NCBI RefSeq assembly: GCF_900088535.1 | Contig: NZ_LT578417.1 | Coordinates: forward strand, 1,860,001-1,924,000 | DNA: 64,000 bases | Reading direction: 5' to 3' | Origin: Cyanobium sp. NIES-981 | GTDB taxonomy: Bacteria; Cyanobacteriota; Cyanobacteriia; PCC-6307; Cyanobiaceae | Shown: positions 1 through 64,000 of the stretch, piece after piece | Layout of the letters: each line of letters starts with the position of its first letter | Numbering within the stretch: position 1 is the stretch's first letter | Position numbers and translations under genes: made by a program | Notes under the pieces: generated by a model | Database searches by the model: none | Seen by the model: the letters and a program-made list of their open reading frames with translations, nothing else | Told to the model about the DNA's origin: nothing

Positions 1-415
1 GAAGGTTATGACGGACTGATGGGGCGTAGACAGCCTGGAACAGACCCATCGAAACCGGGGGGATCGACGCGAGACCTCCAGCCTGGGCGACCGCAGCCTG
101 GCGAGGCCCGGGCAGGCACACCCAGAGCGGAGGCAGAGAACCCTGCCTTTCATACACCGAGAAGTGACTGAAGTTGCCATTGCCGACGAGCACCAAGGCC
201 GACTGCTCCGGCGGCTTCAACTCGACGGAGAGCATCTCCCCGTCAAACTCCAAGGATGCAGACCTTGCAGTACCGCAAACGATTTCCTTGATATTTTTGA
301 CATTCGGAGTGGGAAGAAAAGTGAGGTCGGATGTATTGCCCAGCCCCATTCTCTCCACTGCCTCCATGAAGCCGATCAGATGGGAGTCGCCCCAGACTGT
401 GTAGCTCAAGCTCAT
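1..415 (-). CDS. GDSH-motif hypothetical protein (3' end beyond window)
   Basis: The frame stays open from an ATG at 415-413 to the window edge, giving 138 codons without a stop. The start overlaps the stop of the GSCFA gene as ATGA, which indicates translational coupling in one operon. The N-terminus reads SYTVWGDSHLIGF; a GDSH block near the start followed by helices is seen in SGNH/GDSL-type esterase-like proteins, so a Ser-hydrolase-like fold is possible. A second GNGNFSHF block lies around residue 80. The C-terminal half, which should hold the Asp-His pair, is outside the window. The substrate cannot be told; the GSCFA partner suggests a surface polysaccharide or capsule context. Codon use is less GC-rich than most of the window. 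Confidence 0.6.
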   Translation of the reverse strand, partial: MSLSYTVWGDSHLIGFMEAVERMGLGNTSDLTFLPTPNVKNIKEIVCGTARSASLEFDGEMLSVELKPPEQSALVLVGNGNFSHFSVYERQGSLPPLWVCLPGPRQAAVAQAGGLASIPPVSMGLFQAVYAPSVRHNL

Positions 416-1557
416 TGCCGGGGTGCAAACGCATCCAGAATCATCTCGTCGCAGGCCAGACCCGAAGCCTCCCCATCGGATTGCCTGCCCTGGGCATCCG
501 CGCGTGCATCCGCCCGTCGCCTTGCCAGCCCCATACCGCCAGGAGAACCGCCAGAGGAATCGCCAGGACCGGCCGAACAACCACGGCCTGCATGCTGGGA
601 GAATGCATGCTGGGAGAAGAAGTGCTCCATCACAACATCCACCGCGCTCTCTCGCACTGATCTCAGATTTTCCGCGAACGCAGATGAACAGAGTTTCGGG
701 TTCGTCACTATTTCATAAGAGGGGAAGTAGTCAATGTGAGCTTGGTTGTCAGCCAATTGACCCGCCACAGACCTGAGGATCGCCTTGGAATAACTGCTCG
801 AGACAAGCACGTGATGTCCACTGGCACTGGCCGTGAGCGGAACCGGTGAAACGGTGAGCATCACCTTGAAGGGCCGCCCCTGCCTGAGACTCCTGAGAAG
901 AACCTGAAACTTGTTGAAATCTCCGATGACATCCGGAAATTGAGAATTCCTGAAGGCATGGATTTCAGGATCATACTTGCCTGCAAAAGTGCCTGGGGCC
1001 ATGGGATACACCGTGCCAGACTCTCGATGCTCCCAAGACTCGGTGAGACCAAGCGTGAAGACGATCAGATCAAGCTCCTGGAACAGCTTTTTTACAGCTG
1101 CAATATGATAACGGCGATGTTCAACAACTTCCTCAGGAGAATCAAGGCCTTCAGGCTCAACGCCAGGCCTGAGGGCATCGAAGTAGCGACCATTCCTCTC
1201 CCACACATAGTCCTGAGGAGCACGATCACCTGCCACCTCCTCGGCCAGCTGCAGCAGCTGCCTCACCGTATAGATGTTCCCATAGCGTGCACTGAACAAG
1301 GAGAATCCGTACTTCTGATGCAGGCTCGTGGGCAGGCCGGAAGGTGCGGGCTCCACATCCAGAACATGGAGGCCTTCGCCCGCCAGTCGGCGGGTGATGT
1401 GCTGAGCAAAGCAGGACCCAGCCGTGGCGATCCTTGTCTGCGGAGAAAGATCGAACTTTTTCCTGTAGATCCCCTGGATGGCATGGGGATCCCCATGGGA
1501 TACGCCTGACTTCCAAAAAGCACTCGGGGGAAGATCCGCGTAGGGATGAACACCCAT
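412..1557 (-). CDS. GSCFA domain-containing protein
   Basis: The 381-residue protein carries the family-naming sequence GSCFA at residues 47-51 and the usual opening HPYADLPPSAFWKSGV. GSCFA proteins are regarded as SGNH-hydrolase relatives often found near polysaccharide genes; no substrate is established. Later blocks TLGLTESWEH and LTVSPVPL are typical of the family. I chose the ATG at 1557 because the family motif begins right there; an in-frame ATG at 1596 and a TTG at 1605 are alternatives with no better ribosome-binding site. The gene overlaps the next one by 4 bases. After residue ~340 the C-terminus is low-complexity (Gly/Ala/Arg/Ser). Confidence 0.85.
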   Translation of the reverse strand: MGVHPYADLPPSAFWKSGVSHGDPHAIQGIYRKKFDLSPQTRIATAGSCFAQHITRRLAGEGLHVLDVEPAPSGLPTSLHQKYGFSLFSARYGNIYTVRQLLQLAEEVAGDRAPQDYVWERNGRYFDALRPGVEPEGLDSPEEVVEHRRYHIAAVKKLFQELDLIVFTLGLTESWEHRESGTVYPMAPGTFAGKYDPEIHAFRNSQFPDVIGDFNKFQVLLRSLRQGRPFKVMLTVSPVPLTASASGHHVLVSSSYSKAILRSVAGQLADNQAHIDYFPSYEIVTNPKLCSSAFAENLRSVRESAVDVVMEHFFSQHAFSQHAGRGCSAGPGDSSGGSPGGMGLARRRADARADAQGRQSDGEASGLACDEMILDAFAPRQ

Positions 1558-1683
1558 GCCAGAGAGTGGTTCTAAAAATACTCTCAGCCTAACCATCAGC
1601 GGCAACCATCAACCGCAGCCATCAACACCTTGGGGTGCGCTGATGGTCACCCACGCCACCGGCATGCTGAGGGGGGTGGCGCC

Positions 1684-2028
1684 TCAGGACAGTGAGCTTG
1701 CCTTCTGGCACCGCCTCGACTGCTGATGCTGGCGGAATGCCCACTGGTTGCCCCTGACCACCATCCCGCAACGTTCGCAGGTCGTCGTGGGTGCCGCTTT
1801 GGTCCAGCTTGCCGGTCGCTCGCCCACCAGTTCCCGCCGGGATGGGTCAATGCCCCGTCCCTGCTGGTAGCGGGTCAGTGCAGGGGCCGTGGTGATGAAC
1901 CCCGTCTCCAGACAGCGGAAGAGGAGGGACTGACCCCGAAGGTTGCGGCTGTTGTAGGCGGTCGCGGCAGGCATGGGCAGCTCGGTCGCAATCGCTATCC
2001 ATGGTGGCACTTCCTTGGGCCACACCAT
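1684..2028 (-). CDS. Small conserved-looking protein with C2HC zinc-finger-like motif
   Basis: A 114-residue frame starts with ATG 53 bases after argJ on the same strand. It contains Cys84-x2-Cys87-x13-His101-x5-Cys107, a spacing compatible with zinc binding, preceded by the block SLLFRCLETGFITTAPALTR. The composition looks like protein rather than a GC-rich shadow frame, with balanced Leu, Tyr, Phe and Ile. It probably sits in the argJ transcript. I do not recognise a named family. The opposite strand has an overlapping open frame of similar length with poor composition, which I treat as a shadow. Confidence 0.65.
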   Translation of the reverse strand: MVWPKEVPPWIAIATELPMPAATAYNSRNLRGQSLLFRCLETGFITTAPALTRYQQGRGIDPSRRELVGERPASWTKAAPTTTCERCGMVVRGNQWAFRQHQQSRRCQKASSLS

Positions 2029-2081
2029 GGGTGGTGCTCTGAAGGGGGGAGGAACCGCCTGGGCCAGGGTCGTGTCTGGGC

Positions 2082-3320
2082 CTAGGTCGTGTAGTCGGCG
2101 TTGATGCGCACGTACTGGTCGGAGAGATCGCAGCCCCAGGCCAGGCCGGTGCCCGGGCCCTCGCCCACCACCAGGCGGATCTGCACGGTGTCATCGCTGA
2201 GGTAGGCGCCGGCGGCCCGAGCGCGCAGGTAGGCGGACGCCGCCGGGCGGTCAAAGGCCAACGGCTGGCCGGCGGCCATCAACTGGTGCTCCCCCAGCCA
2301 GAGGGCCAAGGCGTCGGGATCCATCGGCACACCGGCACGGCCGGCGGCGGCCACGATCCGGCCCCAGTTGGGGTCGCGGCCGTGCACAGCGCACTTCACC
2401 AGCGACGAGCCGCAGATGGTGCGGGCGATGGCGCGGGCATCGGCCTCCGTGGCGGCACCCGCCACCTGCACCTCGATCAGGCAGGTGGCACCCTCACCAT
2501 CGCGGGCGATCGCCCTGGCCAGGTGCTGCGACACCGCCGTGAGGCCGGCCTCCAGCGCGTCCAGGTGCTCGGGGCTCAGGGGCTCGCCGGCGGCAAAGGC
2601 CAGGAGCGTGTCGTTGGTGCTGGTGTCGCCGTCCACCGTGATCGCATTGAAGGAGCGATCCACCGCCCGCTTCACCATCCCTCGCCACACCTCCGCCGGC
2701 ATGCCGGCATCGCAGCTCAGGTAGCCGAGCATCGTGGCCATGGCCGGATGGATCATCCCTGAACCCTTGGCCATGCCGCCAAGGCGCACCCGCCGGCCGC
2801 CCAGGTCGGCCTCCAGGGCGATCTCCTTGGCCACCAGATCGGTGGTGAGGATGGCCGCCGCCGCGCTGCCCCCCCCCTCCGGGCTGAGGGCCTCCACCAG
2901 CGGATCGAGGCCCGCCAGCAGGGTGTCCATCGGGATCGGCACACCGATCACGCCGGTGGAGCAGATCAGCACCTGCTCCGCCTCCAGGCCGAGCCGGGCC
3001 GCCAGGGCCTCGGTGGCCCGCAGGCTGTCGATCCGGCCGCGATCCCCGGTGCAGGCATTGGCCTGGCCGGAATTGGTGACCACGGCGCGGGCATGGCCGC
3101 CCGAGGCCTCCAGCCGCTCGGCGCAGAGGTTCACGCAGGCAGCCCGCACCCGCGAGGTGGTGAAGGTGCCGGCGCACACGGCCCCCTGCGGAGCCAGCAG
3201 CAGGGAGAGGTCGGGATTGCCCGAGGGCTTGAGGCCGGCCGTGATCCCGGCCGCCAGGAAGCCCGCGGGGGCGGTGAGGCCGCCGGGGATCGGGTGCCAG
3301 GACGGGATGGAAGACGGCAT
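2082..3320 (-). CDS. argJ: Bifunctional glutamate N-acetyltransferase / N-acetylglutamate synthase ArgJ
   Basis: ArgJ transfers the acetyl group of N-acetylornithine to glutamate and can also use acetyl-CoA, so it performs the first and fifth steps of cytosolic arginine synthesis. The 412-residue protein is full length. The autocleavage site is present as HPAMATMLGY with the nucleophilic Thr at about residue 196; cleavage there gives alpha and beta chains. Other family blocks are VTNSGQANACTG, STGVIGVPIPMD and GRDPNWGRI. The start MPSSIPSWHPIPGG agrees with homologues. A copy of the first ~60 coding bases occurs again at 4280-4340, beside coaE. Confidence 0.97.
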   Translation of the reverse strand: MPSSIPSWHPIPGGLTAPAGFLAAGITAGLKPSGNPDLSLLLAPQGAVCAGTFTTSRVRAACVNLCAERLEASGGHARAVVTNSGQANACTGDRGRIDSLRATEALAARLGLEAEQVLICSTGVIGVPIPMDTLLAGLDPLVEALSPEGGGSAAAAILTTDLVAKEIALEADLGGRRVRLGGMAKGSGMIHPAMATMLGYLSCDAGMPAEVWRGMVKRAVDRSFNAITVDGDTSTNDTLLAFAAGEPLSPEHLDALEAGLTAVSQHLARAIARDGEGATCLIEVQVAGAATEADARAIARTICGSSLVKCAVHGRDPNWGRIVAAAGRAGVPMDPDALALWLGEHQLMAAGQPLAFDRPAASAYLRARAAGAYLSDDTVQIRLVVGEGPGTGLAWGCDLSDQYVRINADYTT

Positions 3321-3376
3321 TGGGGCAGGGGAAGGGAAGCAGACAGGCCTGGATCAGCACAGCAAGGCGCCGACAG

Positions 3377-3407
3377 CTAGCCCTTGCAAAAACCTAGCCC
3401 CTTGCAA
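3377..3407. repeat. Direct repeat pair upstream of argJ
   Basis: CTAGCCCTTGCAA (3377-3389) is followed by CTAGCCCCTTGCAA (3394-3407). The copies lie 57 and 74 bases before the argJ start and begin 17 bases apart. On the argJ strand each begins TTGCAAGG. They could be a regulator site or promoter element; no regulator can be assigned. Confidence 0.35.
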
Positions 3408-3506
3408 GACAAGAACAGGCGACCTTATGACCGAAGAAACTTTAACAGAAACGGCAGCAATTTGATCCCGTCTTAAAATAACACCTGGCACCAGAGCGGA
3501 TCACAC

Positions 3507-3569
3507 TGTCCGGGGATGCTTCCAAGCCGTCCGGGGATGTTTCCAAGCTGTCCGGGGATGCTTCTCATC
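3507..3569. repeat. Three tandem 21-base repeats
   Basis: Three adjacent copies of (T/C)GTCCGGGGATG(C/T)TTC plus about six more bases lie at 3507-3527, 3528-3548 and 3549-3569. Copies 1 and 2 differ at two positions; copy 3 departs in its last six bases. Nothing nearby encodes a transposase. They may be a decayed element end or a local slippage product. Confidence 0.75.
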
Positions 3570-3841
3570 GACAATTCCACCGGGAAGGCGATATAACCCG
3601 GAATGCCATGCACGAAACCTGGCGATTCAGCCGCTTTACCTGTCATCCAATGGCAACAAGTGCAAGCGACGGGCTGCCCGTTCCAGGAAGAGACGTCTCC
3701 CATGGGCGGCGGCAAATAAGGTGGCCCCAGCTGCAGGAGTTCTGGTTCGGATCGTGAAGGTTTCCCTTGCAGTACCCAGTGCTTGGCCAGCCGGCCAGAG
3801 CATGGACGTACAGCGAACGGCACCAGTCCCGGAGCTGCCAG

Positions 3842-4312
3842 ATGAAACTCCAAGCCCTGCTCTCCTTCCTGATCCTGGCGGTCACCGCCATCTTCGCCGC
3901 GTTGAACTGGAAGGCATTCACCACCCCCTCGGATCTCTCCCTGGGGGTTACTTCCATGAACCTGCCGCTGGGGGTGGTGATGCTGGTGTTGCTTGTGGTG
4001 GTCACAGGGCTGTTCCTGCTGTTCGTGGTGGTGCTGCAGACCTCCGCCCTGCTGGAAACCCGGCGTCACCTGGCCGAACTGCGCGACTACCGCGACCTGG
4101 CCGACCAGGCCGAGGCCTCCCGTTTCACCGCGTTGCAGACGGTGATGCTGGAGGAACTCAGCAAACAGGCCAGCCTGACCAGCGAGGCCTCGAGCGCACC
4201 CTCGCCCGGCTGGACCAGCTGGAGGCGCACCTTGGCGGATCGGGCGACACTGGCTCGACGCCAGCAGCCTGAATGGAGAGTCCGGCCACCGGGACGCCCG
4301 AGGGGGCGGTGA
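3842..4312 (+). CDS. LapA-like small membrane protein with probable C-terminal frameshift
   Basis: The protein starts MKLQALLSFL and has a transmembrane helix at residues ~3-21, an extracytoplasmic loop, a second helix at ~42-68 (VVMLVLLVVVTGLFLLFVVV), then a cytoplasmic amphipathic stretch (ETRRHLAELRDYRDLADQAEA). This order matches LapA/DUF1049-type inner-membrane proteins. From about 4187 the reading turns into low-quality Pro/Arg/Gly sequence, while the next frame continues the coiled coil as LERTLARLDQLEAHL and stops at 4272. A one-base indel near 4185-4192 would join the two, so the intact ancestor probably ended at 4272. Whether this is a real mutation or a sequencing error cannot be told here. 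Confidence 0.6.
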   Translation: MKLQALLSFLILAVTAIFAALNWKAFTTPSDLSLGVTSMNLPLGVVMLVLLVVVTGLFLLFVVVLQTSALLETRRHLAELRDYRDLADQAEASRFTALQTVMLEELSKQASLTSEASSAPSPGWTSWRRTLADRATLARRQQPEWRVRPPGRPRGR

Positions 4313-4340
4313 GGCCGCCGGGGATCGGGTGCCAGGGAGG
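4280..4340 (-). pseudogene. Relic of the argJ 5' end
   Basis: Bases 4302-4336 are identical over 35 bases to 3267-3301 inside argJ, and weaker similarity extends to about 60 bases. Read on the minus strand it encodes WHPIPGGLTAPSGVPVAG, matching ArgJ residues 8-25 with a few substitutions. No start or downstream argJ sequence follows, so it is a non-functional duplicate. It lies just upstream of the coaE fusion gene. Confidence 0.8.
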
Positions 4341-4383
4341 GGGCACGGCGGCAGGATGACTCTCACCGTCCTGCCCAGGTGCC

Positions 4384-5844
<1,461 letters not shown>

Positions 5845-5880
5845 CGTCAGGGCAACGCCTGCGGCAGATGTTCCAGGGCC

Positions 5881-7020
5881 ATGCGTTCCATCCCCACCGC
5901 CCTGCCCGTGAACGGCCGCCTCAGCTGGCCGCTGCGCTCGATCACCAAGTCGTTCACCGTCACGCTGCTGCTGAAGCTGGCCGATGCGGGGCGGCTGCAT
6001 CTCGACGATCCGGTGTCCCGCTACGTGCAGGGGGTGCCCAACGGCGATGCGGTGACCCTGCGCGATCTGGCCGCCATGACCAGCGGCCTGCCGGATTACA
6101 CCACGCCGGAATTCATCGCGGCCTTTGAGGCGGATCCGCGGCGGATCTTCACGGCGCGGGAGCTGCTGACCTACGCCTGGAGCCAGCCCCTGCAGGGCCC
6201 GCCGGGCGAGCAGGCGGTGTACACCAACGTGAACACCGTGCTGCTGGGGCAGGTGATCCGGGCGGTGACCGGACGCAGCTTCGAGCACAGCCTGCGCCGT
6301 CAGGTGCTCCGGCCGCTGGGATTGCGGCACACCCTGGTGACTCCCAACGAGCGCCGCTGGCCCAGGCCCCGCCCGGTGGGCTACCAGCGCGAAGATGGGC
6401 GTCTCACCCCCCAGCCCGGCAACCTCTCGATCTTCCGCGCCGCCGGCGAGATGGTGGCCACCCTGCCGGACCTGCGCCGCTGGGCCGGCCTGCTCGGCCG
6501 GGGCCTCCTCCTCAGCCGCAGCACGGCCCGGGAGCGGCGCACGGCCGCCCAGCCCCTGCTGCGCGGCCCCGAGTACGACAGCTACGGTCTGGGCCTGGGC
6601 AGCCTCGAGGGCTGGTGGGGGCACACCGGTGAGGGGCTGGGGTTCACGGCGCTGGTGATGTACGAGCCCCGCTCCCGGGCACGGGCGGCCATCGTGGCGA
6701 ACATCTCCAACCTGCCCGGCGTTCACGCCCCCACCCTGCTGTTTCGCAGGATTGCCCGCCGGCTCGAGGAGGGCGGCATCACCGCTGCGACGGGCGGCCC
6801 CGCCGCCGCCCCCTTGCCGGCGGCGGCCCTCGACAGCACTGCGCAGCGGCTGGCCCGGCGTTGGCAGATCCCGGGACTGGCGGCCGGAGTGTGGCTGCCT
6901 GGTGGCCGTCGCTGGCGGTACCTGGGCGGCGAGGCGGTGCTGGCCGGCGGCGGCTCCGGCGAGAACCGCCAGCGGGCCGGCAACGCCCTGCCCTGGGTCG
7001 CCCTCCCACCACCGCTCTGA
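5881..7020 (+). CDS. Serine hydrolase (class C beta-lactamase/DD-peptidase fold), apparently permuted
   Basis: Catalytic motifs are in the usual order: S20-ITK23, Y114-TN and H248-TG, as in class C beta-lactamases and D-Ala-D-Ala carboxypeptidases. The family normally has ~50-70 residues before SxxK containing IPGxAxGVxxPG and GxA strands. Those are missing at the N-terminus (only 19 residues precede SITK) but appear at the C-terminus, residues ~318-360 (RRWQIPGLAAGVWLPGGRRWRYLGGEA), after a Pro/Ala linker. No signal peptide is visible. The 12 codons between the coaE stop and the ATG are in frame with it. It probably arose by tandem duplication plus end loss. Activity and substrate are unknown. 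Confidence 0.75.
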   Translation: MRSIPTALPVNGRLSWPLRSITKSFTVTLLLKLADAGRLHLDDPVSRYVQGVPNGDAVTLRDLAAMTSGLPDYTTPEFIAAFEADPRRIFTARELLTYAWSQPLQGPPGEQAVYTNVNTVLLGQVIRAVTGRSFEHSLRRQVLRPLGLRHTLVTPNERRWPRPRPVGYQREDGRLTPQPGNLSIFRAAGEMVATLPDLRRWAGLLGRGLLLSRSTARERRTAAQPLLRGPEYDSYGLGLGSLEGWWGHTGEGLGFTALVMYEPRSRARAAIVANISNLPGVHAPTLLFRRIARRLEEGGITAATGGPAAAPLPAAALDSTAQRLARRWQIPGLAAGVWLPGGRRWRYLGGEAVLAGGGSGENRQRAGNALPWVALPPPL

Positions 7021-7103
7021 AACGGCGCGCAGAACCCTGCGGCAGGCCGGCACTGACGAATCGGTGACGGCTCCATAGCCTGAAGACTCTCCCCCACGCG
7101 CGC

Positions 7104-8060
7104 ATGGACCCGGAATCCAGCCCAGCGCAGGGAGGGCGCTTGCCGCTGACCCACGTCCTGCGAGGCGTCTGGAGTGGCTGCTGCGGGCAGCTCCGGCGGA
7201 TCTGGACGCGCAGACCTGTGCTGTGGCTGGAGGTTGAAGGGCCGGAAGGTCGCCACACCACCCTCACGTTCTGCGGCCATCTCGCCTTCAGTGGCGCGCT
7301 GATCGTTGCCAGCGGGATGTTCTATGGGGCCGTGTTCGTCACGGTGTCGGAGATCTCCAACCGCTGGAGAATCTGCCTGCCCCAGCCCCAGACGGAGGCA
7401 GAGGCCACGGCTCAGAGCCAGGAGCTGCAGGCCCGCATCGGCAACATGCGCAAGCGCATCGGCAGCCTCAGCAATGCGGGGGTCAGCATGGCCGTCACCC
7501 CGGGGCAGACCGAGCGCTTGCTGCAGCAGGTGCAGCAGCTGGATCGGGGGCAGCGGCTGGCCTGCACCGTGGGAGTGTTCTTCTTCTCCCATCGCTACGC
7601 AGCCCTGTCGCTGAGCACAGCGGCCGGGATCGCCGCGCTCGGCTCCCTTGCCCTGATCAGCAAGCAGGGCTGGGCGAAATCGAACAACCTCGTGATCAAT
7701 CTCGGCATCACGTCGGCTCTCACCCTCTACACGGCCTGGACGTTCAGCCAGCTCTACGGCCAGGCCGCCAACTACGAGAACTACAGCAGGAAATATGTGC
7801 TCGCCCACGACCTGATCACCACGATCGACAGCGCCATCGCCAATGGCTCCGCCGTGATCACCACCAACCAGGAACCGAACACCCTCAACCTGGCCAGCAA
7901 GCCCGACATGGCCAAGCTGATCAGCCACGTGGATGAGGGGCTGAAGATCATCAACAGACCCGAGTTCAGCGGCGACTCCACCTTCGCCGAGGATTCGTTC
8001 GAAAAAATCGGCGGCATCCTCAAACCTGGCGCCCCGCAGGATTCCGCCGCGGAACCGTGA
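7104..8060 (+). CDS. Hypothetical three-helix membrane protein
   Basis: The 318-residue protein has probable transmembrane helices at ~60-82, ~172-190 and ~200-220, with a Gln/Glu/Arg-rich coiled segment (~100-150) between the first two and a soluble tail. I do not recognise a family. It runs towards gatB, with a 7-base gap between the convergent ends. Base composition and codon use look native. No signal or catalytic motif is evident. Confidence 0.7.
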   Translation: MDPESSPAQGGRLPLTHVLRGVWSGCCGQLRRIWTRRPVLWLEVEGPEGRHTTLTFCGHLAFSGALIVASGMFYGAVFVTVSEISNRWRICLPQPQTEAEATAQSQELQARIGNMRKRIGSLSNAGVSMAVTPGQTERLLQQVQQLDRGQRLACTVGVFFFSHRYAALSLSTAAGIAALGSLALISKQGWAKSNNLVINLGITSALTLYTAWTFSQLYGQAANYENYSRKYVLAHDLITTIDSAIANGSAVITTNQEPNTLNLASKPDMAKLISHVDEGLKIINRPEFSGDSTFAEDSFEKIGGILKPGAPQDSAAEP

Positions 8061-8067
8061 GCGCCGC

Positions 8068-9606
8068 TCAGCCCTTGAGCTTCTCGGCCAGGATCCGGTT
8101 GGCGAGCTTGGGATCGGCCTTGCCGCCGGTCTGCTTCATCAGCTGACCCACGAAGAAGCCCTGCAGTTTGGTCTTGCCGCCGCGGAACGCCTCCACTTCA
8201 TCGGGATGGGCCGCCAGCAGCTCCTCCACGATGGCGGTGAGCGCCGCCGGGTCGCTGATCATGCCCAGCCCGCGCTCGGCCACGATCGCCCTGGCGGAGC
8301 CGCCCTGCTCCAGCAGTTCCGGCAGCAGCTCCTTGGCGATCTTGCCGCTGATCGTGCCGTTCTCGATCAGCTGGATCATCTCGGCCAGCTGCTCGGGCCG
8401 CAGGGGCAGATCGGCGTAGGAGAGCCGGTTGGCATTCACGTGGGCGGCGATGTCGCCGGTGATCCAGTTGGCGGTGGCCTTGGCGTCGGCGCCCGCCGCC
8501 ACCACCGCCTCGAAGTACTCGGCCATGGGGCGTTCATCGGTGAGCACCCGGGCGTCGTAGATGCTCAGGCCCAGCTGGTCGGCATAGCGGTGGCGCTTGG
8601 CGGCGGGCAGCTCCGGCAGTTCGGCGCGCCAGGCCTCCCGCTGCTCGGGCGTGACCTCGATCGGACCGAGATCGGGGTCGGGGAAATAGCGGTAGTCGCT
8701 GCTGCCTTCCTTGGAGCGCATGCTCTTGGTGAGCTGCTTGCTCTCATCCCAGAGGCGCGTTTCCTGCACCACGGGCTCCCCGGCCTCGTAGGCCTTGATC
8801 TGCCGCTGGATCTCGTAATCGCAGGCCTTCTGGATGGCCGAGAAGGAGTTCATGTTCTTGATCTCCACCTTCGTGCCGAAGGGGGCCTCGGGCCCGCGGC
8901 GCACGGAGATGTTCACATCGCAGCGCAGGGATCCCTCCTGCATGTTGCCGTCACTCACACCCAGATAGCGCATGATCCGCCGGATCTCGGAGGCGTACTC
9001 CGCCGCCTCCCGGCCGGTGCGCAGATCCGGCTTGCTCACGATCTCGGCCAGGGCCACGCCGGCGCGGTTGTAGTCCACCAGCGAGTGGGTGGAGCCGGCC
9101 AGGCGGTCGCTGCCGGCGTGCACGAGCTTGCCGGCGTCCTCCTCCATGTGCAGCCGCTCGATGCCGATGCGCTTGAGATAGGTGTCCTTGCCCTTCTCCG
9201 CCACCTCCACCTCGATCCAGCCGTCTTCGGCGATCGGTTCGTCGTACTGGGAGATCTGGTAGTTCTTCGGCAGGTCGGGATAGAAGTACTGCTTGCGGTC
9301 GAACTTGCTGTGCTCGGCGATGTGCAGATTGAGGGCCATGGCGGCCTTCACCGCATACTCCAGCACCTTCTGATTGAGCACCGGCAGGGTGCCGGGCAGG
9401 CCGCACACCACCGGGTCGATGTGGGTGTTGGGGTCGTCGCCGAACGCGGTGGAGGCACTGGTGAAGATCTTGCTGGCGGTGCCGAGCTGCACGTGGGTTT
9501 CCAGGCCGATCACCGCCTCCCAGGCCGGGGCAGCGGCTCCGGCAGCGGCGGCGGGGCGCTCCTGCGGGGCGGTCGGGGGGACTGCTGTGGGGGCGGTGCC
9601 TGCCAT
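8068..9606 (-). CDS. gatB: Aspartyl/glutamyl-tRNA amidotransferase subunit B
   Basis: GatB is the tRNA-binding and kinase subunit of GatCAB, which converts Glu-tRNA(Gln) and Asp-tRNA(Asn) to the amidated forms in the cytosol. The 512-residue protein has WEAVIGLETHVQL, VCGLPGTLPVLN, FDRKQYFYPDLPKNYQISQYD and the C-terminal YqeY-like tail with GKTKLQGFFVGQLMK. The N-terminal ~28 Ala/Pro-rich residues precede the conserved core and are variable in relatives. It is single in its operon here; gatA and gatC are not in the window. Confidence 0.97.
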   Translation of the reverse strand: MAGTAPTAVPPTAPQERPAAAAGAAAPAWEAVIGLETHVQLGTASKIFTSASTAFGDDPNTHIDPVVCGLPGTLPVLNQKVLEYAVKAAMALNLHIAEHSKFDRKQYFYPDLPKNYQISQYDEPIAEDGWIEVEVAEKGKDTYLKRIGIERLHMEEDAGKLVHAGSDRLAGSTHSLVDYNRAGVALAEIVSKPDLRTGREAAEYASEIRRIMRYLGVSDGNMQEGSLRCDVNISVRRGPEAPFGTKVEIKNMNSFSAIQKACDYEIQRQIKAYEAGEPVVQETRLWDESKQLTKSMRSKEGSSDYRYFPDPDLGPIEVTPEQREAWRAELPELPAAKRHRYADQLGLSIYDARVLTDERPMAEYFEAVVAAGADAKATANWITGDIAAHVNANRLSYADLPLRPEQLAEMIQLIENGTISGKIAKELLPELLEQGGSARAIVAERGLGMISDPAALTAIVEELLAAHPDEVEAFRGGKTKLQGFFVGQLMKQTGGKADPKLANRILAEKLKG

Positions 9607-9664
9607 CGCGTTGTTCCAGCGCCAGTGCGTGGGCCGATCCTATGGAACCCCCGCAGGGCCCGGC

Positions 9665-10498
9665 TCAGCGGCTGTTGGGGGAGGCGTCCCGGAGTTCCGG
9701 ACGGTTCCCCCCGGGCCGGGGTCCATCGCCGTCTCCACGGCCCCCATCGCCGAACCCGAAGCCGAACCCGAAGGAGAACGGCAGCCGCCCGCCGCCTGCC
9801 CGGGGCGCCGGGCGGGGCAGGCGCACGCCCGGCACGTTGGCGTTGAGGTGGTCCTCCAGGGCGCCCTGGTCGGGGAGCCGCGGCTCGAAGCCGCGGAACA
9901 GCGGACCCTCCAGGATCGCCTGGTAGTCCTGCGGGGTGAGGGCGATCACGGTGGTGAGGTCCAGGGCCTGCAGCAACCGCAGCCGCTGGCCGCTCTCCAG
10001 CAGCAGCGGGGCCTGGCCGGTGGGTTCCCCATCGCGCAGCCGCACCAGCTCCAGGCGCCCCTCCAGGGAGGTGACCGCCGTGTCGCCGTTCTCGAAGGCC
10101 TCCAGGATGTAGTTGGTGCCGCGCACACTCACCCGCATGGAGCGGGTGCAGCCGTTCTGGCGTCCCGACACCAGCAGCTGGCCCTGATCCAGCAGCAGAC
10201 AGCCGCGGCCCAGCCTCAGGCGCGACTGGCGGTTGATGCGGGCGCCGGCGCCGGTGTGGAAGCGAAGCTGGGCCCGGGTGTCGCGGGTGCTGAGGGTCTC
10301 GGGCTCGTGGGCCACATCCTTCACCCGGGCCCGGCGCTGCTCGATGTACAGCTCGGGCCGGTCGAGGATCTGCAGCACGGTGGCCTGCACCGCGCCCCCG
10401 CTGCTGCCCTGGGCGAGGGTGCTGGCCGGCACCGCCCGGGCCGGCGCCAGCGCCAGGGGCAGCAGCAGGAGCAGGGCGCGGATCCCCCGGTTGAGCAC
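9665..10498 (-). CDS. Secreted FecR-domain protein (paralogue 1)
   Basis: A 277-residue protein with an N-terminal hydrophobic signal (IRALLLLLPLALAPARA) and a FecR-type beta-helical domain over residues ~40-170. Two Cys flank the core (GCLL...GCTRS) and could form a disulfide in the periplasm. The block VRGTNYILE is characteristic. The C-terminus is Gly/Phe/Asp/Pro-rich. It is clearly paralogous to the FecR protein at 13623-14423 (shared GQ(L/I)LVSG, GCTRS, SVRGTNYILE, YVPGV-like end). It lies alone, separated from the cyclase cluster by thiO on the other strand. Classical FecR proteins are anti-sigma regulators, but this one lacks the cytoplasmic helix and is probably a ligand or matrix-type sensor. 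Confidence 0.8.
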   Translation of the reverse strand: MLNRGIRALLLLLPLALAPARAVPASTLAQGSSGGAVQATVLQILDRPELYIEQRRARVKDVAHEPETLSTRDTRAQLRFHTGAGARINRQSRLRLGRGCLLLDQGQLLVSGRQNGCTRSMRVSVRGTNYILEAFENGDTAVTSLEGRLELVRLRDGEPTGQAPLLLESGQRLRLLQALDLTTVIALTPQDYQAILEGPLFRGFEPRLPDQGALEDHLNANVPGVRLPRPAPRAGGGRLPFSFGFGFGFGDGGRGDGDGPRPGGNRPELRDASPNSR

Positions 10499-10608
10499 GG
10501 TCCCCAGCCCCCCTGCCTGGCCTCCCCACTCTGCAGCGATCCCGCTGCTTTGGCCCGCCGCCGGCGCAGGGGGATTGGCAGGATGCCTGCGGCCTGCCGT
10601 CCCCCGCC

Positions 10609-11748
10609 GTGAGCGCCAGCGCGAATCCAGCGAGCGCCGACACCCTGATCCTGGGGGGAGGGCTGATGGGACTCTCCATTGCCCACCACCTCGCCCGCCG
10701 GGGGATGGGGGTGCGGGTGCTCAGCCGCCGCCGGCAGGAGGCCGCCGGCTTCGTGGCGGCCGGCATGCTGGCCCCCCACGCCGAAGGGCTCCGCGGGCCC
10801 CTGCTCAGCCTCGGCCAGCACTCCCTGGCGCGGATCCCCGCCTGGGTGGCCGCGATCGAGGCCGATTCCGGGCTCGGCTGCGGGCTGCGGCGCTGCGGCA
10901 TCGTGGTGCCCTTCGCCACGGCCGAGGCCAGCGACGCCTACCCCACCGCCCGCTGGGGGCAGCCGCTCGACCGCCAGGGCCTCGAGCGGGAGGTGCCGGG
11001 CATCGGCAAGTCCTGGCAGGCCGGCCTGCTCTTCCCCCAGGACGGCCAGATCGACAACCGCCGGCGCCTGATGCGGGCCCTGGAGCGGGCCTGCGTGGAG
11101 CGGGGGGTGCAGTTCGAGGAGGGGGCCGAGGTGCTGGAGCTGGGCGCCGACGACCACGGCACCCTGGCGGCGGTGCGCTGGCGCGGGGCCGACGGCCGCA
11201 CCCAGGAGCTGCCCTGCGATCGGGCCGTGCTGTGCGGCGGCGCCTGGAGCAGCCAGCTGCTGCCCCAGCTGCCGATCACCCCCGTGAAGGGGCAGATGCT
11301 GTCGCTGCAGGGACCCCGCCACGCTCTGGGGCGGGTGATCTTCGGGCCCGGAACGTACCTGGTGCCCCGCAAGGACGGCCTGGTGGTGGTGGGGGCCACC
11401 TCCGAACCGGAGGCCGGCTTCAGGCCCGGCCTCACGCCCGCTGGCCAGCGCCAGCTGGAGGAGGGCCTCACCGCCCTGCTGCCGGCGGCCGGCGGCTGGC
11501 CGTCGATGGAGCGCTGGTGGGGCTTCCGCCCCTGCACACCGGACGAGGGCCCGCTGCTGGGACCGGGCCCCATGGCCGGCCTCTGGCTGGCGGCGGGCCA
11601 CCACCGCAACGGGGTGCTGCTGGCCGCCATCACCGCTGAGCTGGTGGGGGATTCCCTGCTCGGGCAGCGCCTGCCAGCGGAGGATCAACACCTGCTGGAG
11701 GCGTTCCGCTGGGACCGTTTCAACCTGCCGGCAGGGCCCGGAGCGTGA
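10609..11748 (+). CDS. thiO: Glycine oxidase ThiO (FAD-dependent)
   Basis: ThiO oxidises glycine to iminoglycine for the thiazole moiety of thiamine. The 379-residue protein opens with an FAD-binding dinucleotide fold (LILGGGLMGLSIAHHLARRG, truncated description: GxGxxG-like at residues ~14-20), and has the family blocks AAGMLAPHAEG, PVKGQMLSL and WWGFRPCTPDEGPLLG, ending with the FAD-contacting HHRNGVLLA. The start is GTG. The 3' end overlaps the convergent cyclase gene by 29 bases. The gene interrupts the array of FecR/cyclase genes on the opposite strand. Confidence 0.92.
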   Translation: MSASANPASADTLILGGGLMGLSIAHHLARRGMGVRVLSRRRQEAAGFVAAGMLAPHAEGLRGPLLSLGQHSLARIPAWVAAIEADSGLGCGLRRCGIVVPFATAEASDAYPTARWGQPLDRQGLEREVPGIGKSWQAGLLFPQDGQIDNRRRLMRALERACVERGVQFEEGAEVLELGADDHGTLAAVRWRGADGRTQELPCDRAVLCGGAWSSQLLPQLPITPVKGQMLSLQGPRHALGRVIFGPGTYLVPRKDGLVVVGATSEPEAGFRPGLTPAGQRQLEEGLTALLPAAGGWPSMERWWGFRPCTPDEGPLLGPGPMAGLWLAAGHHRNGVLLAAITAELVGDSLLGQRLPAEDQHLLEAFRWDRFNLPAGPGA

Positions 11749-13612
11749 ACACCGGCAGCTCCCCCATGCCCTTCACCGGCAGCTCCCCCAGCGGCTGCAC
11801 CGGCAGCTCCCCGTCCACGAGCTCGGCGGTGGCGGCGTCGAAGAGGAGGGGCGTCCCTGCTGTGCGGGTGAGCCCCTCCATCCGGCTGGCCAGGTTGACC
11901 TTGTCGCCGATCACGGTGAACTCCATGCGGCGGGGGCTGCCGATCTGGCCCACGATCACCTCCCCGGAAGCCAGGCCCGTGCAGTTGTCGAGCGGCTCCA
12001 GGCCCTCGGCCTGCCAGGCGCTGTTCAGCCGGCTCAGGGCCCGCCGCATCTCGGCGGCACAGCGCACCGCGGCCACCGCCTCCGCCCGGGGCCCCCGGCC
12101 CAGCGGGGAGCCGAACACCGCCATCACCGCATCGCCGATGAACTTGTCCACGGTGCCGCCATGGGCGGTGATCACCTCCACCATCTCGCCGAGGTAGCGG
12201 TTGAGCTGGCGCACATGCAGCTCGATCTCACCACTGCCGCTGCGGCTGTTGGTGAGCTGGGTGAAGCCCTTGAGGTCGGTGAAGAGCACGGTGACGGGCA
12301 GGAGCCGGCCGCGCAGGATGCCCTCCGCCGCCGCCGGATCGGAGAGGATCTCCGCCACCACACTGGGGGCCACGTAGCGCTCGAAGGTGCGGCGCAGGCG
12401 CCGCCGCTCACGCTCCTCCGCCAGGTAGGCATCGCCGCCGTAGAGCGCCCCCAGCAGCACCAGCGCCGTGGCGGGCACCAGCAGGGGCACCCAGGTGTTG
12501 AGGCGGTCGAAGGCCAGCCAGGCGCCGGCCAGCTGCAGGGCCAGCACCAGCGCCACCAGCCCGAGCCGCCAGCCCAGGCCCGCGCGCAGCAGGGCCAGGA
12601 CGGCCACCAGCAGCACCGGCGTCAGGGCCAGCAGACCGCGGGGCAGCGGCTGGACCGGCCAGGTCTGCAGGCCATCACCCAGCAGCGAATTGGCGGTGGC
12701 GGTCGCCAGCATCTCCAGCCCGGAGAGGGTGCCGAAGGGCGTCACCGTGCCTGCCCCCCCCTGGGCGCCCACCGGCCCGATCAGCACCACCGCATCCCGG
12801 ATCAGGCTGCGCCTGGGGTGGTTGCGCCAGCGCTCCGGATCGAGCACTTCCCAGGCGGGCAGCCGCTCGAAGGAGGCCTCCGGGCCGTAGAAGTTCAGCT
12901 GGCGCCGGGCATCGGCCTGCCGGCTCACCCGGCCGGAACGCTCCAGAGCCACCTGGGAGAGGGCTGGCTGGGGCTTGGCGCCAGCCAGCGCCAGGATCCG
13001 CTCGCTGTAGGTCTGGGGGTGGCTGTGGGCCTCACCCTGGCCGCCCGGCAGGGTGTTGGTGATGCCAAGACCGCCGGGGCCGGCCGCCTCGCGCAGCAGA
13101 TCGGCGGGCGGGGCCAGGCTCAGGCCCGTGAAGCTGGTGTCGCGGATCTCCATGACCTCCGCGGCGAGGGCCACGCGGCCCCGCTGGCGACCGATGGCCG
13201 CCGCCAGTGCGGCATCGTCGGCCGGGCCCTGGCTGCTGGGGCCCTCGAAGACCACGTTGATGGCCACCGCCCCAGGACTGGCCTCCCCCAGCCGGTCGAG
13301 CAGATCGCCGTAGCGGGCCCGGGGCCAGGGGAGGGTGCTGAGCCCCTCGGCCCAGGCGGGAATCGGTTCCGCGTCCTGGGACTGGTCGGCGAACCAGGCC
13401 CCTTGCTGGAGGGTGGAATCGTCGATCGCCACCAGCACCACCGACTGGGGCACCGGCCGCCGGCCGCGCAGCCGCACCAGCTGATCCTCCAGGCCCCGTT
13501 CGAGAACGCGCAGCTGCTGCGGCGGCCGGGCCCCCAGCCCGCCCACTGTCAGGGCCAGACCACCGGAGGCCAGAGCCAGGGCCACGGTGCGGCGCAGGGA
13601 GGAAGCCATCAC
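11720..13612 (-). CDS. CHASE2-domain class III adenylate cyclase (cyclase 1)
   Basis: A 630-residue inner-membrane cyclase. After a signal-anchor (~8-26) comes an extracytoplasmic CHASE2 sensor (~30-315; blocks VVLVAIDDSTL and AVVLIGPVGA), three transmembrane helices (~325-392), then the cyclase domain (~425-590). Catalytic residues are all present: metal-binding Asp446 and Asp494, Lys490, Thr566 at the base-specifying position, transition-state Asn573 and Arg577. The Thr favours ATP, so cAMP is the expected product. The C-terminus carries three GELPV repeats. It is last of the minus-strand set FecR-cyclase-FecR-cyclase. The signal it senses is unknown. Confidence 0.92.
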   Translation of the reverse strand: MMASSLRRTVALALASGGLALTVGGLGARPPQQLRVLERGLEDQLVRLRGRRPVPQSVVLVAIDDSTLQQGAWFADQSQDAEPIPAWAEGLSTLPWPRARYGDLLDRLGEASPGAVAINVVFEGPSSQGPADDAALAAAIGRQRGRVALAAEVMEIRDTSFTGLSLAPPADLLREAAGPGGLGITNTLPGGQGEAHSHPQTYSERILALAGAKPQPALSQVALERSGRVSRQADARRQLNFYGPEASFERLPAWEVLDPERWRNHPRRSLIRDAVVLIGPVGAQGGAGTVTPFGTLSGLEMLATATANSLLGDGLQTWPVQPLPRGLLALTPVLLVAVLALLRAGLGWRLGLVALVLALQLAGAWLAFDRLNTWVPLLVPATALVLLGALYGGDAYLAEERERRRLRRTFERYVAPSVVAEILSDPAAAEGILRGRLLPVTVLFTDLKGFTQLTNSRSGSGEIELHVRQLNRYLGEMVEVITAHGGTVDKFIGDAVMAVFGSPLGRGPRAEAVAAVRCAAEMRRALSRLNSAWQAEGLEPLDNCTGLASGEVIVGQIGSPRRMEFTVIGDKVNLASRMEGLTRTAGTPLLFDAATAELVDGELPVQPLGELPVKGMGELPVFTLRALPAG

Positions 13613-13622
13613 AGAAGCCGAC

Positions 13623-14423
13623 TCAGAAGAACCGCGGGAAACTCAGGCCAGGGATCGGGAGCGAGGGGGTGACCGGCAGGCTCGGCAGGTTCACCCCGGG
13701 CACGTAGCGGCGCACGTAGCTCTCCAGCGAACCGAAAGCCGGCAGGGGGGTGCTGAAGCCCTCGAACAGTGACCCGCCGAAGATGGCGTTGTAATCGCCC
13801 GCATTGAGGCGCAGCAGGGTCAGCACCACACCGGCGGGCGACAGGGTGACGCGCTGGCCGGCCTCCACGCGCGTGCTCGGGGCAGGGGCACCGTCCTGCG
13901 GGGGTTCACCGTCCTGCACGGCTTCACCATCCCGCAGCGGTTCCACCTCCACCGCGCCCTCCAGCACGGAGAGTTCGGCCTGCCCGTCCTCCCTGACCTC
14001 GAGGATGTAGTTGGTGCCGCGCACGCTCATCCGCGCCGAGCGGGTGCAGCCGCTCTGGGGACCGGAGACGAGGATCTGGCCTTGACGGAGCAGGAAACAG
14101 CCGCTGCCCAGTCGGAGCTGGGAGAAGCGGTTCACCCGGCCGGCCGCCCCGGTGTCGAAGCGGATCTGCCCCCGGCTCTTGCGGGTGCTGATCTCCTGCG
14201 GCGCCGCGGCCCGCTGCTTCACCCTGGCCTCCCGGCCGTCGACGTAGAACTCCCGGCCATCGAGGATCTCCTGCACCGTGGCGGCCTCTCTCGCCGCAGC
14301 GGGGGTGGGCGGCAGCACGGCAAGCGGCACCAGCACCAGGGGCCACCAGACCCGCCGCAGGGGCTGCCGCAGGGGGGGCTGCCGCGGGGGGTGGGAGCGC
14401 ATCGGATCACGGAGAGCCTGCAT
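13623..14423 (-). CDS. Secreted FecR-domain protein (paralogue 2)
   Basis: The protein has an N-terminal basic region and hydrophobic signal (VWWPLVLVPLAVLPPTPAAA), a FecR-type domain and two conserved Cys (GCFLL...GCTRS). It is paralogous to the FecR protein at 9665-10498. I used the ATG at 14423, 10 bases after the cyclase-2 stop; ATG at 14402 is an alternative and gives a cleaner signal peptide. A duplicated DGE(A/P)xQDG block sits around residue 165. Ten bases separate its end from cyclase 1, so it is very likely co-transcribed with both cyclases and may deliver the signal read by CHASE2. Confidence 0.8.
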   Translation of the reverse strand: MQALRDPMRSHPPRQPPLRQPLRRVWWPLVLVPLAVLPPTPAAAREAATVQEILDGREFYVDGREARVKQRAAAPQEISTRKSRGQIRFDTGAAGRVNRFSQLRLGSGCFLLRQGQILVSGPQSGCTRSARMSVRGTNYILEVREDGQAELSVLEGAVEVEPLRDGEAVQDGEPPQDGAPAPSTRVEAGQRVTLSPAGVVLTLLRLNAGDYNAIFGGSLFEGFSTPLPAFGSLESYVRRYVPGVNLPSLPVTPSLPIPGLSFPRFF

Positions 14424-14433
14424 CGCCGCATTC

Positions 14434-16317
14434 TCACCCCGGTTCCACGGGAGGCACCGCCAACGCATGCACCTCCAGCGGGGTGGGCCACCCCTTCAGC
14501 TGGTGCCGACCAAGGGGGAGGGTGCGCACCTCCGCCGGCAGCAGGTCCCGCAGGGCGGCACTGAGCAGGATGGGGTGATCGGGGAAGCGGCGGGTGAGGC
14601 CCTGCAGCCGGCTGGCCACATTCACAGCCGCTCCCACCACCGTGAACTCCAGCCGCTGGGGGGAGCCGAGGTTGCCGGCGATCACCTCCCCCACGTGCAG
14701 CCCGATGCCCTGCTGCAGCAGCGGCAGCCCCTGGCTGGCGAGCTCCCGGTTGAGAGCCCCCAGCCGCTCCTGCATGGCCAGCGCCGCCCGCACGGCCGCC
14801 ATCGCCTCTGCGCGCTCCCCGCGGCTGCGGGGCACGCCGAACTCCGCCATCAGGGCATCACCGATGAACTTGTCCAGCAGACCGTTCTGCTCGATCACGG
14901 CGGCGGCGATCGCCGCGAAGTAGCGGTTGAGCAACGCGAACAGTTCGCCTGGGGCCAGGCGGGCGCTGAGCGCGGTGAAGCCCACCAGGTCGGTGAACAG
15001 CACCACGCAGGTGCAGCGGCGCCCTCCCAGCTCGGTGCCGAGCGGCCCGGGATCCCGCAGGATGTCGCGGAGCAGGGCTGGTGAGATCCGCCGGGCCAGC
15101 ACCTGATGCAGGTAGGCCCGCTCCCGGCGTTCGTGCCAGGCCTGGCCGCTGGCCCGCAGGCCCCCCGCCAGCAGCGGCATCGCCAGCAGCGCCGAGAGAG
15201 GGAGCCAGAGCTGCAGCAGCCCCCAGGCCAGCCCGGCCAGGAGCAGGCCGCCCGCCCCTAGCGCCAGCCCCCGGGCGACGCTGCCCAGGGCCAGGGGGGA
15301 GCCCCGCAACACGCCCCACACGCCCAGCCCCCACCCCAGCAGCACCAGCGCCGCCAGCGGATCCTCCAGGGGCGCCAGGGCGCTGCCCCGCGCCACGCTG
15401 GCCAGGGCCTCGGCCTGCACCTGCGTGCCACTGAGCGGGCCGAAGGGGGTTTCCATCTGGTCGCCGAGGGAGGGGGCCGTGACGCCGATCAGCACGGTGC
15501 GCCCCCGCCAGTAGGAGGCGGGAAGATCCGGCAGCCGCCAGGCGGGCACCAGGGGCACGCGGGCCGAGGGAGCGCGGAAGTCGATGTAGCGCGGCAGACG
15601 GGGCGGCGGCGGGGAGCTGGGCAGGAGCCGGTCCGCCAGGGGGAGGGGCGAGGGCGGCGCGAAACCGGCCAGGTGGCCCTGCAGCCAGGCCGCCCCGGGG
15701 ATCGCTTCGGTGAAGCCCTGGGGGCTCTGGAGCAGGGCGGTGAGGCCGGGGGGCGGGGCGGCCGCGGTGCTGAGCAGCGGCAGGGGGCGCCGCAGCTGCA
15801 GCAGCTCCAGTCCCTCCTGCTGCCGCTGGGCGAAGGCCGCCGCCAGCACCACGCGCTGCCGCCAGGGCCGCAGCCGCTCCGCGAAGGCGCGGTCGTCGGC
15901 GGCACCGAAGCGGCTGGGTTGGCTCAGCACCACGTTGAACAGCACCCGCTCGGCCCCCCGCTCCAGCACCCAGGCCGCCAGCTCGGCCTGCAGGGCCCGG
16001 CGCCAGGGCCAGGCCCCCATGGCACTGAGCAGGGGCGAAGCCTGGCGTTGCTCCCGCGTCAGCAGCTGATCCAGCTCCAGGGACTCGGCATCGATGCCGA
16101 GCAGCACCAGATCGGCCGCGCCGCCCGGGACCGCCCGGTCGGCGCCCAGGCCGGCGCGGATCCGAAACCCGGCCCCCCGCAGCTGGGCGTCGGCGGCCGC
16201 CAACGCCCGCCCGGGGAACCCCTGCCGCAGCGGGCCGGGCAGGGCGACCAGCACAGGCAGGAGCAGCCCCAGGATCCAGGGCTGGCGCCAGCGCGGCGGA
16301 CGGATCTCAGCCACCAC
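14434..16317 (-). CDS. CHASE2-domain class III adenylate cyclase (cyclase 2)
   Basis: A 627-residue membrane cyclase with a signal-anchor (~13-30), CHASE2 region (~35-315; VLLGIDAESLEL, TVLIGVTAPSLGD), three transmembrane helices (~320-390) and a C-terminal cyclase domain. Metal ligands Asp443 and Asp487, Lys483, Thr559, Asn566 and Arg570 are present. The otherwise near-invariant Asp of the (I/V)GDxVN block is Ala563 (VGAAVN). That residue is structural in relatives, so activity may be reduced. The start overlaps FecR protein 3 by 11 bases, indicating translational coupling. Confidence 0.9.
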   Translation of the reverse strand: MVAEIRPPRWRQPWILGLLLPVLVALPGPLRQGFPGRALAAADAQLRGAGFRIRAGLGADRAVPGGAADLVLLGIDAESLELDQLLTREQRQASPLLSAMGAWPWRRALQAELAAWVLERGAERVLFNVVLSQPSRFGAADDRAFAERLRPWRQRVVLAAAFAQRQQEGLELLQLRRPLPLLSTAAAPPPGLTALLQSPQGFTEAIPGAAWLQGHLAGFAPPSPLPLADRLLPSSPPPPRLPRYIDFRAPSARVPLVPAWRLPDLPASYWRGRTVLIGVTAPSLGDQMETPFGPLSGTQVQAEALASVARGSALAPLEDPLAALVLLGWGLGVWGVLRGSPLALGSVARGLALGAGGLLLAGLAWGLLQLWLPLSALLAMPLLAGGLRASGQAWHERRERAYLHQVLARRISPALLRDILRDPGPLGTELGGRRCTCVVLFTDLVGFTALSARLAPGELFALLNRYFAAIAAAVIEQNGLLDKFIGDALMAEFGVPRSRGERAEAMAAVRAALAMQERLGALNRELASQGLPLLQQGIGLHVGEVIAGNLGSPQRLEFTVVGAAVNVASRLQGLTRRFPDHPILLSAALRDLLPAEVRTLPLGRHQLKGWPTPLEVHALAVPPVEPG

Positions 16318-17035
16318 CCGGTTGCGGCGCCGCCCCCAGGCTCTCCAGCTCCCTGTCGATCACCGGCAGCGTGGGCATCGGGGCCGAAAAACCGTTCAGC
16401 AGGGGGCTGGAGCGGCGGCGCTGCAGCGCCTCGGCACGCCCCAGGCGGCGCGGGCTCAGCCAGGCGCCGTTCTGGTAGGTGAGCTGCTCGCCGCTGCGCA
16501 GCACGACCTCCTGACCTCCCCCCGCCTGCGCGCTCCCTGCCGGGGAGGAATCCGTGCTGACCCGCACCCGGCCCTCCCAGCTGAACACCAGCACGCGCTC
16601 GGCATCCACCTCCAGGAACACGGTGGTGCCCTCGATCGAAGCGGTGCCCACCCGGGTGCGCACCCGCAGCGGCTCACCGCCCTGGCGGCCGGGATTGATC
16701 CAGGCGATCAGCTGGCCGCGTTCCAGATCGAGCGCCGAGGGTGTGAGCCGGACCACCGCATCCCCGCCGAGCCGGAAGCTGCGGCCATTCGGCAGGTCCA
16801 CCTGCATCCGTCCGGGGCGCTGGGTGCGCAGCAGGGAGCTCCCCGGCAGCCGCTGGCCCACCCTGGCGGACCGTTCCTGATCGCCGGGCGGCCGCACGAA
16901 GGCCGGCCGGGAGGGCACATCCGCCACCGTCGGCAACGGGCGGGAGGCCTGCACCCTCGCGGCCGGGCCGATCAGGAGCGCGGTGACCGCGGCCAGCAGA
17001 GTGCCGCGCACAGGCAGCGGACGGAGGGCCGGCAT
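16307..17035 (-). CDS. Secreted FecR-domain protein 3
   Basis: A 242-residue protein with a signal peptide (GTLLAAVTALLIGPAARVQA) and a FecR domain (~65-200) containing LRTQRPGRMQVDLPNG, RVRTRVGTASIEGTTVFLEV and a GEQLTYQNG end. It lacks the paired Cys of the other two FecR proteins here and is more divergent. Its end overlaps the cyclase-2 start by 11 bases. It follows ndk by 30 bases on the same strand, so ndk may share the transcript. A role as periplasmic partner of the downstream CHASE2 cyclase is inferred from coupling only. Confidence 0.82.
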   Translation of the reverse strand: MPALRPLPVRGTLLAAVTALLIGPAARVQASRPLPTVADVPSRPAFVRPPGDQERSARVGQRLPGSSLLRTQRPGRMQVDLPNGRSFRLGGDAVVRLTPSALDLERGQLIAWINPGRQGGEPLRVRTRVGTASIEGTTVFLEVDAERVLVFSWEGRVRVSTDSSPAGSAQAGGGQEVVLRSGEQLTYQNGAWLSPRRLGRAEALQRRRSSPLLNGFSAPMPTLPVIDRELESLGAAPQPGGG

Positions 17036-17065
17036 GGGGGAGGGGCGGGCCCCCAGCGTGGCGAT

Positions 17066-17524
17066 TCAGCCCTCGCTGCGCCAGCTCTGATCGGAGGGGG
17101 TCCAGTCGCTCAGCTCGGAGGGCTGGAACCAGAGGCCGATCTCGAAGTCGGCGGTTTCGGGGGCATCGGAGCCGTGGATCACGTTGCGGCCGATGTTGAT
17201 GGCCAGATCCCCGCGGATCGTGCCGGGCTCGGCCTCGAGGGGCTTGGTGGCGCCGATGAGCTTGCGGGCACTGGCGATCACGCCATCGCCCTCCCACACC
17301 ATCGCCACCACGGGACCCGACGTGATGAACTCGACCAGGCCGGCGAAGAAGGGGCGCTCGCGGTGCACGCCGTAGTGCTGTTCAGCCAGCTCACGGCTGG
17401 GGGTGAGCTGCTTGAGGCCCACCAGCTTGAAGCCCTTGCGCTCGAAACGCCCCAGGATCTCACCCACCAGGCCCCGCTGGACGCCATCGGGCTTGATGGC
17501 GATGAAGGTGCGTTCGGCGGCCAT
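17066..17524 (-). CDS. ndk: Nucleoside diphosphate kinase
   Basis: NDK equilibrates nucleoside di- and triphosphates using a phospho-His intermediate. The 152-residue protein starts [21 protein letters not shown] and has the active-site His117 in NVIHGSD, followed by a normal C-terminus ([10 protein letters not shown]). An upstream in-frame start would add nine residues with no family match, so I chose the ATG at 17524. It is divergent from speA and lies directly upstream of the FecR/cyclase genes on its own strand. Confidence 0.97.
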
Positions 17525-17601
17525 GAACTCGATGCGGCGGATCCGGGCCATCGTGTGCGCCGGGCCTGCCGCTTGGCAAGCTCACCCCTGGGCCACCTGA
17601 C

Positions 17602-17607
17602 TACATT
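17602..17607 (+). promoter_or_regulatory. Possible -10 element for speA
   Basis: TACATT lies 29 bases before the speA ATG in the ndk-speA divergent gap. No clear -35 is visible at the usual spacing, so support is weak. Confidence 0.3.
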
Positions 17608-17636
17608 CCTTCACGTTCCAAGCACGGTGCCGGGCC

Positions 17637-19592
17637 ATGGTGCTCACCGCCACCCCCAGCACCTGGAGCGCTGACGACGGCGCCAGCCTCTACGGGCTCG
17701 ACCGCTGGGGCGACCCCTACTTCTCGGTGAACGGGCGCGGCCATGTGATGGTGCAGCCCCGCGGCGACCGCGGCGGCTCGCTCGATCTGGTGGAGCTGGT
17801 GCGGGAGCTGCAGGGGCGCGACCTCTCCCTGCCGCTGCTGATCCGCTTCGACGACATCCTCGAAGACCGGCTCGAACGGCTCCATGCCGCCTTCGAGCGG
17901 GCCATCGCCCAGTACGGCTACGCCGGCCGCTACCAGGGGGTATTCCCGGTGAAGTGCAACCAGCAGCGCCACGTGGTGGAGCAGCTGGTGGAGAGCGGCC
18001 GGCGCTGGCATTTCGGGCTGGAGGCCGGCAGCAAGGCCGAACTGCTGATCGCCCTCTCGCTGGTGGACGATCCCGAGGCGCTGCTGATCTGCAACGGCTA
18101 CAAGGACCGGCGCTACATCGAGACGGCGATCCTGGCCCGCCGGCTCGGCCGCCAGCCGGTGGTGGTGATCGAGCAGGCCGATGAGGTGGAGCGGATCATC
18201 CGCGCCAGCCGGGAGCTCGGCGCCGCCCCCCTGATCGGTGTGCGGGCCAAGCTCTCCAGCCGCAGCACCGGCCGCTGGGGCAGCTCGGTGGGGGAGCGGG
18301 CCAAGTTCGGGCTCTCGGTGCCGGATCTGCTGGCCACGGTGGAGGCCCTGCGCCAGGCGGACCTCCTCCCCGAGCTGCGACTGCTGCACTTCCACATCGG
18401 CAGCCAGATCAACGACATCGCCGTGCTCAAGGACGCCCTGCAGGAGGCGGGCCAGATCTACGGGGAGCTCACCCGGCTGGGGGCTCCCATGGGCTATCTG
18501 GATGTGGGCGGCGGGCTCGGCATCGACTACGACGGCAGCCGCACCGCCAGCGCGGCGTCCAAGAACTACTCCCTGCAGAACTACGCCAACGACGTGGTGG
18601 CCACGGTGCGGGAGTGCTGCGAGCCCCACGGGGTGCCCGTGCCCACCCTGGTGAGCGAGAGCGGCCGGGCGATCGCCAGCCATTTCTCCGTGCTCGTGTT
18701 CGATGTGCTCGGCACGGCCCGGCCGCCGGGGGAGGTGCCCGCCGAGCAGGCCGACGAACCACTGATGGTGCGCAACCTGCGCGACACCCTCGCCGCGATC
18801 CACGCCACGGCCGCGGCGGCCGGCGAAGCCTCCCCCTGCTGCGATGCCCTGCAGGAGGCCTGGAACGACGCGATCAAGTTCAAGGACGACGCCCTCTCGG
18901 CCTTCCGGCTCGGCTACCTCGGCCTGCCGCAACGGGCCGTGGCCGAACAGCTCACCTGGGCCTGCGCCGAGGCCATCGCCGCCCGGCTCGCCCAGCTGCC
19001 GGAGGGCACCCCCATCCCAGACCAGCTCCAGGCCCTGCAGGCGGGACTGGCGAGCACGTACTACGCCAATCTCTCGGTGTTCCGCTCCGCCCCGGACACC
19101 TGGGCGATCGATCAGCTGTTTCCGGTGCTGCCGATCCAGCGGCTGGATGAGGCGCCCACGGGCCTGGGCAGTTTCGCCGACCTCACCTGCGATTCCGACG
19201 GCAAACTGGCCCGCTTCATCGGCCGCGGACAGGAGAAGCCCCTGCTGGAGCTGCATGTGCCCCGGCCCGGTGAGCCCTACTGGGTGGGGCTGTTCCTGGC
19301 GGGCGCCTACCAGGAGGTGATGGGCAACCTCCACAACCTGTTCGGCAGCACCAACGCGGTGCACATCCGCCTCGGCCCCGGTGGCAACTACCTCGTGAAC
19401 CATGTGGTGCGGGGCGACACCAACGCCGAGGTGCTGCAGGTGATGGAGCACGATCCCCGGCAGCTGCTGGAGCGGCTGCGGCTCGCCAGCGAGGAGGCGA
19501 TCGGCCGCGGCCAGCTGGCGATCAGCGACGCACGGCGCCTGATGGCCCACCTGGAGAGCAGCCTGGGGCAGACCACCTACCTGCAGTCCTGA
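17637..19592 (+). CDS. speA: Biosynthetic arginine decarboxylase
   Basis: SpeA is a PLP enzyme that turns arginine into agmatine for polyamine synthesis. The 651-residue length is normal. The PLP Lys is K106 in GVFPVKCNQQ; LHFHIGSQI and YLDVGGGLGIDYDG form the phosphate-binding part of the barrel, and the C-terminal beta domain follows with LVSESGRAI. It is the product consumer nearest to argJ in the arginine theme but is not linked in an operon. The start is preceded by a short AT-richer stretch at 17600-17610. Confidence 0.97.
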   Translation: MVLTATPSTWSADDGASLYGLDRWGDPYFSVNGRGHVMVQPRGDRGGSLDLVELVRELQGRDLSLPLLIRFDDILEDRLERLHAAFERAIAQYGYAGRYQGVFPVKCNQQRHVVEQLVESGRRWHFGLEAGSKAELLIALSLVDDPEALLICNGYKDRRYIETAILARRLGRQPVVVIEQADEVERIIRASRELGAAPLIGVRAKLSSRSTGRWGSSVGERAKFGLSVPDLLATVEALRQADLLPELRLLHFHIGSQINDIAVLKDALQEAGQIYGELTRLGAPMGYLDVGGGLGIDYDGSRTASAASKNYSLQNYANDVVATVRECCEPHGVPVPTLVSESGRAIASHFSVLVFDVLGTARPPGEVPAEQADEPLMVRNLRDTLAAIHATAAAAGEASPCCDALQEAWNDAIKFKDDALSAFRLGYLGLPQRAVAEQLTWACAEAIAARLAQLPEGTPIPDQLQALQAGLASTYYANLSVFRSAPDTWAIDQLFPVLPIQRLDEAPTGLGSFADLTCDSDGKLARFIGRGQEKPLLELHVPRPGEPYWVGLFLAGAYQEVMGNLHNLFGSTNAVHIRLGPGGNYLVNHVVRGDTNAEVLQVMEHDPRQLLERLRLASEEAIGRGQLAISDARRLMAHLESSLGQTTYLQS

Positions 19593-19627
19593 GGACAGGG
19601 CCGCCATGGCCTCCATCCGACGGCCCC

Positions 19628-20011
19628 TCAGACCAGCAGCGCCACCCAGAGAAGCTTGCAGGCGAGATGCAGGGCCTGGTCGATGCCGATCCGGTAGAGG
19701 CGGCGGCACTTGCCCAGGTCGATGCACACGTGCGCAACCCACTCCGCCAAGCCCAGCAGGGGCACACCGGTGAGCACCGCCACCAGAAAACCGTGAATCC
19801 CGCCATGGGCGGCCATCCACCAGCCCCAGGGCAGCACACCGCGGGCCTGGGGGCACTTCTCCAGGGCCATCCGATCGCTCTGGAGGGCGAAATCCGCCAG
19901 GAAATGCCCCATGGCGAGCAGCAGAGCCAGGTTCAGCCCCCTCGGCACGGCCACTTCGGCCAGCGGAACGCCGATCAGCTCAGAAACAGCCATCAGCGCA
20001 GGAACGGCCAT
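19628..20011 (-). CDS. DUF3307 family membrane protein
   Basis: A 127-residue protein with three or four hydrophobic helices and the DUF3307 pattern: GHFLADFALQSDRMALEK, an AAHGGIHGF block, GLAEWVAHVCIDLGKC and DQALHLACKLLWVAL. The His, Asp and Cys residues repeat across helices, which suggests metal or substrate binding in the membrane, but no function is established. The start is the ATG at 20011; longer upstream reading lies antisense to the MscS gene and is not protein-like. Confidence 0.8.
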   Translation of the reverse strand: MAVPALMAVSELIGVPLAEVAVPRGLNLALLLAMGHFLADFALQSDRMALEKCPQARGVLPWGWWMAAHGGIHGFLVAVLTGVPLLGLAEWVAHVCIDLGKCRRLYRIGIDQALHLACKLLWVALLV

Positions 20012-20090
20012 GGGGAACAGCGCCGGCAGGCCGGGTAGGGCAGCGTCAGTCCCACTCTGAACCAGTCTGGGCCGCAAAGGCCTGCTCCCG

Positions 20091-21584
20091 ATGCTGCCGA
20101 TGGCGATGTCCCAACTCGCTCTCAGCCTCGCGCTGGCAGCCGGACTGGTGGTGGGGCGGGCCTGGATGGTGCGCCACAGCCGCCTGGCTCCCCTGCCCCT
20201 GCTGCTTCCCCTCACCGCCCTGCTGGTGCATGTGGTGGCCACGCTCACGCCGGCGGCGCAGCTCGGGGCGGTGCCGGCCCGCTGGCTTGCCAGCCTGGAC
20301 CTGCTGTTCACGGGCTTCGCCCTGATCCGCCTGGGCACCTGGGGATGCCTGCAGCTGCCCGCCGGCCTGGGCTGGTGGCCCCAACCCCCGAAGATCCTGC
20401 GCGATCTGGCCATGCTGCTGCTGGCGGCGGCGTTCACGGTGCTGGTGCTTAGGGAGCGGGCCGGGGTGAATCTGGTGGGGCTGCTCACCACCTCCGCGGT
20501 GCTCACCGCCGTGGTGGGTCTGGCGGCCCAGGAAACCCTCAAGGACCTCTTCGCGGGCATCAGCCTGCAACTCGATGCCCCCTTCAGCGAGGGCGACTGG
20601 ATCGAGGTGAACGGCAGCGGCGGCATCGTCCAGACCGTGACTCTGATGAACACCTACCTGAAGACCGCCGACGGCAGCAGGCTGGTGGTGCCCAACGACA
20701 CCGTGGCCCAGGCGACGGCGCGCTGCTTCACGCCCCATGACCCGGTGGGGAACCGCTTCAGCATCGGCCTGGACTACGCCCTGCCCCCGGGGCAGGCCTG
20801 TGCGCTGCTGGAGCAGGTGATGGCCCAGTGCCCCGGTGTGCTCCAGCAGCCACCGCCCCGGGCGTGGGTGGGGGCCTATGCCGACAGTGCCATCACCTAC
20901 GAGCTGCTGGTGTGGCAGCGGGGCGCGGGCGAGCTGCAGCGCCTGGAGGTGCGCAGCACGGTGCTGCAGCACATCTGGTATGCCCTCAGCCGTGAAGGCC
21001 AGAGCATTCCCTACCCGGTGCGGGAGCTGCGCCCGAAGCGCCAGGGCCCCCCGGAGGATGATCCCGCCCTGATCGACGTGGAGGCCCGCGCCCGGCTGCT
21101 CTCCGGCAACGCCCTGTTCCAGGAGCTCGGGGCGGACCAGCTGGCCCAGCTGGCCCCCCTCACCCGCTGCCTGCGCTTCGGGCCCGGCGAAGCCGTGGTG
21201 CGGGAAGGGGATCCCAGCTCGGCGCTGTTTCAGATCGTGCGCGGCCGGGTCGCGGTGCTGAAGGCCGGGCCCCAGGGCGGGCAGACGGCCCTGGCCAGCC
21301 TGGGGGCTGGGGAGGTGTTCGGGGAGATGGGCCTGTGCACCGGTGGCCGCCGCACAGCCACCGTGCGTGCCGAGGAAGACACGGTGCTGCTCGAGGTGGA
21401 GCGGGACGACCTGATGCCGCTGGTGGAGGCGGAGCCGGAATTCCTGAACCATCTGGCCCGCCTGGTGAACCGCCGGCGCTGCGAGCTGGAGAAGGTGACG
21501 GCCGAGCAGGCCGCGGCCCACGAGCTGGGCCTCCTCCAGCGCATGCAGCAGCTGTTCGGGGCGGTGGGAATGGGGCGGACCTGA
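20091..21584 (+). CDS. MscS-type channel with C-terminal cyclic-nucleotide-binding domain
   Basis: The 497-residue inner-membrane protein has four to five N-terminal helices, the pore-lining MscS helix (LLTTSAVLTAVVGLAAQETLKD), the MscS beta domain (DWIEVNGSGGIV, VVPNDTVAQATARCF), and at ~350-470 a cNMP-binding domain. The phosphate-binding cassette reads FGEMGL...RRTATV, with the Glu and Arg that hold the nucleotide. Such proteins belong to the bCNG family, in which cyclic-nucleotide binding gates or modulates the channel. A nearby ATG at 20100 is an alternative start. With three cyclases close by it is a candidate cAMP effector. Confidence 0.92.
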   Translation: MLPMAMSQLALSLALAAGLVVGRAWMVRHSRLAPLPLLLPLTALLVHVVATLTPAAQLGAVPARWLASLDLLFTGFALIRLGTWGCLQLPAGLGWWPQPPKILRDLAMLLLAAAFTVLVLRERAGVNLVGLLTTSAVLTAVVGLAAQETLKDLFAGISLQLDAPFSEGDWIEVNGSGGIVQTVTLMNTYLKTADGSRLVVPNDTVAQATARCFTPHDPVGNRFSIGLDYALPPGQACALLEQVMAQCPGVLQQPPPRAWVGAYADSAITYELLVWQRGAGELQRLEVRSTVLQHIWYALSREGQSIPYPVRELRPKRQGPPEDDPALIDVEARARLLSGNALFQELGADQLAQLAPLTRCLRFGPGEAVVREGDPSSALFQIVRGRVAVLKAGPQGGQTALASLGAGEVFGEMGLCTGGRRTATVRAEEDTVLLEVERDDLMPLVEAEPEFLNHLARLVNRRRCELEKVTAEQAAAHELGLLQRMQQLFGAVGMGRT

Positions 21585-21593
21585 GGGACCCGC

Positions 21594-22322
21594 TCAACGG
21601 GCGCAGAACCACGCCTGCAGGCCCAGGCGATCCACCGGCGCCGGCAGTTCCGCCGGATCGAAGGCGGGCGCAGCCTCCGCCGCCATGGCCCTGAGCGTCA
21701 CCGGCCGGCCTCCGCCCTCCACCTGCACCTGGATCGGGCGCACGTCCTTGAGACCGATCACGCCGGCCAGGTCCCGGGCCTGCTGCAGGGCATCCTGGTA
21801 GGCCGCGCGCAACAGCTGCTGGCGGCTGGCCCGGTCCTCCTCGGGCCTGGCCTCCGTGCTCACCGGCGACAGCCGCACTCCCGGCAGACCGCCCACCCGC
21901 CGCACCAGGGGCTGCAGCTGCCGCAGCGCCAGCTTGCCGCTGATCTGCAGCGTGGCCACCCACACCGGCGGCCGCCGGCCGCTGCGGCTGCGCTCCCAGG
22001 TGTTCGGCGAGCTCACCTCCAGCTCCTCCACCCCCAGGGACTTCAGCTCCTGGCGCACGGCGCCCAGCCGCACCTGGAGGCTCTCCAGGGCCTGGTCAGC
22101 GGTGTCAGCCTCAGCTTCCACCCCAAGGGAGAAGCCGAAGCGGCTGGCCTCGCGCCGCAGCTCGGCCGAGCCGCGGGCTTCGAGCAGGGTGCCGTTGCAC
22201 TGCAGCTGCACCTGGGCCTGGGCCATGGCCGGCCGCGGCGCGGCCTGAAGCAGCAGGACCATGGGGGAAAGCATGGCCGCGGCGCGCCACAGGCTCCTGG
22301 ACCGCTGAGAAACGGACGTCAC
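21594..22322 (-). CDS. Secreted SIMPL-domain (DUF541) protein
   Basis: A 242-residue protein starting at GTG with a signal peptide (LWRAAAMLSPMVLLLQAAPRPAMA) and a SIMPL domain: GTLLEARGSAELRREAS, TADQALESLQVRL, LQISGKLALRQLQPLV and AYQDALQQARDLAGVIGL. SIMPL proteins are periplasmic or outer-membrane associated; some bind partners at the envelope, but the role here is unknown. An internal ATG at 22274 is possible but would shorten the signal. It is divergent from cyclase 3 and its end faces the MscS channel gene, 9 bases apart. Confidence 0.82.
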   Translation of the reverse strand: MTSVSQRSRSLWRAAAMLSPMVLLLQAAPRPAMAQAQVQLQCNGTLLEARGSAELRREASRFGFSLGVEAEADTADQALESLQVRLGAVRQELKSLGVEELEVSSPNTWERSRSGRRPPVWVATLQISGKLALRQLQPLVRRVGGLPGVRLSPVSTEARPEEDRASRQQLLRAAYQDALQQARDLAGVIGLKDVRPIQVQVEGGGRPVTLRAMAAEAAPAFDPAELPAPVDRLGLQAWFCAR

Positions 22323-22349
22323 GGCTGGCTGAGCGGAGGTGCATGCAGC

Positions 22350-24398
22350 TTGCTCCCGGCCGGCCTGGCCGGGCAAGTCGTCCAGGTGAGCTGCCCTGCA
22401 GGCTCTCCAAATCGCATCAGAATCAGCAGCGCCCGCCATCAGAGCCTCAGACCAGGGCATCCCTTGAACCCTGAAGCCAGCCACCCCCCGCCGCGGGATG
22501 CCTGCGATCGCCCGTCCAAGGCCGGACGTCTGCTCCTGCGAATCGGTCCGTCCCTGGGGGCAGCGGTGGTGCTGGCCGGGATCGAGCTGTCCGGCATCGC
22601 CCAAAGGCTCGACCTGGCGTTCTATGACCTGATCACCAACATGCGCCCGGCGCCATCGGCGCGGGATCTGCCGATCACGATCATCGGGATCGGGGAGGAC
22701 GACATCCGCCGTCATGGCTGGCCGCTCGATGACGGACTGCTCTGCCGGGCTCTTGACCGGCTGAGTGAGGCCGGCGCAAGCGCCATCGGCTTCGACATCT
22801 ACCGCGATCAAGGGGTGGGGCCGGACCAGGCCTGCCTGCGGCAGCGCTTCGCCCGCAATCCGCGCTTGGTCTCGGTGTTCAATGTGGCCAACGGCATCCC
22901 GGCCATTCCAGGCACGCCACCGGCTCGGAGGGGGTACAACGATCTTCCCCTCGACCCGGACGGCACGTTGCGGCGTGACCTGGTGCACGTGACGGCCCAG
23001 GATGAAGCCACAGTGGCCCTGCCGCTGCGGCTGGTGGAGGTGGCCCAGGGCAACCAGCAGCTGCGCGACAGGATCGAGGCTGGCCGCCTCGACGCTGCGT
23101 GGCTGCAGGCCGACTCAGGGGGCTATCACCGTGAGGCTGACGCGGGTCTCGGGCTGCAGCAGATGCTGATCTTCAGGGAGCCGGGCAGCTTCCACACCGC
23201 GTCCCTCTCGCTCCTGCTGGCCGGAGGCGTACCGCCGAGCGCGATCAACGGAAGGATCGTGATCCTCGGCAGCACCGCCCCGTCGCTCAAGGATCTGTTC
23301 ATGGTGCCGATGAGCCACTTCCGCGGCGGCGCCGTGCCGCTCACCTTGCCGGGGGCTGAGGTGCATGCGCTGCGGGTCGCCGCTCTGATGGACCTGCAGC
23401 GGGGCGAGCGGTGGACGGGGTGGCTGATGCCGGGTTGGGGCAATCTGCTGCTCACCCTGTTGGCGGCCGGTGGCGGACTCGCGCTGGGGGAACGCATTGG
23501 CAGCCTGCGCCGGAGTGTGTTCGTCACCGCTGGCATGGCGGCACTCCTGGGCGGCAGCCTGGCGGTGCTGCTGCTGCAGCACATCTGGATCGGCACCAGC
23601 ATGCCGCTGCTGGCCCTGCTGATGCTCGCCGCAGCTGCCTGGTTGCGGCGGGGCGCTGCCAGCCAGCTGCATTCCCGGCAGATTCAACGACTGCTCGGGC
23701 AGGCCACATCCCCAGCGGTGGCCCAGCTGCTCTGGGACAAGCGCGACCAGCTGCTGCGGGAGGGAATCTTCGAGGGGCGACAGCTGCCTGCCACGGTGCT
23801 GTTCACCGACCTGGCCAATTTCAGCACCGTTTCCCAGCACCTCACACCGGCTGAGCTCACGGCTTGGATCAACCGCTGTCTGTCGGTCTGCATCCCTGCC
23901 GTGATCCAGCATGACGGCATGGTGAACAAGTTCACCGGAGACGGGATGATGGCGGTGTTCGGGGTGCCGGTGGGCAAGGATCCGGCCAGCGATGCGCGGG
24001 GCGCGGTGCAGGCATCCCTCGCCATCCGTCAGGGCCTCGACGAACTCAATGCCCGCCAGAGCCGGGAAGGACAGCCGGGCTACCGGCTGCGCATCGGTAT
24101 TCACTCCGGTGAGGTGCTGGCCGGATCGGTCGGCAGCAGCGAACGGCTGGAATACGGGGTGATGGGCGACACCGTGAACTGCGGCTCAAGGCTGGAGAGC
24201 CTCGAGAAGCATCGCCATCAGGGTGTCACCAGGATCCTGATTTCCTCGGTGACCCGCAATCTGCTGGATGACGAGCTCGTGTCCGGGCTGGACTGGCTGG
24301 CGTGGGGCTCCCGGCAAGTCAAAGGTCGCGACGAACCCCTGGAGATCTTCGAGCTTCAGGAAGGACAGCGCACGGGCAGCAGCTCGGGCCAGTCCTGA
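22350..24398 (+). CDS. CHASE2-domain class III nucleotide cyclase (cyclase 3)
   Basis: A membrane cyclase with CHASE2 region (ITIIGIGEDDIRRHGWPLDD; IVILGSTAPSLKD), three transmembrane helices and a C-terminal cyclase domain. Metal ligands Asp487 and Asp531, Lys527, Asn610 and Arg614 are present. The base-specifying position, Thr in cyclases 1 and 2, is Gly603 (EYGVMGD), so substrate choice (ATP or GTP) is uncertain. The start is unclear: TTG at 22350 gives 682 residues, TTG at 22464 gives 644, and no ATG occurs before the CHASE2 region. The 3' end overlaps the convergent secreted-protein gene by 43 bases. Confidence 0.9.
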   Translation: MLPAGLAGQVVQVSCPAGSPNRIRISSARHQSLRPGHPLNPEASHPPPRDACDRPSKAGRLLLRIGPSLGAAVVLAGIELSGIAQRLDLAFYDLITNMRPAPSARDLPITIIGIGEDDIRRHGWPLDDGLLCRALDRLSEAGASAIGFDIYRDQGVGPDQACLRQRFARNPRLVSVFNVANGIPAIPGTPPARRGYNDLPLDPDGTLRRDLVHVTAQDEATVALPLRLVEVAQGNQQLRDRIEAGRLDAAWLQADSGGYHREADAGLGLQQMLIFREPGSFHTASLSLLLAGGVPPSAINGRIVILGSTAPSLKDLFMVPMSHFRGGAVPLTLPGAEVHALRVAALMDLQRGERWTGWLMPGWGNLLLTLLAAGGGLALGERIGSLRRSVFVTAGMAALLGGSLAVLLLQHIWIGTSMPLLALLMLAAAAWLRRGAASQLHSRQIQRLLGQATSPAVAQLLWDKRDQLLREGIFEGRQLPATVLFTDLANFSTVSQHLTPAELTAWINRCLSVCIPAVIQHDGMVNKFTGDGMMAVFGVPVGKDPASDARGAVQASLAIRQGLDELNARQSREGQPGYRLRIGIHSGEVLAGSVGSSERLEYGVMGDTVNCGSRLESLEKHRHQGVTRILISSVTRNLLDDELVSGLDWLAWGSRQVKGRDEPLEIFELQEGQRTGSSSGQS

Positions 24399-24982
24399 CC
24401 AAGCAGATCGCCGAGCTCAAAAGTGCTGATCAGCTCTGCGCGGCTGACCATGCCCCCGCAGCGCCCGCGCAACTGCTGAAGGCGTAGCTGGAAGCGAGCG
24501 TCATCCGGGGTTGTGTCCTGCACCAGAAGGCTGAGGGCCGGCGGCGACGACGTCGAGACCACCTGCAGCGGATCCCCCGAGGCACCAGCGGTGAGGCCGT
24601 CGTCACAGCGGTAGCTCGATTCCCACAGCGTGGCGTCGGGGAAACCCGGCCCCTGCACCAGCACCAGGGCCGCCCCGCCCGATAGCAGCAACCGTTCGGT
24701 GGCGGGGGCCGTACCGGTCTGGGGGCGAAAGCGCAGCACCAGAGGACGCGGCTGGCTGGACGGACCCTCCAGCAGGCCGAGCAGGGAGGGATCGCCCGGG
24801 GCGAAGACGCTGGATCGCGGTACGAGGTGCACGAGCATCCGTGCGCTGCACTCCCCACGGGTTCCCCCGCCCACCAGCCGGCCGGGGAAGGTCGCCCGTG
24901 GATTGGCGGACACCTGGATCTGGCTGGCCAGTGCCACGGTGATCGTGCAGCAGAGAGCGAGGGGGCGCCAGGGTTGGTTCAT
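24356..24982 (-). CDS. Small secreted protein, DUF928-like
   Basis: A 208-residue protein with a signal peptide (PWRPLALCCTITVALASQIQVSA) and a GGGTRGEC block near residue 38, which recalls the GxRGxC start of cyanobacterial DUF928 proteins; the match elsewhere is weak. It begins 6 bases after the CHAT exoprotein stop and is surely in its operon. DUF928 proteins often neighbour CHAT/CHASE2/two-partner-secretion genes in cyanobacteria. No catalytic residues are recognisable; three to four Cys could form disulfides. Confidence 0.65.
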   Translation of the reverse strand: MNQPWRPLALCCTITVALASQIQVSANPRATFPGRLVGGGTRGECSARMLVHLVPRSSVFAPGDPSLLGLLEGPSSQPRPLVLRFRPQTGTAPATERLLLSGGAALVLVQGPGFPDATLWESSYRCDDGLTAGASGDPLQVVSTSSPPALSLLVQDTTPDDARFQLRLQQLRGRCGGMVSRAELISTFELGDLLGQDWPELLPVRCPS

Positions 24983-24988
24983 GGCGTT

Positions 24989-27900
24989 TCACCAGGGAGT
25001 GCCGAGCAGGGTGATGCCGGCCCAGAAGTAAGGATGGCCCAGACCCGAGCGGACGCGCTGCTGCTCCGCGGTGGTGAGATCGATCAGGAGGGGCATGCCG
25101 TCAGGAGCCACCACCCGGTTGCCGTCCAGGCGGATCCTGCCCGCGATCAGATCCCGGCGGGTGGCCTGCAGAGCGTCGGCTTTCGGGAACCCTTCATCGA
25201 GGTAGCGGTAGAGCTGCAGGAAAAACGCGGAAGTAGCGACATCATCCACATACCAGAGCGTGCCGATGGCGCTCCTGGAGCCTGCCTGCAGGGCGAGGCC
25301 CGCAAAGCCGAGTTCGCTCTCCGCGTCGCCCACGGCGGTGCGACAGGCACTGAGGCTGAACAGCTCCAGGGGATCTCCCTCGCGCTGATCCCGCATGCGG
25401 GCGAATTCAGCCAGGGAGATCGCACCGGCTCCGGTGTGGACCCTGGCCCGCCGCGGCCCCCCGGGCAGGAACTCCGCATGGGTGGCCAGATGCACCCGGT
25501 CGTAGCGCGGATCGGCAGCCTGCTCCAGCAGCACCATCGGCGTGAAGCGTTGGTTGAGGAAGGCGTCGGCAGACCGCTGAGCCGCCAGACCATCGATCTC
25601 CTGAAGCACCAGGGGCAGCGGGGCAAGACCTTCAAAGCTGGAGGCCCCGGCCGCCAGAAGCCGGGAGAGCCCGTCTTTGGGGGGGGTGAGACAGGTGAGC
25701 CGCAGGGAGGGTGTGAGGGTCAGGGCGTAGCGCTCCCCGAGGAACTGGCTGCCGTCGTGGAGTGCGGCGAAGGGCACCGCCTGCAGGCCACGGTCCGTGG
25801 CGATCAGGAGGCTGGTCACACCCAGCTCCGCCAGTTCCGCCTCGACTGGGGCGATCAGCGCAGCATGGAGCTGACGCGCTGGGGTCTGGGGATCTGAGGG
25901 GTCGATGAAGGCACGCCCCGCGTTCTGCTGGTAGAAGCTCCCCAGGAGCTGGCGGAAGCGATCCAGGGAGAGCTGAACCCGGCGGGGCGTCGGCTCGCCC
26001 TCGGCGGTGACCAGGGTGAGGTCGAGGAATGCCCGTTGCGGCTGGGAGGGATCGGCAGACGCGGTGCGGTCTTCGGTGAAGGTGAGGCTGAGGATGCCCG
26101 GCTGGTAGTGCTTGAAGCGTCCGCCCGCCTGGGTGCGAATCGCCTGCCTGGCAGCTGAGAGCCGGCTTTGCAGGTCCTTGGTGGCCAGGCTCTGGGGTGG
26201 ACAGGCTGGCCGCTCGAGATCCGGCAGGAGCGCATTGAGATCCTCGAGTCGCCTGTCTTCCACCTGCGTGAGCAGGGCCAGGGAGGGATCCGCGCCGAGG
26301 CTCTCGGTCCCGAGGATCAGCGGCACCCCAGCGGCGTCCGCGTCTTCGCCCAGTGGGAGTCGCAGCGCGAGAGCGTTGGCTTGAAGGTTGTCTAACAATT
26401 CAAACGGGCCGGCAAACGGGCCGGCACCGCCAGGAGTCGGCTCATTCGAGACCGCTGCAGGCTCGGACGACCAGGGGGGAATGACGGCCTGGGTGAACTC
26501 ACGCAGCAGGGTGAACGGGACCCCCGGACCAGGCTCTGGAGTCGGCCCGGGGACCGGCGGTGGGGTGGGATCTGGAGATGGCGACGGGCCTGGCGTCGGG
26601 CCTGGGGCCGGACCCGGGCCAGCATCGGGCCCTGGGTTTGGAGTTGGCGTTGGGGTCGGGGTTGGCGTTGGGGTCGGGTTCGGGTTCGGGTTCGGGGTCG
26701 GGGTCGGGGTCGGGATCGGAGTTGGGGTTGTGTTGGGGTTGGGGGTTGGGGTTGGAGCGGGCGGCTGCGGGGGTTCCGGGGTGGGGGCCAGGCCGTTGAA
26801 GGCAAACTGGATCGAACCTCGCTGGAGTTGGCCAAGGATTCCGTCTTCCAGTCCAGCCCTGGCATTGAGGATGTCGATGTCGACGCCTGCAAGCTGGGCC
26901 GAGTCGGCATTGACCAGCACGAACGGATTGGTCCCGGCCGGAGGGGGATTCAGGGGATCAGCCAGACGGATCTGGAAGAGGGGACCCTGCCCCAGAAATG
27001 TGGCCGTGGAAGTGGCACCGAAAACGATCTGATCCGAAACTCCAAGGCCATTGATCGAACCAAGATCAAACTCCAGAACAGCGCCATCCTGAACCTGCCA
27101 GTTCAGGTCTGTGAATGTGAGGCTGCCAATGGAGCGAACCCCGCCAGCACTACCGGGAGAGATGACGCTTCCAGCCTGCTGATCCAGCACCCCCATCGTG
27201 GAACCGTCGAAGGAACCTTGGATCGTTCCACTGCCGGAGAGGCGAGAACCTTGCTGCAGCAGGACTTGAGATGCCTGGCAGCGGCCTTCGAAGCAATTGT
27301 AGAAATCCAGCTCAGCCCCCTGGGATACCTCAATGGAGCCGGCGCTGAGATGCTGAGGGCCATTGAGAGCCAACCGACCCTGTTCCACGAGCAGGGATCC
27401 CTGGTTAATGACCCTTCCATTCAGATTGATCTGTCCAGGCGTCTGAGTGGTGACAAAAGCTCCTGGGGACACCTGAATGGATGCAGGGGATGTGATCGCG
27501 CTGAAATCGGAACCACGCAGTTCTATCGTGTCAGCCAGAACAACATCGCCAGCCGCAAAAACCTCAAAATCTCCCTGTGCTGCATGGAGCCCTGACACAG
27601 CGAAGGGGACGCCGAAAAAGCCTGGATTGTCAACGCTTCCTATCACCAGGGGAGTGGCGGAATCAGACGAGATATTGATCGAGCCCTGGAGAGATTCGGA
27701 AGCAATTTTACCCGCAGAAAAGATCTGCAGATCTTGATCGCCAAAGCTGCTCGCAAGCACCTCTCCTGCGCCAGCCTGAATGGCGCCGGGAGAGTTGTCA
27801 CACACCAGACAGCCTGGCGCCGTTGTTGCAATCGTTCCTGCGGAACTCCGCAGGGACACCCGCCCCCCTCCGGAATTCAGACTTTCCTGCGGATCAGGGC

Positions 27901-28756
27901 TTCCGGATCCGGACAACAGAAAGATATCCCCATTGGCCAGAACACTGACATCCCCTCCATTGGTGTCTAGCCGACCCTGAAGCAGAAAGAAACTGTCGGT
28001 TTTTGCCAGGAAATCCGCCCCTCTGGTGAACACATCACCGGAAACCGAAATACTGCCAGACTGCGAGTCCAGCAGTACAGTTTCAGGCAACAAGCCTGGA
28101 TCTACGGAAAGCAGGTTGCCAAAGATTGAGATGTCGCCATTGAAGCCCCCGGGATTTGTCAAGAAGCCCTGGGGGGCACCAGTGAGCTGAGCGACCTGGC
28201 CAGCCGTTGTCTGGCCATCAAAAGCCAGGCCGCCCGGGAACCTCAGAGTGGTGGCCGTACTCAGCTGGAGGTTGAGCACATTGCTGAACGAACCGTTGCC
28301 GCTGACGGAGATGCCTCCCGGAGATAGCCAGAAGAGGCTCGCCGCATTCTGGAGTTCCACAGGAATGTTGATAAAGGTGCCATTGGCTCCTGTTACCGAC
28401 ACAAAAACGGAACCGAATGCGCCGTTCAGAAACCTTACGCCAGCAAGCGATGTGCTTGCTCGCGTATCAAAATCAGAAAATCGATGGAACAGATGATTGG
28501 CACCGGCAGCCGTGCCCCCCGTGACCGTGCAGACGCCGCTCGTGCAGCTGCCGGTGCCGTTGTTGACGAGCGTTCCCAGGGATGAAGGGGATGAATCGGG
28601 CGTAATCTGAGCCAGGGTGGGTGGTGCGGCCCATATCCCGGCCACCAGGACAGGCCCGAGAATCTTCAACCGAGGGGCCAGGCTGACAGGCCAACGGTGA
28701 GGCCTTGCCTTGATCCATGACCAGCATTCAGTGAGACGCAGAGCACACGTCAGCAT
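24989..28756 (-). CDS. Two-partner-secretion exoprotein with C-terminal CHAT protease domain
   Basis: A 1255-residue multidomain protein. An unusually long signal region (~1-50, ending [14 protein letters not shown]) is followed by a filamentous-haemagglutinin-type TPS domain (~55-280; [31 protein letters not shown]), a beta-helical stem to ~660, a Pro/Thr/Asn/Gly linker (~665-755), and after ~800 a CHAT domain. CHAT is a caspase-like Cys protease fold; the dyad is visible as His1093 (HLATHAEF) and Cys1138 ([10 protein letters not shown]). The divergent TpsB transporter should export it across the outer membrane. Target proteins and activation are unknown. The 5' half is less GC-rich than neighbouring genes. 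Confidence 0.9.
26575..26770. repeat. Hexanucleotide-rich low-complexity tract coding the Pro-Thr/Pro-Asn linker
   Basis: Units such as GGGTCG, GGGTTC and GGGTTG repeat nearly without interruption, encoding PTPTPNPNP-type sequence on the minus strand. The plus strand carries many closely spaced runs of three or more G, so it may form G-quadruplex structures and vary in length by slippage. Confidence 0.9.
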
Positions 28757-28989
28757 CTGAAACTCCCTGGCGCAACCCGAGGGCTGCTATCACGCTGAAC
28801 AAACTATAGGTTGATTCTGGCTGAAGTTCATGGGCCAGTCCATGGAGACAGACAGGTATCCACAACCGGTAACACCACAGCGACCAGCCACATCTCAGAT
28901 CAGCGGTATCACGCTTGCGGGGGCTGCCACTGTGAGCTCTTCATCCAAGGCCAGTTCACGAAGCAGGCCAGCTCTGGCTTGCATGTCTG

Positions 28990-30735
28990 TTGAACCATCC
29001 CATCATCTTCGCGGGATTGCTTCCAGTCTCGGGTATGTCAATGCTGCTGCTCGCACAGCTGGTGGCACCTCCGCTGCAACAGGGTCCTGTGCGGCTGCCG
29101 GAGAACCGGCCATCCCTGGAACGGCGGGCTCCTGCCCGTGGGGCTGAGCAGCCCCCCCTGGAGGTGATGCCGGACGACAACGCAAAACCACCTCTGGACG
29201 GGGAACCGGCGCCGGAAGCCCCGGTCCCGGCCGTGCCCAGCGGTGGTCTGCCAGCCATCGAGGGACTCACCCTCTACGACAACGACAGACTGCGCGACAT
29301 CCTTGCGGACTGCAGCCAGATCAGTGCTCCAGCCGAGCGGCTGAATGCCTGCGCCGCCGCACTCACCGCCCAGTTCGTGGCCGATGGCTACGTGAACAGC
29401 CGTGTGTTCGTGGAGCTCACCCCCGCCCCGGGTCGCCTTCTGGTGGTGGAGGGCCGCCTGGTGGAACTGCGGGTGAACGGCAACGACGACCGGCTGAACC
29501 GCCGCGTCGCCCGCCTGATGCGATCCCTGCAGGGCACGCTGCTCCACCTGCCGAGCCTCGAGCGCCAGCTGCAGTTGCTGCGCCGGGTTCCTGGAGTGAA
29601 ACAGGTGCGGGGCAACCTCTCCCGACTCGGCAGCGACCCCACCCAGGCCACCCTCACCATCACGCTCGAAGGCGGCGCGCCCGCCTGGCAAGGCGACCTT
29701 TCCCTCCGCAACGACGGCAACAACGGTTCCGGTGATGCTCGCGCCGTCGCCAGCTTCCTCAAGCCCGGCGCGTTGGTGGCTGGCGACGTGCTGCTGCTCT
29801 ACGGGGAGCTCAACAGTGACGACGAGCCAGAGCTGGGGGCAGCGATCACCTCACTCACCTACACCCTGCCCCTCGGTGACGCCTTCAATCTCACCACGGC
29901 CTTCGGTGCGAGCCGCCGGGACCTGATCGAGCTGGACCCACCCGCCGATGGTCTCTCGACCACGCAGCTCCAGGGTCTCGGCCAGCTCGAGTGGGTGTTC
30001 TCCGAGAGCCTCACCCAGCGTTGGAACGCCTTCCTGGGGATCAGCGGCAGCTCCAGCCGCACCCGCCTCGATGGCGCGTCGTTGCCCTCCACAGTGCCGG
30101 AGATCATCCGCAAGCCGCGCAGCGGCTATCTGCGGCTGGGCGTCGGTGGCAGTGGCCAGGGCGTGGGGGTGGGCTGGGGTGGCTCGGCCTACCTGCTGGC
30201 CGGGCTCTCAGGCATGAGCCCCGCCGAACAGCGCCGTGAGTGGCGGGAGGCCGGCATCGACCCCTCCCAGGCCACGGCCATCGGCGGCCTGATCTCGGCT
30301 GGGTGGGCCTTCGCACCTGGCTGGCAGCTCAACGGCCGTCTGGCGGGCCAGTGGGCCTTCAACCCCCTTCTGCCCTCCATGCAGTTCAGCCTGGGGTCGG
30401 ATGTGGGCCTGCGCGGTCTGCCCGCCCAGCTGATCAGCGGCGACAGCGGCTGGCTGGCCGTCACCGAGGCGTCCTGGACCTTCTGGCAGAACCGCAGCCA
30501 CGCCCTGCAGCTGGTGCCCTTCATCGGTGCCGGCGGCGTGCGCAGCGAGCTGAGCGACTTCAACTTCAGCGACACCCTCGGCTCCGGCGGGCTGCTGCTG
30601 CGTTGGCTGGCCGGCGACAACTGGGCCTTCGAGCTGGGTTGGGCCCACCAGTTCTCCACAGGGACCCTCGAGGGTCCCTGGAATGACTGGGTGCTCGACG
30701 ATGGCCTCTACGCCAAGGCGCAGTTCCGGTTCTGA
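28990..30735 (+). CDS. TpsB/ShlB/FhaC-type outer-membrane secretion protein
   Basis: This is the transporter partner of the CHAT exoprotein, transcribed divergently from it. Residues ~90-240 hold POTRA-type periplasmic domains (YVNSRVFVEL, RLLVVEGRLVEL), followed by a 16-strand-type beta-barrel ending in a C-terminal Phe (AKAQFRF), as expected for BamA-dependent insertion. The conserved VRGY-like lid motif reads LRGLP (~residue 475). A Pro-rich stretch (~25-90) precedes the POTRAs. The first start is TTG at 28990; ATG at 29035 gives a shorter signal peptide and may be the real one. The ~230-280 base gap to the exoprotein presumably holds both promoters. Confidence 0.9.
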   Translation: MNHPIIFAGLLPVSGMSMLLLAQLVAPPLQQGPVRLPENRPSLERRAPARGAEQPPLEVMPDDNAKPPLDGEPAPEAPVPAVPSGGLPAIEGLTLYDNDRLRDILADCSQISAPAERLNACAAALTAQFVADGYVNSRVFVELTPAPGRLLVVEGRLVELRVNGNDDRLNRRVARLMRSLQGTLLHLPSLERQLQLLRRVPGVKQVRGNLSRLGSDPTQATLTITLEGGAPAWQGDLSLRNDGNNGSGDARAVASFLKPGALVAGDVLLLYGELNSDDEPELGAAITSLTYTLPLGDAFNLTTAFGASRRDLIELDPPADGLSTTQLQGLGQLEWVFSESLTQRWNAFLGISGSSSRTRLDGASLPSTVPEIIRKPRSGYLRLGVGGSGQGVGVGWGGSAYLLAGLSGMSPAEQRREWREAGIDPSQATAIGGLISAGWAFAPGWQLNGRLAGQWAFNPLLPSMQFSLGSDVGLRGLPAQLISGDSGWLAVTEASWTFWQNRSHALQLVPFIGAGGVRSELSDFNFSDTLGSGGLLLRWLAGDNWAFELGWAHQFSTGTLEGPWNDWVLDDGLYAKAQFRF

Positions 30736-30768
30736 TTGGCCTGCCGGCTCAGCCCCCCTGAATCAGAA
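30730..30768. repeat. Inverted repeat at convergent gene ends
   Basis: TTCTGATT (30730-30737) faces AATCAGAA (30761-30768) across 23 bases. Both arms include the final Phe codon and stop of the flanking genes, so it may be partly coincidental, but it could act as a weak bidirectional terminator. Confidence 0.3.
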
Positions 30769-32019
30769 CAGCCCCTTGAACAGGTTGAAGGTGCCGCCGC
30801 CCCCAGCCGGGGCGCGTTCCTCCTGCCGGGCCGGCATCTCGAGAGGCATCCCTTCCATCAGGGGCTGGATCAGCAGGGACTGGCGCTCCACCTGCACCTG
30901 CCAGCCCGGCGAGACCCCTGGCTCCTGCAGACGCTGGGGCACGGCGGGAGCCACGAACGTGAGCACGCCGGCCTGCATGGCCTGCATCGCCTGGGCACTC
31001 ACGGCGCAGCTGGTCTGGGAGAGCGGCAACAGGGCCGGGGCCCCGGCCTGGCTCTTGCCCTTCTCCTGGCCAGCGGCACCGGAGCTGGGTTGCAGGCCAC
31101 CGGAGAGCGTGCTCAGCCCAACGAAGGGGGTGTCGCCCCACGGACGGCTGCTGGAGGTCCAGATCACCAGATCGCCCTCCTGGCGTCCGGCGCCGGCCAC
31201 CAGGGCCAGGTACCCCTCGGCGCCGGCCACCGGCTGCCAGCGCAGCAGGGAGGCCCCGCCGGCCGCAGTGATCGCCAGCTCCACCGGCGCCAGGAAATCG
31301 TGGCGGCTGTCCAGGGAGAAATTGAGCGTGGGGGTGGTGCCGCCACTCACCGTGTGGGCACCCACGAGGGAGGCACCGGCCGGCACGGCTCCGCTGCCCC
31401 TGGTTTCCGCGTTGGGCCAGCGGCCCAGCACGGTCGCCCCGGAGCGCAGCCCATCCGCCTGGGCGCGCAGGCCGCCCATCGACGCCAGGCGGCGGGCCAG
31501 GGCCTGCTGGTCGGGGAGCAGGCGCTCCAGGCTGACCACCTGGGGCTGCTGGCCATCGGCCTGGTCAGCGCAGCCGTGGAAGAGCAGCAGACGCCCCTGC
31601 GGGCGCTCGGGCGGACTCCCGGGCGTGGGGTTGCCCGGCTCGGCAGCGGCCGCCAAGGGGGGCACGAGCGGCAGCACCGGCCCCAGGCGCAGGCCCTCGG
31701 GAACGCGGTGCTCGGCCCGCAGAGCGCCTGGAGCCGGGCCGGGCGCCTCGAGGCTGAGCTCCAGGGTGCGGGCCGAGGAGGGAGGCGCGCCGCCCATCAG
31801 CAGGCGCATCATGCCGCCGGCCGAAAGATCGCCAGCCGCCAGCGCCCCCAGGCCGGAGAGGGTGGTGGCCTGGATGGTGTAGGTCACGGGGGGCTCGGCT
31901 GCCGCCGCAGCCGGAGGCGAGGCAGCGGAGAGGAGGGGAGGCGCGACCAGGAGCAGGGTGACCGCCAGGGAACGGCAGTGCCCTGACGGCCACCAGCGAT
32001 GGGGTGCGGGAGCCGGCAT
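30763..32019 (-). CDS. Secreted hypothetical protein next to TpsB
   Basis: A 418-residue protein with a signal region (LAVTLLLVAPPLLSAASPPAAAAA). The remaining sequence is Gly/Ala/Pro-rich with blocks such as GRLLLFHGCADQ, LNFSLDSRHDFLAPVELAI and WQPVAGAEGYLALVAGAG; the last two resemble a fibronectin-like or beta-sandwich passenger. Only two or three Cys occur. I do not recognise a named family. It converges on tpsB, so its link to secretion is by location only. Confidence 0.75.
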   Translation of the reverse strand: MPAPAPHRWWPSGHCRSLAVTLLLVAPPLLSAASPPAAAAAEPPVTYTIQATTLSGLGALAAGDLSAGGMMRLLMGGAPPSSARTLELSLEAPGPAPGALRAEHRVPEGLRLGPVLPLVPPLAAAAEPGNPTPGSPPERPQGRLLLFHGCADQADGQQPQVVSLERLLPDQQALARRLASMGGLRAQADGLRSGATVLGRWPNAETRGSGAVPAGASLVGAHTVSGGTTPTLNFSLDSRHDFLAPVELAITAAGGASLLRWQPVAGAEGYLALVAGAGRQEGDLVIWTSSSRPWGDTPFVGLSTLSGGLQPSSGAAGQEKGKSQAGAPALLPLSQTSCAVSAQAMQAMQAGVLTFVAPAVPQRLQEPGVSPGWQVQVERQSLLIQPLMEGMPLEMPARQEERAPAGGGGTFNLFKGLF

Positions 32020-32083
32020 GCCGAGGGAGCTGCAGCCCTGCAGACTAAGGGCCTCAGGGAGGGCTTTCAGGGGCGTGTGCGCC

Positions 32084-34780
32084 TCAGCCGAGGGCCGCCC
32101 GCAGGGTCAGCCTGGCCTGCTCCAGAGCCCCGTCCAGGGCTGCCCCATCCCGGCCGCCGGCCTGGGCCAGGTTGGGCCGGCCGCCACCGCCGCCGCCGCA
32201 GGCCTTCGCCACCCCGCCGATGAACCTGCCGGCCTGCTGCCCCTGGGCGATCACCGCCTGGCCGAAGGCCGCCACCAGGATCACCTTGCCCAGGTCGGCA
32301 GGATCCGGCAGGCCTCCCAGCACCACGGCGGCGGCATCGCCCAGCTGGTCCACCAGCCCCTGGGCGGCGTTCTGCAGGGCCGCCCCCTCCACGCCGTCGA
32401 GGCGGGCCACCAGCAGCTGGAAGCCGTTCCCCACGGCCTCGGCCTGGGCCACCAGGGCCGCCGAGCGGGCCAGGGCCAGCTCCTGGCGAGCCGCCGCCAG
32501 GGCCTTCTGGGTCGCCTTGAGATCGTCCTGCAGGGCCGCCACCCGCTCCACGATCTCGCCCGGCTGGGCCTTGAAGCGATCCCCCAGGGCCTTCACCACG
32601 GCGTCGCGCTCCTGCAGATAGCTCAACACCGCCGGGCCCGCCACCGCCTCGATCCGGCGGATGCCGGCGGCCACGCCGCTCTCGGCCACGATCTTGAACA
32701 CGCCGATCTCGGCGGTGTTGGCCACGTGGGTGCCGCCGCACAGCTCCATCGACACGCCCGGCACATCCACCACCCGCACCACCTCGGCGTACTTCTCGCC
32801 GAACATCGCCACAGCCCCGGCGGCCCTGGCCTGCTCGATCGCCATCTCCTCCACCACCAGGCCGTGGCCCTCGCTGATCCAGCCGTTGATCAGGGCCTCG
32901 ATCCGCTCCAGCTCCGCCGCCGTCACGGCGCGGGGGCAGTGGAAGTCGAAGCGGAGGCGATCGAAGTCCACCAGGGAACCCGCCTGGCCGATGCCCGGGT
33001 CCACCACCTGCTTGAGGGCCGCCTGCAGCAGGTGGGTGGCGGTGTGGTTCGCCTGGGCCCGGCGGCGGCAGGCCCCGTCCACCCGGGCCGTGACCAGATC
33101 CCCCACGGCGAGGCTGCCCCGCTCCACCCGGCCGCTGTGCACGAACACGCTGCGGTTGCGGCTCACCGCCTCGATGCTCACGATCACACCGGCATTCACG
33201 GCGGTCTGGTCGCCGCCGCCGAGCAGCACGCCCCGGTCGCCCACCTGGCCGCCGCCTTCGCCGTAGAAGGGGGTGCTCTCCAGCACGATCTGCACCGCAT
33301 CCCCGGCCGAGGCGCGCTCGGCCGGCGCGCCGTTCACCACCAGGGCCAGCACGCAGCTGGGGTGCTCGAGGGCCTCGTAGCCGCGGAAGCTGGTGGCCTC
33401 CAGGGACCCGGCCACCTGGTCGATGGCGCCCTGCAGGGTGAGGTCGATGCTCACCGCCGCGGCCTTGGCCCGCTGGCGCTGGGCCTCCATCGCCGCCTCG
33501 AAGCCCTCGAGATCCACCGTGAGGCCATGCTCCTCGGCGATCTCCTGGGTGAGCTCCAGCGGGAAGCCGTAGGTGTCGTAGAGCTCGAAGGCCTGCGCGC
33601 CGCTGATCTGCGCCGGCCTGGTGGCCAGCACGTCGGCCAGCAGCTTCTCGCCCCGCTCCAGGGTTTCGAGGAAGCGCTCCTCCTCCCGCGCCAGCTCCGC
33701 CAGGATCACGGCGCGGCGCTCCTCCAGCTGGGGATAGGCCTCCCGCATCAGGGCGATCGCGGCCTCCCCCATCGCCTTCAGGAAGGGCTGAGTGATGCCC
33801 AGCAGCCGGCCGTGGCGCACCACGCGCCGCAGCAGCCGCCGCAGGATGTAGCCCCGGCCCAGGTTGCTGGCGCTCACACCGTCGCCGATCAGCTGGGTGA
33901 TGGCGCGGCTGTGGTCGCCGATCACCTTGAGGCTGGTGCTGCCCTTCGCGTCAAGCGCCCCGTACTCCACCCCGGCCAGGCCGGCGGCGGTTTCGATCAG
34001 GGGGTAGATCAGATCGGTTTCGTAGTTGTTGGCCGCCCCCTGCAGGATCTGGGCCATGCGCTCGAGGCCCATGCCGGTGTCGATGTTGCGGCTGGCCAGC
34101 GGCGTGAGGGTGCCCTCCGCGTCGCGGTTGTACTGCATGAACACCAGGTTGTAGAACTCGATGAAGCGGCTGTCGTCCTCCAGGTCGATGCCGTCGTCGC
34201 CGAGTTCGGGCTTGAAGTCGTAGTAGATCTCCGAGCAGGGGCCGCAGGGGCCGGTGGGACCGGAGGCCCAGAAGTTGTCGGCCTCATCCATGCGGATGAT
34301 CCGCCTGGGGTTCACCCCCACCCCATCGCGCCAGATCGCCTCGGCTTCATCGTCTTCGCGGAAAACGCTCACCACCAGGTTCTTCGGGCTGAGGCCGAAC
34401 ACCTCGGTGGAGAGCTCCCAGGCCCACTGGATCGCCTGCTCCTTGAAGTAATCCCCAAAGGAGAAGTTCCCCAGCATCTCGAAGAACGTGTGGTGCCGTG
34501 CCGTGCGGCCCACGTTCTCGATGTCGTTGGTGCGGATGCACTTCTGGGAGCTGGTGGCCCGCGGCGCCGGCCGTTCCGCCTGGCCCAGGAACACCGGCTT
34601 GAACGGCAGCATGCCGGCGATGGTGAGCAGCACCGTGGGGTCGTCGGGCACCAGGGAGGCACTCGGCATCCGCCGGTGGCCGCGCTGCTCGTAGAAGTTG
34701 AGGAAGGCGGCACGGATCTCGGCGCCGCTGCGGGGCCGGGCGAGCTGGGATCGACCGGTGGGGGGGGTGGCGGCGGCCAT
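32084..34780 (-). CDS. alaS: Alanyl-tRNA synthetase
   Basis: AlaS charges tRNA(Ala) in the cytosol and edits mischarged Ser/Gly. The 898-residue protein has the class II core ([38 protein letters not shown]), the editing site zinc ligands HTATH and CGGTHV, and the C-terminal oligomerisation domain ending with a Gly-rich [14 protein letters not shown]. Length and order are normal. It is followed on the same strand side by the iron-sulfur/CNB gene, whose end lies 52 bases upstream of the alaS start. Confidence 0.97.
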
Positions 34781-34832
34781 GGCTCAGGTCAACTACCCGG
34801 GAAAGGGAATGATCGCTCAGCGACCTTCGGGC

Positions 34833-37535
34833 TCACGGAGCTCCGGAGGGGCCAGGCGCCGCGTCCGACTGCTGGCCCTGCAATCCCTCGATCCGCCGGG
34901 TCTGCTGGCGCAGCAGGCTGCGGGCGAAGCCCGAGGACTGGTGCAGCAGCTGCTCGAAGGCCGCGGCATCGAACACCAGCGCCCGCACCGGCTCCAGGGC
35001 CATGGCGGCCGAACCCCTGGAGCGGCCGCTCAGCAGGGCCATCTCCCCGAGGGTTTCGCCGGCTGACACCCGCGCCTGCCAGTCGACGCCGCTGACCAGG
35101 GCCGAGCCCTCCAGCAGGATCGCCATCCAGGCCGCTTCCGCGCCGACCTGCAGGATCGGTGCTCCAGCCGGCCAGGAACGCAGCTCCCCCCAGGCCGCCA
35201 CATTGAACAGCGCCGAGGGCGACAGCTCCGCCAGCAGGGGCACCTGCAGCAGCAGCTCCAGGAGGGGGGCCTCGGCCAGGGGCCGCCCATCCAGGAGGCC
35301 CTGGAGATGGGGCGTGACCGGCAGGCCGGTGCGGGGGGTGCGGCGCAGTCGTGCCGCCCGGGCCGGATCCCGCTGATCGAGCAGCCACAGCACCCACACC
35401 GCGTTCTCCGGATCGGGGTCGTGCCACAGGTCCTCGATCGCCTGCAGGGGATCCGGCAGGGGCTCAAGCTCCTGGGCTGGCTGCGGATCCGGATGGGGCA
35501 GCAGGGTGAGGTCGCGGCGCAGCACCTCACCCACCACCCCGGGGGGGAGCAGGGACTGCAGGGCAGTGAAGCGCTGCAGCAGCGGATCACCGCTGCGGAA
35601 CTCGGCCAGCAGGGGCAGCAGGGGCAGCAGGCAGCCCACGATGCGCAGGTCGCTCACCGGCAGCAGGGGCCGGAGCAGGCCGTCGTGCGTCGCGGCGGCA
35701 GCCAGCGCGGCGCGGCGGGACAGTTCCCCCTGCAGGGCCTCCATCCCGTTCTCCAGCTGGCGACGGGCGAAGGCCGAGCGGGGACCGAAGCGCAGCAGCA
35801 GCTCCTGCCAGGCCCCGTCGTCGAGACCGGAGTCCTGGCGGATCATCTCCAGCCGCCGGGCCTGGGAGGTGTCGAGCAGGTCGGGCCTCAGGTCATGCTG
35901 CCCGGCCAGCTGCAGCAGGTCGTGGATCGCCTCCGCTGCTGCGTCCTCCCGCAGGCTGCGGCTGGCCCTCTGACGGCCATCGAGCTCGAGCAGATCCGCG
36001 TCCTGGAGCTCCAGTTCGCGGATGGCCGCGTGGTGGTCGGCCTCCTCGAGCCCCAGGGCGAGGCGCAGCTCCTCGAGCTGCACCGCGCTGGTGGCCCGCT
36101 CCAGCCGGCCGCTGCGGAACAGATCGGCCAGCACGTCGCGGTAGAGGGCCTGGCTGTTGGCGGCGAGCTGGGCCGGCAGCGCCTTGGCCAGGGTGAACAC
36201 CTCGCCGGGCGTGAGCTCCTCGAGCGTGCGCCCATCGAGATGGGCCTCCAGGCCGGGGAAGCGCTTCCTGAGCTGGGAGCGGAGGCTGGCGCTGGTGCTC
36301 TCGCGGCGGTAGACCTCCGCATCGCGGGGCCAGCCGCGGTAGAGCCAGATGGCGCTGGCGATCAGCACCAGCGAGCGGATCAGCTGCCCCACCTTGCCCT
36401 CCACCGCCCCGAGGCTGGGATCGGCGAACCAGAAGAACAGGTTCACCGCCAGGAAGGTGGCCAGAAGCCGGGTGCGGGAGCGGGCCATGGCCTGGGCACG
36501 CTCCTTGCTGTGGTCCCGCGCCAGCCTGCCCAGCAGCGCCGTCTCCAGGCCACCGAAGAGCGCCACACTGCCGGCACCGGCGGCGCTCAGCAGGGCGGGA
36601 ACCGCCAGCAGGCGCGGCACACCCCAGCTGGCATCGGCCCGGGGCCAGAGCTCCAGGGCCCGGCCGGGCAGGCCGGCATCGAAGGCCCACAGGCCGCTGC
36701 GCAGCATCTCGATGGCCTCGGGCCCCTGGTGACGGGTGAGCAGGAAGAAGGCCAGCACCAGCCCCGGGTAGGACAGCCAGGCCCAGCGCAGGCCGCGCCT
36801 GCCCTCGAATCCGGCCCAGTAGGTGCGTTCGGAATCGATGTCGATGCAGGGCGACTGGCAGGCCACGCAGGCTGAGCGCACCTGGCCGTCATCGCCGAGC
36901 GTGCGGCACATCGACTGGGTGATGCGGCTGGCATCGAGGTGGGCGGCGCTGGCCAGGGGTCCGCGCGGACCGGTGACCACCTGCTGGACCGCTCCCATCG
37001 GGCAGACGTACTGACACCAGGCCTTGCCGGCATAGGCCCAGCCGACCACGACCGCCGCCACCACCGTGAGCAGCAGCAGCAGGCCCAGCCCCAGCGGACT
37101 GCTGTTCACCGCCAGCAGCCGCAGGCTCAGACCCGCGATCAGCAGACTCCACTGCAGGGCCAGGTGGTGCCGGCCCAGCCAGGAGTCGCTCTCCACCTTG
37201 GCCAGCTGGAGCCTGCCGTTCCTGCCCGGTACCCGGCGCTGCCGGTCCAGGGCCCGGAACAGCTGGGAGACGAACGCCAGCGGACAGATGCGGCGCCAGA
37301 GCTCATGGCTGCCGGCCGCCAGGATCAGCAGACCGCTGGGCACCACCACGCCCCAGAACAGCTGGTTGCCGCCGTGGCCGTGGCAGTCCAGGCCGTCGGT
37401 GCAGAGCGGCGGCCGCAGGGCCCAGCCCCCCAGCGGCGGAATCAGCAGCGAGGCGATCAGGGCGAGCCAGCCCAGCAGCAGCAGCCAGCGCACGGCGTGG
37501 GCCTGACGTTCGGGCCACCTTGCGAAGATCCGCAT
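34833..37535 (-). CDS. Membrane polyferredoxin-like protein with cyclic-nucleotide-binding domain
   Basis: A 900-residue protein. The N-terminal ~350 residues are membrane helices with ferredoxin-type Cys: C174-x3-C178-P (CQYVCPMG) and C210, C223-x2-C226-x3-C230 (CVACQSPC), as in NapH/CcoG-type membrane iron-sulfur proteins, plus RRICPLAFVSQ at ~81. A helical middle region (~450-750) follows, and residues ~770-880 form a cNMP-binding fold with a phosphate-binding-cassette-like GETLGEMALLSGRSRGSAA. I used the ATG at 37535 because the preceding 62 residues are not protein-like. The architecture suggests nucleotide-controlled electron transfer in the membrane; redox partners are unknown. Confidence 0.85.
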   Translation of the reverse strand: MRIFARWPERQAHAVRWLLLLGWLALIASLLIPPLGGWALRPPLCTDGLDCHGHGGNQLFWGVVVPSGLLILAAGSHELWRRICPLAFVSQLFRALDRQRRVPGRNGRLQLAKVESDSWLGRHHLALQWSLLIAGLSLRLLAVNSSPLGLGLLLLLTVVAAVVVGWAYAGKAWCQYVCPMGAVQQVVTGPRGPLASAAHLDASRITQSMCRTLGDDGQVRSACVACQSPCIDIDSERTYWAGFEGRRGLRWAWLSYPGLVLAFFLLTRHQGPEAIEMLRSGLWAFDAGLPGRALELWPRADASWGVPRLLAVPALLSAAGAGSVALFGGLETALLGRLARDHSKERAQAMARSRTRLLATFLAVNLFFWFADPSLGAVEGKVGQLIRSLVLIASAIWLYRGWPRDAEVYRRESTSASLRSQLRKRFPGLEAHLDGRTLEELTPGEVFTLAKALPAQLAANSQALYRDVLADLFRSGRLERATSAVQLEELRLALGLEEADHHAAIRELELQDADLLELDGRQRASRSLREDAAAEAIHDLLQLAGQHDLRPDLLDTSQARRLEMIRQDSGLDDGAWQELLLRFGPRSAFARRQLENGMEALQGELSRRAALAAAATHDGLLRPLLPVSDLRIVGCLLPLLPLLAEFRSGDPLLQRFTALQSLLPPGVVGEVLRRDLTLLPHPDPQPAQELEPLPDPLQAIEDLWHDPDPENAVWVLWLLDQRDPARAARLRRTPRTGLPVTPHLQGLLDGRPLAEAPLLELLLQVPLLAELSPSALFNVAAWGELRSWPAGAPILQVGAEAAWMAILLEGSALVSGVDWQARVSAGETLGEMALLSGRSRGSAAMALEPVRALVFDAAAFEQLLHQSSGFARSLLRQQTRRIEGLQGQQSDAAPGPSGAP

Positions 37536-37644
37536 GGCGCAGAGCGCGGCAGTGCCCGTCACGCTAAAGATGCCGCGCGACTCTGCCTCGGGACACCGCA
37601 CGGCATGATCCCCCGCAGCAGTCCGGCCCGGCCGGCATGTCCGC

Positions 37645-38067
37645 GTGAGCCAGCTCGCCCCTCCGCCGTCCCGCCAGCAGCTGCGCCTGCGCTCGATCGC
37701 CTGGTCGCTGGGGGCCGGCATCGCCGCCCTGCTGCTGGGCCTGCCGCTCGGTCTGGAGGCCGGCCTGCGGGCCGGCGGCTGCGGCGTGCTCTACGGCCTG
37801 CTGGCCTTCCACCTGCAGCGGGTCGACCCCGACGACAGCCATCTGCAGGCCGGCCTGGTGGGCGCCGTCTGCGGCATCCACAGCCTCGCCCTGCCCCCCC
37901 TGGCCCCCTGGCCGCTGCCGGCGCCTCTGCCCGCCGCGCTGGTGGCGGTTGCGCCAACTGTGATGATGGGCCTCGTTCGGGCATGGCTGCCGCTGATCGG
38001 CGCGGCCCTGCTGCTGCACGGAGGCCAGGTCCTGGTCCGGCGTCTGCGGCCGGAGAACGGGTCCTAG
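37645..38067 (+). CDS. Small hydrophobic membrane protein
   Basis: A 140-residue protein from GTG, divergent from the iron-sulfur/CNB gene. Nearly the whole length is hydrophobic, with four probable helices (~18-36, ~42-58, ~66-84, ~92-118) rich in Leu, Ala and Gly, and a short basic tail. No family is recognised. Forty bases later the SNF2 helicase begins on the same strand, so it may be co-transcribed. Confidence 0.65.
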   Translation: MSQLAPPPSRQQLRLRSIAWSLGAGIAALLLGLPLGLEAGLRAGGCGVLYGLLAFHLQRVDPDDSHLQAGLVGAVCGIHSLALPPLAPWPLPAPLPAALVAVAPTVMMGLVRAWLPLIGAALLLHGGQVLVRRLRPENGS

Positions 38068-38107
38068 CCGTTCCTCCCCGATCGTCCGCCGCGGTCCTGC
38101 CCGCCCC

Positions 38108-41100
38108 ATGAGCCTGCTGCACGCCACCTGGCTGTTTCCACCGGAAGGGGCGGGAGGACGGCTGTTCCTGTGGGCCGACACCTGGCGGGTGGCCGCCCCC
38201 ACCAGCCCGGGGCGGGACGCCCCGGAGCACCCCCTGGCCCTCGACGAGGACACCCTGGCCGAATGGCTGGATGACAACGGGCTCTGGGCCGAGGCCCTCC
38301 GCCCCGCCCGCGCCACCCTCACCCTGCCCAGCCGGCAGCAGGCGGTCCGCGGCCGCAGAAGCTCGGGCGGCAGCTGGAGCGGTCTGCCGCTGCAGGCGGG
38401 TGAACCGATCCCGAAGCAGCTGGAGTGGTGGCCCTGGCAGGTGACGGGCTGGGCCCTCGACCCCGCCAGTGCCGCCGAATGGCTCAGCCTGCTGCCCCTG
38501 GCCGGCGACCACCCGGAGATCGGCGATGACGTGCGCTGGTGGACCCACCTGCAGCGCTGGTCGCTCAGCCTGATCGCCCGCGGCCGCTGGCTGCCCCAGA
38601 TCGAGGAGGACAAGGCCCGCTGGCTGCCCCTGCTCAACCGGGAGGACGACCGGCGCCGCCTCGAGGAGCTCGCCACCGGCCTGCCCCAGGTGGCCACCTG
38701 TGCCCTGGCGGCGGGGCTGCAGGGGGATCCGGCCCTGGCCTGCCGCCGGCCGGGCAGCGGCCGGCTGCGGGTGGCCAGCCTGGTGGGGGCCCTGCTCGAT
38801 GGCCAGCTGCGGCAGGACTTCCGTCCCGACACCACCGGCCTGGATCCCCTGCTCGCGGCCTGGCAGAAGGCCCTCGGCAAGGGAGATGGCTCGCTGCCCC
38901 TCGATGAGGAGGAGCTGGAACGGCTCACCATCGCCACCCACCACTGGCGCGAGGGCGTGGCGGGCCGGGTGGCTCCGGCCCGCGCCTGCCTGGAGCTGTT
39001 CACTCCGGCGGAAGGGGACGAGCTGTGGGAGGTGAAGCTGAGCCTGCAGGCCGAGGCCGATCCCAGCCTGCGGGTGCCGGCCGCCGTGGCCTGGGCCGCC
39101 GGTGACCAGGGGCTGCAGCTGGGGGAGGTGGCCGTGCCCCAGCCGAGCGAGCTGCTGCTGGAAGGCCTGGGCCGGGCCCTCACGGTGTTCGATCCGATCC
39201 TGCGGGGGCTCGACTCCGCCACGCCGGAGACCATGCAGCTCACCCCGGCGGAAGCCTTCGTGCTGGTGCGCACCGCCGCCGCCCAGCTGCGGGATGTCGG
39301 GGTGGGCGTGGTGCTGCCCGCCAGCCTGGCCGGTGGCCTGGCCAGCCGGCTGGGCCTTGCGATCACGGCCGAACTGCCGGCCAACTCCCGGGGCTTCACC
39401 CTCGGCGAGGGCCTCGACTGGAGCTGGGAGTTCATGATCGGCGGGGTCACCCTCACCCTGCGGGACCTCGAGAAACTCGCCGCCAAGCGCAGTCCGCTGG
39501 TGCAGCACAAGGGGGCCTGGATCGAGCTGCGGCCCAACGACCAGCGCAATGCCGAACGCTTCTGCGCCGCCGACCCGGGCCTGAGCCTCGACGACGCCCT
39601 GCGGCTCACCGCCACCGAGGGCGACACGTTCCACCGGCTGCCGGTGCACGCCTTCACGGCCGGCCCGCGGCTGCAGGCGGTGCTGGAGCAGTACCACCAG
39701 CAGAAGCCCCCCGACCCCCTGCCGGCACCGCCGGGCTTCGCCGGCCAGCTGCGGCCCTACCAGGAGCGCGGCCTGGGCTGGCTGGCCTTCCTGCACCGCT
39801 TCGACCAGGGGGCCTGCCTGGCCGACGACATGGGCCTGGGCAAGACGATCCAGCTGCTGGCCTTCCTGCAGCACCTCAAGGCCGAGGGGGAACTGAAGCG
39901 GCCGGTGCTGCTGGTGGCCCCCACCTCGGTGCTCACCAACTGGAAGCGGGAGGCGGCCGCCTTCACGCCGGAGCTCGGCGTGCGGGAGCACTACGGCCCG
40001 CGGCGGCCCAGCAGCGAGGCCGCCCTGAAGAAGGCCCTCAAGGGGGTGGACCTGGTGCTCACCAGCTACGGCCTGCTGCAGCGCGACAGCGAACTGCTGG
40101 AGGCGATCGACTGGCAGGGCGTGGTGATCGACGAGGCCCAGGCGATCAAGAATCCCAGCGCCAAGCAGTCGATGGCGGCCCGCGACCTGGGGCGGCCGGG
40201 CAAGGGCAGCCGTTTTCGCATCGCCCTCACCGGCACCCCGGTGGAGAACCGGGTGAGCGAGCTCTGGGCCCTGATGGATTTCCTCAACCCCCGGGTGCTG
40301 GGCGACGAGGGCTTCTTCCACCAGCGCTACCGGCTGCCGATCGAGCGCTACGGCGACATGGCCTCCCTGCGGGATCTGAAGGCCCGCGTGGGCCCCTTCC
40401 TGCTGCGGCGGCTCAAGACCGACAAATCGATCATCTCCGACCTGCCCGAGAAGGTGGAGCTGAGCGAGTGGGTGACCCTCTCGCCGGAGCAGAAGAAGCT
40501 CTACAGCCGCACGGTGGACGACAGCCTTGAGGCCATCGCCCGCTCCCCCCTCGGTCAGAAGCACGGCCAGGTGCTGGCCCTGCTCACCAAGCTCAAGCAG
40601 ATCTGCAACCACCCCGCCCTGGCCCTGGGCGAGGGGGCCGAGGCGGCCTCCAGCGCCGGGCCCGCCAGCTTCGCCGCCCGCAGCGCCAAGGTGCAGCGGC
40701 TGGAGGAGATCCTCGAGGAGGTGATCGAGGCCGGCGACCGGGCCCTGCTGTTCACCCAGTTCGCCGAGTGGGGCCTGCTGCTCCAGGCCCATCTGCAGAA
40801 GCGCTGGCGCCAGGAGGTGCCCTTTCTCTACGGCAGCACCAGCAAGACGGAGCGCCAGGCGATGGTGGACCGCTTCCAGGAGGATCCCCGCGGGCCCCAG
40901 CTGTTCCTGCTCTCGCTCAAGGCGGGCGGGGTGGGGCTCAACCTCACCCGCGCCAGCCACGTGTTCCACATCGACCGCTGGTGGAACCCCGCCGTGGAGA
41001 ACCAGGCCACCGACCGCGCCTACCGCATCGGCCAGCAGAAGCGGGTGATGGTGCACAAGTTCATCACCAGCGGCTCGGTGGAGGAGAAGGTGGACCGGAT

Positions 41101-41209
41101 GATCCGGGAGAAGTCGAAGCTGGCCGAGGAGATCGTGGGCTCCGGCGAAGACTGGCTGGGGGGCCTCGATGTGGGGCAGCTCAAGGACCTGGTGGCCCTC
41201 GAGGAGTAG
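38108..41209 (+). CDS. SNF2-family DEAD/DEAH-type helicase
   Basis: A 1033-residue Swi2/Snf2 ATPase. The Walker A region LADDMGLGKTIQLLAF is at ~573-590, the DEAQ box in VVIDEAQAIKNP at ~674-677, LTGTPVENRVSELWALMDFL is motif III, and the C-terminal helicase lobe has SLKAGGVGLNLTRA, WWNPAVENQATDRAYRIGQ. The first ~500 residues are the helicase-associated N-terminal region typical of bacterial SNF2 proteins paired with SWIM-domain proteins. The substrate is presumably DNA or a DNA-protein complex. It heads an operon with the ceramidase-like and SWIM genes. Confidence 0.95.
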   Translation: MSLLHATWLFPPEGAGGRLFLWADTWRVAAPTSPGRDAPEHPLALDEDTLAEWLDDNGLWAEALRPARATLTLPSRQQAVRGRRSSGGSWSGLPLQAGEPIPKQLEWWPWQVTGWALDPASAAEWLSLLPLAGDHPEIGDDVRWWTHLQRWSLSLIARGRWLPQIEEDKARWLPLLNREDDRRRLEELATGLPQVATCALAAGLQGDPALACRRPGSGRLRVASLVGALLDGQLRQDFRPDTTGLDPLLAAWQKALGKGDGSLPLDEEELERLTIATHHWREGVAGRVAPARACLELFTPAEGDELWEVKLSLQAEADPSLRVPAAVAWAAGDQGLQLGEVAVPQPSELLLEGLGRALTVFDPILRGLDSATPETMQLTPAEAFVLVRTAAAQLRDVGVGVVLPASLAGGLASRLGLAITAELPANSRGFTLGEGLDWSWEFMIGGVTLTLRDLEKLAAKRSPLVQHKGAWIELRPNDQRNAERFCAADPGLSLDDALRLTATEGDTFHRLPVHAFTAGPRLQAVLEQYHQQKPPDPLPAPPGFAGQLRPYQERGLGWLAFLHRFDQGACLADDMGLGKTIQLLAFLQHLKAEGELKRPVLLVAPTSVLTNWKREAAAFTPELGVREHYGPRRPSSEAALKKALKGVDLVLTSYGLLQRDSELLEAIDWQGVVIDEAQAIKNPSAKQSMAARDLGRPGKGSRFRIALTGTPVENRVSELWALMDFLNPRVLGDEGFFHQRYRLPIERYGDMASLRDLKARVGPFLLRRLKTDKSIISDLPEKVELSEWVTLSPEQKKLYSRTVDDSLEAIARSPLGQKHGQVLALLTKLKQICNHPALALGEGAEAASSAGPASFAARSAKVQRLEEILEEVIEAGDRALLFTQFAEWGLLLQAHLQKRWRQEVPFLYGSTSKTERQAMVDRFQEDPRGPQLFLLSLKAGGVGLNLTRASHVFHIDRWWNPAVENQATDRAYRIGQQKRVMVHKFITSGSVEEKVDRMIREKSKLAEEIVGSGEDWLGGLDVGQLKDLVALEE

Positions 41210-41222
41210 GGAGGCGGTCGGC

Positions 41223-41891
41223 ATGGACCTCGACCTCTACTGCGAGCGGCTGGGGCCAGGACTGCTGGCCGAGCCGGTGAACGCCCTCACCAACGCCGGC
41301 TTCTTCCTGGCCGCCTGGTGGATCTGGCGACGGGCGCCGCTGCGCCGGGGGCGGGTCGATCGCGGCATGGCGGTGCTGGTGGCGCTGGTGGTGGCCATCG
41401 GCGTGGGCAGCACCCTGTTCCACACCACCGCCAGCCGCTGGGCCCTGGTGGCCGACGTGCTGCCGATCCTGCTGTTTCAGCTTGTCTTCCTCTGGCTCTA
41501 TCTGCGGCGGCGGTGGCGTCTGGCGATCCCGCCGGCGCTGGGCCTGGTCGCGCTGTTCGCGGCGGCCACCCTGGTGAGCCGCTCCTGGCCCCAGCTCGTC
41601 AATGGGTCCCTCGCCTACGCGCCCAGCCTGCTGGTGTTGCTGCTGCTGGGCTGGCGGGAGAGGGGTCTGCGGCCCGGGGGCAGTCGGAGCTGGCCCTCCC
41701 TGCTCGTGGCCGGCGCCGTCTTCGCCGTGTCTCTCACCCTGCGCAGCGTGGATCCGCTGGTGTGCCCCTGGCTGCCGCTGGGCACCCATCCGGCCTGGCA
41801 TCTGCTCAATGCCGTGGTGCTGGCGCTGGCCTGCCGCTCCCTGATGGGTCCGTCGCCCGGGCCACCGGAACAGGGCATACTCAGCCCATGA
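41223..41891 (+). CDS. Ceramidase-family membrane hydrolase
   Basis: A 222-residue multi-pass protein of the alkaline ceramidase/adiponectin-receptor-like hydrolase family. The zinc and catalytic pattern is visible: Ser63-x3-His67 (GVGSTLFHT), Asp78 (ADVLPI) and a C-terminal HPAWH. The N-terminal MDLDLYCER is typical of bacterial members. It may hydrolyse an amide-linked lipid in the membrane. The true start is the ATG at 41223, 13 bases after the helicase stop; the end overlaps the SWIM gene start by 4 bases (ATGA). Confidence 0.88.
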   Translation: MDLDLYCERLGPGLLAEPVNALTNAGFFLAAWWIWRRAPLRRGRVDRGMAVLVALVVAIGVGSTLFHTTASRWALVADVLPILLFQLVFLWLYLRRRWRLAIPPALGLVALFAAATLVSRSWPQLVNGSLAYAPSLLVLLLLGWRERGLRPGGSRSWPSLLVAGAVFAVSLTLRSVDPLVCPWLPLGTHPAWHLLNAVVLALACRSLMGPSPGPPEQGILSP

Positions 41892-42793
41892 CCGTGAGCC
41901 CCATCACCACCCAGCTCGGCGATGAAGGCCTGAGCCAGCAGCCGTGGTGGGTGGACCAGTGGATGGAGTTGATCAACTCCTACCGCTACAAGAAACGGCT
42001 GGAGCGCGCCTGGGACTATGCCCGCTCCGGCAATGTCACCTCGATCCGCTTCGAGGGCCGCCGGGTGCACGCCCGGGTGCAGGGGAGCCGCCCCGATCCC
42101 TACAAGGTGAAGCTCTGGCTGGACGTGCTCAACGATGACGACTGGGGCTTCGTGCTCGAGGCCCTGAGTCAGAAGGCGCGCTGGTCGGCCCAGCTGCTGG
42201 CGGGGGTGATGCCCGAGGACATCGAACGGGCCTTCGCCGCCAGCGGCAAGCGGCTCTTCCCGTTCAAGCTGCAGGAGGTGCGCAGTGAGTGCACCTGCCC
42301 GGACAAGACCAACCCCTGCAAGCACGTCAGCGCCGTGTTCTACCTGATGGGGGAGCGCTTCAGCGAAGACCCCTTCGTGCTGTTCCAGCTGCGGGGGCGC
42401 TCCCGGGCCCAGCTGCTGGCCGATCTGGCCAAGCGGCGCCGCAAGGTGCTGGCCAAGCAGGCCCGCTCCCGCGGCGGCGGCCCGGACAAGGCCGCTCCCG
42501 CCCATCCGGTGCATGCCGCCATCCTCGATCCCAGCCGCTGGTGGCGCTACGACGCCGCCCTGCCGCCGGATCTGGTGGTGATCACCCCTGCCATGGAGGG
42601 CGACACCGGCCTGGATGCGGCCGGGCCGTTGCCCCTGGCGGAGGAGCCCCGCTTCCCCGAGGCCAACCGCCTGTTCCTGGAGCATCTCCAGGACCACAGC
42701 CGTGCGCGCGCTGCCCTGGCCATGGCGCGGGCGATGGGCAACGGCGATGGCGAGCAGGCGGCGGTGGCACAGACGGCGGTGGCGGGCACCTGA
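41888..42793 (+). CDS. SWIM zinc-finger protein
   Basis: A 301-residue protein with the SWIM signature CxC...CKH in ECTCPDKTNPCKHVSAVFY (~135-153), a zinc-binding fold for DNA or protein contact. SWIM proteins commonly partner bacterial SNF2 helicases, which matches this operon. The N-terminal WWVDQWMELINSYRYKKRLERAWDYARSG (first 20 residues of that block are most conserved) recurs in the family. The start overlaps the ceramidase stop. The C-terminal ~60 residues are Ala-rich and variable. Confidence 0.9.
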   Translation: MTVSPITTQLGDEGLSQQPWWVDQWMELINSYRYKKRLERAWDYARSGNVTSIRFEGRRVHARVQGSRPDPYKVKLWLDVLNDDDWGFVLEALSQKARWSAQLLAGVMPEDIERAFAASGKRLFPFKLQEVRSECTCPDKTNPCKHVSAVFYLMGERFSEDPFVLFQLRGRSRAQLLADLAKRRRKVLAKQARSRGGGPDKAAPAHPVHAAILDPSRWWRYDAALPPDLVVITPAMEGDTGLDAAGPLPLAEEPRFPEANRLFLEHLQDHSRARAALAMARAMGNGDGEQAAVAQTAVAGT

Positions 42794-42811
42794 TCGCGGC
42801 CGCCGCCGGCT

Positions 42812-43489
42812 TCAGACCGCGCTGCGGCCGGCGGCCGGCCTGAGGGCAAGCAGCGTCGGGCTGAGGCGCAGCCCCCCTTCGGCCGAGGCCTCCACCCCGA
42901 TCAGCCCCGCCTGACGCCACTTGGAGAGCAGCCGCGTCACGGTGACGCGGGTGTGGCCGATCAGACCGGCGATCCGCTCGTGGGTGAGCCGCAGCGGCAG
43001 ATCCACCCAGGCGCCGCAGCGCCGGCCCAGCCGTTCCGCCAGCAGTTGCAGCAGCGCCAGCAGCCGCTGCTCGGCGTCGTCCAGATGGCGCACCAGCAGC
43101 AGCGCAACGGTCCAGTCGTTGAGGCTGGCCGCGCCAGCTGGCGGCACCCCCGCCGCCGCCGCCACCAGCACCACAGGGGTGAGGGCCTCGAGATGCAGCC
43201 GGGCGCGACGGAGCAGGTCGAGGGGCAGATGGTCACCGCCACAGAGGAAACCCAGCGTCACCACCCGCTCGGGGCCCAGGTCCCAGGGTGCGCATGAACC
43301 GGGAGCGATCTCCCCAGGCTCGCTGACAGCCACCCGGAGCAGGCCGGCCTGCACCACGAAGCTCGCACAACGGAGGAGGGCCGTTTCGTCGAGGAGGAGG
43401 GTGTGCCCAGCCGCGATGTGCAGGGGAGGCTGGCTGGGCGGGAAGGGGAGGGTGCCGGCGGGGATGACGCTGAGCGCGTCAGTCGACAT
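42812..43489 (-). CDS. Crp/Fnr-family transcriptional regulator
   Basis: A 225-residue protein with a beta-roll sensor domain (~25-110) and a C-terminal winged helix-turn-helix (LPLRLTHERIAGLIGHTRVTVTRLLSKW). The beta-roll lacks an obvious cAMP-binding cassette, and no Fe-S Cys cluster is seen, so a non-cAMP effector is likely. Its start overlaps the last ABC ATPase gene by 11 bases, so it is the distal gene of the nitrate-type transporter operon. It may be a local nitrogen or carbon regulator; NtcA itself would be encoded elsewhere. Confidence 0.88.
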   Translation of the reverse strand: MSTDALSVIPAGTLPFPPSQPPLHIAAGHTLLLDETALLRCASFVVQAGLLRVAVSEPGEIAPGSCAPWDLGPERVVTLGFLCGGDHLPLDLLRRARLHLEALTPVVLVAAAAGVPPAGAASLNDWTVALLLVRHLDDAEQRLLALLQLLAERLGRRCGAWVDLPLRLTHERIAGLIGHTRVTVTRLLSKWRQAGLIGVEASAEGGLRLSPTLLALRPAAGRSAV

Positions 43490-44288
43490 CGTGGGCGTGG
43501 CGGCGGAAGAGGAAATCCATGGCGTGGTTGCGCAGCTGGGCGTAGCGCGGATCCTCCTGGATCGATTCGTAGCGGCGGGGGCGCTCGAACGGCACCGGCA
43601 GAATCTCGCCGATGGTGGCGGCAGGCCCGTTGGTCATCATCACGATGCGGTCCGCCAGGAAGAGCGCCTCATCGATGTCGTGGGTGATCATCAGCACCGT
43701 GGGGCGATTCACCCGCCACACCGCCAGCAGCTCCTCCTGCAGCTCCTCCTTGGTGATCGCATCGAGGGCACCGAAGGGCTCATCGAGCACCAGCACCGCC
43801 GGGTTCACGGCCAGGGCGCGGGCGATCGCCACCCGTTGCCGCATGCCACCGGAGAGCTGGGGGGGACGCTTGTCCCGGGAGTCGAGCAGGTGCACCATCG
43901 CCAGGTGATGCTCCACCACCTGGGCGCGGCTGGCCCTGGGCAACTCCGGCCGCGCCGCCTTCACCGCCAGCTCCACGTTCTCCCACACCGTTTTCCAGGG
44001 AAGGAGCGAGTAGTTCTGGAACACCACCATCCGGTCGGGGCCGGGGCGTTCGATCACCTCACCGTGCAGGGTGACGCGACCATGGCTGGGACGCAGGAAT
44101 CCCGACACCATGTTGAGCAGGGTGCTCTTGCCACAGCCGGAGTGGCCGATCACGCAGAGGAACTCCCCCTCGTTCACGCTCAGATTGATGTCGCGCAGGG
44201 CTTCGAACGGGCCGCGCGGGGTGGGGAACACCTGGCCCACGGCCTCGAACTCCAGGAAGCCCCGGCGGGGATCAGATGTGGTTGCCAT
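43479..44288 (-). CDS. nrtD: Nitrate-type ABC transporter ATPase (NrtD-like)
   Basis: A 269-residue ABC ATPase: Walker [10 protein letters not shown], signature LSGGMRQR, Walker [14 protein letters not shown] and switch His in THDIDEA. It is closest to the NrtD/CmpD class of the NrtABCD/CmpABCD family. The ATG at 44288 ([11 protein letters not shown]) was chosen; longer upstream reading is low-complexity. The 128-base gap before it, unusual in this operon, may once have held the missing C-terminal part of NrtC. Confidence 0.85.
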
Positions 44289-44416
44289 GGCAGCGGACAC
44301 GACGGGTGGAGGGGAGGGTGCAGGGGAAGGTGGACGGGAAGGAGATGCGGAAGAACTGGGGGAACGGCCGTGGCGGGGCTGGATCCGGAGAGGCATGGTC
44401 CGAACAGGGCGGCGAG

Positions 44417-45232
44417 TTACTGCGGGCGTGGCGGAGCTGTCCTCAGGCGGCGCTGCTCCTGGAGGAAATGGATCAGTTCGGCGCGAAGGTGGTAGTAATC
44501 GGGATGGCCCATCACGTCGAGGCGATCGCGCGGCCGCGGCAGGGGCACCTCGAGAATCCGGCCGATGCGGGCCCGGGGCCCATTGCTGAGCATCACCACC
44601 CGGTCGGAGAGCAGCAGCGCCTCGTCCACGTCGTGGGTCACCATCACGGCGGTGAGGCCCGATTCCTGGCACACCTGCATCAGCTGCTGCTGCAGATTGC
44701 CGCGGGTGAGGGCATCGAGGGCACCGAAGGGCTCATCGAGCAGCAGCAGCCGGGGGCGGATCGCCAGGGCCCGGGCAATGGCCACCCGCTGCCGCATGCC
44801 TCCGGAGAGCTCCGAGGGGAAGCGGTCCGCCGCCTGGGTGAGGCCCACGGCCTGGATGTTGCGTTCCACGATGGCGCGGCGTTCCGCCGGCGTGGCTGCG
44901 GCCATCACGGCATTCACCGCCAGGGCGATGTTCTGCCGCACAGTTTTCCAGGGCAGAAGTGAGTAGTTCTGGAATACCACCATCCGATCGGGGCCGGGTT
45001 CGCTCACCTCGCGCCCGTTCATCAGGATGCCGCCCTTGCTCGCCTGGTTCAGGCCGGCGAGCAGGTTGAGCAGGGTGCTCTTGCCACAGCCGGAGTGGCC
45101 GATCAGGGAGACGAATTCGCCTTCGGCAATGTCGAGATCAATGTTCTCGAGAGCCACGTAGTGGCCGCCCCCGTCGAGGGGGAACACCTGGGTGACGGCA
45201 TCCACCGTGACCAGGCCTGCAGCGGTGACCAC
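44417..45232 (-). CDS. nrtC: Nitrate-type ABC transporter ATPase (NrtC-like, no regulatory domain)
   Basis: A 271-residue ABC ATPase with [17 protein letters not shown] and [13 protein letters not shown]. It aligns with the N-terminal ATPase half of NrtC/CmpC, but it stops after ~270 residues; classical NrtC and CmpC have a further ~380-residue solute-binding-like regulatory domain, absent here. It starts at GTG one base after the permease stop. Without that domain, the usual ammonium-linked inhibition of transport is expected to be lost or rerouted. Confidence 0.85.
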
Positions 45233-45233
45233 C

Positions 45234-46070
45234 TCAGTTGGCTCCCTTGCTCACCTTGGAGCCCACGAAGGCCACCAGCCGATCCAGGGCCAGCCCCACG
45301 ATGCCCACATACACGATGGCCAGAATGATCTGACTGGCGCTGGAGTCACCGCCGGCGTTGTAGGCGTCCCAGATGAAATAGCCAATGCCCCCATCCGCCT
45401 TGAGCATCTCGGCAGCCACGATCGCCAGCCAGGCCAGGCCCACAGCAATTCTCAACCCGGTGAACACATAGGGAACGGTGGCCGGAATCACGATGTTCTG
45501 AATGTAATCCGACTTGCGCAGCCGCAACACACGGGCCACGTTGGTGTAATCCTGGGGAATCTGGCGGATACCGACCGCCGTGTTGATGATGATCGGCCAG
45601 ATCGCCGTGATGAAGATCACGAACACGGCCGAGGTGTTGGCATCCTGAAACACCATCAGCGAAATCGGGAACCAGGCCAGCGGCGGCACCGTGCGCAGCA
45701 CCTGGATCACGGGATCGAAACCCTGGCCGATGAACCGGTTCATGCCGAGCAGCCCGCCGATGGCGATGCCCACCACGGCGGAAAGCCCATAGCCGAGGGC
45801 GACCCGCTGCAGCGAGATCAGGATCTGCAGGCCCAGCCCCTTGCTGGTGCCACCATCGTCATAGAAGGGCTGACTGATGTACGGATCCCACGTATCCACG
45901 ATCACGTTCACCGGCCCTGGCAGCCGGGCGGCACCCAGCAGCAGCGAGAGCAGCTGCCACGCCAGCAGGAAGGAGCCGATGCAGAGCAGATAGGGAACCA
46001 CCTGGGGCAGGCCCGGCAGAAGCCTCCGCAACCGCGAACGGCTCCGGGGCGGTGAGGCGGTGAGGGTCAT
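45234..46070 (-). CDS. nrtB: Nitrate-type ABC transporter permease
   Basis: An inner-membrane permease of the NrtB/CmpB/CynB class, about 278 residues, with six predicted helices and the EAA loop (AAEMLKADGGIG) near residue 210. The N-terminus is basic (PPRSRSRLRR). I used ATG 46070; ATG 46085 adds five residues and is equally possible. Products of the flanking genes complete a binding-protein-dependent uptake system for an oxyanion. Confidence 0.88.
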   Translation of the reverse strand: MTLTASPPRSRSRLRRLLPGLPQVVPYLLCIGSFLLAWQLLSLLLGAARLPGPVNVIVDTWDPYISQPFYDDGGTSKGLGLQILISLQRVALGYGLSAVVGIAIGGLLGMNRFIGQGFDPVIQVLRTVPPLAWFPISLMVFQDANTSAVFVIFITAIWPIIINTAVGIRQIPQDYTNVARVLRLRKSDYIQNIVIPATVPYVFTGLRIAVGLAWLAIVAAEMLKADGGIGYFIWDAYNAGGDSSASQIILAIVYVGIVGLALDRLVAFVGSKVSKGAN

Positions 46071-46132
46071 CGCGACAACATGCAAGAGGAATGGGTGGTC
46101 GCCGCCCGGGGTAAGCGACGACCGAGGGGAGT

Positions 46133-47443
46133 TCAGGCCAGCGCCTTGATCTTGAGGCTGTCGAGGTAGGCCTTCGGGTTCTCGGGGTCAAACACCACAC
46201 CATCGAAGAAGGTTTCCTTGCCGCGGGAATCACTGGCGGGGATGGCCTTCTCCTGGCCGATGGCCTTGGCGGCCTCCTTCCACATGTCGGAGCGGTTCAC
46301 CTGGTCGATCAGGGTCTTGGTGTTGATGTCCTGGGGCAGGTAGCCCCAGCGGATGTCCTCGGTGAGGAACCAGAGATCGTGGCTCTTGTAGGGGAAGGAG
46401 TAGGAATCGGTGTCCTTCCAGAAGTGCATGCGCAGGGGCGAATCCTTCACCATGCGGCCATCGCCGTAGTCGAAGGTTCCAGCCAGGCGGGGCTTGATGT
46501 CTTCCACCTTGGCCTTGAAGTATTTGTCCTTCGAGGTGATCTCGCACAGCTCGTCGAGGTTGGCCGGATCCTGACACCACATCTGGGCCTCCTGCACCGC
46601 CATCAGCAGGGCCATGGCGGCCTTGGGGTTCTTGTCCACCCAGTCGGCGCGCAGCGAGAAGGCCTTCTCGGGGTGATCCTTCCAGAGCTCACCGGTGATC
46701 GCGGCAGTGTAGCCGAGTTTCTTGTTCACCAGGCGCTGGTTCCACGGCTCACCCACACAGAAGGTGTCCATGGTGCCGGTCTGCATGTTGGCCACCATCT
46801 GGGGGGGCGGCACCACCACCAGGTCGGCATCCTTGTTGGGATCGATGCCGTTGGCTGACAGCCAGTAGCGCATCCAGAGGTCGTGGGTGCCGCCGGGGAA
46901 GGTCATGGCAGCCTTGAGCAGCTTGCCGCTGGCCTTCTTGCGATCGGCGATCTCCTTCAGCTTGGGATCCTTGATCGTGACCTTTTCAGCCAGAAACTCA
47001 TTGGAGAGGGAAAGACCCTGGCCATTCACATTCAAGCGCGCCAGGATATACATCGGCAGCGGCTTGTTGGTCTTGGTGATTTTGCCGGCCGTCAACAGAT
47101 ACGGCATCGGCGTGAGGATGTGGGCGCCATCGATGCCGCCGCTGCCTCCACCGAGTTCCAGGTTGTCGCGGGTGGCGGCCCAGGAGGTCTGCTTCACCAC
47201 CTTGGTGTCGGGCATGCCGTGCTTGGCGAAGAAGCCCTTCTCCTTGGCGATGATCAGGGGGGAGGCATCGGTGAGGGCGATGAAACCGAGGGTGGCACCC
47301 TTCACCTCGGTGTCGGAAGCTCCCGTGGGGGCAGGGGTGGAACTGGTTGTCGACTGGTTGCTGCCACACGCGCTCAACCAGACGGCACCGGCGGCGGTGC
47401 CGGCGGCGGTGATCAGAAACTTACGGCGGGAAAGACTTGACAT
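46133..47443 (-). CDS. nrtA: Nitrate-binding Tat lipoprotein (NrtA-like)
   Basis: A 436-residue solute-binding lipoprotein. The N-terminus has a twin-arginine motif (SRRKFLI) and a lipobox (LSAC) with Cys at ~26. The blocks LGFIALTDASPLIIAKEKGFF, GGIDGAHILTPMPYL, FCVGEPWNQ and TFFDGVVFDPENPKAYLDSLKIK are those of NrtA, and differ from CmpA, which has other residues at the LTDA and HILTP sites. Nitrate/nitrite is therefore the likeliest ligand; cyanate (CynA) is an alternative because those proteins are close. The start has GAAGG seven bases upstream. A divergent NtcA-like site lies 162 bases before it. Confidence 0.85.
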   Translation of the reverse strand: MSSLSRRKFLITAAGTAAGAVWLSACGSNQSTTSSTPAPTGASDTEVKGATLGFIALTDASPLIIAKEKGFFAKHGMPDTKVVKQTSWAATRDNLELGGGSGGIDGAHILTPMPYLLTAGKITKTNKPLPMYILARLNVNGQGLSLSNEFLAEKVTIKDPKLKEIADRKKASGKLLKAAMTFPGGTHDLWMRYWLSANGIDPNKDADLVVVPPPQMVANMQTGTMDTFCVGEPWNQRLVNKKLGYTAAITGELWKDHPEKAFSLRADWVDKNPKAAMALLMAVQEAQMWCQDPANLDELCEITSKDKYFKAKVEDIKPRLAGTFDYGDGRMVKDSPLRMHFWKDTDSYSFPYKSHDLWFLTEDIRWGYLPQDINTKTLIDQVNRSDMWKEAAKAIGQEKAIPASDSRGKETFFDGVVFDPENPKAYLDSLKIKALA

Positions 47444-47604
47444 GGAGCCTTCGGGGAAGCCTGGAAATGGCCGGAGAAAGAACAACGCCTGAGGCGCTGG
47501 CCTCCGGACGGGCTCCAGAACGAAGCGCACCGTGCCGGTGATAGGAGCTGGCGCCAATGCTTGCCAGCGGCGACTAAAGAATCACGGCGCAGATCCCCCT
47601 GAGC

Positions 47605-47618
47605 GTGTCTATGGCTAC
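47605..47618 (-). promoter_or_regulatory. Near-consensus NtcA site upstream of nrtA
   Basis: On the nrtA strand the sequence is GTA-N8-CAC, one mismatch from the NtcA consensus GTA-N8-TAC. A weak -10-like GATTCT starts 21 bases downstream, close to the ~22-base spacing of NtcA-activated promoters. A second dyad, ACCAA-N8-TTGGT, abuts it at 47617-47634. This agrees with nitrogen control of the operon; binding has to be shown. Confidence 0.45.
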
Positions 47619-47667
47619 CAATTGCAAAGTTGGTGCTGAAGCCCTAGCCGGCGGGGGCCGTTTCACA

Positions 47668-48189
47668 ATGGCTTGCCCCGTCGGATCCCTCCCCGTGCCG
47701 ACCCCCGCGGCCTGGTTCTCCCCAGCGGCACTTCAGGCCGCCCTGCGGATCCTGCAGTCCCACCAGCGGGCCTTCGGGCGGCCCCTGCTGGGGGGTCTGC
47801 GCGCCGATGCATCACCGGAGCAGCAGGCGGAGGCCCTGTTCAGCTCTGCGGCACCGGTGCTGGCCCATGACGGCGCCGATCCCGGCGCTGATCCCGGCCC
47901 CCGGCTGATCTATGCCAACCGGGCCGCCCTGGTGCTCTGGAAGCGCCGCTGGGCGGAGATGGTGGGGCTGCCCTCCCAGCTCACGGCCGAACCCCACGAG
48001 CGCGGCCGCCGCCACCAGGCCCTGCGCAGCGCCCGGGCGGCCACGGCCCTCGAGGGCTACAGCGGCGTGCGCATCGACAGCCAGGGCCGGCGCTTCCAGA
48101 TCAGGGGAGCGCGCCTCTGGACGCTGTGGGACGCCGCAGGCCAGCCCTGCGGGCAGGCCGCGCGCTTCAGCGACTGGCACTGGCTGTGA
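47668..48189 (+). CDS. MEKHLA-domain (PAS-like) protein
   Basis: A 173-residue protein with a MEKHLA-type PAS-like fold: LIYANRAALVLWKRRWAEMVGLPS, AATALEGYSGVRIDSQGRRF and a closing ARFSDWHWL. Such single-domain proteins are common in cyanobacteria and plants and are thought to sense small molecules or redox state; no ligand is known. The ATG at 47668 was chosen; GTG at 47605 adds 21 weakly protein-like residues. It is divergent from the nrt operon and precedes flv3 by ~125 bases. Confidence 0.85.
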   Translation: MACPVGSLPVPTPAAWFSPAALQAALRILQSHQRAFGRPLLGGLRADASPEQQAEALFSSAAPVLAHDGADPGADPGPRLIYANRAALVLWKRRWAEMVGLPSQLTAEPHERGRRHQALRSARAATALEGYSGVRIDSQGRRFQIRGARLWTLWDAAGQPCGQAARFSDWHWL

Positions 48190-48284
48190 CCGTGGCAGGG
48201 GCGGTGACCACGACCACAGCCCCGAGCACAGCCGACCACATCGGCGGGTGGGGCCCCACGAGTCAGCCCTCCGGGCAGCCTCCT

Positions 48285-48290
48285 TACAGT
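48285..48290 (+). promoter_or_regulatory. Possible -10 element for flv3
   Basis: TACAGT lies 24 bases before the flv3 ATG. A -35 is not evident, so this is a weak call. Confidence 0.25.
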
Positions 48291-48314
48291 TCAGGCCGTT
48301 CCACCGGGTGTCCC

Positions 48315-50114
48315 ATGGGAGCTGTCACCTCCACGTCCGCCACGACGTCCGGCGCCGCCTCCGGAGCCACCTCCGAAGCGGCGCCCCGCCTCAGCCTGCA
48401 GTGCGAGGCCATCGCCGCCGACACCACCACCATCCGCTCGCTGGACTGGGACCGCAGCCGCTTCGACATCGAGTTCGGTCTTCGCAACGGCACCACCTAC
48501 AACGCCTTCCTGGTGCGGGGCGAGCAGACGGCGCTGATCGACACCAGCCACCTCAAGTTCGCCGATACCTGGCTGCCCCTGCTGGAGGAGCAGGTCGATC
48601 CCCTGGCGATCGACTGTCTGATCGTGTCGCACACCGAACCAGACCATTCCGGGCTGATCGGCCACCTGATCGATCGCAATCCGGAGATCCTGATCGTGGG
48701 CTCGAAGGTGGCGATCCAGTTCCTGGAGAACCAGGTGCACCGCCCCTTCCGCAGCCGTGCCGTCAAGAGTGGCGACGAACTCGATCTGGGCACCAACCCC
48801 GAGAGCGGCGTGCAGCACCGCTTCTCCTTCCTCAGCGCCCCCAACCTGCACTGGCCCGACACGATCTTTTCCTACGACCACGGCACCGGCATCCTCTACA
48901 CCTGCGACGCCTTCGGCCTCCACTACTGCTCCGAAGATGTGTTCGACGTGGATCCCGGCGCGATCGCCCCGGACTTCCGCTTCTACTACGACTGCCTGAT
49001 GGGCCCCAACGCCCGCAGCGTGCTGCAGGCGCTCAAGCGCATGGAGGGGCTGCCGGAGATCACCACGATCGCCGTGGGGCACGGTCCGCTGCTGCGCCAT
49101 CACCTCAGCCTCTGGGTGGACGACTACCGCGACTGGAGCACGGGCCGCAGCAGCGGTGAGGTGTACGCGGCCGTGTGTTACGTGAGCCAGTACGGCTTCT
49201 GCGACCGGCTCAGCCAGGCCATCGCCCGCGGCATCGGCAAGGCCGGCGCCCAAGTGCAGCTGGTGGATCTGCGCGCCACCGACGCCCAGGAGCTCAGTGC
49301 CCTGGTGGGCGAGGCGAGCGCCGTGGTGGTGCCCACCTGGCCGGCCGGAGCCGACGCCGAGCTGCAGGCCTCGATCGGCACGTTGTTGGCGGCCCTCAAG
49401 CCCAAGCAGTGGGTGGCCTGCTACGACGCCTTCGGCGGCAACGACGAGCCGATCGACACCGTGGCCGCCAAGCTGCGCAGCCTCGGCCAGAAGCCGGCCT
49501 TCGATCCCCTGCGGGTGCGCCAGGTGCCCCAGGCGGAGGACTACCAGCGCTGCGAGGAGGCCGGCACCGACCTGGGCCAGCTGCTCACCAAGGCGAAGAC
49601 GATCGCGGCCATGAAAGCCCTCGACGGTGACCTCGACAAGGCTCTGGGCCGCCTCAGCGGCGGGCTTTACGTGGTGACGGCCCAGCAGACCACCGACGAT
49701 GGGGGATCACTCAGCAGCGCCATGGTGGCCAGCTGGGTGAGCCAGGCCAGCTTCGAGCCGCCCGGCATCACCGTGGCGGTGGCCAAGGACCGGGCGATCG
49801 AATCGCTGATGCAGGTGGGCGACCGCTTCGTGCTCAACATCCTGCGGGAGGACAACCACCAGCAGCTGCTGCGCCACTTCCTCAAGCGTTTCCCGCCCGG
49901 GGCCGACCGCTTCGCCGGCGTGGCCATCGTGGAGGGAGCCGCCGCCGGCGGGCCCGTGCTCGGCGATGCCCTGGCGTTCCTCGGCTGCCGCGTGGCCCAG
50001 CGGATGGAGGGCCCCGACCACTGGATCATCTATGCCGAAGTGGAGGAGGGCAATGTGGCCGACACTGAGGCCACCACCGCCGTGCACCACCGCAAGGTGG
50101 GCAACCACTACTGA
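48315..50114 (+). CDS. flv3: Flavodiiron protein Flv3
   Basis: Flv3 works with Flv1 to reduce O2 to water with electrons from photosystem I. The 599-residue protein has the order: metallo-beta-lactamase-like diiron domain (~30-280), flavodoxin (~285-425), flavin-reductase domain (~450-590). The diiron ligands are intact (H106-x-E108-x-D110-H111 in SHTEPDHSG), which separates Flv3/Flv2/Flv4-type from Flv1. The ATG at 48315 matches relatives. The stop overlaps the flv1 start (TGATG), so the pair is translationally coupled. Confidence 0.92.
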   Translation: MGAVTSTSATTSGAASGATSEAAPRLSLQCEAIAADTTTIRSLDWDRSRFDIEFGLRNGTTYNAFLVRGEQTALIDTSHLKFADTWLPLLEEQVDPLAIDCLIVSHTEPDHSGLIGHLIDRNPEILIVGSKVAIQFLENQVHRPFRSRAVKSGDELDLGTNPESGVQHRFSFLSAPNLHWPDTIFSYDHGTGILYTCDAFGLHYCSEDVFDVDPGAIAPDFRFYYDCLMGPNARSVLQALKRMEGLPEITTIAVGHGPLLRHHLSLWVDDYRDWSTGRSSGEVYAAVCYVSQYGFCDRLSQAIARGIGKAGAQVQLVDLRATDAQELSALVGEASAVVVPTWPAGADAELQASIGTLLAALKPKQWVACYDAFGGNDEPIDTVAAKLRSLGQKPAFDPLRVRQVPQAEDYQRCEEAGTDLGQLLTKAKTIAAMKALDGDLDKALGRLSGGLYVVTAQQTTDDGGSLSSAMVASWVSQASFEPPGITVAVAKDRAIESLMQVGDRFVLNILREDNHQQLLRHFLKRFPPGADRFAGVAIVEGAAAGGPVLGDALAFLGCRVAQRMEGPDHWIIYAEVEEGNVADTEATTAVHHRKVGNHY

Positions 50115-51961
50115 TGAAGACCTCGATCAGCGGATCAGCCGTTGCAGCAGCCCCGGCAGTTGAGCGCCGCGTGCTGGTGATCCCCCTGGAGCCCGGCCTG
50201 GTGTGCCTGCGGGGGCTGAGTCCACGCCGGTCGCGCTTCGAGGTGGAGTACGGCCTGGAGCGGGGCACCACGGCCAACAGCTTCCTGTTCGAGTCGGGCA
50301 GCTCCGAGGGCGGCCACACCGTGCCGCCGGTGCTGATCCATCCCCCGGGCATGACCTATGCCGAACCCTTCTTCGCGGCCCTGGCGGAGCTGGTGCCCGG
50401 CGATGCTCCACTGAAGGTGGTGGTGGGGGTGGTGAACCCCAACCGGGTGGAACTGCTGCGGGCCATGGCGGAGCGCTGGCCCCACATGGCCCTGGTGGCC
50501 TCCAATGCCGGGGCCAAGCTGGTGCGCGAACTCTGGGATCAGCGGCGGCCCGCCCCGGCCGGCGCGCCGGAGCCGGCACCCCTGCCGCCCCAGCCGCCGA
50601 TCGACGTGGTGAAGCAGGAGGCGTGCCGGCCCCTGGCCGCTGGACTGCAGCTGCGGCTGATCCCGGCCCCCACCCCCCGCTGGCCCGGCGCCCTGATGGC
50701 CTTCGAGGAGAGCACAGGCCTGCTGATGAGCAGCAAGTTCTTCTCCGCCCACATCTGCCAGGAGCGGTTCGCCGAGGCGAACCGCAGCAGCACCGAGGAA
50801 GACCGGCGCTGGTTCTACGACTGCCTGATGGCCCCGATGGCCCGGCAGGTGGACACCGTTCTCGACCGGATCGACGAACTGCCGATCCGCACGATCGCGC
50901 CCTTCCACGGCCCGGCCATCGCCGAGAGCTGGCGCAGCCTCCTGGCCGACTACCGCCGCTGGGGGGAGGGCCAGAACCGCTCCCGGCTGTCGGTGGCCCT
51001 GCTCTACGCCAGCGCCTACGGCAACACCGCCACCATCGCCGATGCCCTGGCCCAGGGGGTGGCCCGCACGGGCGTGCGGGTGGAGAGCCTCAACTGCGAG
51101 TTCAGCGAGCCTGAGCAGCTGCTCGCCGTGATCCGCTCCGCCGATGCCCTGCTGATCGGCTCCCCCACCCTGGGCGGCCATGCCCCCACGCCGATCGTGG
51201 CGGCCCTCGGCACAGTGCTCGCCGAGGGCGACCGCAGCAAGCCGGTGGGGGTGTTCGGCAGCTACGGCTGGAGCGGCGAGGCCCTCGACCTGCTGGAGAG
51301 CAAGCTGCGCGACGGCGGCTTCCGCTTCGCCTTCGAGCCGATCAAGGTGAAGTTCAGCCCCGATCCCGTCACCGTCAAGACGATCGAGGAAACCGGCACG
51401 GCCCTGGGCCGGGAGCTGCTCGGCGCCAGAAAACGCCAGGAGCGCCGCACCGCCGGAGGCCTGCAGGAGAGCCGCACCAACCCCGCCATCCAGGCGCTGG
51501 GCCGGGTGGTGGGCTCCCTGTGCGTGCTCACGGCCGTGAAGCCCTCCGGCGATACGCGTCTGGGGGGGGCGATGGTGGCCAGCTGGGTGAGCCAGGCCAG
51601 TTTCACGCCCCCTGGCTTCACCGTGGCCGTGGCCAAGGACCGGGCAGTGGAGGGGCTGCTCCACATCGGCGACCGGTTCGCGCTCAATGTGCTGGCGGCG
51701 GGCCGGGAGACCGGTCCCATGAAACAGTTCCTCAAACCCTTCAGCCCGGGGGCCGACCGCTTTGCGGGGCTCAACCTGGAGGAGACCCCCGGAGGCCAGC
51801 CCGTGCTGCCCGAGGCCCTCGCCTGGCTCGAAGCCCGCGTGAGCCAGCGGATGGAGTGCGGCGACCACTGGCTCATCTACGCCGAAGCCCGTGAGGGTGG
51901 GGTGCTCGATGCCGCCGGCACCACGGCGGTGCACCAGCGGCGCAGCGGCGCCCAGTACTGA
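50114..51961 (+). CDS. flv1: Flavodiiron protein Flv1
   Basis: A 615-residue partner of Flv3 with the same three domains but without the canonical diiron ligands: the region corresponding to HxExDH reads VVNPNRVE. This substitution is the hallmark of Flv1-type subunits, which act as heterodimers with Flv3. The flavodoxin part has SAYGNTATIADALA and the flavin-reductase part MVASWVSQASFTPPGFTVAVAKD. Start is the ATG coupled to the flv3 stop. Its neighbour flv3 carries the near-identical block VASWVSQASF, showing ancient duplication. Confidence 0.92.
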   Translation: MKTSISGSAVAAAPAVERRVLVIPLEPGLVCLRGLSPRRSRFEVEYGLERGTTANSFLFESGSSEGGHTVPPVLIHPPGMTYAEPFFAALAELVPGDAPLKVVVGVVNPNRVELLRAMAERWPHMALVASNAGAKLVRELWDQRRPAPAGAPEPAPLPPQPPIDVVKQEACRPLAAGLQLRLIPAPTPRWPGALMAFEESTGLLMSSKFFSAHICQERFAEANRSSTEEDRRWFYDCLMAPMARQVDTVLDRIDELPIRTIAPFHGPAIAESWRSLLADYRRWGEGQNRSRLSVALLYASAYGNTATIADALAQGVARTGVRVESLNCEFSEPEQLLAVIRSADALLIGSPTLGGHAPTPIVAALGTVLAEGDRSKPVGVFGSYGWSGEALDLLESKLRDGGFRFAFEPIKVKFSPDPVTVKTIEETGTALGRELLGARKRQERRTAGGLQESRTNPAIQALGRVVGSLCVLTAVKPSGDTRLGGAMVASWVSQASFTPPGFTVAVAKDRAVEGLLHIGDRFALNVLAAGRETGPMKQFLKPFSPGADRFAGLNLEETPGGQPVLPEALAWLEARVSQRMECGDHWLIYAEAREGGVLDAAGTTAVHQRRSGAQY

Positions 51962-51993
51962 TCCCGTCCGACCCCGCAGGGCGCCGCTCAGGC

Positions 51994-52185
51994 TCAGGCG
52001 GCCCGGGGAGGGGGCGTGGGATCGCTGCCGCCCTGCTGGAACGGGATCACCAGGGTGGCCCAGTGATCCGGCCGCTCGGGCCGGGTGCGACGGGCGCGTC
52101 GCATGCCGAAGGCCACCCGCACCACGTTGGTCCCTTCCACAGGACCGAGGCTGCGCCCCTGCTTGCCGTCTTGGTCGCCGCTCAT
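51994..52185 (-). CDS. Small hypothetical protein
   Basis: A 63-residue protein from ATG at 52185, with a protein-like middle (VVRVAFGMRR, RPDHWATLVIPFQ). It is basic and soluble. I do not recognise the family; gcvP lies upstream on the same strand with a strong hairpin between them. Composition is more protein-like than neighbouring shadow frames, hence a moderate call. Confidence 0.5.
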   Translation of the reverse strand: MSGDQDGKQGRSLGPVEGTNVVRVAFGMRRARRTRPERPDHWATLVIPFQQGGSDPTPPPRAA

Positions 52186-52291
52186 GATCCCCCACACGAT
52201 GGATGGCTGAAACCCAGTCCCAGGCGGTGAACGGGTGCCGACACGGAGTCGTGCCGTTGCTGCGCCCACGAGCGCAGTTGCACCAGATTTT

Positions 52292-52345
52292 CCGGGAAAA
52301 GCAAGGGAAGAATCCTAAAGAGAATCTTTTGCCTGCCCTTCCCGG
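52292..52345 (-). terminator. Long imperfect hairpin downstream of gcvP
   Basis: On the minus strand the 54 bases pair as a 24-position stem (ends CCGGGAA/TTCCCGG) with a six-base loop and three mismatches; five pairs are G-U, so the structure is best formed in the gcvP-strand RNA. No U-run follows, so it could be a Rho-dependent end, a processing site or a 3'-end stabiliser. Confidence 0.5.
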
Positions 52346-52371
52346 CTGCCGCCAGTGTGCGGCATGACCCC

Positions 52372-55410
<3,039 letters not shown>

Positions 55411-55412
55411 CG

Positions 55413-55802
55413 TCAGTGACCCTCCACCTTGGCGGCATAGGTCTCCGCGTCCATGAGGGCCTCCATCTGGGCCGGCTCGGCGGGACGCAGTCTCAGCAGC
55501 CAGCCCTCGCCGTAGGGATCGTTCTGGAGTTCCTCGGGGCTGGCGATCACGGCCTCGTTGCGGGCCTCCACCACGCCGGAGATGGGAGCCAGCAGGTCTT
55601 CCACCGCCTTCACCGATTCGATGCTGCCGCAGCTCTGCCCCTGGAGGAGCTCGGCACCCACCTCCGGCAGTTCCACGAACACGATGTCGCCCAGCTGGTC
55701 GATGGCGAAGGCGCTGAGGCCCAACCGCACGGTGTCGCCCTCGGGACGCAGGTACTCATGGCTGTCGGCGTAGCGACAGTCGCTGGGATAGGAGAGCGCC
55801 AT
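55413..55802 (-). CDS. gcvH: Glycine cleavage system H protein
   Basis: A 129-residue lipoyl carrier. The lipoylated Lys is K65 in [16 protein letters not shown]-like strands precede it ([20 protein letters not shown]). It shuttles the aminomethyl group between P and T proteins. The start ATG at 55802 matches the family ([18 protein letters not shown]). It is followed by gcvP on the same strand. Confidence 0.97.
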
Positions 55803-55830
55803 CGCGACCGGGTGCACGGGAAGGTGCGGC

Positions 55831-57090
55831 TCAGTCTGGAGGACAGGCTCCGCTTTCGGCGAGGGCCGCCAGCGCCTTCTCCAGCGCCAGGCGGGCATGG
55901 GCCCGGTGGGTGCCCCCCTGGGCATAGAGCACGTAGGGCTCCCGCAGGGGGGCATCGGCCGAGAACTCGCTGGTGCTGCCGTCGATGAAGGTGCCGCCGG
56001 CCATCACCAGGGGACTGGCGTAGCCCGGCATGGGGGCCGGCACCGGATCGAGATAGGAGCCCACCGGGGAGCTGGCCTGGAAGGCGCGGCACACCGCCTT
56101 GAGCAGGTCGGGGGAGCCGAGGCGCACGGCCTGGATCACGTCACTGCGCGCGGCACCGGGCAGGGGGTGGGTGGCGAAGCCCAGATCCGTGAACACCTGG
56201 GCCACCAGTTCGCTGCAGATCAGGGCCTCGGCCACCATCTGGGGAGCCAGGAACAGCCCCTGGAACAGCAGCCGGTTGAGATCGAAGCTGGTGCCGCCCT
56301 CGGCGCCGATGCCCGGTGCCGTGAGGCGGCAGCAGGCCATCTCCACCAGGTCGGCGCGGCCGGCCACGTAGCCGCCGGTGGGGGCGATCGTGCCGCCGAG
56401 GTTCTTGATCAGGGAGCCGGCGATCAGATCCGCCCCCACGGCCGTGGGTTCCAGCTCCTGCACCAGCTCGCCGTAGCAGTTGTCCACGAACACCACGCAG
56501 CCGGGCTGGCGCCGGCGGATCCGCTCCACCAGATCGCCGATCTCGGCCACCGGCAGGGAGGGGCGCCAGCTGTAGCCGCAGCTGCGCTGAATCAGCACCA
56601 TGCGGGCGGGGGCGGCCAGGGCGGCCTCCACCGCCTCCAGATCCACCCGGCCCGGCGGGGTGAGGGGAACCTCGTCGTAGGCGATGCCGAACTCGGCCAG
56701 GGAGCCCTGACCGCTGCCGCGCAGGCCGATCACCTCCTCGAGCGTGTCGTAGGGGCGACCCGTGATGGAGAGCAGCCGATCGCCCGGGCGCAGCACTCCG
56801 AACAGGGCGGCGGCGATGGCGTGGGTGCCGCTCACGAACTGCAGCCGCACGGCGGCAGCCTCGGCCTGGAGCACGCGGGCGAACACCCGATCGAGCACCT
56901 CCCGGCCCTGGTCGCCATGGCCGTAGCCGCTCACGGAGGCGAAGTGATGCACCCCCACCCGCTCGGCCGCCAGCGCCGCCAGCACCCGCGCAAGCCGCGG
57001 CTGCACCTGGGCGGTGTGGTGCTCGGCCGCGGCGGCGGTGCGGGCGGCGGCCGCTTCCACGCGCTCGGCGGCCCAACGGGCGGAGGTCAT
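55831..57090 (-). CDS. Aluminium-resistance / methionine gamma-lyase family PLP enzyme
   Basis: A 419-residue fold-type I PLP protein. The PLP Lys is ~K229 in GSLIKNLGG, with VFVDNCYGE for the pyridoxal contact and FVSGTHAIAAALFGVLRPGD and SGYGHGDQGREVLD near the N-terminus. Members were named for aluminium tolerance and relate to methionine gamma-lyase, but the true substrate is unclear. It lies 28 bases before gcvH on the same strand, so all three may form one operon. The ATG at 57090 starts the conserved region. Confidence 0.9.
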   Translation of the reverse strand: MTSARWAAERVEAAAARTAAAAEHHTAQVQPRLARVLAALAAERVGVHHFASVSGYGHGDQGREVLDRVFARVLQAEAAAVRLQFVSGTHAIAAALFGVLRPGDRLLSITGRPYDTLEEVIGLRGSGQGSLAEFGIAYDEVPLTPPGRVDLEAVEAALAAPARMVLIQRSCGYSWRPSLPVAEIGDLVERIRRRQPGCVVFVDNCYGELVQELEPTAVGADLIAGSLIKNLGGTIAPTGGYVAGRADLVEMACCRLTAPGIGAEGGTSFDLNRLLFQGLFLAPQMVAEALICSELVAQVFTDLGFATHPLPGAARSDVIQAVRLGSPDLLKAVCRAFQASSPVGSYLDPVPAPMPGYASPLVMAGGTFIDGSTSEFSADAPLREPYVLYAQGGTHRAHARLALEKALAALAESGACPPD

Positions 57091-57163
57091 CGGCACATCC
57101 CGGCAGCCGCCATGGTGCCCGTGCCGGTTGCCATCCGGGCAGAGCCCGGGCGGCCGGCCCCGC

Positions 57164-57955
57164 TCACGGCTTGCACAGGCCTCCGAGCTCCGCCCGGATG
57201 GCGGCGGTGAACTCGTCGGGGGCGGTGCCGTCGGCTCCCCCGACCAGCTCCCGGGCCCGTCGGCGCAGCAGCTCGAGAAACTGGTCAGGCCCGAGCTGCT
57301 GCTCCTCCACCCCGCCGAGGGCGGCCAGGGTGCGGCGCAGCTCGGGCAACTCGGCCTCGAGTTCAGCGGCGGTGTAATCACTCTGGCCGGCCATCACCGC
57401 CGCGAAGCGCTCGCGGCGCTGGCGCCTGTTCACCGGGTAGGCGGCGAGCACCTGCTCCCGGCAGAGGCGCCAGGGCCGACCGGCGGTGAGCAACGCAGCC
57501 AGGGCCTCGCTGAGGGCCCGCGACTCGACGTCGCCGATGCGCAGGTCGAAGGCGGGGGGCGGGGGGCGCAGGCCCACGAACACCTCCAGCAGCTCGCCCG
57601 GGCCGAGGACCGGCTCTCCGGGGGCCTGCACCGGCAGTGCCGAGGCCTCCAGGTCGGCCAGCAGGGCCGGGTGGTCGGCGAGCTTGCGGCGCAGCGCGTC
57701 GGAGAGCACGCCCTCGACCACCTCAGCGGCGAGCAGGCGGTTGATGCGGCCCAGGGCGAGGAACACCTCGGGCCCCGGAGAGGCCAGCTTGCCGTTGCGG
57801 AGCATCGAGAGCTGGGAGTTGTGCACGCGCCCCAGGTCGAGCGCCTCCGCCAGGGCGGGGAGCACCCGGTGGCTCCAGCCGTTGCGGCCGTGCCAGACCC
57901 GGATCAGGTGGGCGAAGGCCACCCGCCCAGCCGCGAGATCGTCCCGATAACCCAC
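57164..57955 (-). CDS. Conserved-looking hypothetical protein with N-terminal helix-turn-helix-like region
   Basis: A 263-residue protein. Residues ~10-75 have short helices (NGWSHRVLPALAEALDLGR, NSQLSMLRNGKLASPG) reminiscent of an XRE-type DNA-binding fold; the rest is Leu/Arg/Glu-rich and helical (PPPPAFDLRIGDVESRALSEAL). No named family is recognised. It is divergent from desC and could regulate it, but that is a guess from position. Confidence 0.7.
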   Translation of the reverse strand: MGYRDDLAAGRVAFAHLIRVWHGRNGWSHRVLPALAEALDLGRVHNSQLSMLRNGKLASPGPEVFLALGRINRLLAAEVVEGVLSDALRRKLADHPALLADLEASALPVQAPGEPVLGPGELLEVFVGLRPPPPAFDLRIGDVESRALSEALAALLTAGRPWRLCREQVLAAYPVNRRQRRERFAAVMAGQSDYTAAELEAELPELRRTLAALGGVEEQQLGPDQFLELLRRRARELVGGADGTAPDEFTAAIRAELGGLCKP

Positions 57956-57985
57956 AGAACCGTCTGCTCGATCTTGATTCGTATT

Positions 57986-57999
57986 GCTACCATCGTAGC
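57986..57999. promoter_or_regulatory. Dyad in the desC divergent gap
   Basis: GCTAC-CATC-GTAGC is an inverted repeat in an AT-richer stretch between the divergent starts. It might be an operator; the GTAGC arm is also part of TACGATGGTAGC-like sequence on the other strand. A Shine-Dalgarno AGGAG lies at 58008-58012, 10 bases before the desC ATG, supporting that start. Confidence 0.4.
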
Positions 58000-58022
58000 G
58001 ATTGATCAGGAGTCGGTCCGTT

Positions 58023-59000
58023 ATGACCGCAACAGCACCAGCCAGGACCCGGCCCCGTCAAGGGACCCGAGCCACCCGCCAGCCGGCCTTCGTCAACAGC
58101 GGCGCCGAGGGCAGCCGTCGCGCCGCCGCCCTGCACCTGCCCCGGGCCGGCGAACCCCTGCCCACCATCAAGCGGGGCACCCGCTGGGGCACGATCGGCT
58201 TCATGGTGGCCATCCACGTGCTCAGCCTGGTGGCGCTGCTGCCCCAGTTCTGGAGCGTGCAGGCCGTGGCCACCTTCCTCATCCTCTACTGGGTGACCGC
58301 CTGCCTGGGGGTGACCCTGGGCTATCACCGGATGCTCAGCCACCGCGCCTTCCGCGTGCCCCGCTGGCTGGAGCGCTTCTTCACCACCTGCGGCGCCCTC
58401 AGCTGCCAGCACGGCCCGATCGACTGGGTGGGCCTGCACCGCCATCACCACAAATTCTCCGACACCGAGGTGGATCACCACAGCAGCCTGCGGGGCTTCT
58501 GGTGGAGCCACATGGGCTGGATGTTCCACACCATTCCGGCCATGGCGGCGGTGCCCCGCCTCACCGGCGACCTGGCCCGCGATCCCTACTACCGCTGGCT
58601 GAACAACTGGTTCCTGGTGCTGCAGCTGCCCCTGGCCGGCCTGCTGTTCTGGATCGGCACCGTCACCGGCGCCGGCGGCTGGGCCCTGGTGCTCTGGGGC
58701 ATCCCGCTGCGCCTGGTGGTGGTGTACCACTGCACCTGGCTGGTGAACTCCGCCACCCACTGCTGGGGCCGCGTGGCCCACGACAGCGGCGACCAGTCGC
58801 GCAACAACCCCTGGGTGGCCGCGCTCACCTTCGGTGAGGGCTGGCACAACAACCACCACGCCTTCCCCCATTCGGCGCGCCAGGGCTTCGGCCGCCAGAT
58901 CGACCTCACCTGGCAGCACATCCGCCTGATGCGCAAGCTCGGCCTGGCCAGCCAGGTGCGGCTGCCGGCCGCGGCGGCCCTGCGCAACCTCCGCCGCTGA
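58023..59000 (+). CDS. desC: Acyl-lipid delta-9 desaturase
   Basis: DesC introduces the first double bond into membrane acyl chains. The 325-residue protein has three His boxes: HRMLSHR, HRHHHKFSDTEVDHH and GEGWHNNHH, plus four predicted transmembrane helices. A 58-residue basic N-terminal extension precedes the first helix. The ATG at 58023 is preceded by AGGAG. Delta-9 specificity is by family resemblance and is not proven by the sequence. Confidence 0.92.
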   Translation: MTATAPARTRPRQGTRATRQPAFVNSGAEGSRRAAALHLPRAGEPLPTIKRGTRWGTIGFMVAIHVLSLVALLPQFWSVQAVATFLILYWVTACLGVTLGYHRMLSHRAFRVPRWLERFFTTCGALSCQHGPIDWVGLHRHHHKFSDTEVDHHSSLRGFWWSHMGWMFHTIPAMAAVPRLTGDLARDPYYRWLNNWFLVLQLPLAGLLFWIGTVTGAGGWALVLWGIPLRLVVVYHCTWLVNSATHCWGRVAHDSGDQSRNNPWVAALTFGEGWHNNHHAFPHSARQGFGRQIDLTWQHIRLMRKLGLASQVRLPAAAALRNLRR

Positions 59001-59020
59001 TTCGGCCTGAGCCCGTCACG

Positions 59021-59026
59021 TAGGCT
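59021..59026 (+). promoter_or_regulatory. Possible -10 element for rplI
   Basis: TAGGCT lies 39 bases before the rplI ATG, within CACGTAGGCTGG. The element is plausible for a picocyanobacterial promoter but no -35 is clear. Confidence 0.3.
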
Positions 59027-59065
59027 GGCCGATCGGCCCGCGATTCAGACCCCCCGTAGTTCCCC

Positions 59066-59524
59066 ATGGCCAAGCGCGTTCAAGTCGTACTCAGCGAAGA
59101 CGTCCTCAGCCTGGGCAAGGACGGTGATCTGGTGGAGGTGGCGCCGGGCTACGCCCGCAACTTCCTCCTCCCCACCGGCAAGGCGGTGCCCCTCACCCCC
59201 GCGGTGCTGCGGCAGGTGGAGGCCCGCCGCGCCAAGGAGGCCGAGCGCCAGGCCGCCCTGCGGGCCGAGGCCGAGGCCTTCCGCACCGCCCTGGCCACCA
59301 TCGGCCGCTTCACCGTGAAGAAGCAGACCGGCGGCGATGACGTGCTGTTCGGCACCGTGACCAACGGCGATGTGGCCGAGGCGATCGAAGCCGCCACCAA
59401 GAAGGACGTGGATCGCCGCGACATCCTCGTGCCCGAGATCCATCGCACCGGCTCCTACCGCGTGCAGGTGAAGCTCCACCCGGAGGTGGTGGCCGAGATC
59501 AACCTCGAAGTGGTGAGCCACTGA
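59066..59524 (+). CDS. rplI: 50S ribosomal protein L9
   Basis: A 152-residue protein with the N-terminal L9 domain ([37 protein letters not shown], first block of 20 shown), the connecting helix ([19 protein letters not shown]) and the C-terminal domain ending [16 protein letters not shown]. It is a stand-alone gene here before dnaB, an order common in many bacteria. Confidence 0.97.
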
Positions 59525-59564
59525 ACCCGGCAGCTGCCGGATTGAGCGCCCCCATCCCAGCCCG

Positions 59565-59592
59565 ACCCCCTCGGCCTGAGCGCGGCGGGGGT
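59565..59592 (+). terminator. Stem-loop after rplI
   Basis: ACCCCC (59565-59570) pairs with GGGGGT (59587-59592) around a GCC/GGC inner stem, followed by GGGGTTTCCCTTT. A perfect 14-base palindrome CCGGCAGCTGCCGG (59527-59540) lies just before. Together they probably end the rplI transcript; the 208-base gap to dnaB holds no other gene. Confidence 0.5.
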
Positions 59593-59732
59593 GGGGTTTC
59601 CCTTTGGATCGCTGTCGCCGGGGCTGTCGGCCCGGCATCGGCGTCCGGCTGGCCTTGCCGCCAGAATGGCGGACCACCCCCGTCAGCCCCGGCCGGGCTG
59701 CCGGCCCCAGCCAGCGAGCGAGCCGTGCAGCA

Positions 59733-61148
59733 ATGGTGAGCGTGCCTGTCAGCAACCGCGATGCCGATGGCGACGGCGCCCGCCCGGGCCCGAGGCGGGC
59801 GCGGCTGCGGGAGGAGGCCAGCTTCGAGGCCCTGCCCGATTCGGTGCCGCCCCAGAACCTGGAGGCGGAGGAGGCGGTGCTGGGCGGCGTGCTGCTCGAT
59901 CCCGACGCCATCGGCCGGGTGGCGGATGTGCTGCGGCCGGAGGCCTTCTACCTGAGCGCCCACCGGGAGATCTACCGCACCGCCCTGATGCTGCACAGCC
60001 AGGGCAAGCCCACCGACCTCACCGCCATGACCGCCTGGCTGGCGGACACCGGCCTGCTGGAGAAGGTGGGCGGCAGCGGCCGGCTGGTGGAGCTGGTGGA
60101 GCGCACGATCTCCACCGCCTCGATCGACCAGGTGGCCCGCCTGGTGATGGACAAGTTCCTGCGGCGCCAGCTGATCCGCTCCGGCAACGAGGTGATCCAG
60201 CTCGGCTTCGACCAGAGCAAGCCGATGGAGCAGGTGCTGGATGAGGCCGAGCAGAAGATCTTCGCCATCAGCCAGGAGAAGCCCAGCCAGGGCCTCACCC
60301 CCACGGCCGAGATCCTCACCAGCACCTTCAACGAGATCGAGAGCCGCTCGCTCGGCACCTCGGTGGCCGGCATCCCGATGAACTTCTACGACCTGGATGC
60401 CATCACCCAGGGGCTGCAGCGCAGCGACCTGATCATCGTGGCCGGCCGGCCGGCGATGGGGAAGACCTCGATCGTGCTCAACATCGCCAAGAACGTGGCC
60501 CAGCTGCACCAGCTGCCGGTGTGCGTGTTCTCCCTGGAGATGAGCAAGGAGCAGCTCACCTACCGGCTGCTGGCCATGGAGGTGGGCATCGAGAGCGGCC
60601 GCCTGCGCACCGGCCGGCTGCAGCAGGAGGAATGGCCCCTGCTGGGCCAGGGCATCAACAGCCTCGGCCAGCTGCCCCTGTTCATCGACGACAAGCCCAA
60701 CGCCGGCGTGCTGGAGATGCGCTCGCTCTGCCGCCGGCTGATGGCCGAAAGCGGCAAGGAGCTGGGGCTGATCGTGATCGACTACCTGCAGCTGATGGAG
60801 GGCTCCACCCCGGACAACCGGGTGCAGGAACTCTCCCGCATCACCCGGGGCCTCAAGGGCATGGCCCGCGAGCTGAACGTGCCCGTGATGGCCCTCTCCC
60901 AGCTCAGCCGGGGGGTGGAATCGCGCACCAACAAGCGGCCGATGCTGAGCGATCTGCGGGAATCGGGCTCGATCGAGCAGGACGCCGATCTGGTGCTGAT
61001 GATCTACCGCGACGAGTACTACAACCCCGAGACGCCCGACCGCGGCATCACCGAGGTGATCGTGACCAAGCACCGCAACGGTCCGGTGGGCACGGTGAAG
61101 CTGCTGTTCGAGCCCCAGTTCACCCGCTTCCGCAACCTGGCGGCCTGA
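59733..61148 (+). CDS. dnaB: Replicative DNA helicase DnaB
   Basis: A 471-residue hexameric 5'-3' helicase. The N-terminal domain has VPPQNLEAEEAVLGGVL and the RecA-like C-terminal domain the Walker A GRPAMGKTS, Walker B LIVIDYLQLM and LSQLSRGVESRTNKRPMLSDL. No intein interrupts it, unlike some cyanobacterial dnaB genes. The ATG at 59733 was chosen because the first ~30 residues before the conserved region remain; earlier starts add non-protein-like sequence. The stop overlaps the next gene's start (TGATG). Confidence 0.96.
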   Translation: MVSVPVSNRDADGDGARPGPRRARLREEASFEALPDSVPPQNLEAEEAVLGGVLLDPDAIGRVADVLRPEAFYLSAHREIYRTALMLHSQGKPTDLTAMTAWLADTGLLEKVGGSGRLVELVERTISTASIDQVARLVMDKFLRRQLIRSGNEVIQLGFDQSKPMEQVLDEAEQKIFAISQEKPSQGLTPTAEILTSTFNEIESRSLGTSVAGIPMNFYDLDAITQGLQRSDLIIVAGRPAMGKTSIVLNIAKNVAQLHQLPVCVFSLEMSKEQLTYRLLAMEVGIESGRLRTGRLQQEEWPLLGQGINSLGQLPLFIDDKPNAGVLEMRSLCRRLMAESGKELGLIVIDYLQLMEGSTPDNRVQELSRITRGLKGMARELNVPVMALSQLSRGVESRTNKRPMLSDLRESGSIEQDADLVLMIYRDEYYNPETPDRGITEVIVTKHRNGPVGTVKLLFEPQFTRFRNLAA

Positions 61149-61912
61149 TGCCGGTGCCGGTGCCAATGCCGGTGTTCACCGTGTTCAGCGGACGCACCTA
61201 CGCGCCGGTGTACGTGGAGCGGCTGCAGCGGATGCTGGCGCGCCACCTGCCGGAGCCCCACCGGCTCACCGTGCTCTGTGACGCGGCCAACCGGCCGGCC
61301 ATGGCCAGCCTGGGGCAGCCCCACCGCTGCCTGGAGGAGCGGGGCCTGCAGGGCTTCTGCAGCAAGATCCAGCTGTTCAACCCGGCCCTCACCGGCACCG
61401 AGCCGTTCCTCTACTTCGACATCACCCTGGTGGTGCGCGCCAGCCTGGCGCCGCTGCTGCGGGCGGCGGCGGCCGAGCCGGCACCGGTGATCGGGGTGCG
61501 CGACTGGAACTACCCCACCCTCAACTCCTGCCTGATGCAGCTGCGGCCCGGCGACGCCACGGCCCGGGTGTGGCAGGCCTATCTGGAGGGGGAAGACCAC
61601 GGCACCCCCGGGCCCAACCAGAACTTCATCTTCCGGGTGCTGCGGCAGCACGCCCCCGGGGCCCTGGCCTTCTGGCCCGAGGGGCTGGTGGCCTCCTACC
61701 GGGGCCTGCGCAAACGGGCCCGCCGCGATGACGCCGCCGCCGAACGGGCCCGCCAGGCGGCGTGTGTGCTCAAGTTCCATGGCCGGCCCCGGCCCCATGA
61801 GGTGCTGCGTCCCTGGCGCCACCCCACCCAGACGGTGCTGAAGAACCCTGGGCGGCCGGACCTGTGGGCCTACCTGGCCGGAGACATCACCGAGCACTGG
61901 CTGCTGAGCTGA
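61148..61912 (+). CDS. Glycosyltransferase-like hypothetical protein
   Basis: A 254-residue protein coupled to dnaB by a TGATG overlap. An N-terminal [23 protein letters not shown] block, a DFDITLVV-like element (YFDITLVV) and [14 protein letters not shown] resemble GT-A-type glycosyltransferases that use a metal-binding DxD-like site, though no clear DxD is seen. Homologues of this kind are found in cyanobacteria as conserved unknowns. ATG at 61166 is an alternative start. Substrate is unknown. Confidence 0.65.
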
Positions 61913-61979
61913 GCCCGCTTTGCCGGGTGCTGCCTGCCCGGGCCCGAGAACCTCCCCCTGCCGGCGCCCGCCATACTCG

Positions 61980-61994
61980 GGATCAGGCTGATCC
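61980..61994 (+). promoter_or_regulatory. 15-base palindrome before mnmG with a possible -10
   Basis: GGATCAG-G-CTGATCC is a perfect dyad 22 bases before the mnmG ATG, directly after CATACT (61972-61977), a possible -10. The position suits an operator or 5'-UTR structure; no regulator can be named. Confidence 0.4.
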
Positions 61995-62016
61995 TTACCT
62001 TCCACCCGAGCCGGCG

Positions 62017-63966
62017 ATGTACGTGTCCCCCACCGAATCCTTCGACGTGATCGTCGTGGGGGGCGGCCATGCGGGCTGCGAGGCGGCCCTCACGGCGGCG
62101 CGGCTGGGGCTCTCCACGGCCCTGTTCAGCCTCAACCTCGACCGCATCGCCTGGCAGCCCTGCAACCCGGCCGTGGGCGGCCCGGCGAAGAGCCAGCTGG
62201 TGCACGAAGTGGATGCCCTCGGCGGGGTGATCGGCCGCCTGGCCGATGCCACGGCCCTGCAGAAGCGGGTGCTCAACGCCAGCCGCGGCCCGGCGGTGTG
62301 GGCCCTGCGCGCCCAGACCGACAAGCGCCAGTACAGCCGCCAGATGCTGCAGCTGCTGCAGCACACCCCCAACCTGGCCCTGCGCGAGGCGATGGTGACG
62401 GGGCTGGAGGTGGAACTGGAGCATCCCGCTGAAGCGGAGGGGCACGGGGCGATCGGCCGGATCACCGGCGTGCGCACCTACTTCGGCAGCGTCTATGCCG
62501 CGCCGGCCGTGATCCTCACCACCGGCACCTTCCTGGGGGGCCAGATCTGGGTGGGCCATCAATCGATGGCGGCCGGGCGGGCCGGCGAGCAGGCGGCCGA
62601 AGGGCTCACCGAAGCCCTGGAGGCCCTGGGGTTTGCCATGGGACGCCTCAAGACCGGCACTCCGGCGCGGGTGGACCGGCGCAGCATCGCCCTCGATCAG
62701 CTCGAGGAGCAGCCCAGCGATGCGCACGAGCGCTACTTCTCCTTCGATCCCGCCAGCTGGGTGAGCGGTGAGCCGATGAGCTGCCACATCACCCGCACCA
62801 CGGCGGCCACCCACCAGCTGATCAAAGACAACCTCCATCTCACGCCGATCTATGGCGGCGTGATCGACAGCAAGGGGCCCCGCTACTGCCCCTCGATCGA
62901 AGACAAGATCGTGCGCTTCGCCGACAAGGAGAGCCACCAGATCTTCCTGGAGCCCGAGGGGCGCGACACCCCCGAGATCTACGTGCAGGGCTTCTCCACG
63001 GGGCTGCCGGAGCGGCTGCAGCTGGAGCTGCTGCGCACCCTGCCGGGCCTGGAGCAGTGCGTGATGCTGCGCCCCGCCTACGCCGTGGACTACGACTACC
63101 TGCCGGCCACCCAGCTCAAACCCTCGCTGGAGACCAAGCGCATCGCCGGGCTGTTCAGCGCCGGCCAGCTCAACGGCACCACCGGCTACGAGGAGGCCGC
63201 CGCCCAGGGGCTGGTGGCGGGACTCAACGCCGCCCGCCAGCTGCGGGGCCAGGCACCGGTGCACTTCCCCAGGGAGACCAGCTACATCGGCACCATGGTC
63301 GACGACCTGATCACCAAAGACCTGCGGGAGCCCTACCGGGTGCTCACCAGCCGCAGCGAATACCGGCTGGTGCTGCGGGGCGATAACGCCGACCGGCGCC
63401 TCACCCCCCTGGGCCGGGAGCTGGGGCTGATCGATGAACGCCGCTGGCAGATCTACACCGCCAAGCAGGAGGAGATCGAAGCCGAGAAGCGGCGGCTGGC
63501 CGCGGTGCGCCTCAAGGCGAGCGATCCTGCGGCCGCCGCGGTGGAGGCCGAGACAGGGGCGGCCATCAAGGGCTCCATCACCCTGGCCGATCTGCTGCGC
63601 CGCCCCGGATTCCACAGCACCGATCTGGTGCGCCACGGCCTGGCCGCGGCCGATCTTCCCCTCGATGTGCGCGAGGGGGCCGAGATCGACATCAAGTACA
63701 GCGGCTACCTGGCCCGCCAGCAGCAGCAGATCGACCAGGTGCGAAAGCAGGCCGACCGGCCCCTGCCGGCCGGTCTCGACTACGCCGCCATCGCCACCCT
63801 CTCCCACGAGGCCCGCGAGAAACTGGCCGCCGTGCAGCCCCACACCCTCGGGCAGGCCTCACGGGTGCCGGGGGTGAGCCCGGCGGACATCACGGCGCTG
63901 ATGCTGTGGCTGGAGCTGAGGAAGCGCCGCGCCGCCCAACCGCTGACGGCCACCGAATCCGGCTGA
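62017..63966 (+). CDS. mnmG: tRNA uridine-5-carboxymethylaminomethyl modification enzyme MnmG
   Basis: MnmG (GidA) with MnmE installs cmnm5 on wobble uridines, using FAD. The 649-residue protein has the FAD-binding [20 protein letters not shown] near the N-terminus, the [15 protein letters not shown] and [12 protein letters not shown] blocks, and the C-terminal helical domain ending with [19 protein letters not shown]. The ATG at 62017 starts the conserved region. MnmE is not in the window. Confidence 0.97.
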
Positions 63967-64000
63967 TTGCAGTGCAGCGGCCGTTGTGGTCAGCCGCTCC

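Follow-up and report, generated by a model that had tools for sequence, protein, structure and literature searches.

An open reading frame at 5881..7020 on the forward strand of the window, the 64,000-nucleotide stretch of the Cyanobium sp. NIES-981 genome that was analysed, very probably codes for a serine hydrolase of the S12/PF00144 family (DD-peptidase and class C beta-lactamase fold) that is a natural circular permutant. Its 379-aa product, recognised from the ORF list, Pfam and homologues with the same order, consists of two parts that are both homologous to one ancestor and that stand in swapped order, as expected of a natural circular permutation. The observations described below strongly support circular permutation of a PF00144 hydrolase. 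Searches with core-only profiles would pass such a protein as an ordinary serine hydrolase that is short at its N-terminus.

Domain order of the 379-residue protein

The Pfam profile PF00144 (Beta-lactamase) matches aa 8-279 at profile positions 42-314 of 329 (E 1.7e-57), and the whole protein scores 195.5 bits against a gathering cut-off of 27. Because this match begins at position 42, the first 41 profile positions are absent from the N-terminus, and since the nucleophile is S20, only 19 residues lie ahead of it. Upstream extension of the reading frame is limited by an in-frame TAG stop at 5842-5844. The coordinates, frame and motifs given in an earlier note on this DNA, including the 19 residues before SxxK, were correct. 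The new N-terminal segment (aa 1-14, 5881..5922, forward strand, as are all parts of this gene) has no signal peptide as judged by hydropathy and the lack of a lipobox.

The catalytic core spans aa 15-296 (5923..6768), and its motifs are intact. They are S20-I-T-K23 (5938..5949), Y114-T-N116 (6220..6228) and, in the place of KTG, H248-T249-G250 (6622..6630); we take these conserved residues to be the SxxK, YxN and HTG/KTG motifs of the family. In alignment A3, which combines the permuted protein of Synechococcus sp. CS-1328 (genome G103, locus L041) with ten core fragments, S20, T22, K23, Y114, N116, H248 and G250 are invariant and T249 is nearly so. Ser20 would be the acyl-enzyme nucleophile, Lys23 and Tyr114 would act as general bases, and His248-Thr-Gly would lie on a strand beside the active site.

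The protein departs from the canonical linear order, in which an N-terminal helix and strands precede SxxK. After the core comes a new linker, aa 297-313 (6769..6819), that leads from the old C-terminal helix to the old N-terminal helix (model helices 283-297 and 314-327) and is 69% and 41% identical among the permuted proteins. The displaced N-terminal segment follows at aa 314-354 (6820..6942), with a helix at 314-327 and strands at 333-338 and 346-349 assigned from profiles, shuffles and the predicted model. The last residues, aa 355-379 (6943..7017), form a new C-terminus that is less conserved and predicted to be disordered (pLDDT about 27). The earlier note had seen in IPGLAAGVW...GGEA the strand segment that usually precedes the core. 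This stretch, IPGLAAGVW...RWRYLGGEA in fuller form, does lie after the core at aa 330-352, and three comparisons identify it as the missing segment rather than a different domain.

The first comparison uses an HMM built from nine unpermuted sister proteins (L042-L048, L077, L078). It matches each of the three permuted proteins twice, with the core on model positions 64/65 to 353/354 and the tail on positions 16-23 to 60-67, such that the two matches tile the model almost without overlap or gap. For the window protein, the core match (aa 6-296 on model positions 64-353) scores 391.0 bits, and the tail match (aa 315-352 on positions 23-60), weak by itself, scores 1.7 bits (E 0.016 in a search of 3 sequences). 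Core and tail score 403.4 and 12.0 bits (E 1.1e-5; 3 sequences) in the relative G009, and 385.8 and 22.0 bits (E 1e-8; 3 sequences) in G103. Shuffled tails of the same composition provide the second comparison. None of 1000 shuffles reaches the real score for any of the three proteins (the real tails of the window, G009 and G103 score 6.9, 16.9 and 27.2 bits, their best shuffles 3.6, 10.4 and 9.1). Finally, hhalign aligns a profile of the three tails to one of ten canonical proteins at 94.9% (E 4.3e-8), with columns 13-56 of the tails opposite canonical columns 7-50.

The window tail alone reaches no Pfam family, and a profile of the three tails searched against the PDB finds no S12 chain. That search did return four designed Cake propellers, over 18 residues with a best E of 0.0041 and with no stretch passing alone, and these matches are regarded as chance. 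An apparent tblastn match to the tail in L077, when read residue by residue, proved to be low-complexity noise past a stop codon. Fragment alignment A5, in which short N-segments were misplaced, was left out.

Structure prediction, a check proposed in the earlier note, agrees with this order. The AlphaFold2 model of the window protein, computed from alignment A3, has a pTM of 0.85 and a mean pLDDT of 82.4. In it the last core helix (283-297) is followed by a helix at 314-327 and strands at 333-338 and 346-349; the second tail strand is of modest confidence (block pLDDT 57), and aa 350-379 fall under a pLDDT of 50. The model of the canonical sister L042 (pTM 0.93) begins with a helix at 3-20, strands at 24-31, 35-42 and 57-59 and a helix at 63-77, and ends with a helix at 325-339. 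The two models thus list the same elements, but the three that come first in the canonical sister come last in the permuted protein, which would have an ordinary S12 fold.

Sequential structural alignment gives the same picture. The canonical L042 model covers residues 17-358 of 4y7p (Z 43.9, rmsd 2.0, 328 aligned) and 4-345 of the R61 structure 1hvb (Z 41.7, rmsd 2.4, 329 aligned), and the permuted model covers only 58-358 of 4y7p (Z 34.9, rmsd 2.0, 286 aligned) and 46-347 of 1hvb (Z 34.0, rmsd 2.2, 288 aligned). The models place the cut in the loop after the second N-terminal strand. The chain would have been opened in this surface loop, between that strand and the strand leading into the SxxK helix. 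The linker of about 17 residues would join the old ends, a pair of helices adjacent in the fold.

Permuted and unpermuted relatives

The permuted order is found only in the window genome (G000), G009 and G103 in a partial sampling of genomes. The samples, which overlap, comprise 60 relatives, 400 genomes of the family, 271 of the order and 386 of the phylum, together with 298 genomes of an actinobacterial order and a species-genome collection scanned by two short peptide patterns. Any match at 1e-3 occurs in 21 of the 60 relatives, and the G009 protein is 80% identical over query 1-374. Among the 400 family genomes 11 match at E <= 1e-20, with G103 at 62% over query 9-357. Both matches cover the tail, and identities over the full alignment are 79% (G009) and 59% (G103). 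Three of the 271 genomes of the order carry a close member at E <= 1e-60, all of them permuted. The species-genome scan yielded 97 pattern matches and 17 confirmed loci, of which L041 and 14 others were read and two (L056, L057) were left out. No relative was confirmed among 45 pattern-matching stretches of viral contigs, and none of 15 plasmid records covers 80% of the query.

In G009 the gene occupies the same place as in the window, between coaE and gatB; in G103 its neighbours are different. G005 has no permuted gene, and its coaE and gatB are 114 bp apart. In the window the upstream neighbour is coaE (dephospho-CoA kinase; 4384..5844, forward strand), identified by Pfam and also adjacent in G009, and the other end of the insertion site is gatB (8068..9606, reverse strand; Pfam). 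The coaE product has an N-terminal MpaB/Lcp-like domain, which matches the family MPAB_Lcp_cat (rubber oxygenase/MpaB-like) at E 6.9e-13. In the genus, where nine of 13 genomes searched match at 1e-60, this fusion is matched over near its whole length in seven of the nine, and in G005 and G006 over the kinase part only. A 318-aa ORF at 7104-8060, between the permuted gene and gatB, has no Pfam match and is absent from G009; by eye, the DNA after coaE in G003 (L064) contains an end similar to this ORF (FAEDSF...KPGAP) that is apparently a remnant. The permuted protein of G103 carries a Gly/Asp-rich C-terminal extension of about 95 aa (L041 5042-5329; L031 1219-1506).

Unpermuted homologues, which the earlier note suggested looking for, exist and are mostly from Actinomycetota. 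In these proteins the counterpart of the displaced segment precedes the SxxK region. The sister clade (L042-L046, L048, L077, L078) shares with the permuted proteins the signature WPLRS/WPIRS-x-TK, and six of its members (L042-L046, L048) are 43-53% identical to the window protein in the best tblastn segment. It differs in its canonical order, in which the open frame has some 110 residues or more ahead of the SxxK core, and in a hydrophobic export stretch.

A tree built from 24 cores groups the three permuted proteins in one clade (100/99), which nests in a 99/98 clade with eight canonical rows, six of them from Actinomycetota and two from an actinobacterial order. Singulisphaera stands next to the 99/98 clade. 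Four loci were left out of the profile and tree: L051 (cut by a contig end), L054 (internal gap) and the too distant L053 and L055. The other cyanobacterial PF00144 proteins that were read, with L006 and L007 set aside because they had been taken from the wrong strand, keep the canonical order by eye. Horizontal transfer from Actinomycetota would be the simplest origin for the gene, judging from this placement. The permutation is older than the split between G000 and G009, whose cores have a synonymous distance of about 0.44.

Two canonical relatives have features of their own. L054 (about 3740-4462) has its gap in the core and comes from a MAG whose record title, Bordetella parapertussis, looks doubtful. 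L038 (1087-3459, in G103) encodes, within a single open frame, a canonical PF00144 protein with a long C-terminal part in which a metalloprotease-like motif, HEIGHALGLEH, can be seen by eye.

Location, constraint and origin

The old N-terminus, which is the site of the sisters' export signal, is internal in the permuted proteins. With the export signal gone, the enzyme would stay in the cytosol. Upstream of the core the maximum mean hydropathy over 15 residues is 0.17 in the window protein, -0.35 in G009 and -0.06 in L041, and none of the three has a lipobox-like motif (by regular expression) or a hydrophobic stretch of at least 2.0. Such a stretch is present in eight of nine sisters and a lipobox-like tetrapeptide, by the same kind of search, in seven of nine; L043 and L047 have none, and a second match far upstream in L078 was taken for chance. 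A cytosolic location is therefore likely for the permuted enzyme on these sequence features. It is also conceivable, though improbable, that a non-classical route takes the permuted enzyme out of the cytosol and that peptidoglycan is its substrate, as is presumed for the sisters. This would be compatible with permutation and concerns location only. The motif-based export or lipoprotein signals of most sisters favour such a role, but a hydrophobic N-terminus is found in none of the three permuted proteins.

Among solved structures, those closest in sequence and fold belong to a D-stereospecific amidohydrolase, an alkaline D-peptidase and the R61 DD-peptidase. By comparison with them, the enzyme may act on peptides or amides that contain D-amino acids, either by cleavage or by transfer. 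The NCBIfam cut-offs for class C beta-lactamase (NF033085, 56.7 bits vs 415), D-aminopeptidase (NF009622, 48.2 vs 443) and AmpH (NF007943, 71.4 vs 266) are not reached. By analogy, the protein is a candidate acyl-enzyme hydrolase whose substrates would be D-amino-acid peptides or amides; in the cytosol these may be recycled cell-wall peptides. The fullest reading, that an active natural permutant arose when permutation internalised the export end and turned an actinomycetotal secreted D-peptidase into a cytosolic picocyanobacterial enzyme, is tentative, and we put it just short of an even chance.

A quite different explanation is that the N-terminal segment was simply lost and that the C-terminus is an unrelated, non-folding tail on a truncated and perhaps dead hydrolase. 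Comparison of the window and G009 genes by the Nei-Gojobori method bears on this question. The core (dN 0.084, dS 0.44) is under purifying selection. The tail at aa 315-354 has a dN of 0.37 and a dS of 0.54, a high ratio near 0.7. Identity between the two proteins is 86% in the core, 25% in the tail helix and 84% in the tail strands; the corresponding values between the window and L041 are 67%, 12.5% and 64%. The high tail ratio and the 25% helix identity would also fit a decaying tail, as would the failure of the window tail to match Pfam by itself, though the strands are 84% identical. However, lower conservation of the N-segment than of the core is also the rule among canonical sisters (21 of 21 pairs of seven proteins), and the looseness of the tail is thus in part a trait of the family. 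The tail also supplies the missing profile positions in all three species, at scores that shuffling never attains, and the catalytic motifs persist. A truncated hydrolase is therefore very unlikely, and circular permutation remains the preferred reading.

It is less probable still that the protein is the remnant of a two-domain tandem protein, in which the second domain was shortened and the first lost its N-segment, with the present order an unselected by-product of decay. Head-to-tail tandem PF00144 genes do exist. An Acidobacteria MAG (L051 1-3451) carries three PF00144-like genes head to tail as separate genes, with a core end, then a stop, then the N-segment of the next gene in the same frame, and the first gene of the array resembles the sisters of the permuted clade. 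Thus, a substrate for permutation by duplication exists, which does not mean that it served here. But among the relatives read, a partial sample, none has two full PF00144 domains in one ORF, and none pairs the permuted order with a second full domain. The end product of such decay would be the same as that of permutation by duplication, the two differing only in history and in the role of the tail.

Two models of circular permutation, duplication and fission/fusion, are described in PMC3320104. Duplication is a reasonable general route to permutation, and duplication with fusion may have been the route here. The earlier note went further and proposed a tandem duplication that left GGCAACGCC at both junctions. 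The 9-mer is indeed present at 5851-5859 and 6979-6987, and because the copies are 1128 nt (376 codons) apart they share one frame. Its interpretation as a duplication scar is rejected, and that specific route is not supported. The upstream copy is intergenic, in the spacer after the coaE stop and 21 nt before the ATG, and G009 keeps this copy and lacks the downstream one. The repeat is also within chance: when 100-nt stretches of the window were paired at random, 52 of 398 pairs had a word of at least 9 nt in common, and the two flanks themselves have an unrelated word in common that is longer (10 nt). GGCAACGCC was not found on the coding strand of the G103 locus, at the gene-free coaE-gatB site of G005, or after coaE in G003, G004, G006, G008, G011 and G012.

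An assembly or sequencing error that created a chimaeric junction of two copies has a negligible probability and can be set aside, because three independent genomes have one order, with the gene at the same site in one of the other two and elsewhere in the second, the window genome is a single contig and 100% complete, and nothing was found in favour of an error. The order looks like a stable natural rearrangement.

Comparison with known enzymes and permutations

Few enzyme folds have been studied as much as the SxxK fold, of which laboratory permutants exist. A stable natural permutant would reveal which loop can be opened in the course of evolution, and it would allow the effects of permutation on folding and catalysis to be examined in a natural protein. 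Here permutation would also have taken away a secretion signal, with a possible change in the compartment where the enzyme works. The literature searched, in which subscription papers are poorly covered, yielded no natural circular permutant of this fold. Both the fold and the type of rearrangement are known; their combination was not met in this partially covered literature.

The closest structural counterparts are the R61 DD-peptidase of Streptomyces (1hvb, 3pte), the D-stereospecific amidohydrolase 3wwx and the alkaline D-peptidase 4y7p. These enzymes resemble the window protein in core sequence, fold and the SxxK, YxN and HTG motifs. They are unlike it in that the helix and two strands that are C-terminal here are N-terminal there.

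TEM-1 is a class A beta-lactamase. Engineered circular permutants of this enzyme, opened in the Omega loop, are described in PMC3334891. Like the window protein, they are circular permutations of a serine beta-lactamase fold, but as described there they are laboratory-made and opened elsewhere. Saposin and swaposin, according to PMC3320104, represent a natural circular permutation by duplication. They have a different fold, and no tandem intermediate was found in the present case, yet the sequence relation between two natural proteins is the same as the one seen here.

Follow-up and report, generated by a model that had tools for sequence, protein, structure and literature searches.

The window, a stretch of 64,000 nucleotides from Cyanobium sp. 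NIES-981 (contig NZ_LT578417.1), contains a dense group of signalling and envelope genes between its positions 9,665 and 37,535 (Table 1). All features of this interval that were named in an earlier note, which was made from the letters alone, are present. The note's list omitted ndk, TpsA-CHAT, TpsB and the DUF928-like gene. The housekeeping genes gatB, thiO, speA and alaS also lie within the interval. One gene run has the order ndk-fecR3-cyc2-fecR2-cyc1, with ndk first. The whole genome codes for only three CHASE2 and three Guanylate_cyc domains, all of them within this interval. An outer-membrane receptor able to feed FecR was not recognised within the interval.

Table 1. Features of the interval (positions in the window).
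Feature	Position	Strand	Description
fecR1	9665..10498	-	secreted FecR-like protein; here not immediately adjoining any cyclase gene
cyc1	11720..13612	-	CHASE2, membrane part, predicted class III adenylyl cyclase
fecR2	13623..14468	-	secreted FecR protein; precedes its partner cyc1 by 10 bp
cyc2	14434..16317	-	CHASE2, membrane part, predicted class III adenylyl cyclase
fecR3	16307..17035	-	secreted FecR/CSS protein, partner of cyc2; 11 bp overlap with cyc2
ndk	17066..17551	-	nucleoside diphosphate kinase; housekeeping, conserved neighbour
bCNG	20091..21584	+	MscS-type channel carrying a cNMP domain at its C-terminus; candidate effector of cAMP
cyc3	22350..24398	+	CHASE2, membrane part, predicted class III adenylyl cyclase; clade with DUF928-like partner
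DUF928-like	24356..24982	-	secreted; tail-to-tail with cyc3; follows the CHAT gene at a distance of 6 bp
TpsA-CHAT	24989..28756	-	signal peptide, then a putative, divergent TPS secretion domain, a Pro-rich linker and a peptidase-like CHAT domain that has a His/Cys dyad
TpsB	28990..30735	+	outer-membrane transporter of the ShlB/FhaC type, with POTRA; gene diverges from that of TpsA-CHAT
insertion-like block	22257..30762		cyc3, DUF928-like, TpsA-CHAT and TpsB
membrane Fe-S protein with cNMP domain	34833..37535	-	Fer4_5 and cNMP

Cyclases and their secreted partners

CHASE2 and Guanylate_cyc score above the Pfam cut-offs in each of the three proteins, which confirms them as CHASE2 class III cyclases; it is not certain that cyc3 starts with the TTG at 22350. 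The metal Asp pair and the transition-state Asn and Arg are intact in all 99 cyclases that were aligned, cyc1-3 included. The purine-selecting site is occupied by Lys in 96 of these 99, among them cyc1, cyc2 and cyc3; the second purine-selecting position is Thr in cyc1 and cyc2 and Gly in cyc3. The best PDB match of cyc3 is Synechocystis Cya2 (PDB 2W01), also a CHASE2 class III cyclase. Cya2 has Glu where cyc1-3 have Lys and is a guanylyl cyclase, which the replacement E488K at the purine-selecting site converts into an adenylyl cyclase (PMC5995499). Because of their Lys, cyc1-3 are predicted to be adenylyl cyclases with cAMP as the product. A guanylyl cyclase reading was rejected on account of this residue, and cGMP, which the earlier note had named beside cAMP, is not the predicted product.

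The deepest split in the cyclase tree is fully supported and separates a FecR-partnered clade (58/60) from a clade partnered by DUF928-like proteins (25/27). The proposal that FecR proteins go with the cyclases is supported for two of the three cyclases, which have FecR as a dedicated neighbour. Among 37 FecR matches in 151 genomes of the family, 36 have CHASE2 on the same strand at a distance of no more than 2 kb. The gaps between the FecR and cyclase genes are mostly -3 to +99 nt, and the FecR subfamily agrees with the cyclase subfamily in 58/58 cases. The third cyclase belongs to the clade devoid of FecR and is instead accompanied, tail-to-tail, by the DUF928-like gene beside the TPS/CHAT genes. 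At a Pfam cut-off of 24 bits for FecR, fecR3 (32.3 bits) and fecR2 (24.2 bits) pass, while fecR1 (17.4 bits) stays below it and reaches 222 bits with a profile grown from its own family. A homologue of fecR1 is found directly downstream of cyc1 in another genome (G003), and the gene order at one locus (L071) is fecR2-cyc1-fecR1.

The AF2 model of fecR3 (pLDDT 88) matches the CSS domain of PupR (6ovk, E=2.5e-7), so that by this model fecR3 has the fold with which PupR takes up signals from the outer membrane. The N-terminal anti-sigma domain and the inner-membrane helix are absent from fecR3. As it consists only of a signal peptide and the CSS domain, it is considered a CSS protein that stands alone and does not belong to the anti-sigma regulators of the FecR type. 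The distance correlations between FecR and CHASE2 are 0.81-0.90. They were rejected as proof of contact by co-evolution, because for cyc1 the correlation of FecR with the cyclase domain is at least as strong; they can reflect common descent.

The partner of cyc3 (208 aa; AF2 model with pLDDT 87) failed the Pfam test for DUF928 (PF06051), which only the distant member L180 matches. The motif FPGRRxGGGTRGxC is shared, and the protein is therefore named DUF928-like; a fold search with this protein returned only non-significant fibronectin-III-like matches. The CHAT domain of the adjacent TpsA-CHAT is a clear Pfam match (4.6e-51), with His and Cys present. Its N-terminus has no Pfam TPS match, and a match to TIGR01901 (E=0.036) is under the cut-off. 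An iterated family profile links TpsA-CHAT to proteins with Pfam TPS matches of E=1e-41 to 3e-49, with which it has the motifs NLFHxF and ANLFxLxPxGI in common. TpsB is above the cut-off for ShlB (43.8 bits) and slightly under that for POTRA_2 (22.6 vs 24). In other cyanobacterial families, CHAT was found within 10 kb of CHASE2 in 8 cases vs 2.4 expected (p=0.005, from few genomes); the proximity outside Cyanobiaceae is probably real but modest.

Parts of the system are gained or lost as units. In the near relative G009, where the flanks are 86% identical, 131 bp stand at the place of the insertion-like block of about 8.5 kb, and G005 lacks the stretch with fecR3 and cyc2. The cassette of cyc3, DUF928-like, CHAT and TpsB genes is located away from the gatB...alaS locus in G090, G101 and G096, and extra copies occur in G082, G140 and G017.

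The channel, its neighbours and other cNMP proteins

The gene annotated bCNG codes for MscS channel domains and, behind them, a cNMP domain (residues about 340-465) in which Glu and Arg are kept in the phosphate-binding cassette. This is the architecture of bCNG channels (Ss-bCNGa, Malcolm et al. 2012, as recounted in PMC13312541). The present channel differs from those described there by its genomic linkage to dedicated cyclases and is a candidate for gating by cyclic nucleotides. Full-length orthologues occur mostly in genomes with CHASE2 (41/44), and 33 are within 10 kb of CHASE2. When a divergent channel group is added, 48/62 have a class III cyclase no more than 10 kb away, and 10 of those channels are paired, on the same strand, with a cyclase of another kind that lacks CHASE2. 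In two genomes devoid of CHASE2, a response-regulator cyclase is encoded at the channel's locus. Presence and absence of channel and cyclase are strongly associated (Fisher, p=2.5e-21, phylogeny being ignored). There are also groups of channel copies far from any cyclase, and a channel but no cyclase was found in G139 and G168, both of which are under 90% complete. The earlier view that a cyclic nucleotide acts on the channel fits this recurrent adjacency, with cAMP as the predicted nucleotide, not cGMP. As judged from sequence and gene order, cAMP probably gates the neighbouring MscS-type channel.

The Fe-S/cNMP protein had been proposed as a second, redox effector. Its orthologue alignments start near the start codon chosen in the earlier note. 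Only 10/24 orthologues are encoded within 20 kb of CHASE2, the phosphate-binding motif is variable, and in G114 (L137) the gene is present at the same locus, where there is no cyclase. It was thus rejected as a core effector; the protein is a loose neighbour and probably lies outside the core of the module.

Chance proximity was assessed by rotating gene positions 3000 times in 16 single-contig genomes, a test that ignores shared ancestry. FecR was within 1.5 kb of CHASE2 in 11/11 cases (0.04 expected) and the channel within 5 kb in 10/11 (0.08 expected); the counts for ShlB within 10 kb and CHAT within 5 kb were 6/8 (0.09 expected) and 6/16 (0.11 expected). None of the 3000 rotations reached the observed counts. 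Independent scattering of these genes in relatives, which the earlier note had named as one outcome that would tell against it, is not seen for FecR, the channel or the cassette. The genomes are not independent, because many clusters share one ancestral locus (gatB...alaS). Dozens of relatives have these groupings too, which therefore resemble a real signalling module more than a set of chance neighbours. In Synechococcus sp. WH 5701, for example, FecR-cyclase pairs and the channel are present together at one locus (L233).

A putative relay across the envelope

We propose, with a probability of about 0.5, a modular trans-envelope cAMP relay. The proposal builds on the parts themselves, their conserved pairing, the intact catalytic and cNMP-binding residues, and the gain or loss of parts as units. 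Each cyclase would act as a CHASE2 sensor in the inner membrane and have a secreted partner of its own, encoded by an adjacent gene. This partner would be FecR in the case of cyc1 and cyc2, and in that of cyc3 the DUF928-like protein, accompanied by a two-partner-secretion CHAT system. The partner would bring the state of the outer membrane or cell surface to the CHASE2 domain, presumably by direct contact. For cyc3, the signal is probably whether the surface protein TpsA-CHAT is secreted or intact. Upon CHASE2 input, the class III domain would produce cAMP, which may bind to the cNMP domain of the channel and bias its gating, so that the flux of ions or osmolytes is adjusted.

The neighbourhood might instead be passive. 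The gatB-ndk-speA-alaS-snf2 region would then be a genomic-island hotspot that collects unrelated envelope and signalling genes, which are co-inherited, and only the FecR-cyclase pairs would cooperate. This backbone is indeed common to nearly all clusters, the Fe-S/cNMP gene can reside there without a cyclase, and the module Syn_GI122 of marine Synechococcus/Cyanobium, with cyclases, secreted CHAT proteins and a cAMP-regulated MscS, was published as a genomic island (Dore et al. 2020, in the passage on this island, PMC7522525). We consider this unlikely: channel-cyclase pairs are also found at other loci and with other cyclase types, the cassette retains its contents when located elsewhere, the region is occupied by different channel lineages, and the rotation tests argue against it.

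Two separate systems are likewise an unlikely explanation. The FecR-cyclases and the channel would serve a cAMP-dependent osmotic or envelope response, while TPS-CHAT would be an independent surface or contact protease, controlled by cyc3 via another cNMP protein. Consistent with this, cyc3 is in a separate clade and has a separate partner, G009 has FecR-cyclases and channel with the cassette absent, and the cassette occurs without a nearby channel in L082 and L084. However, in G000, G064 and G152 the cyc3 gene lies next to that of the channel on the same strand, and in G145, G123, G017 and G163 the start of the CHASE2 match is 123 bp away from the channel match.

A more elaborate version of the proposed relay is rather improbable as a whole. 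In it, the state of the surface-exposed, secreted caspase-like CHAT protein would be the signal, DUF928-like and FecR/CSS proteins would be interchangeable periplasmic adaptors, each switching its own CHASE2 cyclase, cAMP would open the MscS channel, and the line from surface to channel would be gained and lost as a cassette. It is very unlikely that other cNMP proteins encoded in the genome (patatin-cNMP, glutaminase-cNMP), and not the neighbouring channel, are the main targets of cAMP: there are ten cNMP matches, the patatin-cNMP protein bears a canonical PRSA-type motif, and CRP near cyclases of other strains is mentioned in a passage by Dore et al. (PMC7522525), but the channel is the genome's best cNMP match and has the canonical motif, and a PRSA-type motif is absent from the one CRP/HTH protein in the set that was scanned.

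Several characterized or published systems resemble the proposed relay. Like the present locus, Syn_GI122 combines secreted CHAT proteins with adenylate cyclases near cNMP proteins, including the MscS channel, a likeness in kinds of component; the passage describing it does not mention CHASE2-FecR pairing, a DUF928-like partner, two-partner secretion or two cyclase clades (PMC7522525). In a Campylobacterota cluster, a CHASE2 cyclase is also encoded with FecR, and a single pathway was proposed; that cluster adds a phosphodiesterase and a TPR protein (PMC9239204), whereas here FecR directly precedes each FecR-partnered cyclase and a channel is added. The Burkholderia BiofilmReg operon likewise has a FecR-domain envelope protein directly before a CHASE2 sensor, but with a histidine kinase as output and LysM on its FecR protein (PMC5192318). 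In S. meliloti, the CHASE2 cyclases CyaD1, CyaD2 and CyaK raise cAMP upon protein perception by the outer-membrane barrel NsrA and thus, as proposed here, report perception of an outside protein via cAMP; the effector differs, being the regulator Clr, and NsrA is not known as a TpsB (PMC13001267). FecR-CHASE2 clusters and cyclase/CHAT/MscS islands are thus already in print, and the locus is a variant of these.

To our knowledge, the signal sensed by CHASE2 domains is largely unknown, and the stimulus that gates bCNG channels in the cell is poorly known. The Burkholderia study also calls the CHASE2 input largely unknown (PMC5192318). That a different secreted partner goes with each CHASE2 clade offers specific, testable partner assignments for CHASE2, and a channel that keeps company with three kinds of cyclase offers specific, testable effector assignments for bCNG.

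Gene content and conservation of the interval

Pfam scans of the interval recovered every gene listed in the earlier note: the three CHASE2 class III cyclases (cyc1, cyc2 and cyc3), the FecR-like proteins, the MscS-cNMP channel and the Fe-S/cNMP protein. That inventory was incomplete, as the CHAT protein with its putative two-partner-secretion (TPS) domain, TpsB and the DUF928-like protein had been overlooked. The genome is a single contig of 3.02 Mb. Its whole set of CHASE2 (three) and Guanylate_cyc (three) domains sits inside the interval, which also holds two of its ten cNMP matches. A 418-aa secreted protein without assigned family was otherwise seen in no genomes but those of the two closest relatives, G009 and G005. 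There is an 11-bp overlap between fecR3 and the start of cyc2, fecR2 lies 10 bp upstream of cyc1, and ndk lies 30 bp upstream of fecR3 on the same strand. Because of this spacing and the common strand, ndk-fecR3-cyc2-fecR2-cyc1 is predicted to be one transcription unit.

Gene order and locations of features (L-numbers denote individual regions, with coordinates within each)
Feature	Location	Strand	Remark
Left part of interval			gatB, fecR1, thiO, cyc1, fecR2, cyc2, fecR3, ndk, speA, MscS-cNMP channel
Right part of interval			cyc3, 208-aa secreted, CHAT, ShlB-type transporter, 418-aa secreted, alaS, Fe-S/cNMP, 140-aa, SNF2 helicase
cyc3 cassette block	window 22257-30762		cyc3, DUF928-like, CHAT, TpsB
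418-aa secreted protein	window 30763-32019	-	
Response-regulator class III cyclase	L129:7011-8132	-	between alaS and channel, genome without CHASE2
Response-regulator class III cyclase	L131:710-1831	-	between alaS and channel, genome without CHASE2
Glutaminase-cNMP	L063:1-1866	+	own genome, outside window
Patatin-cNMP	L064:838-3147	+	own genome, outside window
CHAT-CHASE2 fusion type	L138:12908-15061	+	
CHAT-CHASE2 fusion type	L139:13832-16015	+	
CHAT-CHASE2 fusion type	L140:10930-13062	+	
CHAT-CHASE2 fusion type	L142:3065-5233	-	
cyc2 in two frames	L116:6827-7308	-	G178
cyc2 with TAG	L135:10808-12697	+	G110

In 151 genomes of the family, FecR matches lie at most 2 kb from a CHASE2 match on the same strand in 36 of 37 cases, and all 24 ShlB matches on CHASE2-bearing contigs are within 20 kb of CHASE2. 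Chance expectation was obtained by rotation of gene positions in 16 single-contig genomes. Proximity to CHASE2 was observed for 11/11 FecR (0.04 expected), 10/11 channels (0.08), 6/8 ShlB (0.09) and 6/16 CHAT matches (0.11). Independent scattering of the genes in relatives, which the earlier note had named as a refuting result, was not seen for FecR, the channel and the cassette. Gene maps of about 60 regions place most clusters at one chromosomal locus (gatB-thiO-ndk-speA-alaS-snf2), so that vertical inheritance accounts for part of this co-occurrence. Three observations exceed it: units move or are lost whole, cyclase clades have their own partners, and the channel keeps varied company.

The cassette block is replaced by 131 bp in G009, where its flanks are 86% identical. 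The G+C content of chat is 63%, versus 72-76% in the channel gene, cyc1 and cyc2. The cassette lies off the gatB...snf2 backbone in G090, G101 and G096, and extra copies occur in G082, G140 and G017. The fecR3-cyc2 stretch is missing in G005. The broken cyc2 genes of G178 and G110 indicate decay of individual cyclases at a locus that otherwise stays in place.

Cyclase clades and periplasmic partners

The deepest, fully supported split of the cyclase tree separates a FecR-adjacent clade from a DUF928-like clade. The proposed role of FecR as CHASE2 partner is supported by gene neighborhood for the former (cyc1/cyc2-type; FecR beside the gene in 58/60), but not for the cyc3 clade, where a DUF928-like gene is present instead (25/27). 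FecR3-type proteins occur only with cyc2-type and FecR2-type only with cyc1-type cyclases (58/58). FecR is downstream instead of upstream in 11 cyc1-type cases, ten of which form a separate sub-clade. The predicted FecR3 structure (pLDDT 88) matches the cell-surface-signalling (CSS) domain of PupR (6ovk, E=2.5e-7) and is devoid of the anti-sigma part.

Each of the 99 cyclases keeps the metal-binding Asp pair along with the Asn and Arg of the transition state; the adenine-selecting Lys is kept in 96. The best PDB match for cyc3 is Synechocystis Cya2 (2W01), a CHASE2-regulated guanylyl cyclase that is turned into an adenylyl cyclase by the change E488K (PMC5995499). Unlike Cya2, cyc3 carries Lys at this site.

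The CHAT protein (1255 aa) has an N-terminal signal peptide (by eye), followed by a region with the TPS domain motifs NLFHxF and ANLFxLxPxGI. The Pfam TPS model gave no match and the NCBIfam model stayed under its cut-off (E=0.036); a profile grown from the protein's family links it to Pfam TPS proteins (1e-41 to 3e-49). A ShlB/FhaC-type TpsB gene adjoins it in divergent orientation. The CHAT His and Cys are retained here and in 43/43 proteins scored (one of them frameshifted). Products of stand-alone CHAT genes elsewhere also seem to have a signal peptide (by eye). The 208-aa protein shares the motif FPGRRxGGGTRGxC with DUF928; it does not match Pfam DUF928 and is hence termed only DUF928-like. 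A fold search with its predicted structure (pLDDT 87) gave fibronectin-III-like matches only, none significant. CHAT-CHASE2 fusion-type proteins (about 710-727 aa, lacking a cyclase domain) are an independent link of CHAT with CHASE2. Probable fusions of a similar kind appear in other cyanobacterial families, where a CHAT match lies less than 400 bp from a CHASE2 match.

Candidate cAMP receptors

Of 44 full-length channel orthologs, 41 occur in CHASE2 genomes, 33 of them within 10 kb of CHASE2. Three genomes have the channel without CHASE2; in two of these (G138, G173), a class III cyclase of the response-regulator type is encoded near the channel, between alaS and speA. Another, more distantly related set of channels shows 10 same-strand pairs with another non-CHASE2 cyclase, 216-450 bp from the cyclase domain. 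Cyclase proximity switches at least seven times in the channel tree, and the window's channel clusters with copies both near and far from cyclases. The channels nested within the cyanobacterial clade include those of L247 (order speA-cyc1-FecR-alaS) and L265, from records titled Bifidobacterium breve and Rhodopirellula, which are probably mis-binned contigs.

All 39 channels scored keep the Glu and the Arg in the phosphate-binding cassette of the cNMP domain. Across those cNMP proteins of the genome that were examined, the usual R-S/T-A motif is present in the channel and in the patatin-cNMP protein, and absent from the only one with a CRP helix-turn-helix. On these sequence motifs, the channel is the best candidate cAMP receptor. 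The patatin phospholipase and a glutaminase with C-terminal cNMP domain are possible further effectors.

The Fe-S/cNMP protein, which the earlier note had cast as a second effector, is probably not a core part of the module. Only 10 of 24 ortholog matches lie within 20 kb of CHASE2, G114 has the gene at the same locus with the cyclase absent, and the binding motif varies among relatives. It may still respond to cAMP.

Proposed signal path and novelty

Around these parts, with their pairing, intact residues and behavior as units, we propose that a periplasmic partner (FecR/CSS or DUF928-like) would contact CHASE2 and pass on a signal, that the cyclase would then produce cAMP, and that cAMP would gate the MscS-cNMP channel. 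A genetic precedent comes from Sinorhizobium meliloti, where perception of a protein by the outer-membrane barrel NsrA leads CHASE2 cyclases to increase cAMP (PMC13001267). Beside cyc3, the barrel is TpsB. By analogy, secretion or state of TpsA-CHAT would be a natural candidate for the cyc3 signal.

FecR-CHASE2 clusters are known from Campylobacterota, with cyclases as output (PMC9239204), and from Burkholderia, with a histidine kinase (PMC5192318). Dore et al. (PMC7522525) had already named a genomic-island module in marine Synechococcus/Cyanobium that comprises secreted CHAT proteins as well as adenylate cyclases close to cNMP proteins, one of these being an MscS channel regulated by cAMP. 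Among the openly available papers searched, none was found to combine "CHAT domain" and "two-partner secretion". As far as that literature shows, the new elements are the split of the cyclases into two clades that differ in their periplasmic partner, a CHASE2-DUF928-like-CHAT-TpsB unit, and a channel that accompanies three cyclase architectures.

Follow-up and report, generated by a model that had tools for sequence, protein, structure and literature searches.

CHAT proteases are familiar chiefly as cytoplasmic enzymes of defence, cell division and chromosome segregation. The presence of a CHAT domain at the C-terminus of a TPS exoprotein in Cyanobium sp. NIES-981 raises the question of where such a domain acts and on what. 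The gene lies in a 64,000-nucleotide stretch of the chromosome, hereafter the window, to which all positions refer. The account that we favor as a whole, at roughly even odds (about 0.5), is a TPS system with a periplasmic, TpsA-linked CHAT protease. The original prediction had been drawn around the exoprotein and TpsB genes (24989-30735); this pair stands, but the functional unit is larger, spanning approximately 20091-30735, with the following features:

20091-21584, plus strand: MscS-type channel with a cNMP-binding domain, 497 aa (cNMP_binding 76 bits, MS_channel domains)
22350-24398, plus strand: CHASE2 sensor with a class III nucleotide cyclase, 682 aa (CHASE2 162 bits, Guanylate_cyc 69 bits)
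24356-24982, minus strand: DUF928-like small exported protein, 208 aa, with a hydrophobic N-terminal leader, 6 bases downstream of the exoprotein gene
24989-28756, minus strand: TpsA-CHAT exoprotein, 1255 aa from ATG (open reading frame and domain searches)
within the exoprotein, approximately aa 1-49: leader
within the exoprotein, approximately aa 50-250: divergent TPS domain
within the exoprotein, between the TPS domain and the Pro-rich stretch: repetitive stem
within the exoprotein, approximately aa 656-746: Pro-rich stretch
26117-26284, minus strand, approximately aa 825-880: junction motif (proposed docking), whose counterpart in split loci is the TpsA C-terminus
25001-25885, minus strand, aa 958-1252: CHAT caspase-like domain with His1093/Cys1138 (PF12770, 174.4 bits against a cut-off of 24)
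28990-30735, plus strand: TpsB outer-membrane transporter, 581 aa from TTG (ShlB 43.8 bits; POTRA_2 22.6 bits, slightly below the cut-off of 24)

The CHAT domain is the only match to its profile in the whole 3.02-Mb genome, which forms one contig. The dyad that had been described as intact is present at the predicted positions, with His1093 in the motif HLATHA and Cys1138 in SACRT, and both residues are conserved without exception across the aligned sequences that span them (50/50, window included), with the surrounding motifs also retained. In the C-terminal region, 60 columns reach 95% identity or more across 51 sequences. To follow the suggestion that this part be compared structurally with known CHAT proteases, residues 800-1255 were modeled with AlphaFold from 11 sequences (mean pLDDT 67, pTM 0.61) and the model was compared with the PDB using Foldseek. 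The best match was Csx29/TPR-CHAT (E 6.5e-11), and further matches comprised the DdvA anti-sigma factor, separases, SAVED-CHAT and, weakly, caspases. Since Csx29, separases and caspases are all matched, the model does not lack the caspase-like sheet, and the predicted caspase-like fold was recovered. We consider the domain probably an active protease.

The TPS domain at the other end of the protein is less directly recognizable. The haemagglutinin-type secretion domain of the original prediction was upheld through relatives but not by a direct match, as the Pfam TPS model (PF05860) did not detect it in the window exoprotein even at E<=10. Two orthologues, L005 and L083, match this model at 23 and 29 bits (E 6e-5 and 1e-6; Pfam cut-off 33.5 bits), and the window N-terminus aligns with these and other relatives at 40-49% identity (E 5e-22 to 3e-31). 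Distant proteins of other families carry both domains in one polypeptide at clearer scores (TPS 127-151 bits, CHAT 235-247 bits). Because its N-terminus aligns with TPS-matching relatives, a divergent TPS domain is accepted for the window exoprotein on this alignment evidence, and the fusion of a TPS exoprotein to CHAT is thereby confirmed. The beta-helix of the original prediction stays putative for the stem: an AlphaFold model of residues 46-345, built from two sequences, reached a pLDDT of 38. The exoprotein had no match in NCBIfam, and a search of a viral structure library gave a single weak match. The leader of the exoprotein comprises a hydrophobic segment at residues 32-43 and an A-x-A site, as judged by a crude hydrophobicity test and inspection. 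The Pro-rich linker is indeed present, but it is specific to the window exoprotein and not a feature of the family.

The likely exporter is encoded divergently, as predicted at 230-280 bases, and is the only ShlB match in the genome. The gap to the exoprotein gene is 233 bases from the TTG start of TpsB, or 278-284 bases from an ATG at 29035 or 29041, either of which is the more likely start.

A 372-aa CHAT segment was used as the query against 201 Cyanobiaceae genomes and matched 63 of them, approximately 40 closely; 49 related stretches were fetched and 52 loci gene-mapped. Relatives with names include Cyanobium sp. Morenito 9A2 and Synechococcus sp. UW140, which places the host among the picocyanobacteria of the Cyanobium group. 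The usual gene order is cNMP-gated MscS channel, CHASE2-cyclase, DUF928-like gene, TpsA-CHAT and TpsB, and among the 52 loci TpsB occurs in at least 35, the DUF928-like gene in at least 28, the CHASE2-cyclase in at least 26 and the channel in at least 17; these counts are lower bounds because of contig ends and fetch limits. When the CHASE2 part and TpsB were in turn searched against the 201 genomes, CHAT and cyclase were found together in 40, discordantly in 3 and 2, and were both absent from 156 (Fisher 4e-36, kinship ignored), while the corresponding counts for CHAT and TpsB were 40, 3 and 3, and 155 (Fisher 6e-35, kinship ignored). Presence is patchy inside genera: of 10 genomes sampled from the window's genus, 2 have the full set of three genes and the rest lack TpsB and the cyclase. 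As judged from these patterns, CHAT, TpsB and the CHASE2-class III cyclase are present or absent jointly, mostly in one cluster that also contains the DUF928-like gene and often the channel gene.

The remaining members of the cluster are characterized to different degrees. The cNMP-gated MscS channel is a candidate reader of the cyclase product. Among the members tested, the DUF928-like protein matched no Pfam family better than chance, and its profile aligns with that of DUF928-type proteins only over a short P-RR-GGGTRG-C motif (E 1.2e-7, 94%, 21 columns). It may be related to DUF928 or convergent; the evidence favors relatedness, because a true DUF928 protein (204 bits) adjoins a TPS-CHAT gene in the distant locus L163. 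The DUF928-like gene and the CHASE2-cyclase gene are convergent and overlap by 43 bases (24356-24398), and loci L044-L048 have similar convergent overlaps of approximately 47 bases. A SIMPL (DUF541) protein is encoded between channel and cyclase (21597-22298, minus strand) and recurs in 9 of the 52 loci. A search for CRP-like sites returned 13 against 12.4 expected, none above chance.

The most informative variation concerns the attachment of CHAT itself. Within Cyanobiaceae, 32 fused sequences stand against 15 separate CHAT genes of approximately 425-450 codons, and in 10 of the 15 split loci the CHAT gene begins within the last codons of the tpsA gene before it, with a four-base overlap (ATGA). 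On the CHAT tree the fused or split state changes at least four times, the starred branches forcing four, and the sister of the window's fused CHAT is L043, which is split. All 15 separate CHATs have an N-terminal hydrophobic leader of their own, as judged by inspection and a crude hydrophobicity test in which one cytosolic control, AlaS, also scored 1.93, and no TPS domain was found in any of them. At E<=1.4e-6, a profile of the 32 fused junctions recovered 14 of the 15 TpsA C-termini from split loci, whereas the best of the shuffled sequences reached 1.9e-3. Thus, in the split state TpsA retains the junction motif as its C-terminus and CHAT carries a leader.

Since CHAT occurs separately with a Sec-type leader in 15 homologous loci, it very probably acts beyond the inner membrane. 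This much of the predicted protease outside the cell holds, but action at the cell surface is less well supported, the split CHATs being without TPS. Because TpsA keeps the junction motif while the split CHAT gains a leader, CHAT is placed in the envelope and we propose that the motif holds it there by docking. The periplasm is the more economical site compared with the surface, as the separate CHATs without TPS have no known route through TpsB and the motif is common to both forms.

The architecture is not confined to Cyanobiaceae. A search of 244 genomes of the phylum with a CHAT profile matched 79, often with several copies and in long frames. A TPS domain, detected with a profile built here, was present in 20 of 33 long-frame loci outside Cyanobiaceae, distributed over 14 families, and four such proteins submitted to Pfam all had both TPS and CHAT (4/4). 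The suggested search for homologous TPS-CHAT fusions therefore found them in at least 14 other cyanobacterial families, and these profile matches show such fusions to be frequent among cyanobacteria; the same 20 of 33 loci led us to abandon the idea of a rare, isolated fusion. In L163, TPS-CHAT, ShlB, the true DUF928 protein and a CHASE2-GGDEF-EAL protein are adjacent, the last standing where the CHASE2-cyclase is found in Cyanobiaceae. Among 148 neighboring open reading frames of the non-Cyanobiaceae loci, POTRA_2 was matched 8 times, DUF928 3 times and CHASE2 twice, which indicates that outside Cyanobiaceae the transporter is often encoded elsewhere and the full cluster is exceptional. CHAT matches on plasmids (Nostoc, Pseudanabaena, Azospirillum and others) share approximately 25-37% identity, and five such loci that were inspected had neither TpsB nor a TPS domain. 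In one plasmid locus, L095 (Kovacikia minuta; 5985-8429, minus strand, and 11680-13749), a protein that on visual inspection resembles CHAT joined to CHASE2 is encoded close to a DUF928-like gene and to a leader-bearing CHAT whose frame is shifted; this is perhaps a TPS-free version of the TPS-CHAT/CHASE2/DUF928 association.

From the domains, dyad, fold class, gene linkage, co-occurrence, leadered split forms and shared junction motif, we infer proteolytic activity, a periplasmic site, a substrate and a direction of signaling as follows. TpsA-CHAT would be exported by Sec, and TpsB would thread the TPS domain and stem across the outer membrane, while the junction motif and CHAT would most likely stay in, or act from, the periplasm. 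There, CHAT would act on its own exoprotein, processing it for retention, maturation or release, or on some envelope substrate close by. The role of the CHASE2-cyclase would be to sense something in the envelope and report it inside as a cyclic nucleotide, which the neighboring cNMP-gated channel may read in part, and the DUF928-like protein would be an exported accessory, possibly an inhibitor or a substrate. We further offer, as a tentative proposal, that a second-messenger-linked periplasmic caspase-like protease controls the retention or release of its own TPS surface protein, which would amount to a caspase-fold parallel to LapG-LapD-CdrA, repeatedly fused and split and widespread in cyanobacteria.

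Other readings of the same loci place CHAT elsewhere or give it another role. If TpsB exported the whole protein, CHAT would be a surface or extracellular protease acting on other cells, phage, predators or dissolved protein. Its C-terminal position in the 32 fused Cyanobiaceae proteins and its occurrence on a TPS protein in the 20 long-frame loci of other families are consistent with such export, for which LepA of Pseudomonas aeruginosa provides the precedent of a TPS-secreted protease; a separate CHAT could also reach the surface by another route, and a fused one could be fully exported. The split orthologues argue against it, as they have a Sec-type leader and lack TPS but still retain the dyad and a tpsA partner, and so does the signaling receptor, whose place in the cluster points to a function within the envelope of the cell itself. 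We therefore hold this reading to be possible, though rather unlikely. Less likely again is a CHAT domain without proteolytic activity, serving as an envelope sensor or scaffold that would bind TpsA and relay a signal via the CHASE2-cyclase: the Foldseek match at rank 6 to DdvA (8rot), a solved transmembrane anti-sigma factor, points this way, against which stands the invariance of His and Cys and of the motifs around them.

The enzymatic domain at the C-terminus of TpsA, whose gene is followed immediately by a small conserved one, also recalls contact-type effectors of the CDI kind, in which CHAT would be a toxic tip aimed at neighbors and the DUF928-like product its immunity protein. CdiA is characterized by a variable C-terminal toxin with an immunity gene; here, in contrast to swapped CdiA-CT toxins, the C-terminus is conserved, the product of the downstream gene carries its own leader, and the split CHATs are not attached to TpsA, all of which makes this reading highly improbable. 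A defence system was rejected as well. PADLOC returned weak BovA matches to the CHAT part and Pycsar cyclase matches to the class III cyclase domain (best 1.9e-26), and the cluster is not read in this way because its cyclase is CHASE2-linked and it contains a secretion pair.

The favored periplasmic system shares features with several known ones without coinciding with any. As in TPS systems of type Vb (FhaB/FhaC, CdrA type), a large Sec-exported TpsA with an N-terminal TPS domain is encoded next to an ShlB-family TpsB; unlike them, it has a C-terminal CHAT, or a CHAT gene overlapping tpsA, and the CHASE2-cyclase and DUF928-like partners. With CHAT and TPR-CHAT proteases (Csx29 of Craspase, separase, HetF) it shares the fold and the His/Cys dyad, whereas its predicted location is beyond the inner membrane and its partners are an exoprotein and TpsB, in place of CRISPR, cohesin or the divisome. 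In Pseudomonas, c-di-GMP controls the cleavage of the TpsA adhesin CdrA, whose periplasmic tail is the target of the periplasmic protease LapG (PMC5422565). The likeness lies in the way of working, namely a periplasmic protease, a periplasmic tail of TpsA and second-messenger control, and we claim no homology: in place of LapG and LapD, the protease is a CHAT domain, fused to or encoded with TpsA, and the receptor is a CHASE2-cyclase (CHASE2-GGDEF-EAL in L163). LepA is a TPS-secreted protease as well (PMC5422565), which that review reports neither as a CHAT protein nor as a member of a signaling cluster; the word CHAT does not occur in it. A literature search covering mostly open papers, and thus weak evidence, found no paper describing TPS-CHAT or a CHAT domain with hemagglutinin or CHASE2, although we expect domain databases to show the TPS-CHAT architecture. 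If the favored account is true, caspase-type proteolysis moves into the bacterial envelope, built into the secretion of a surface protein, and provides a candidate switch for surface display in a very abundant photosynthetic group. The system is directly testable, since split orthologues exist and it is present in single copy in the 3-Mb genome of an organism that is culturable and non-pathogenic.

Several observations lie beside this argument. Beyond TpsB, a 418-aa protein with a leader-like N-terminus is encoded at 30763-32019 (minus strand), with no Pfam match above cut-off and no match in related loci. The CHAT reading frame is broken in the orthologous loci L084, L087 and L088. Giant relatives with a terminal CHAT are encoded at L055:5901-16922 (3673 aa) and L049:4245-16874 (4209 aa), and the stem of the former contains 11 DUF5650 repeats together with YDG repeats.
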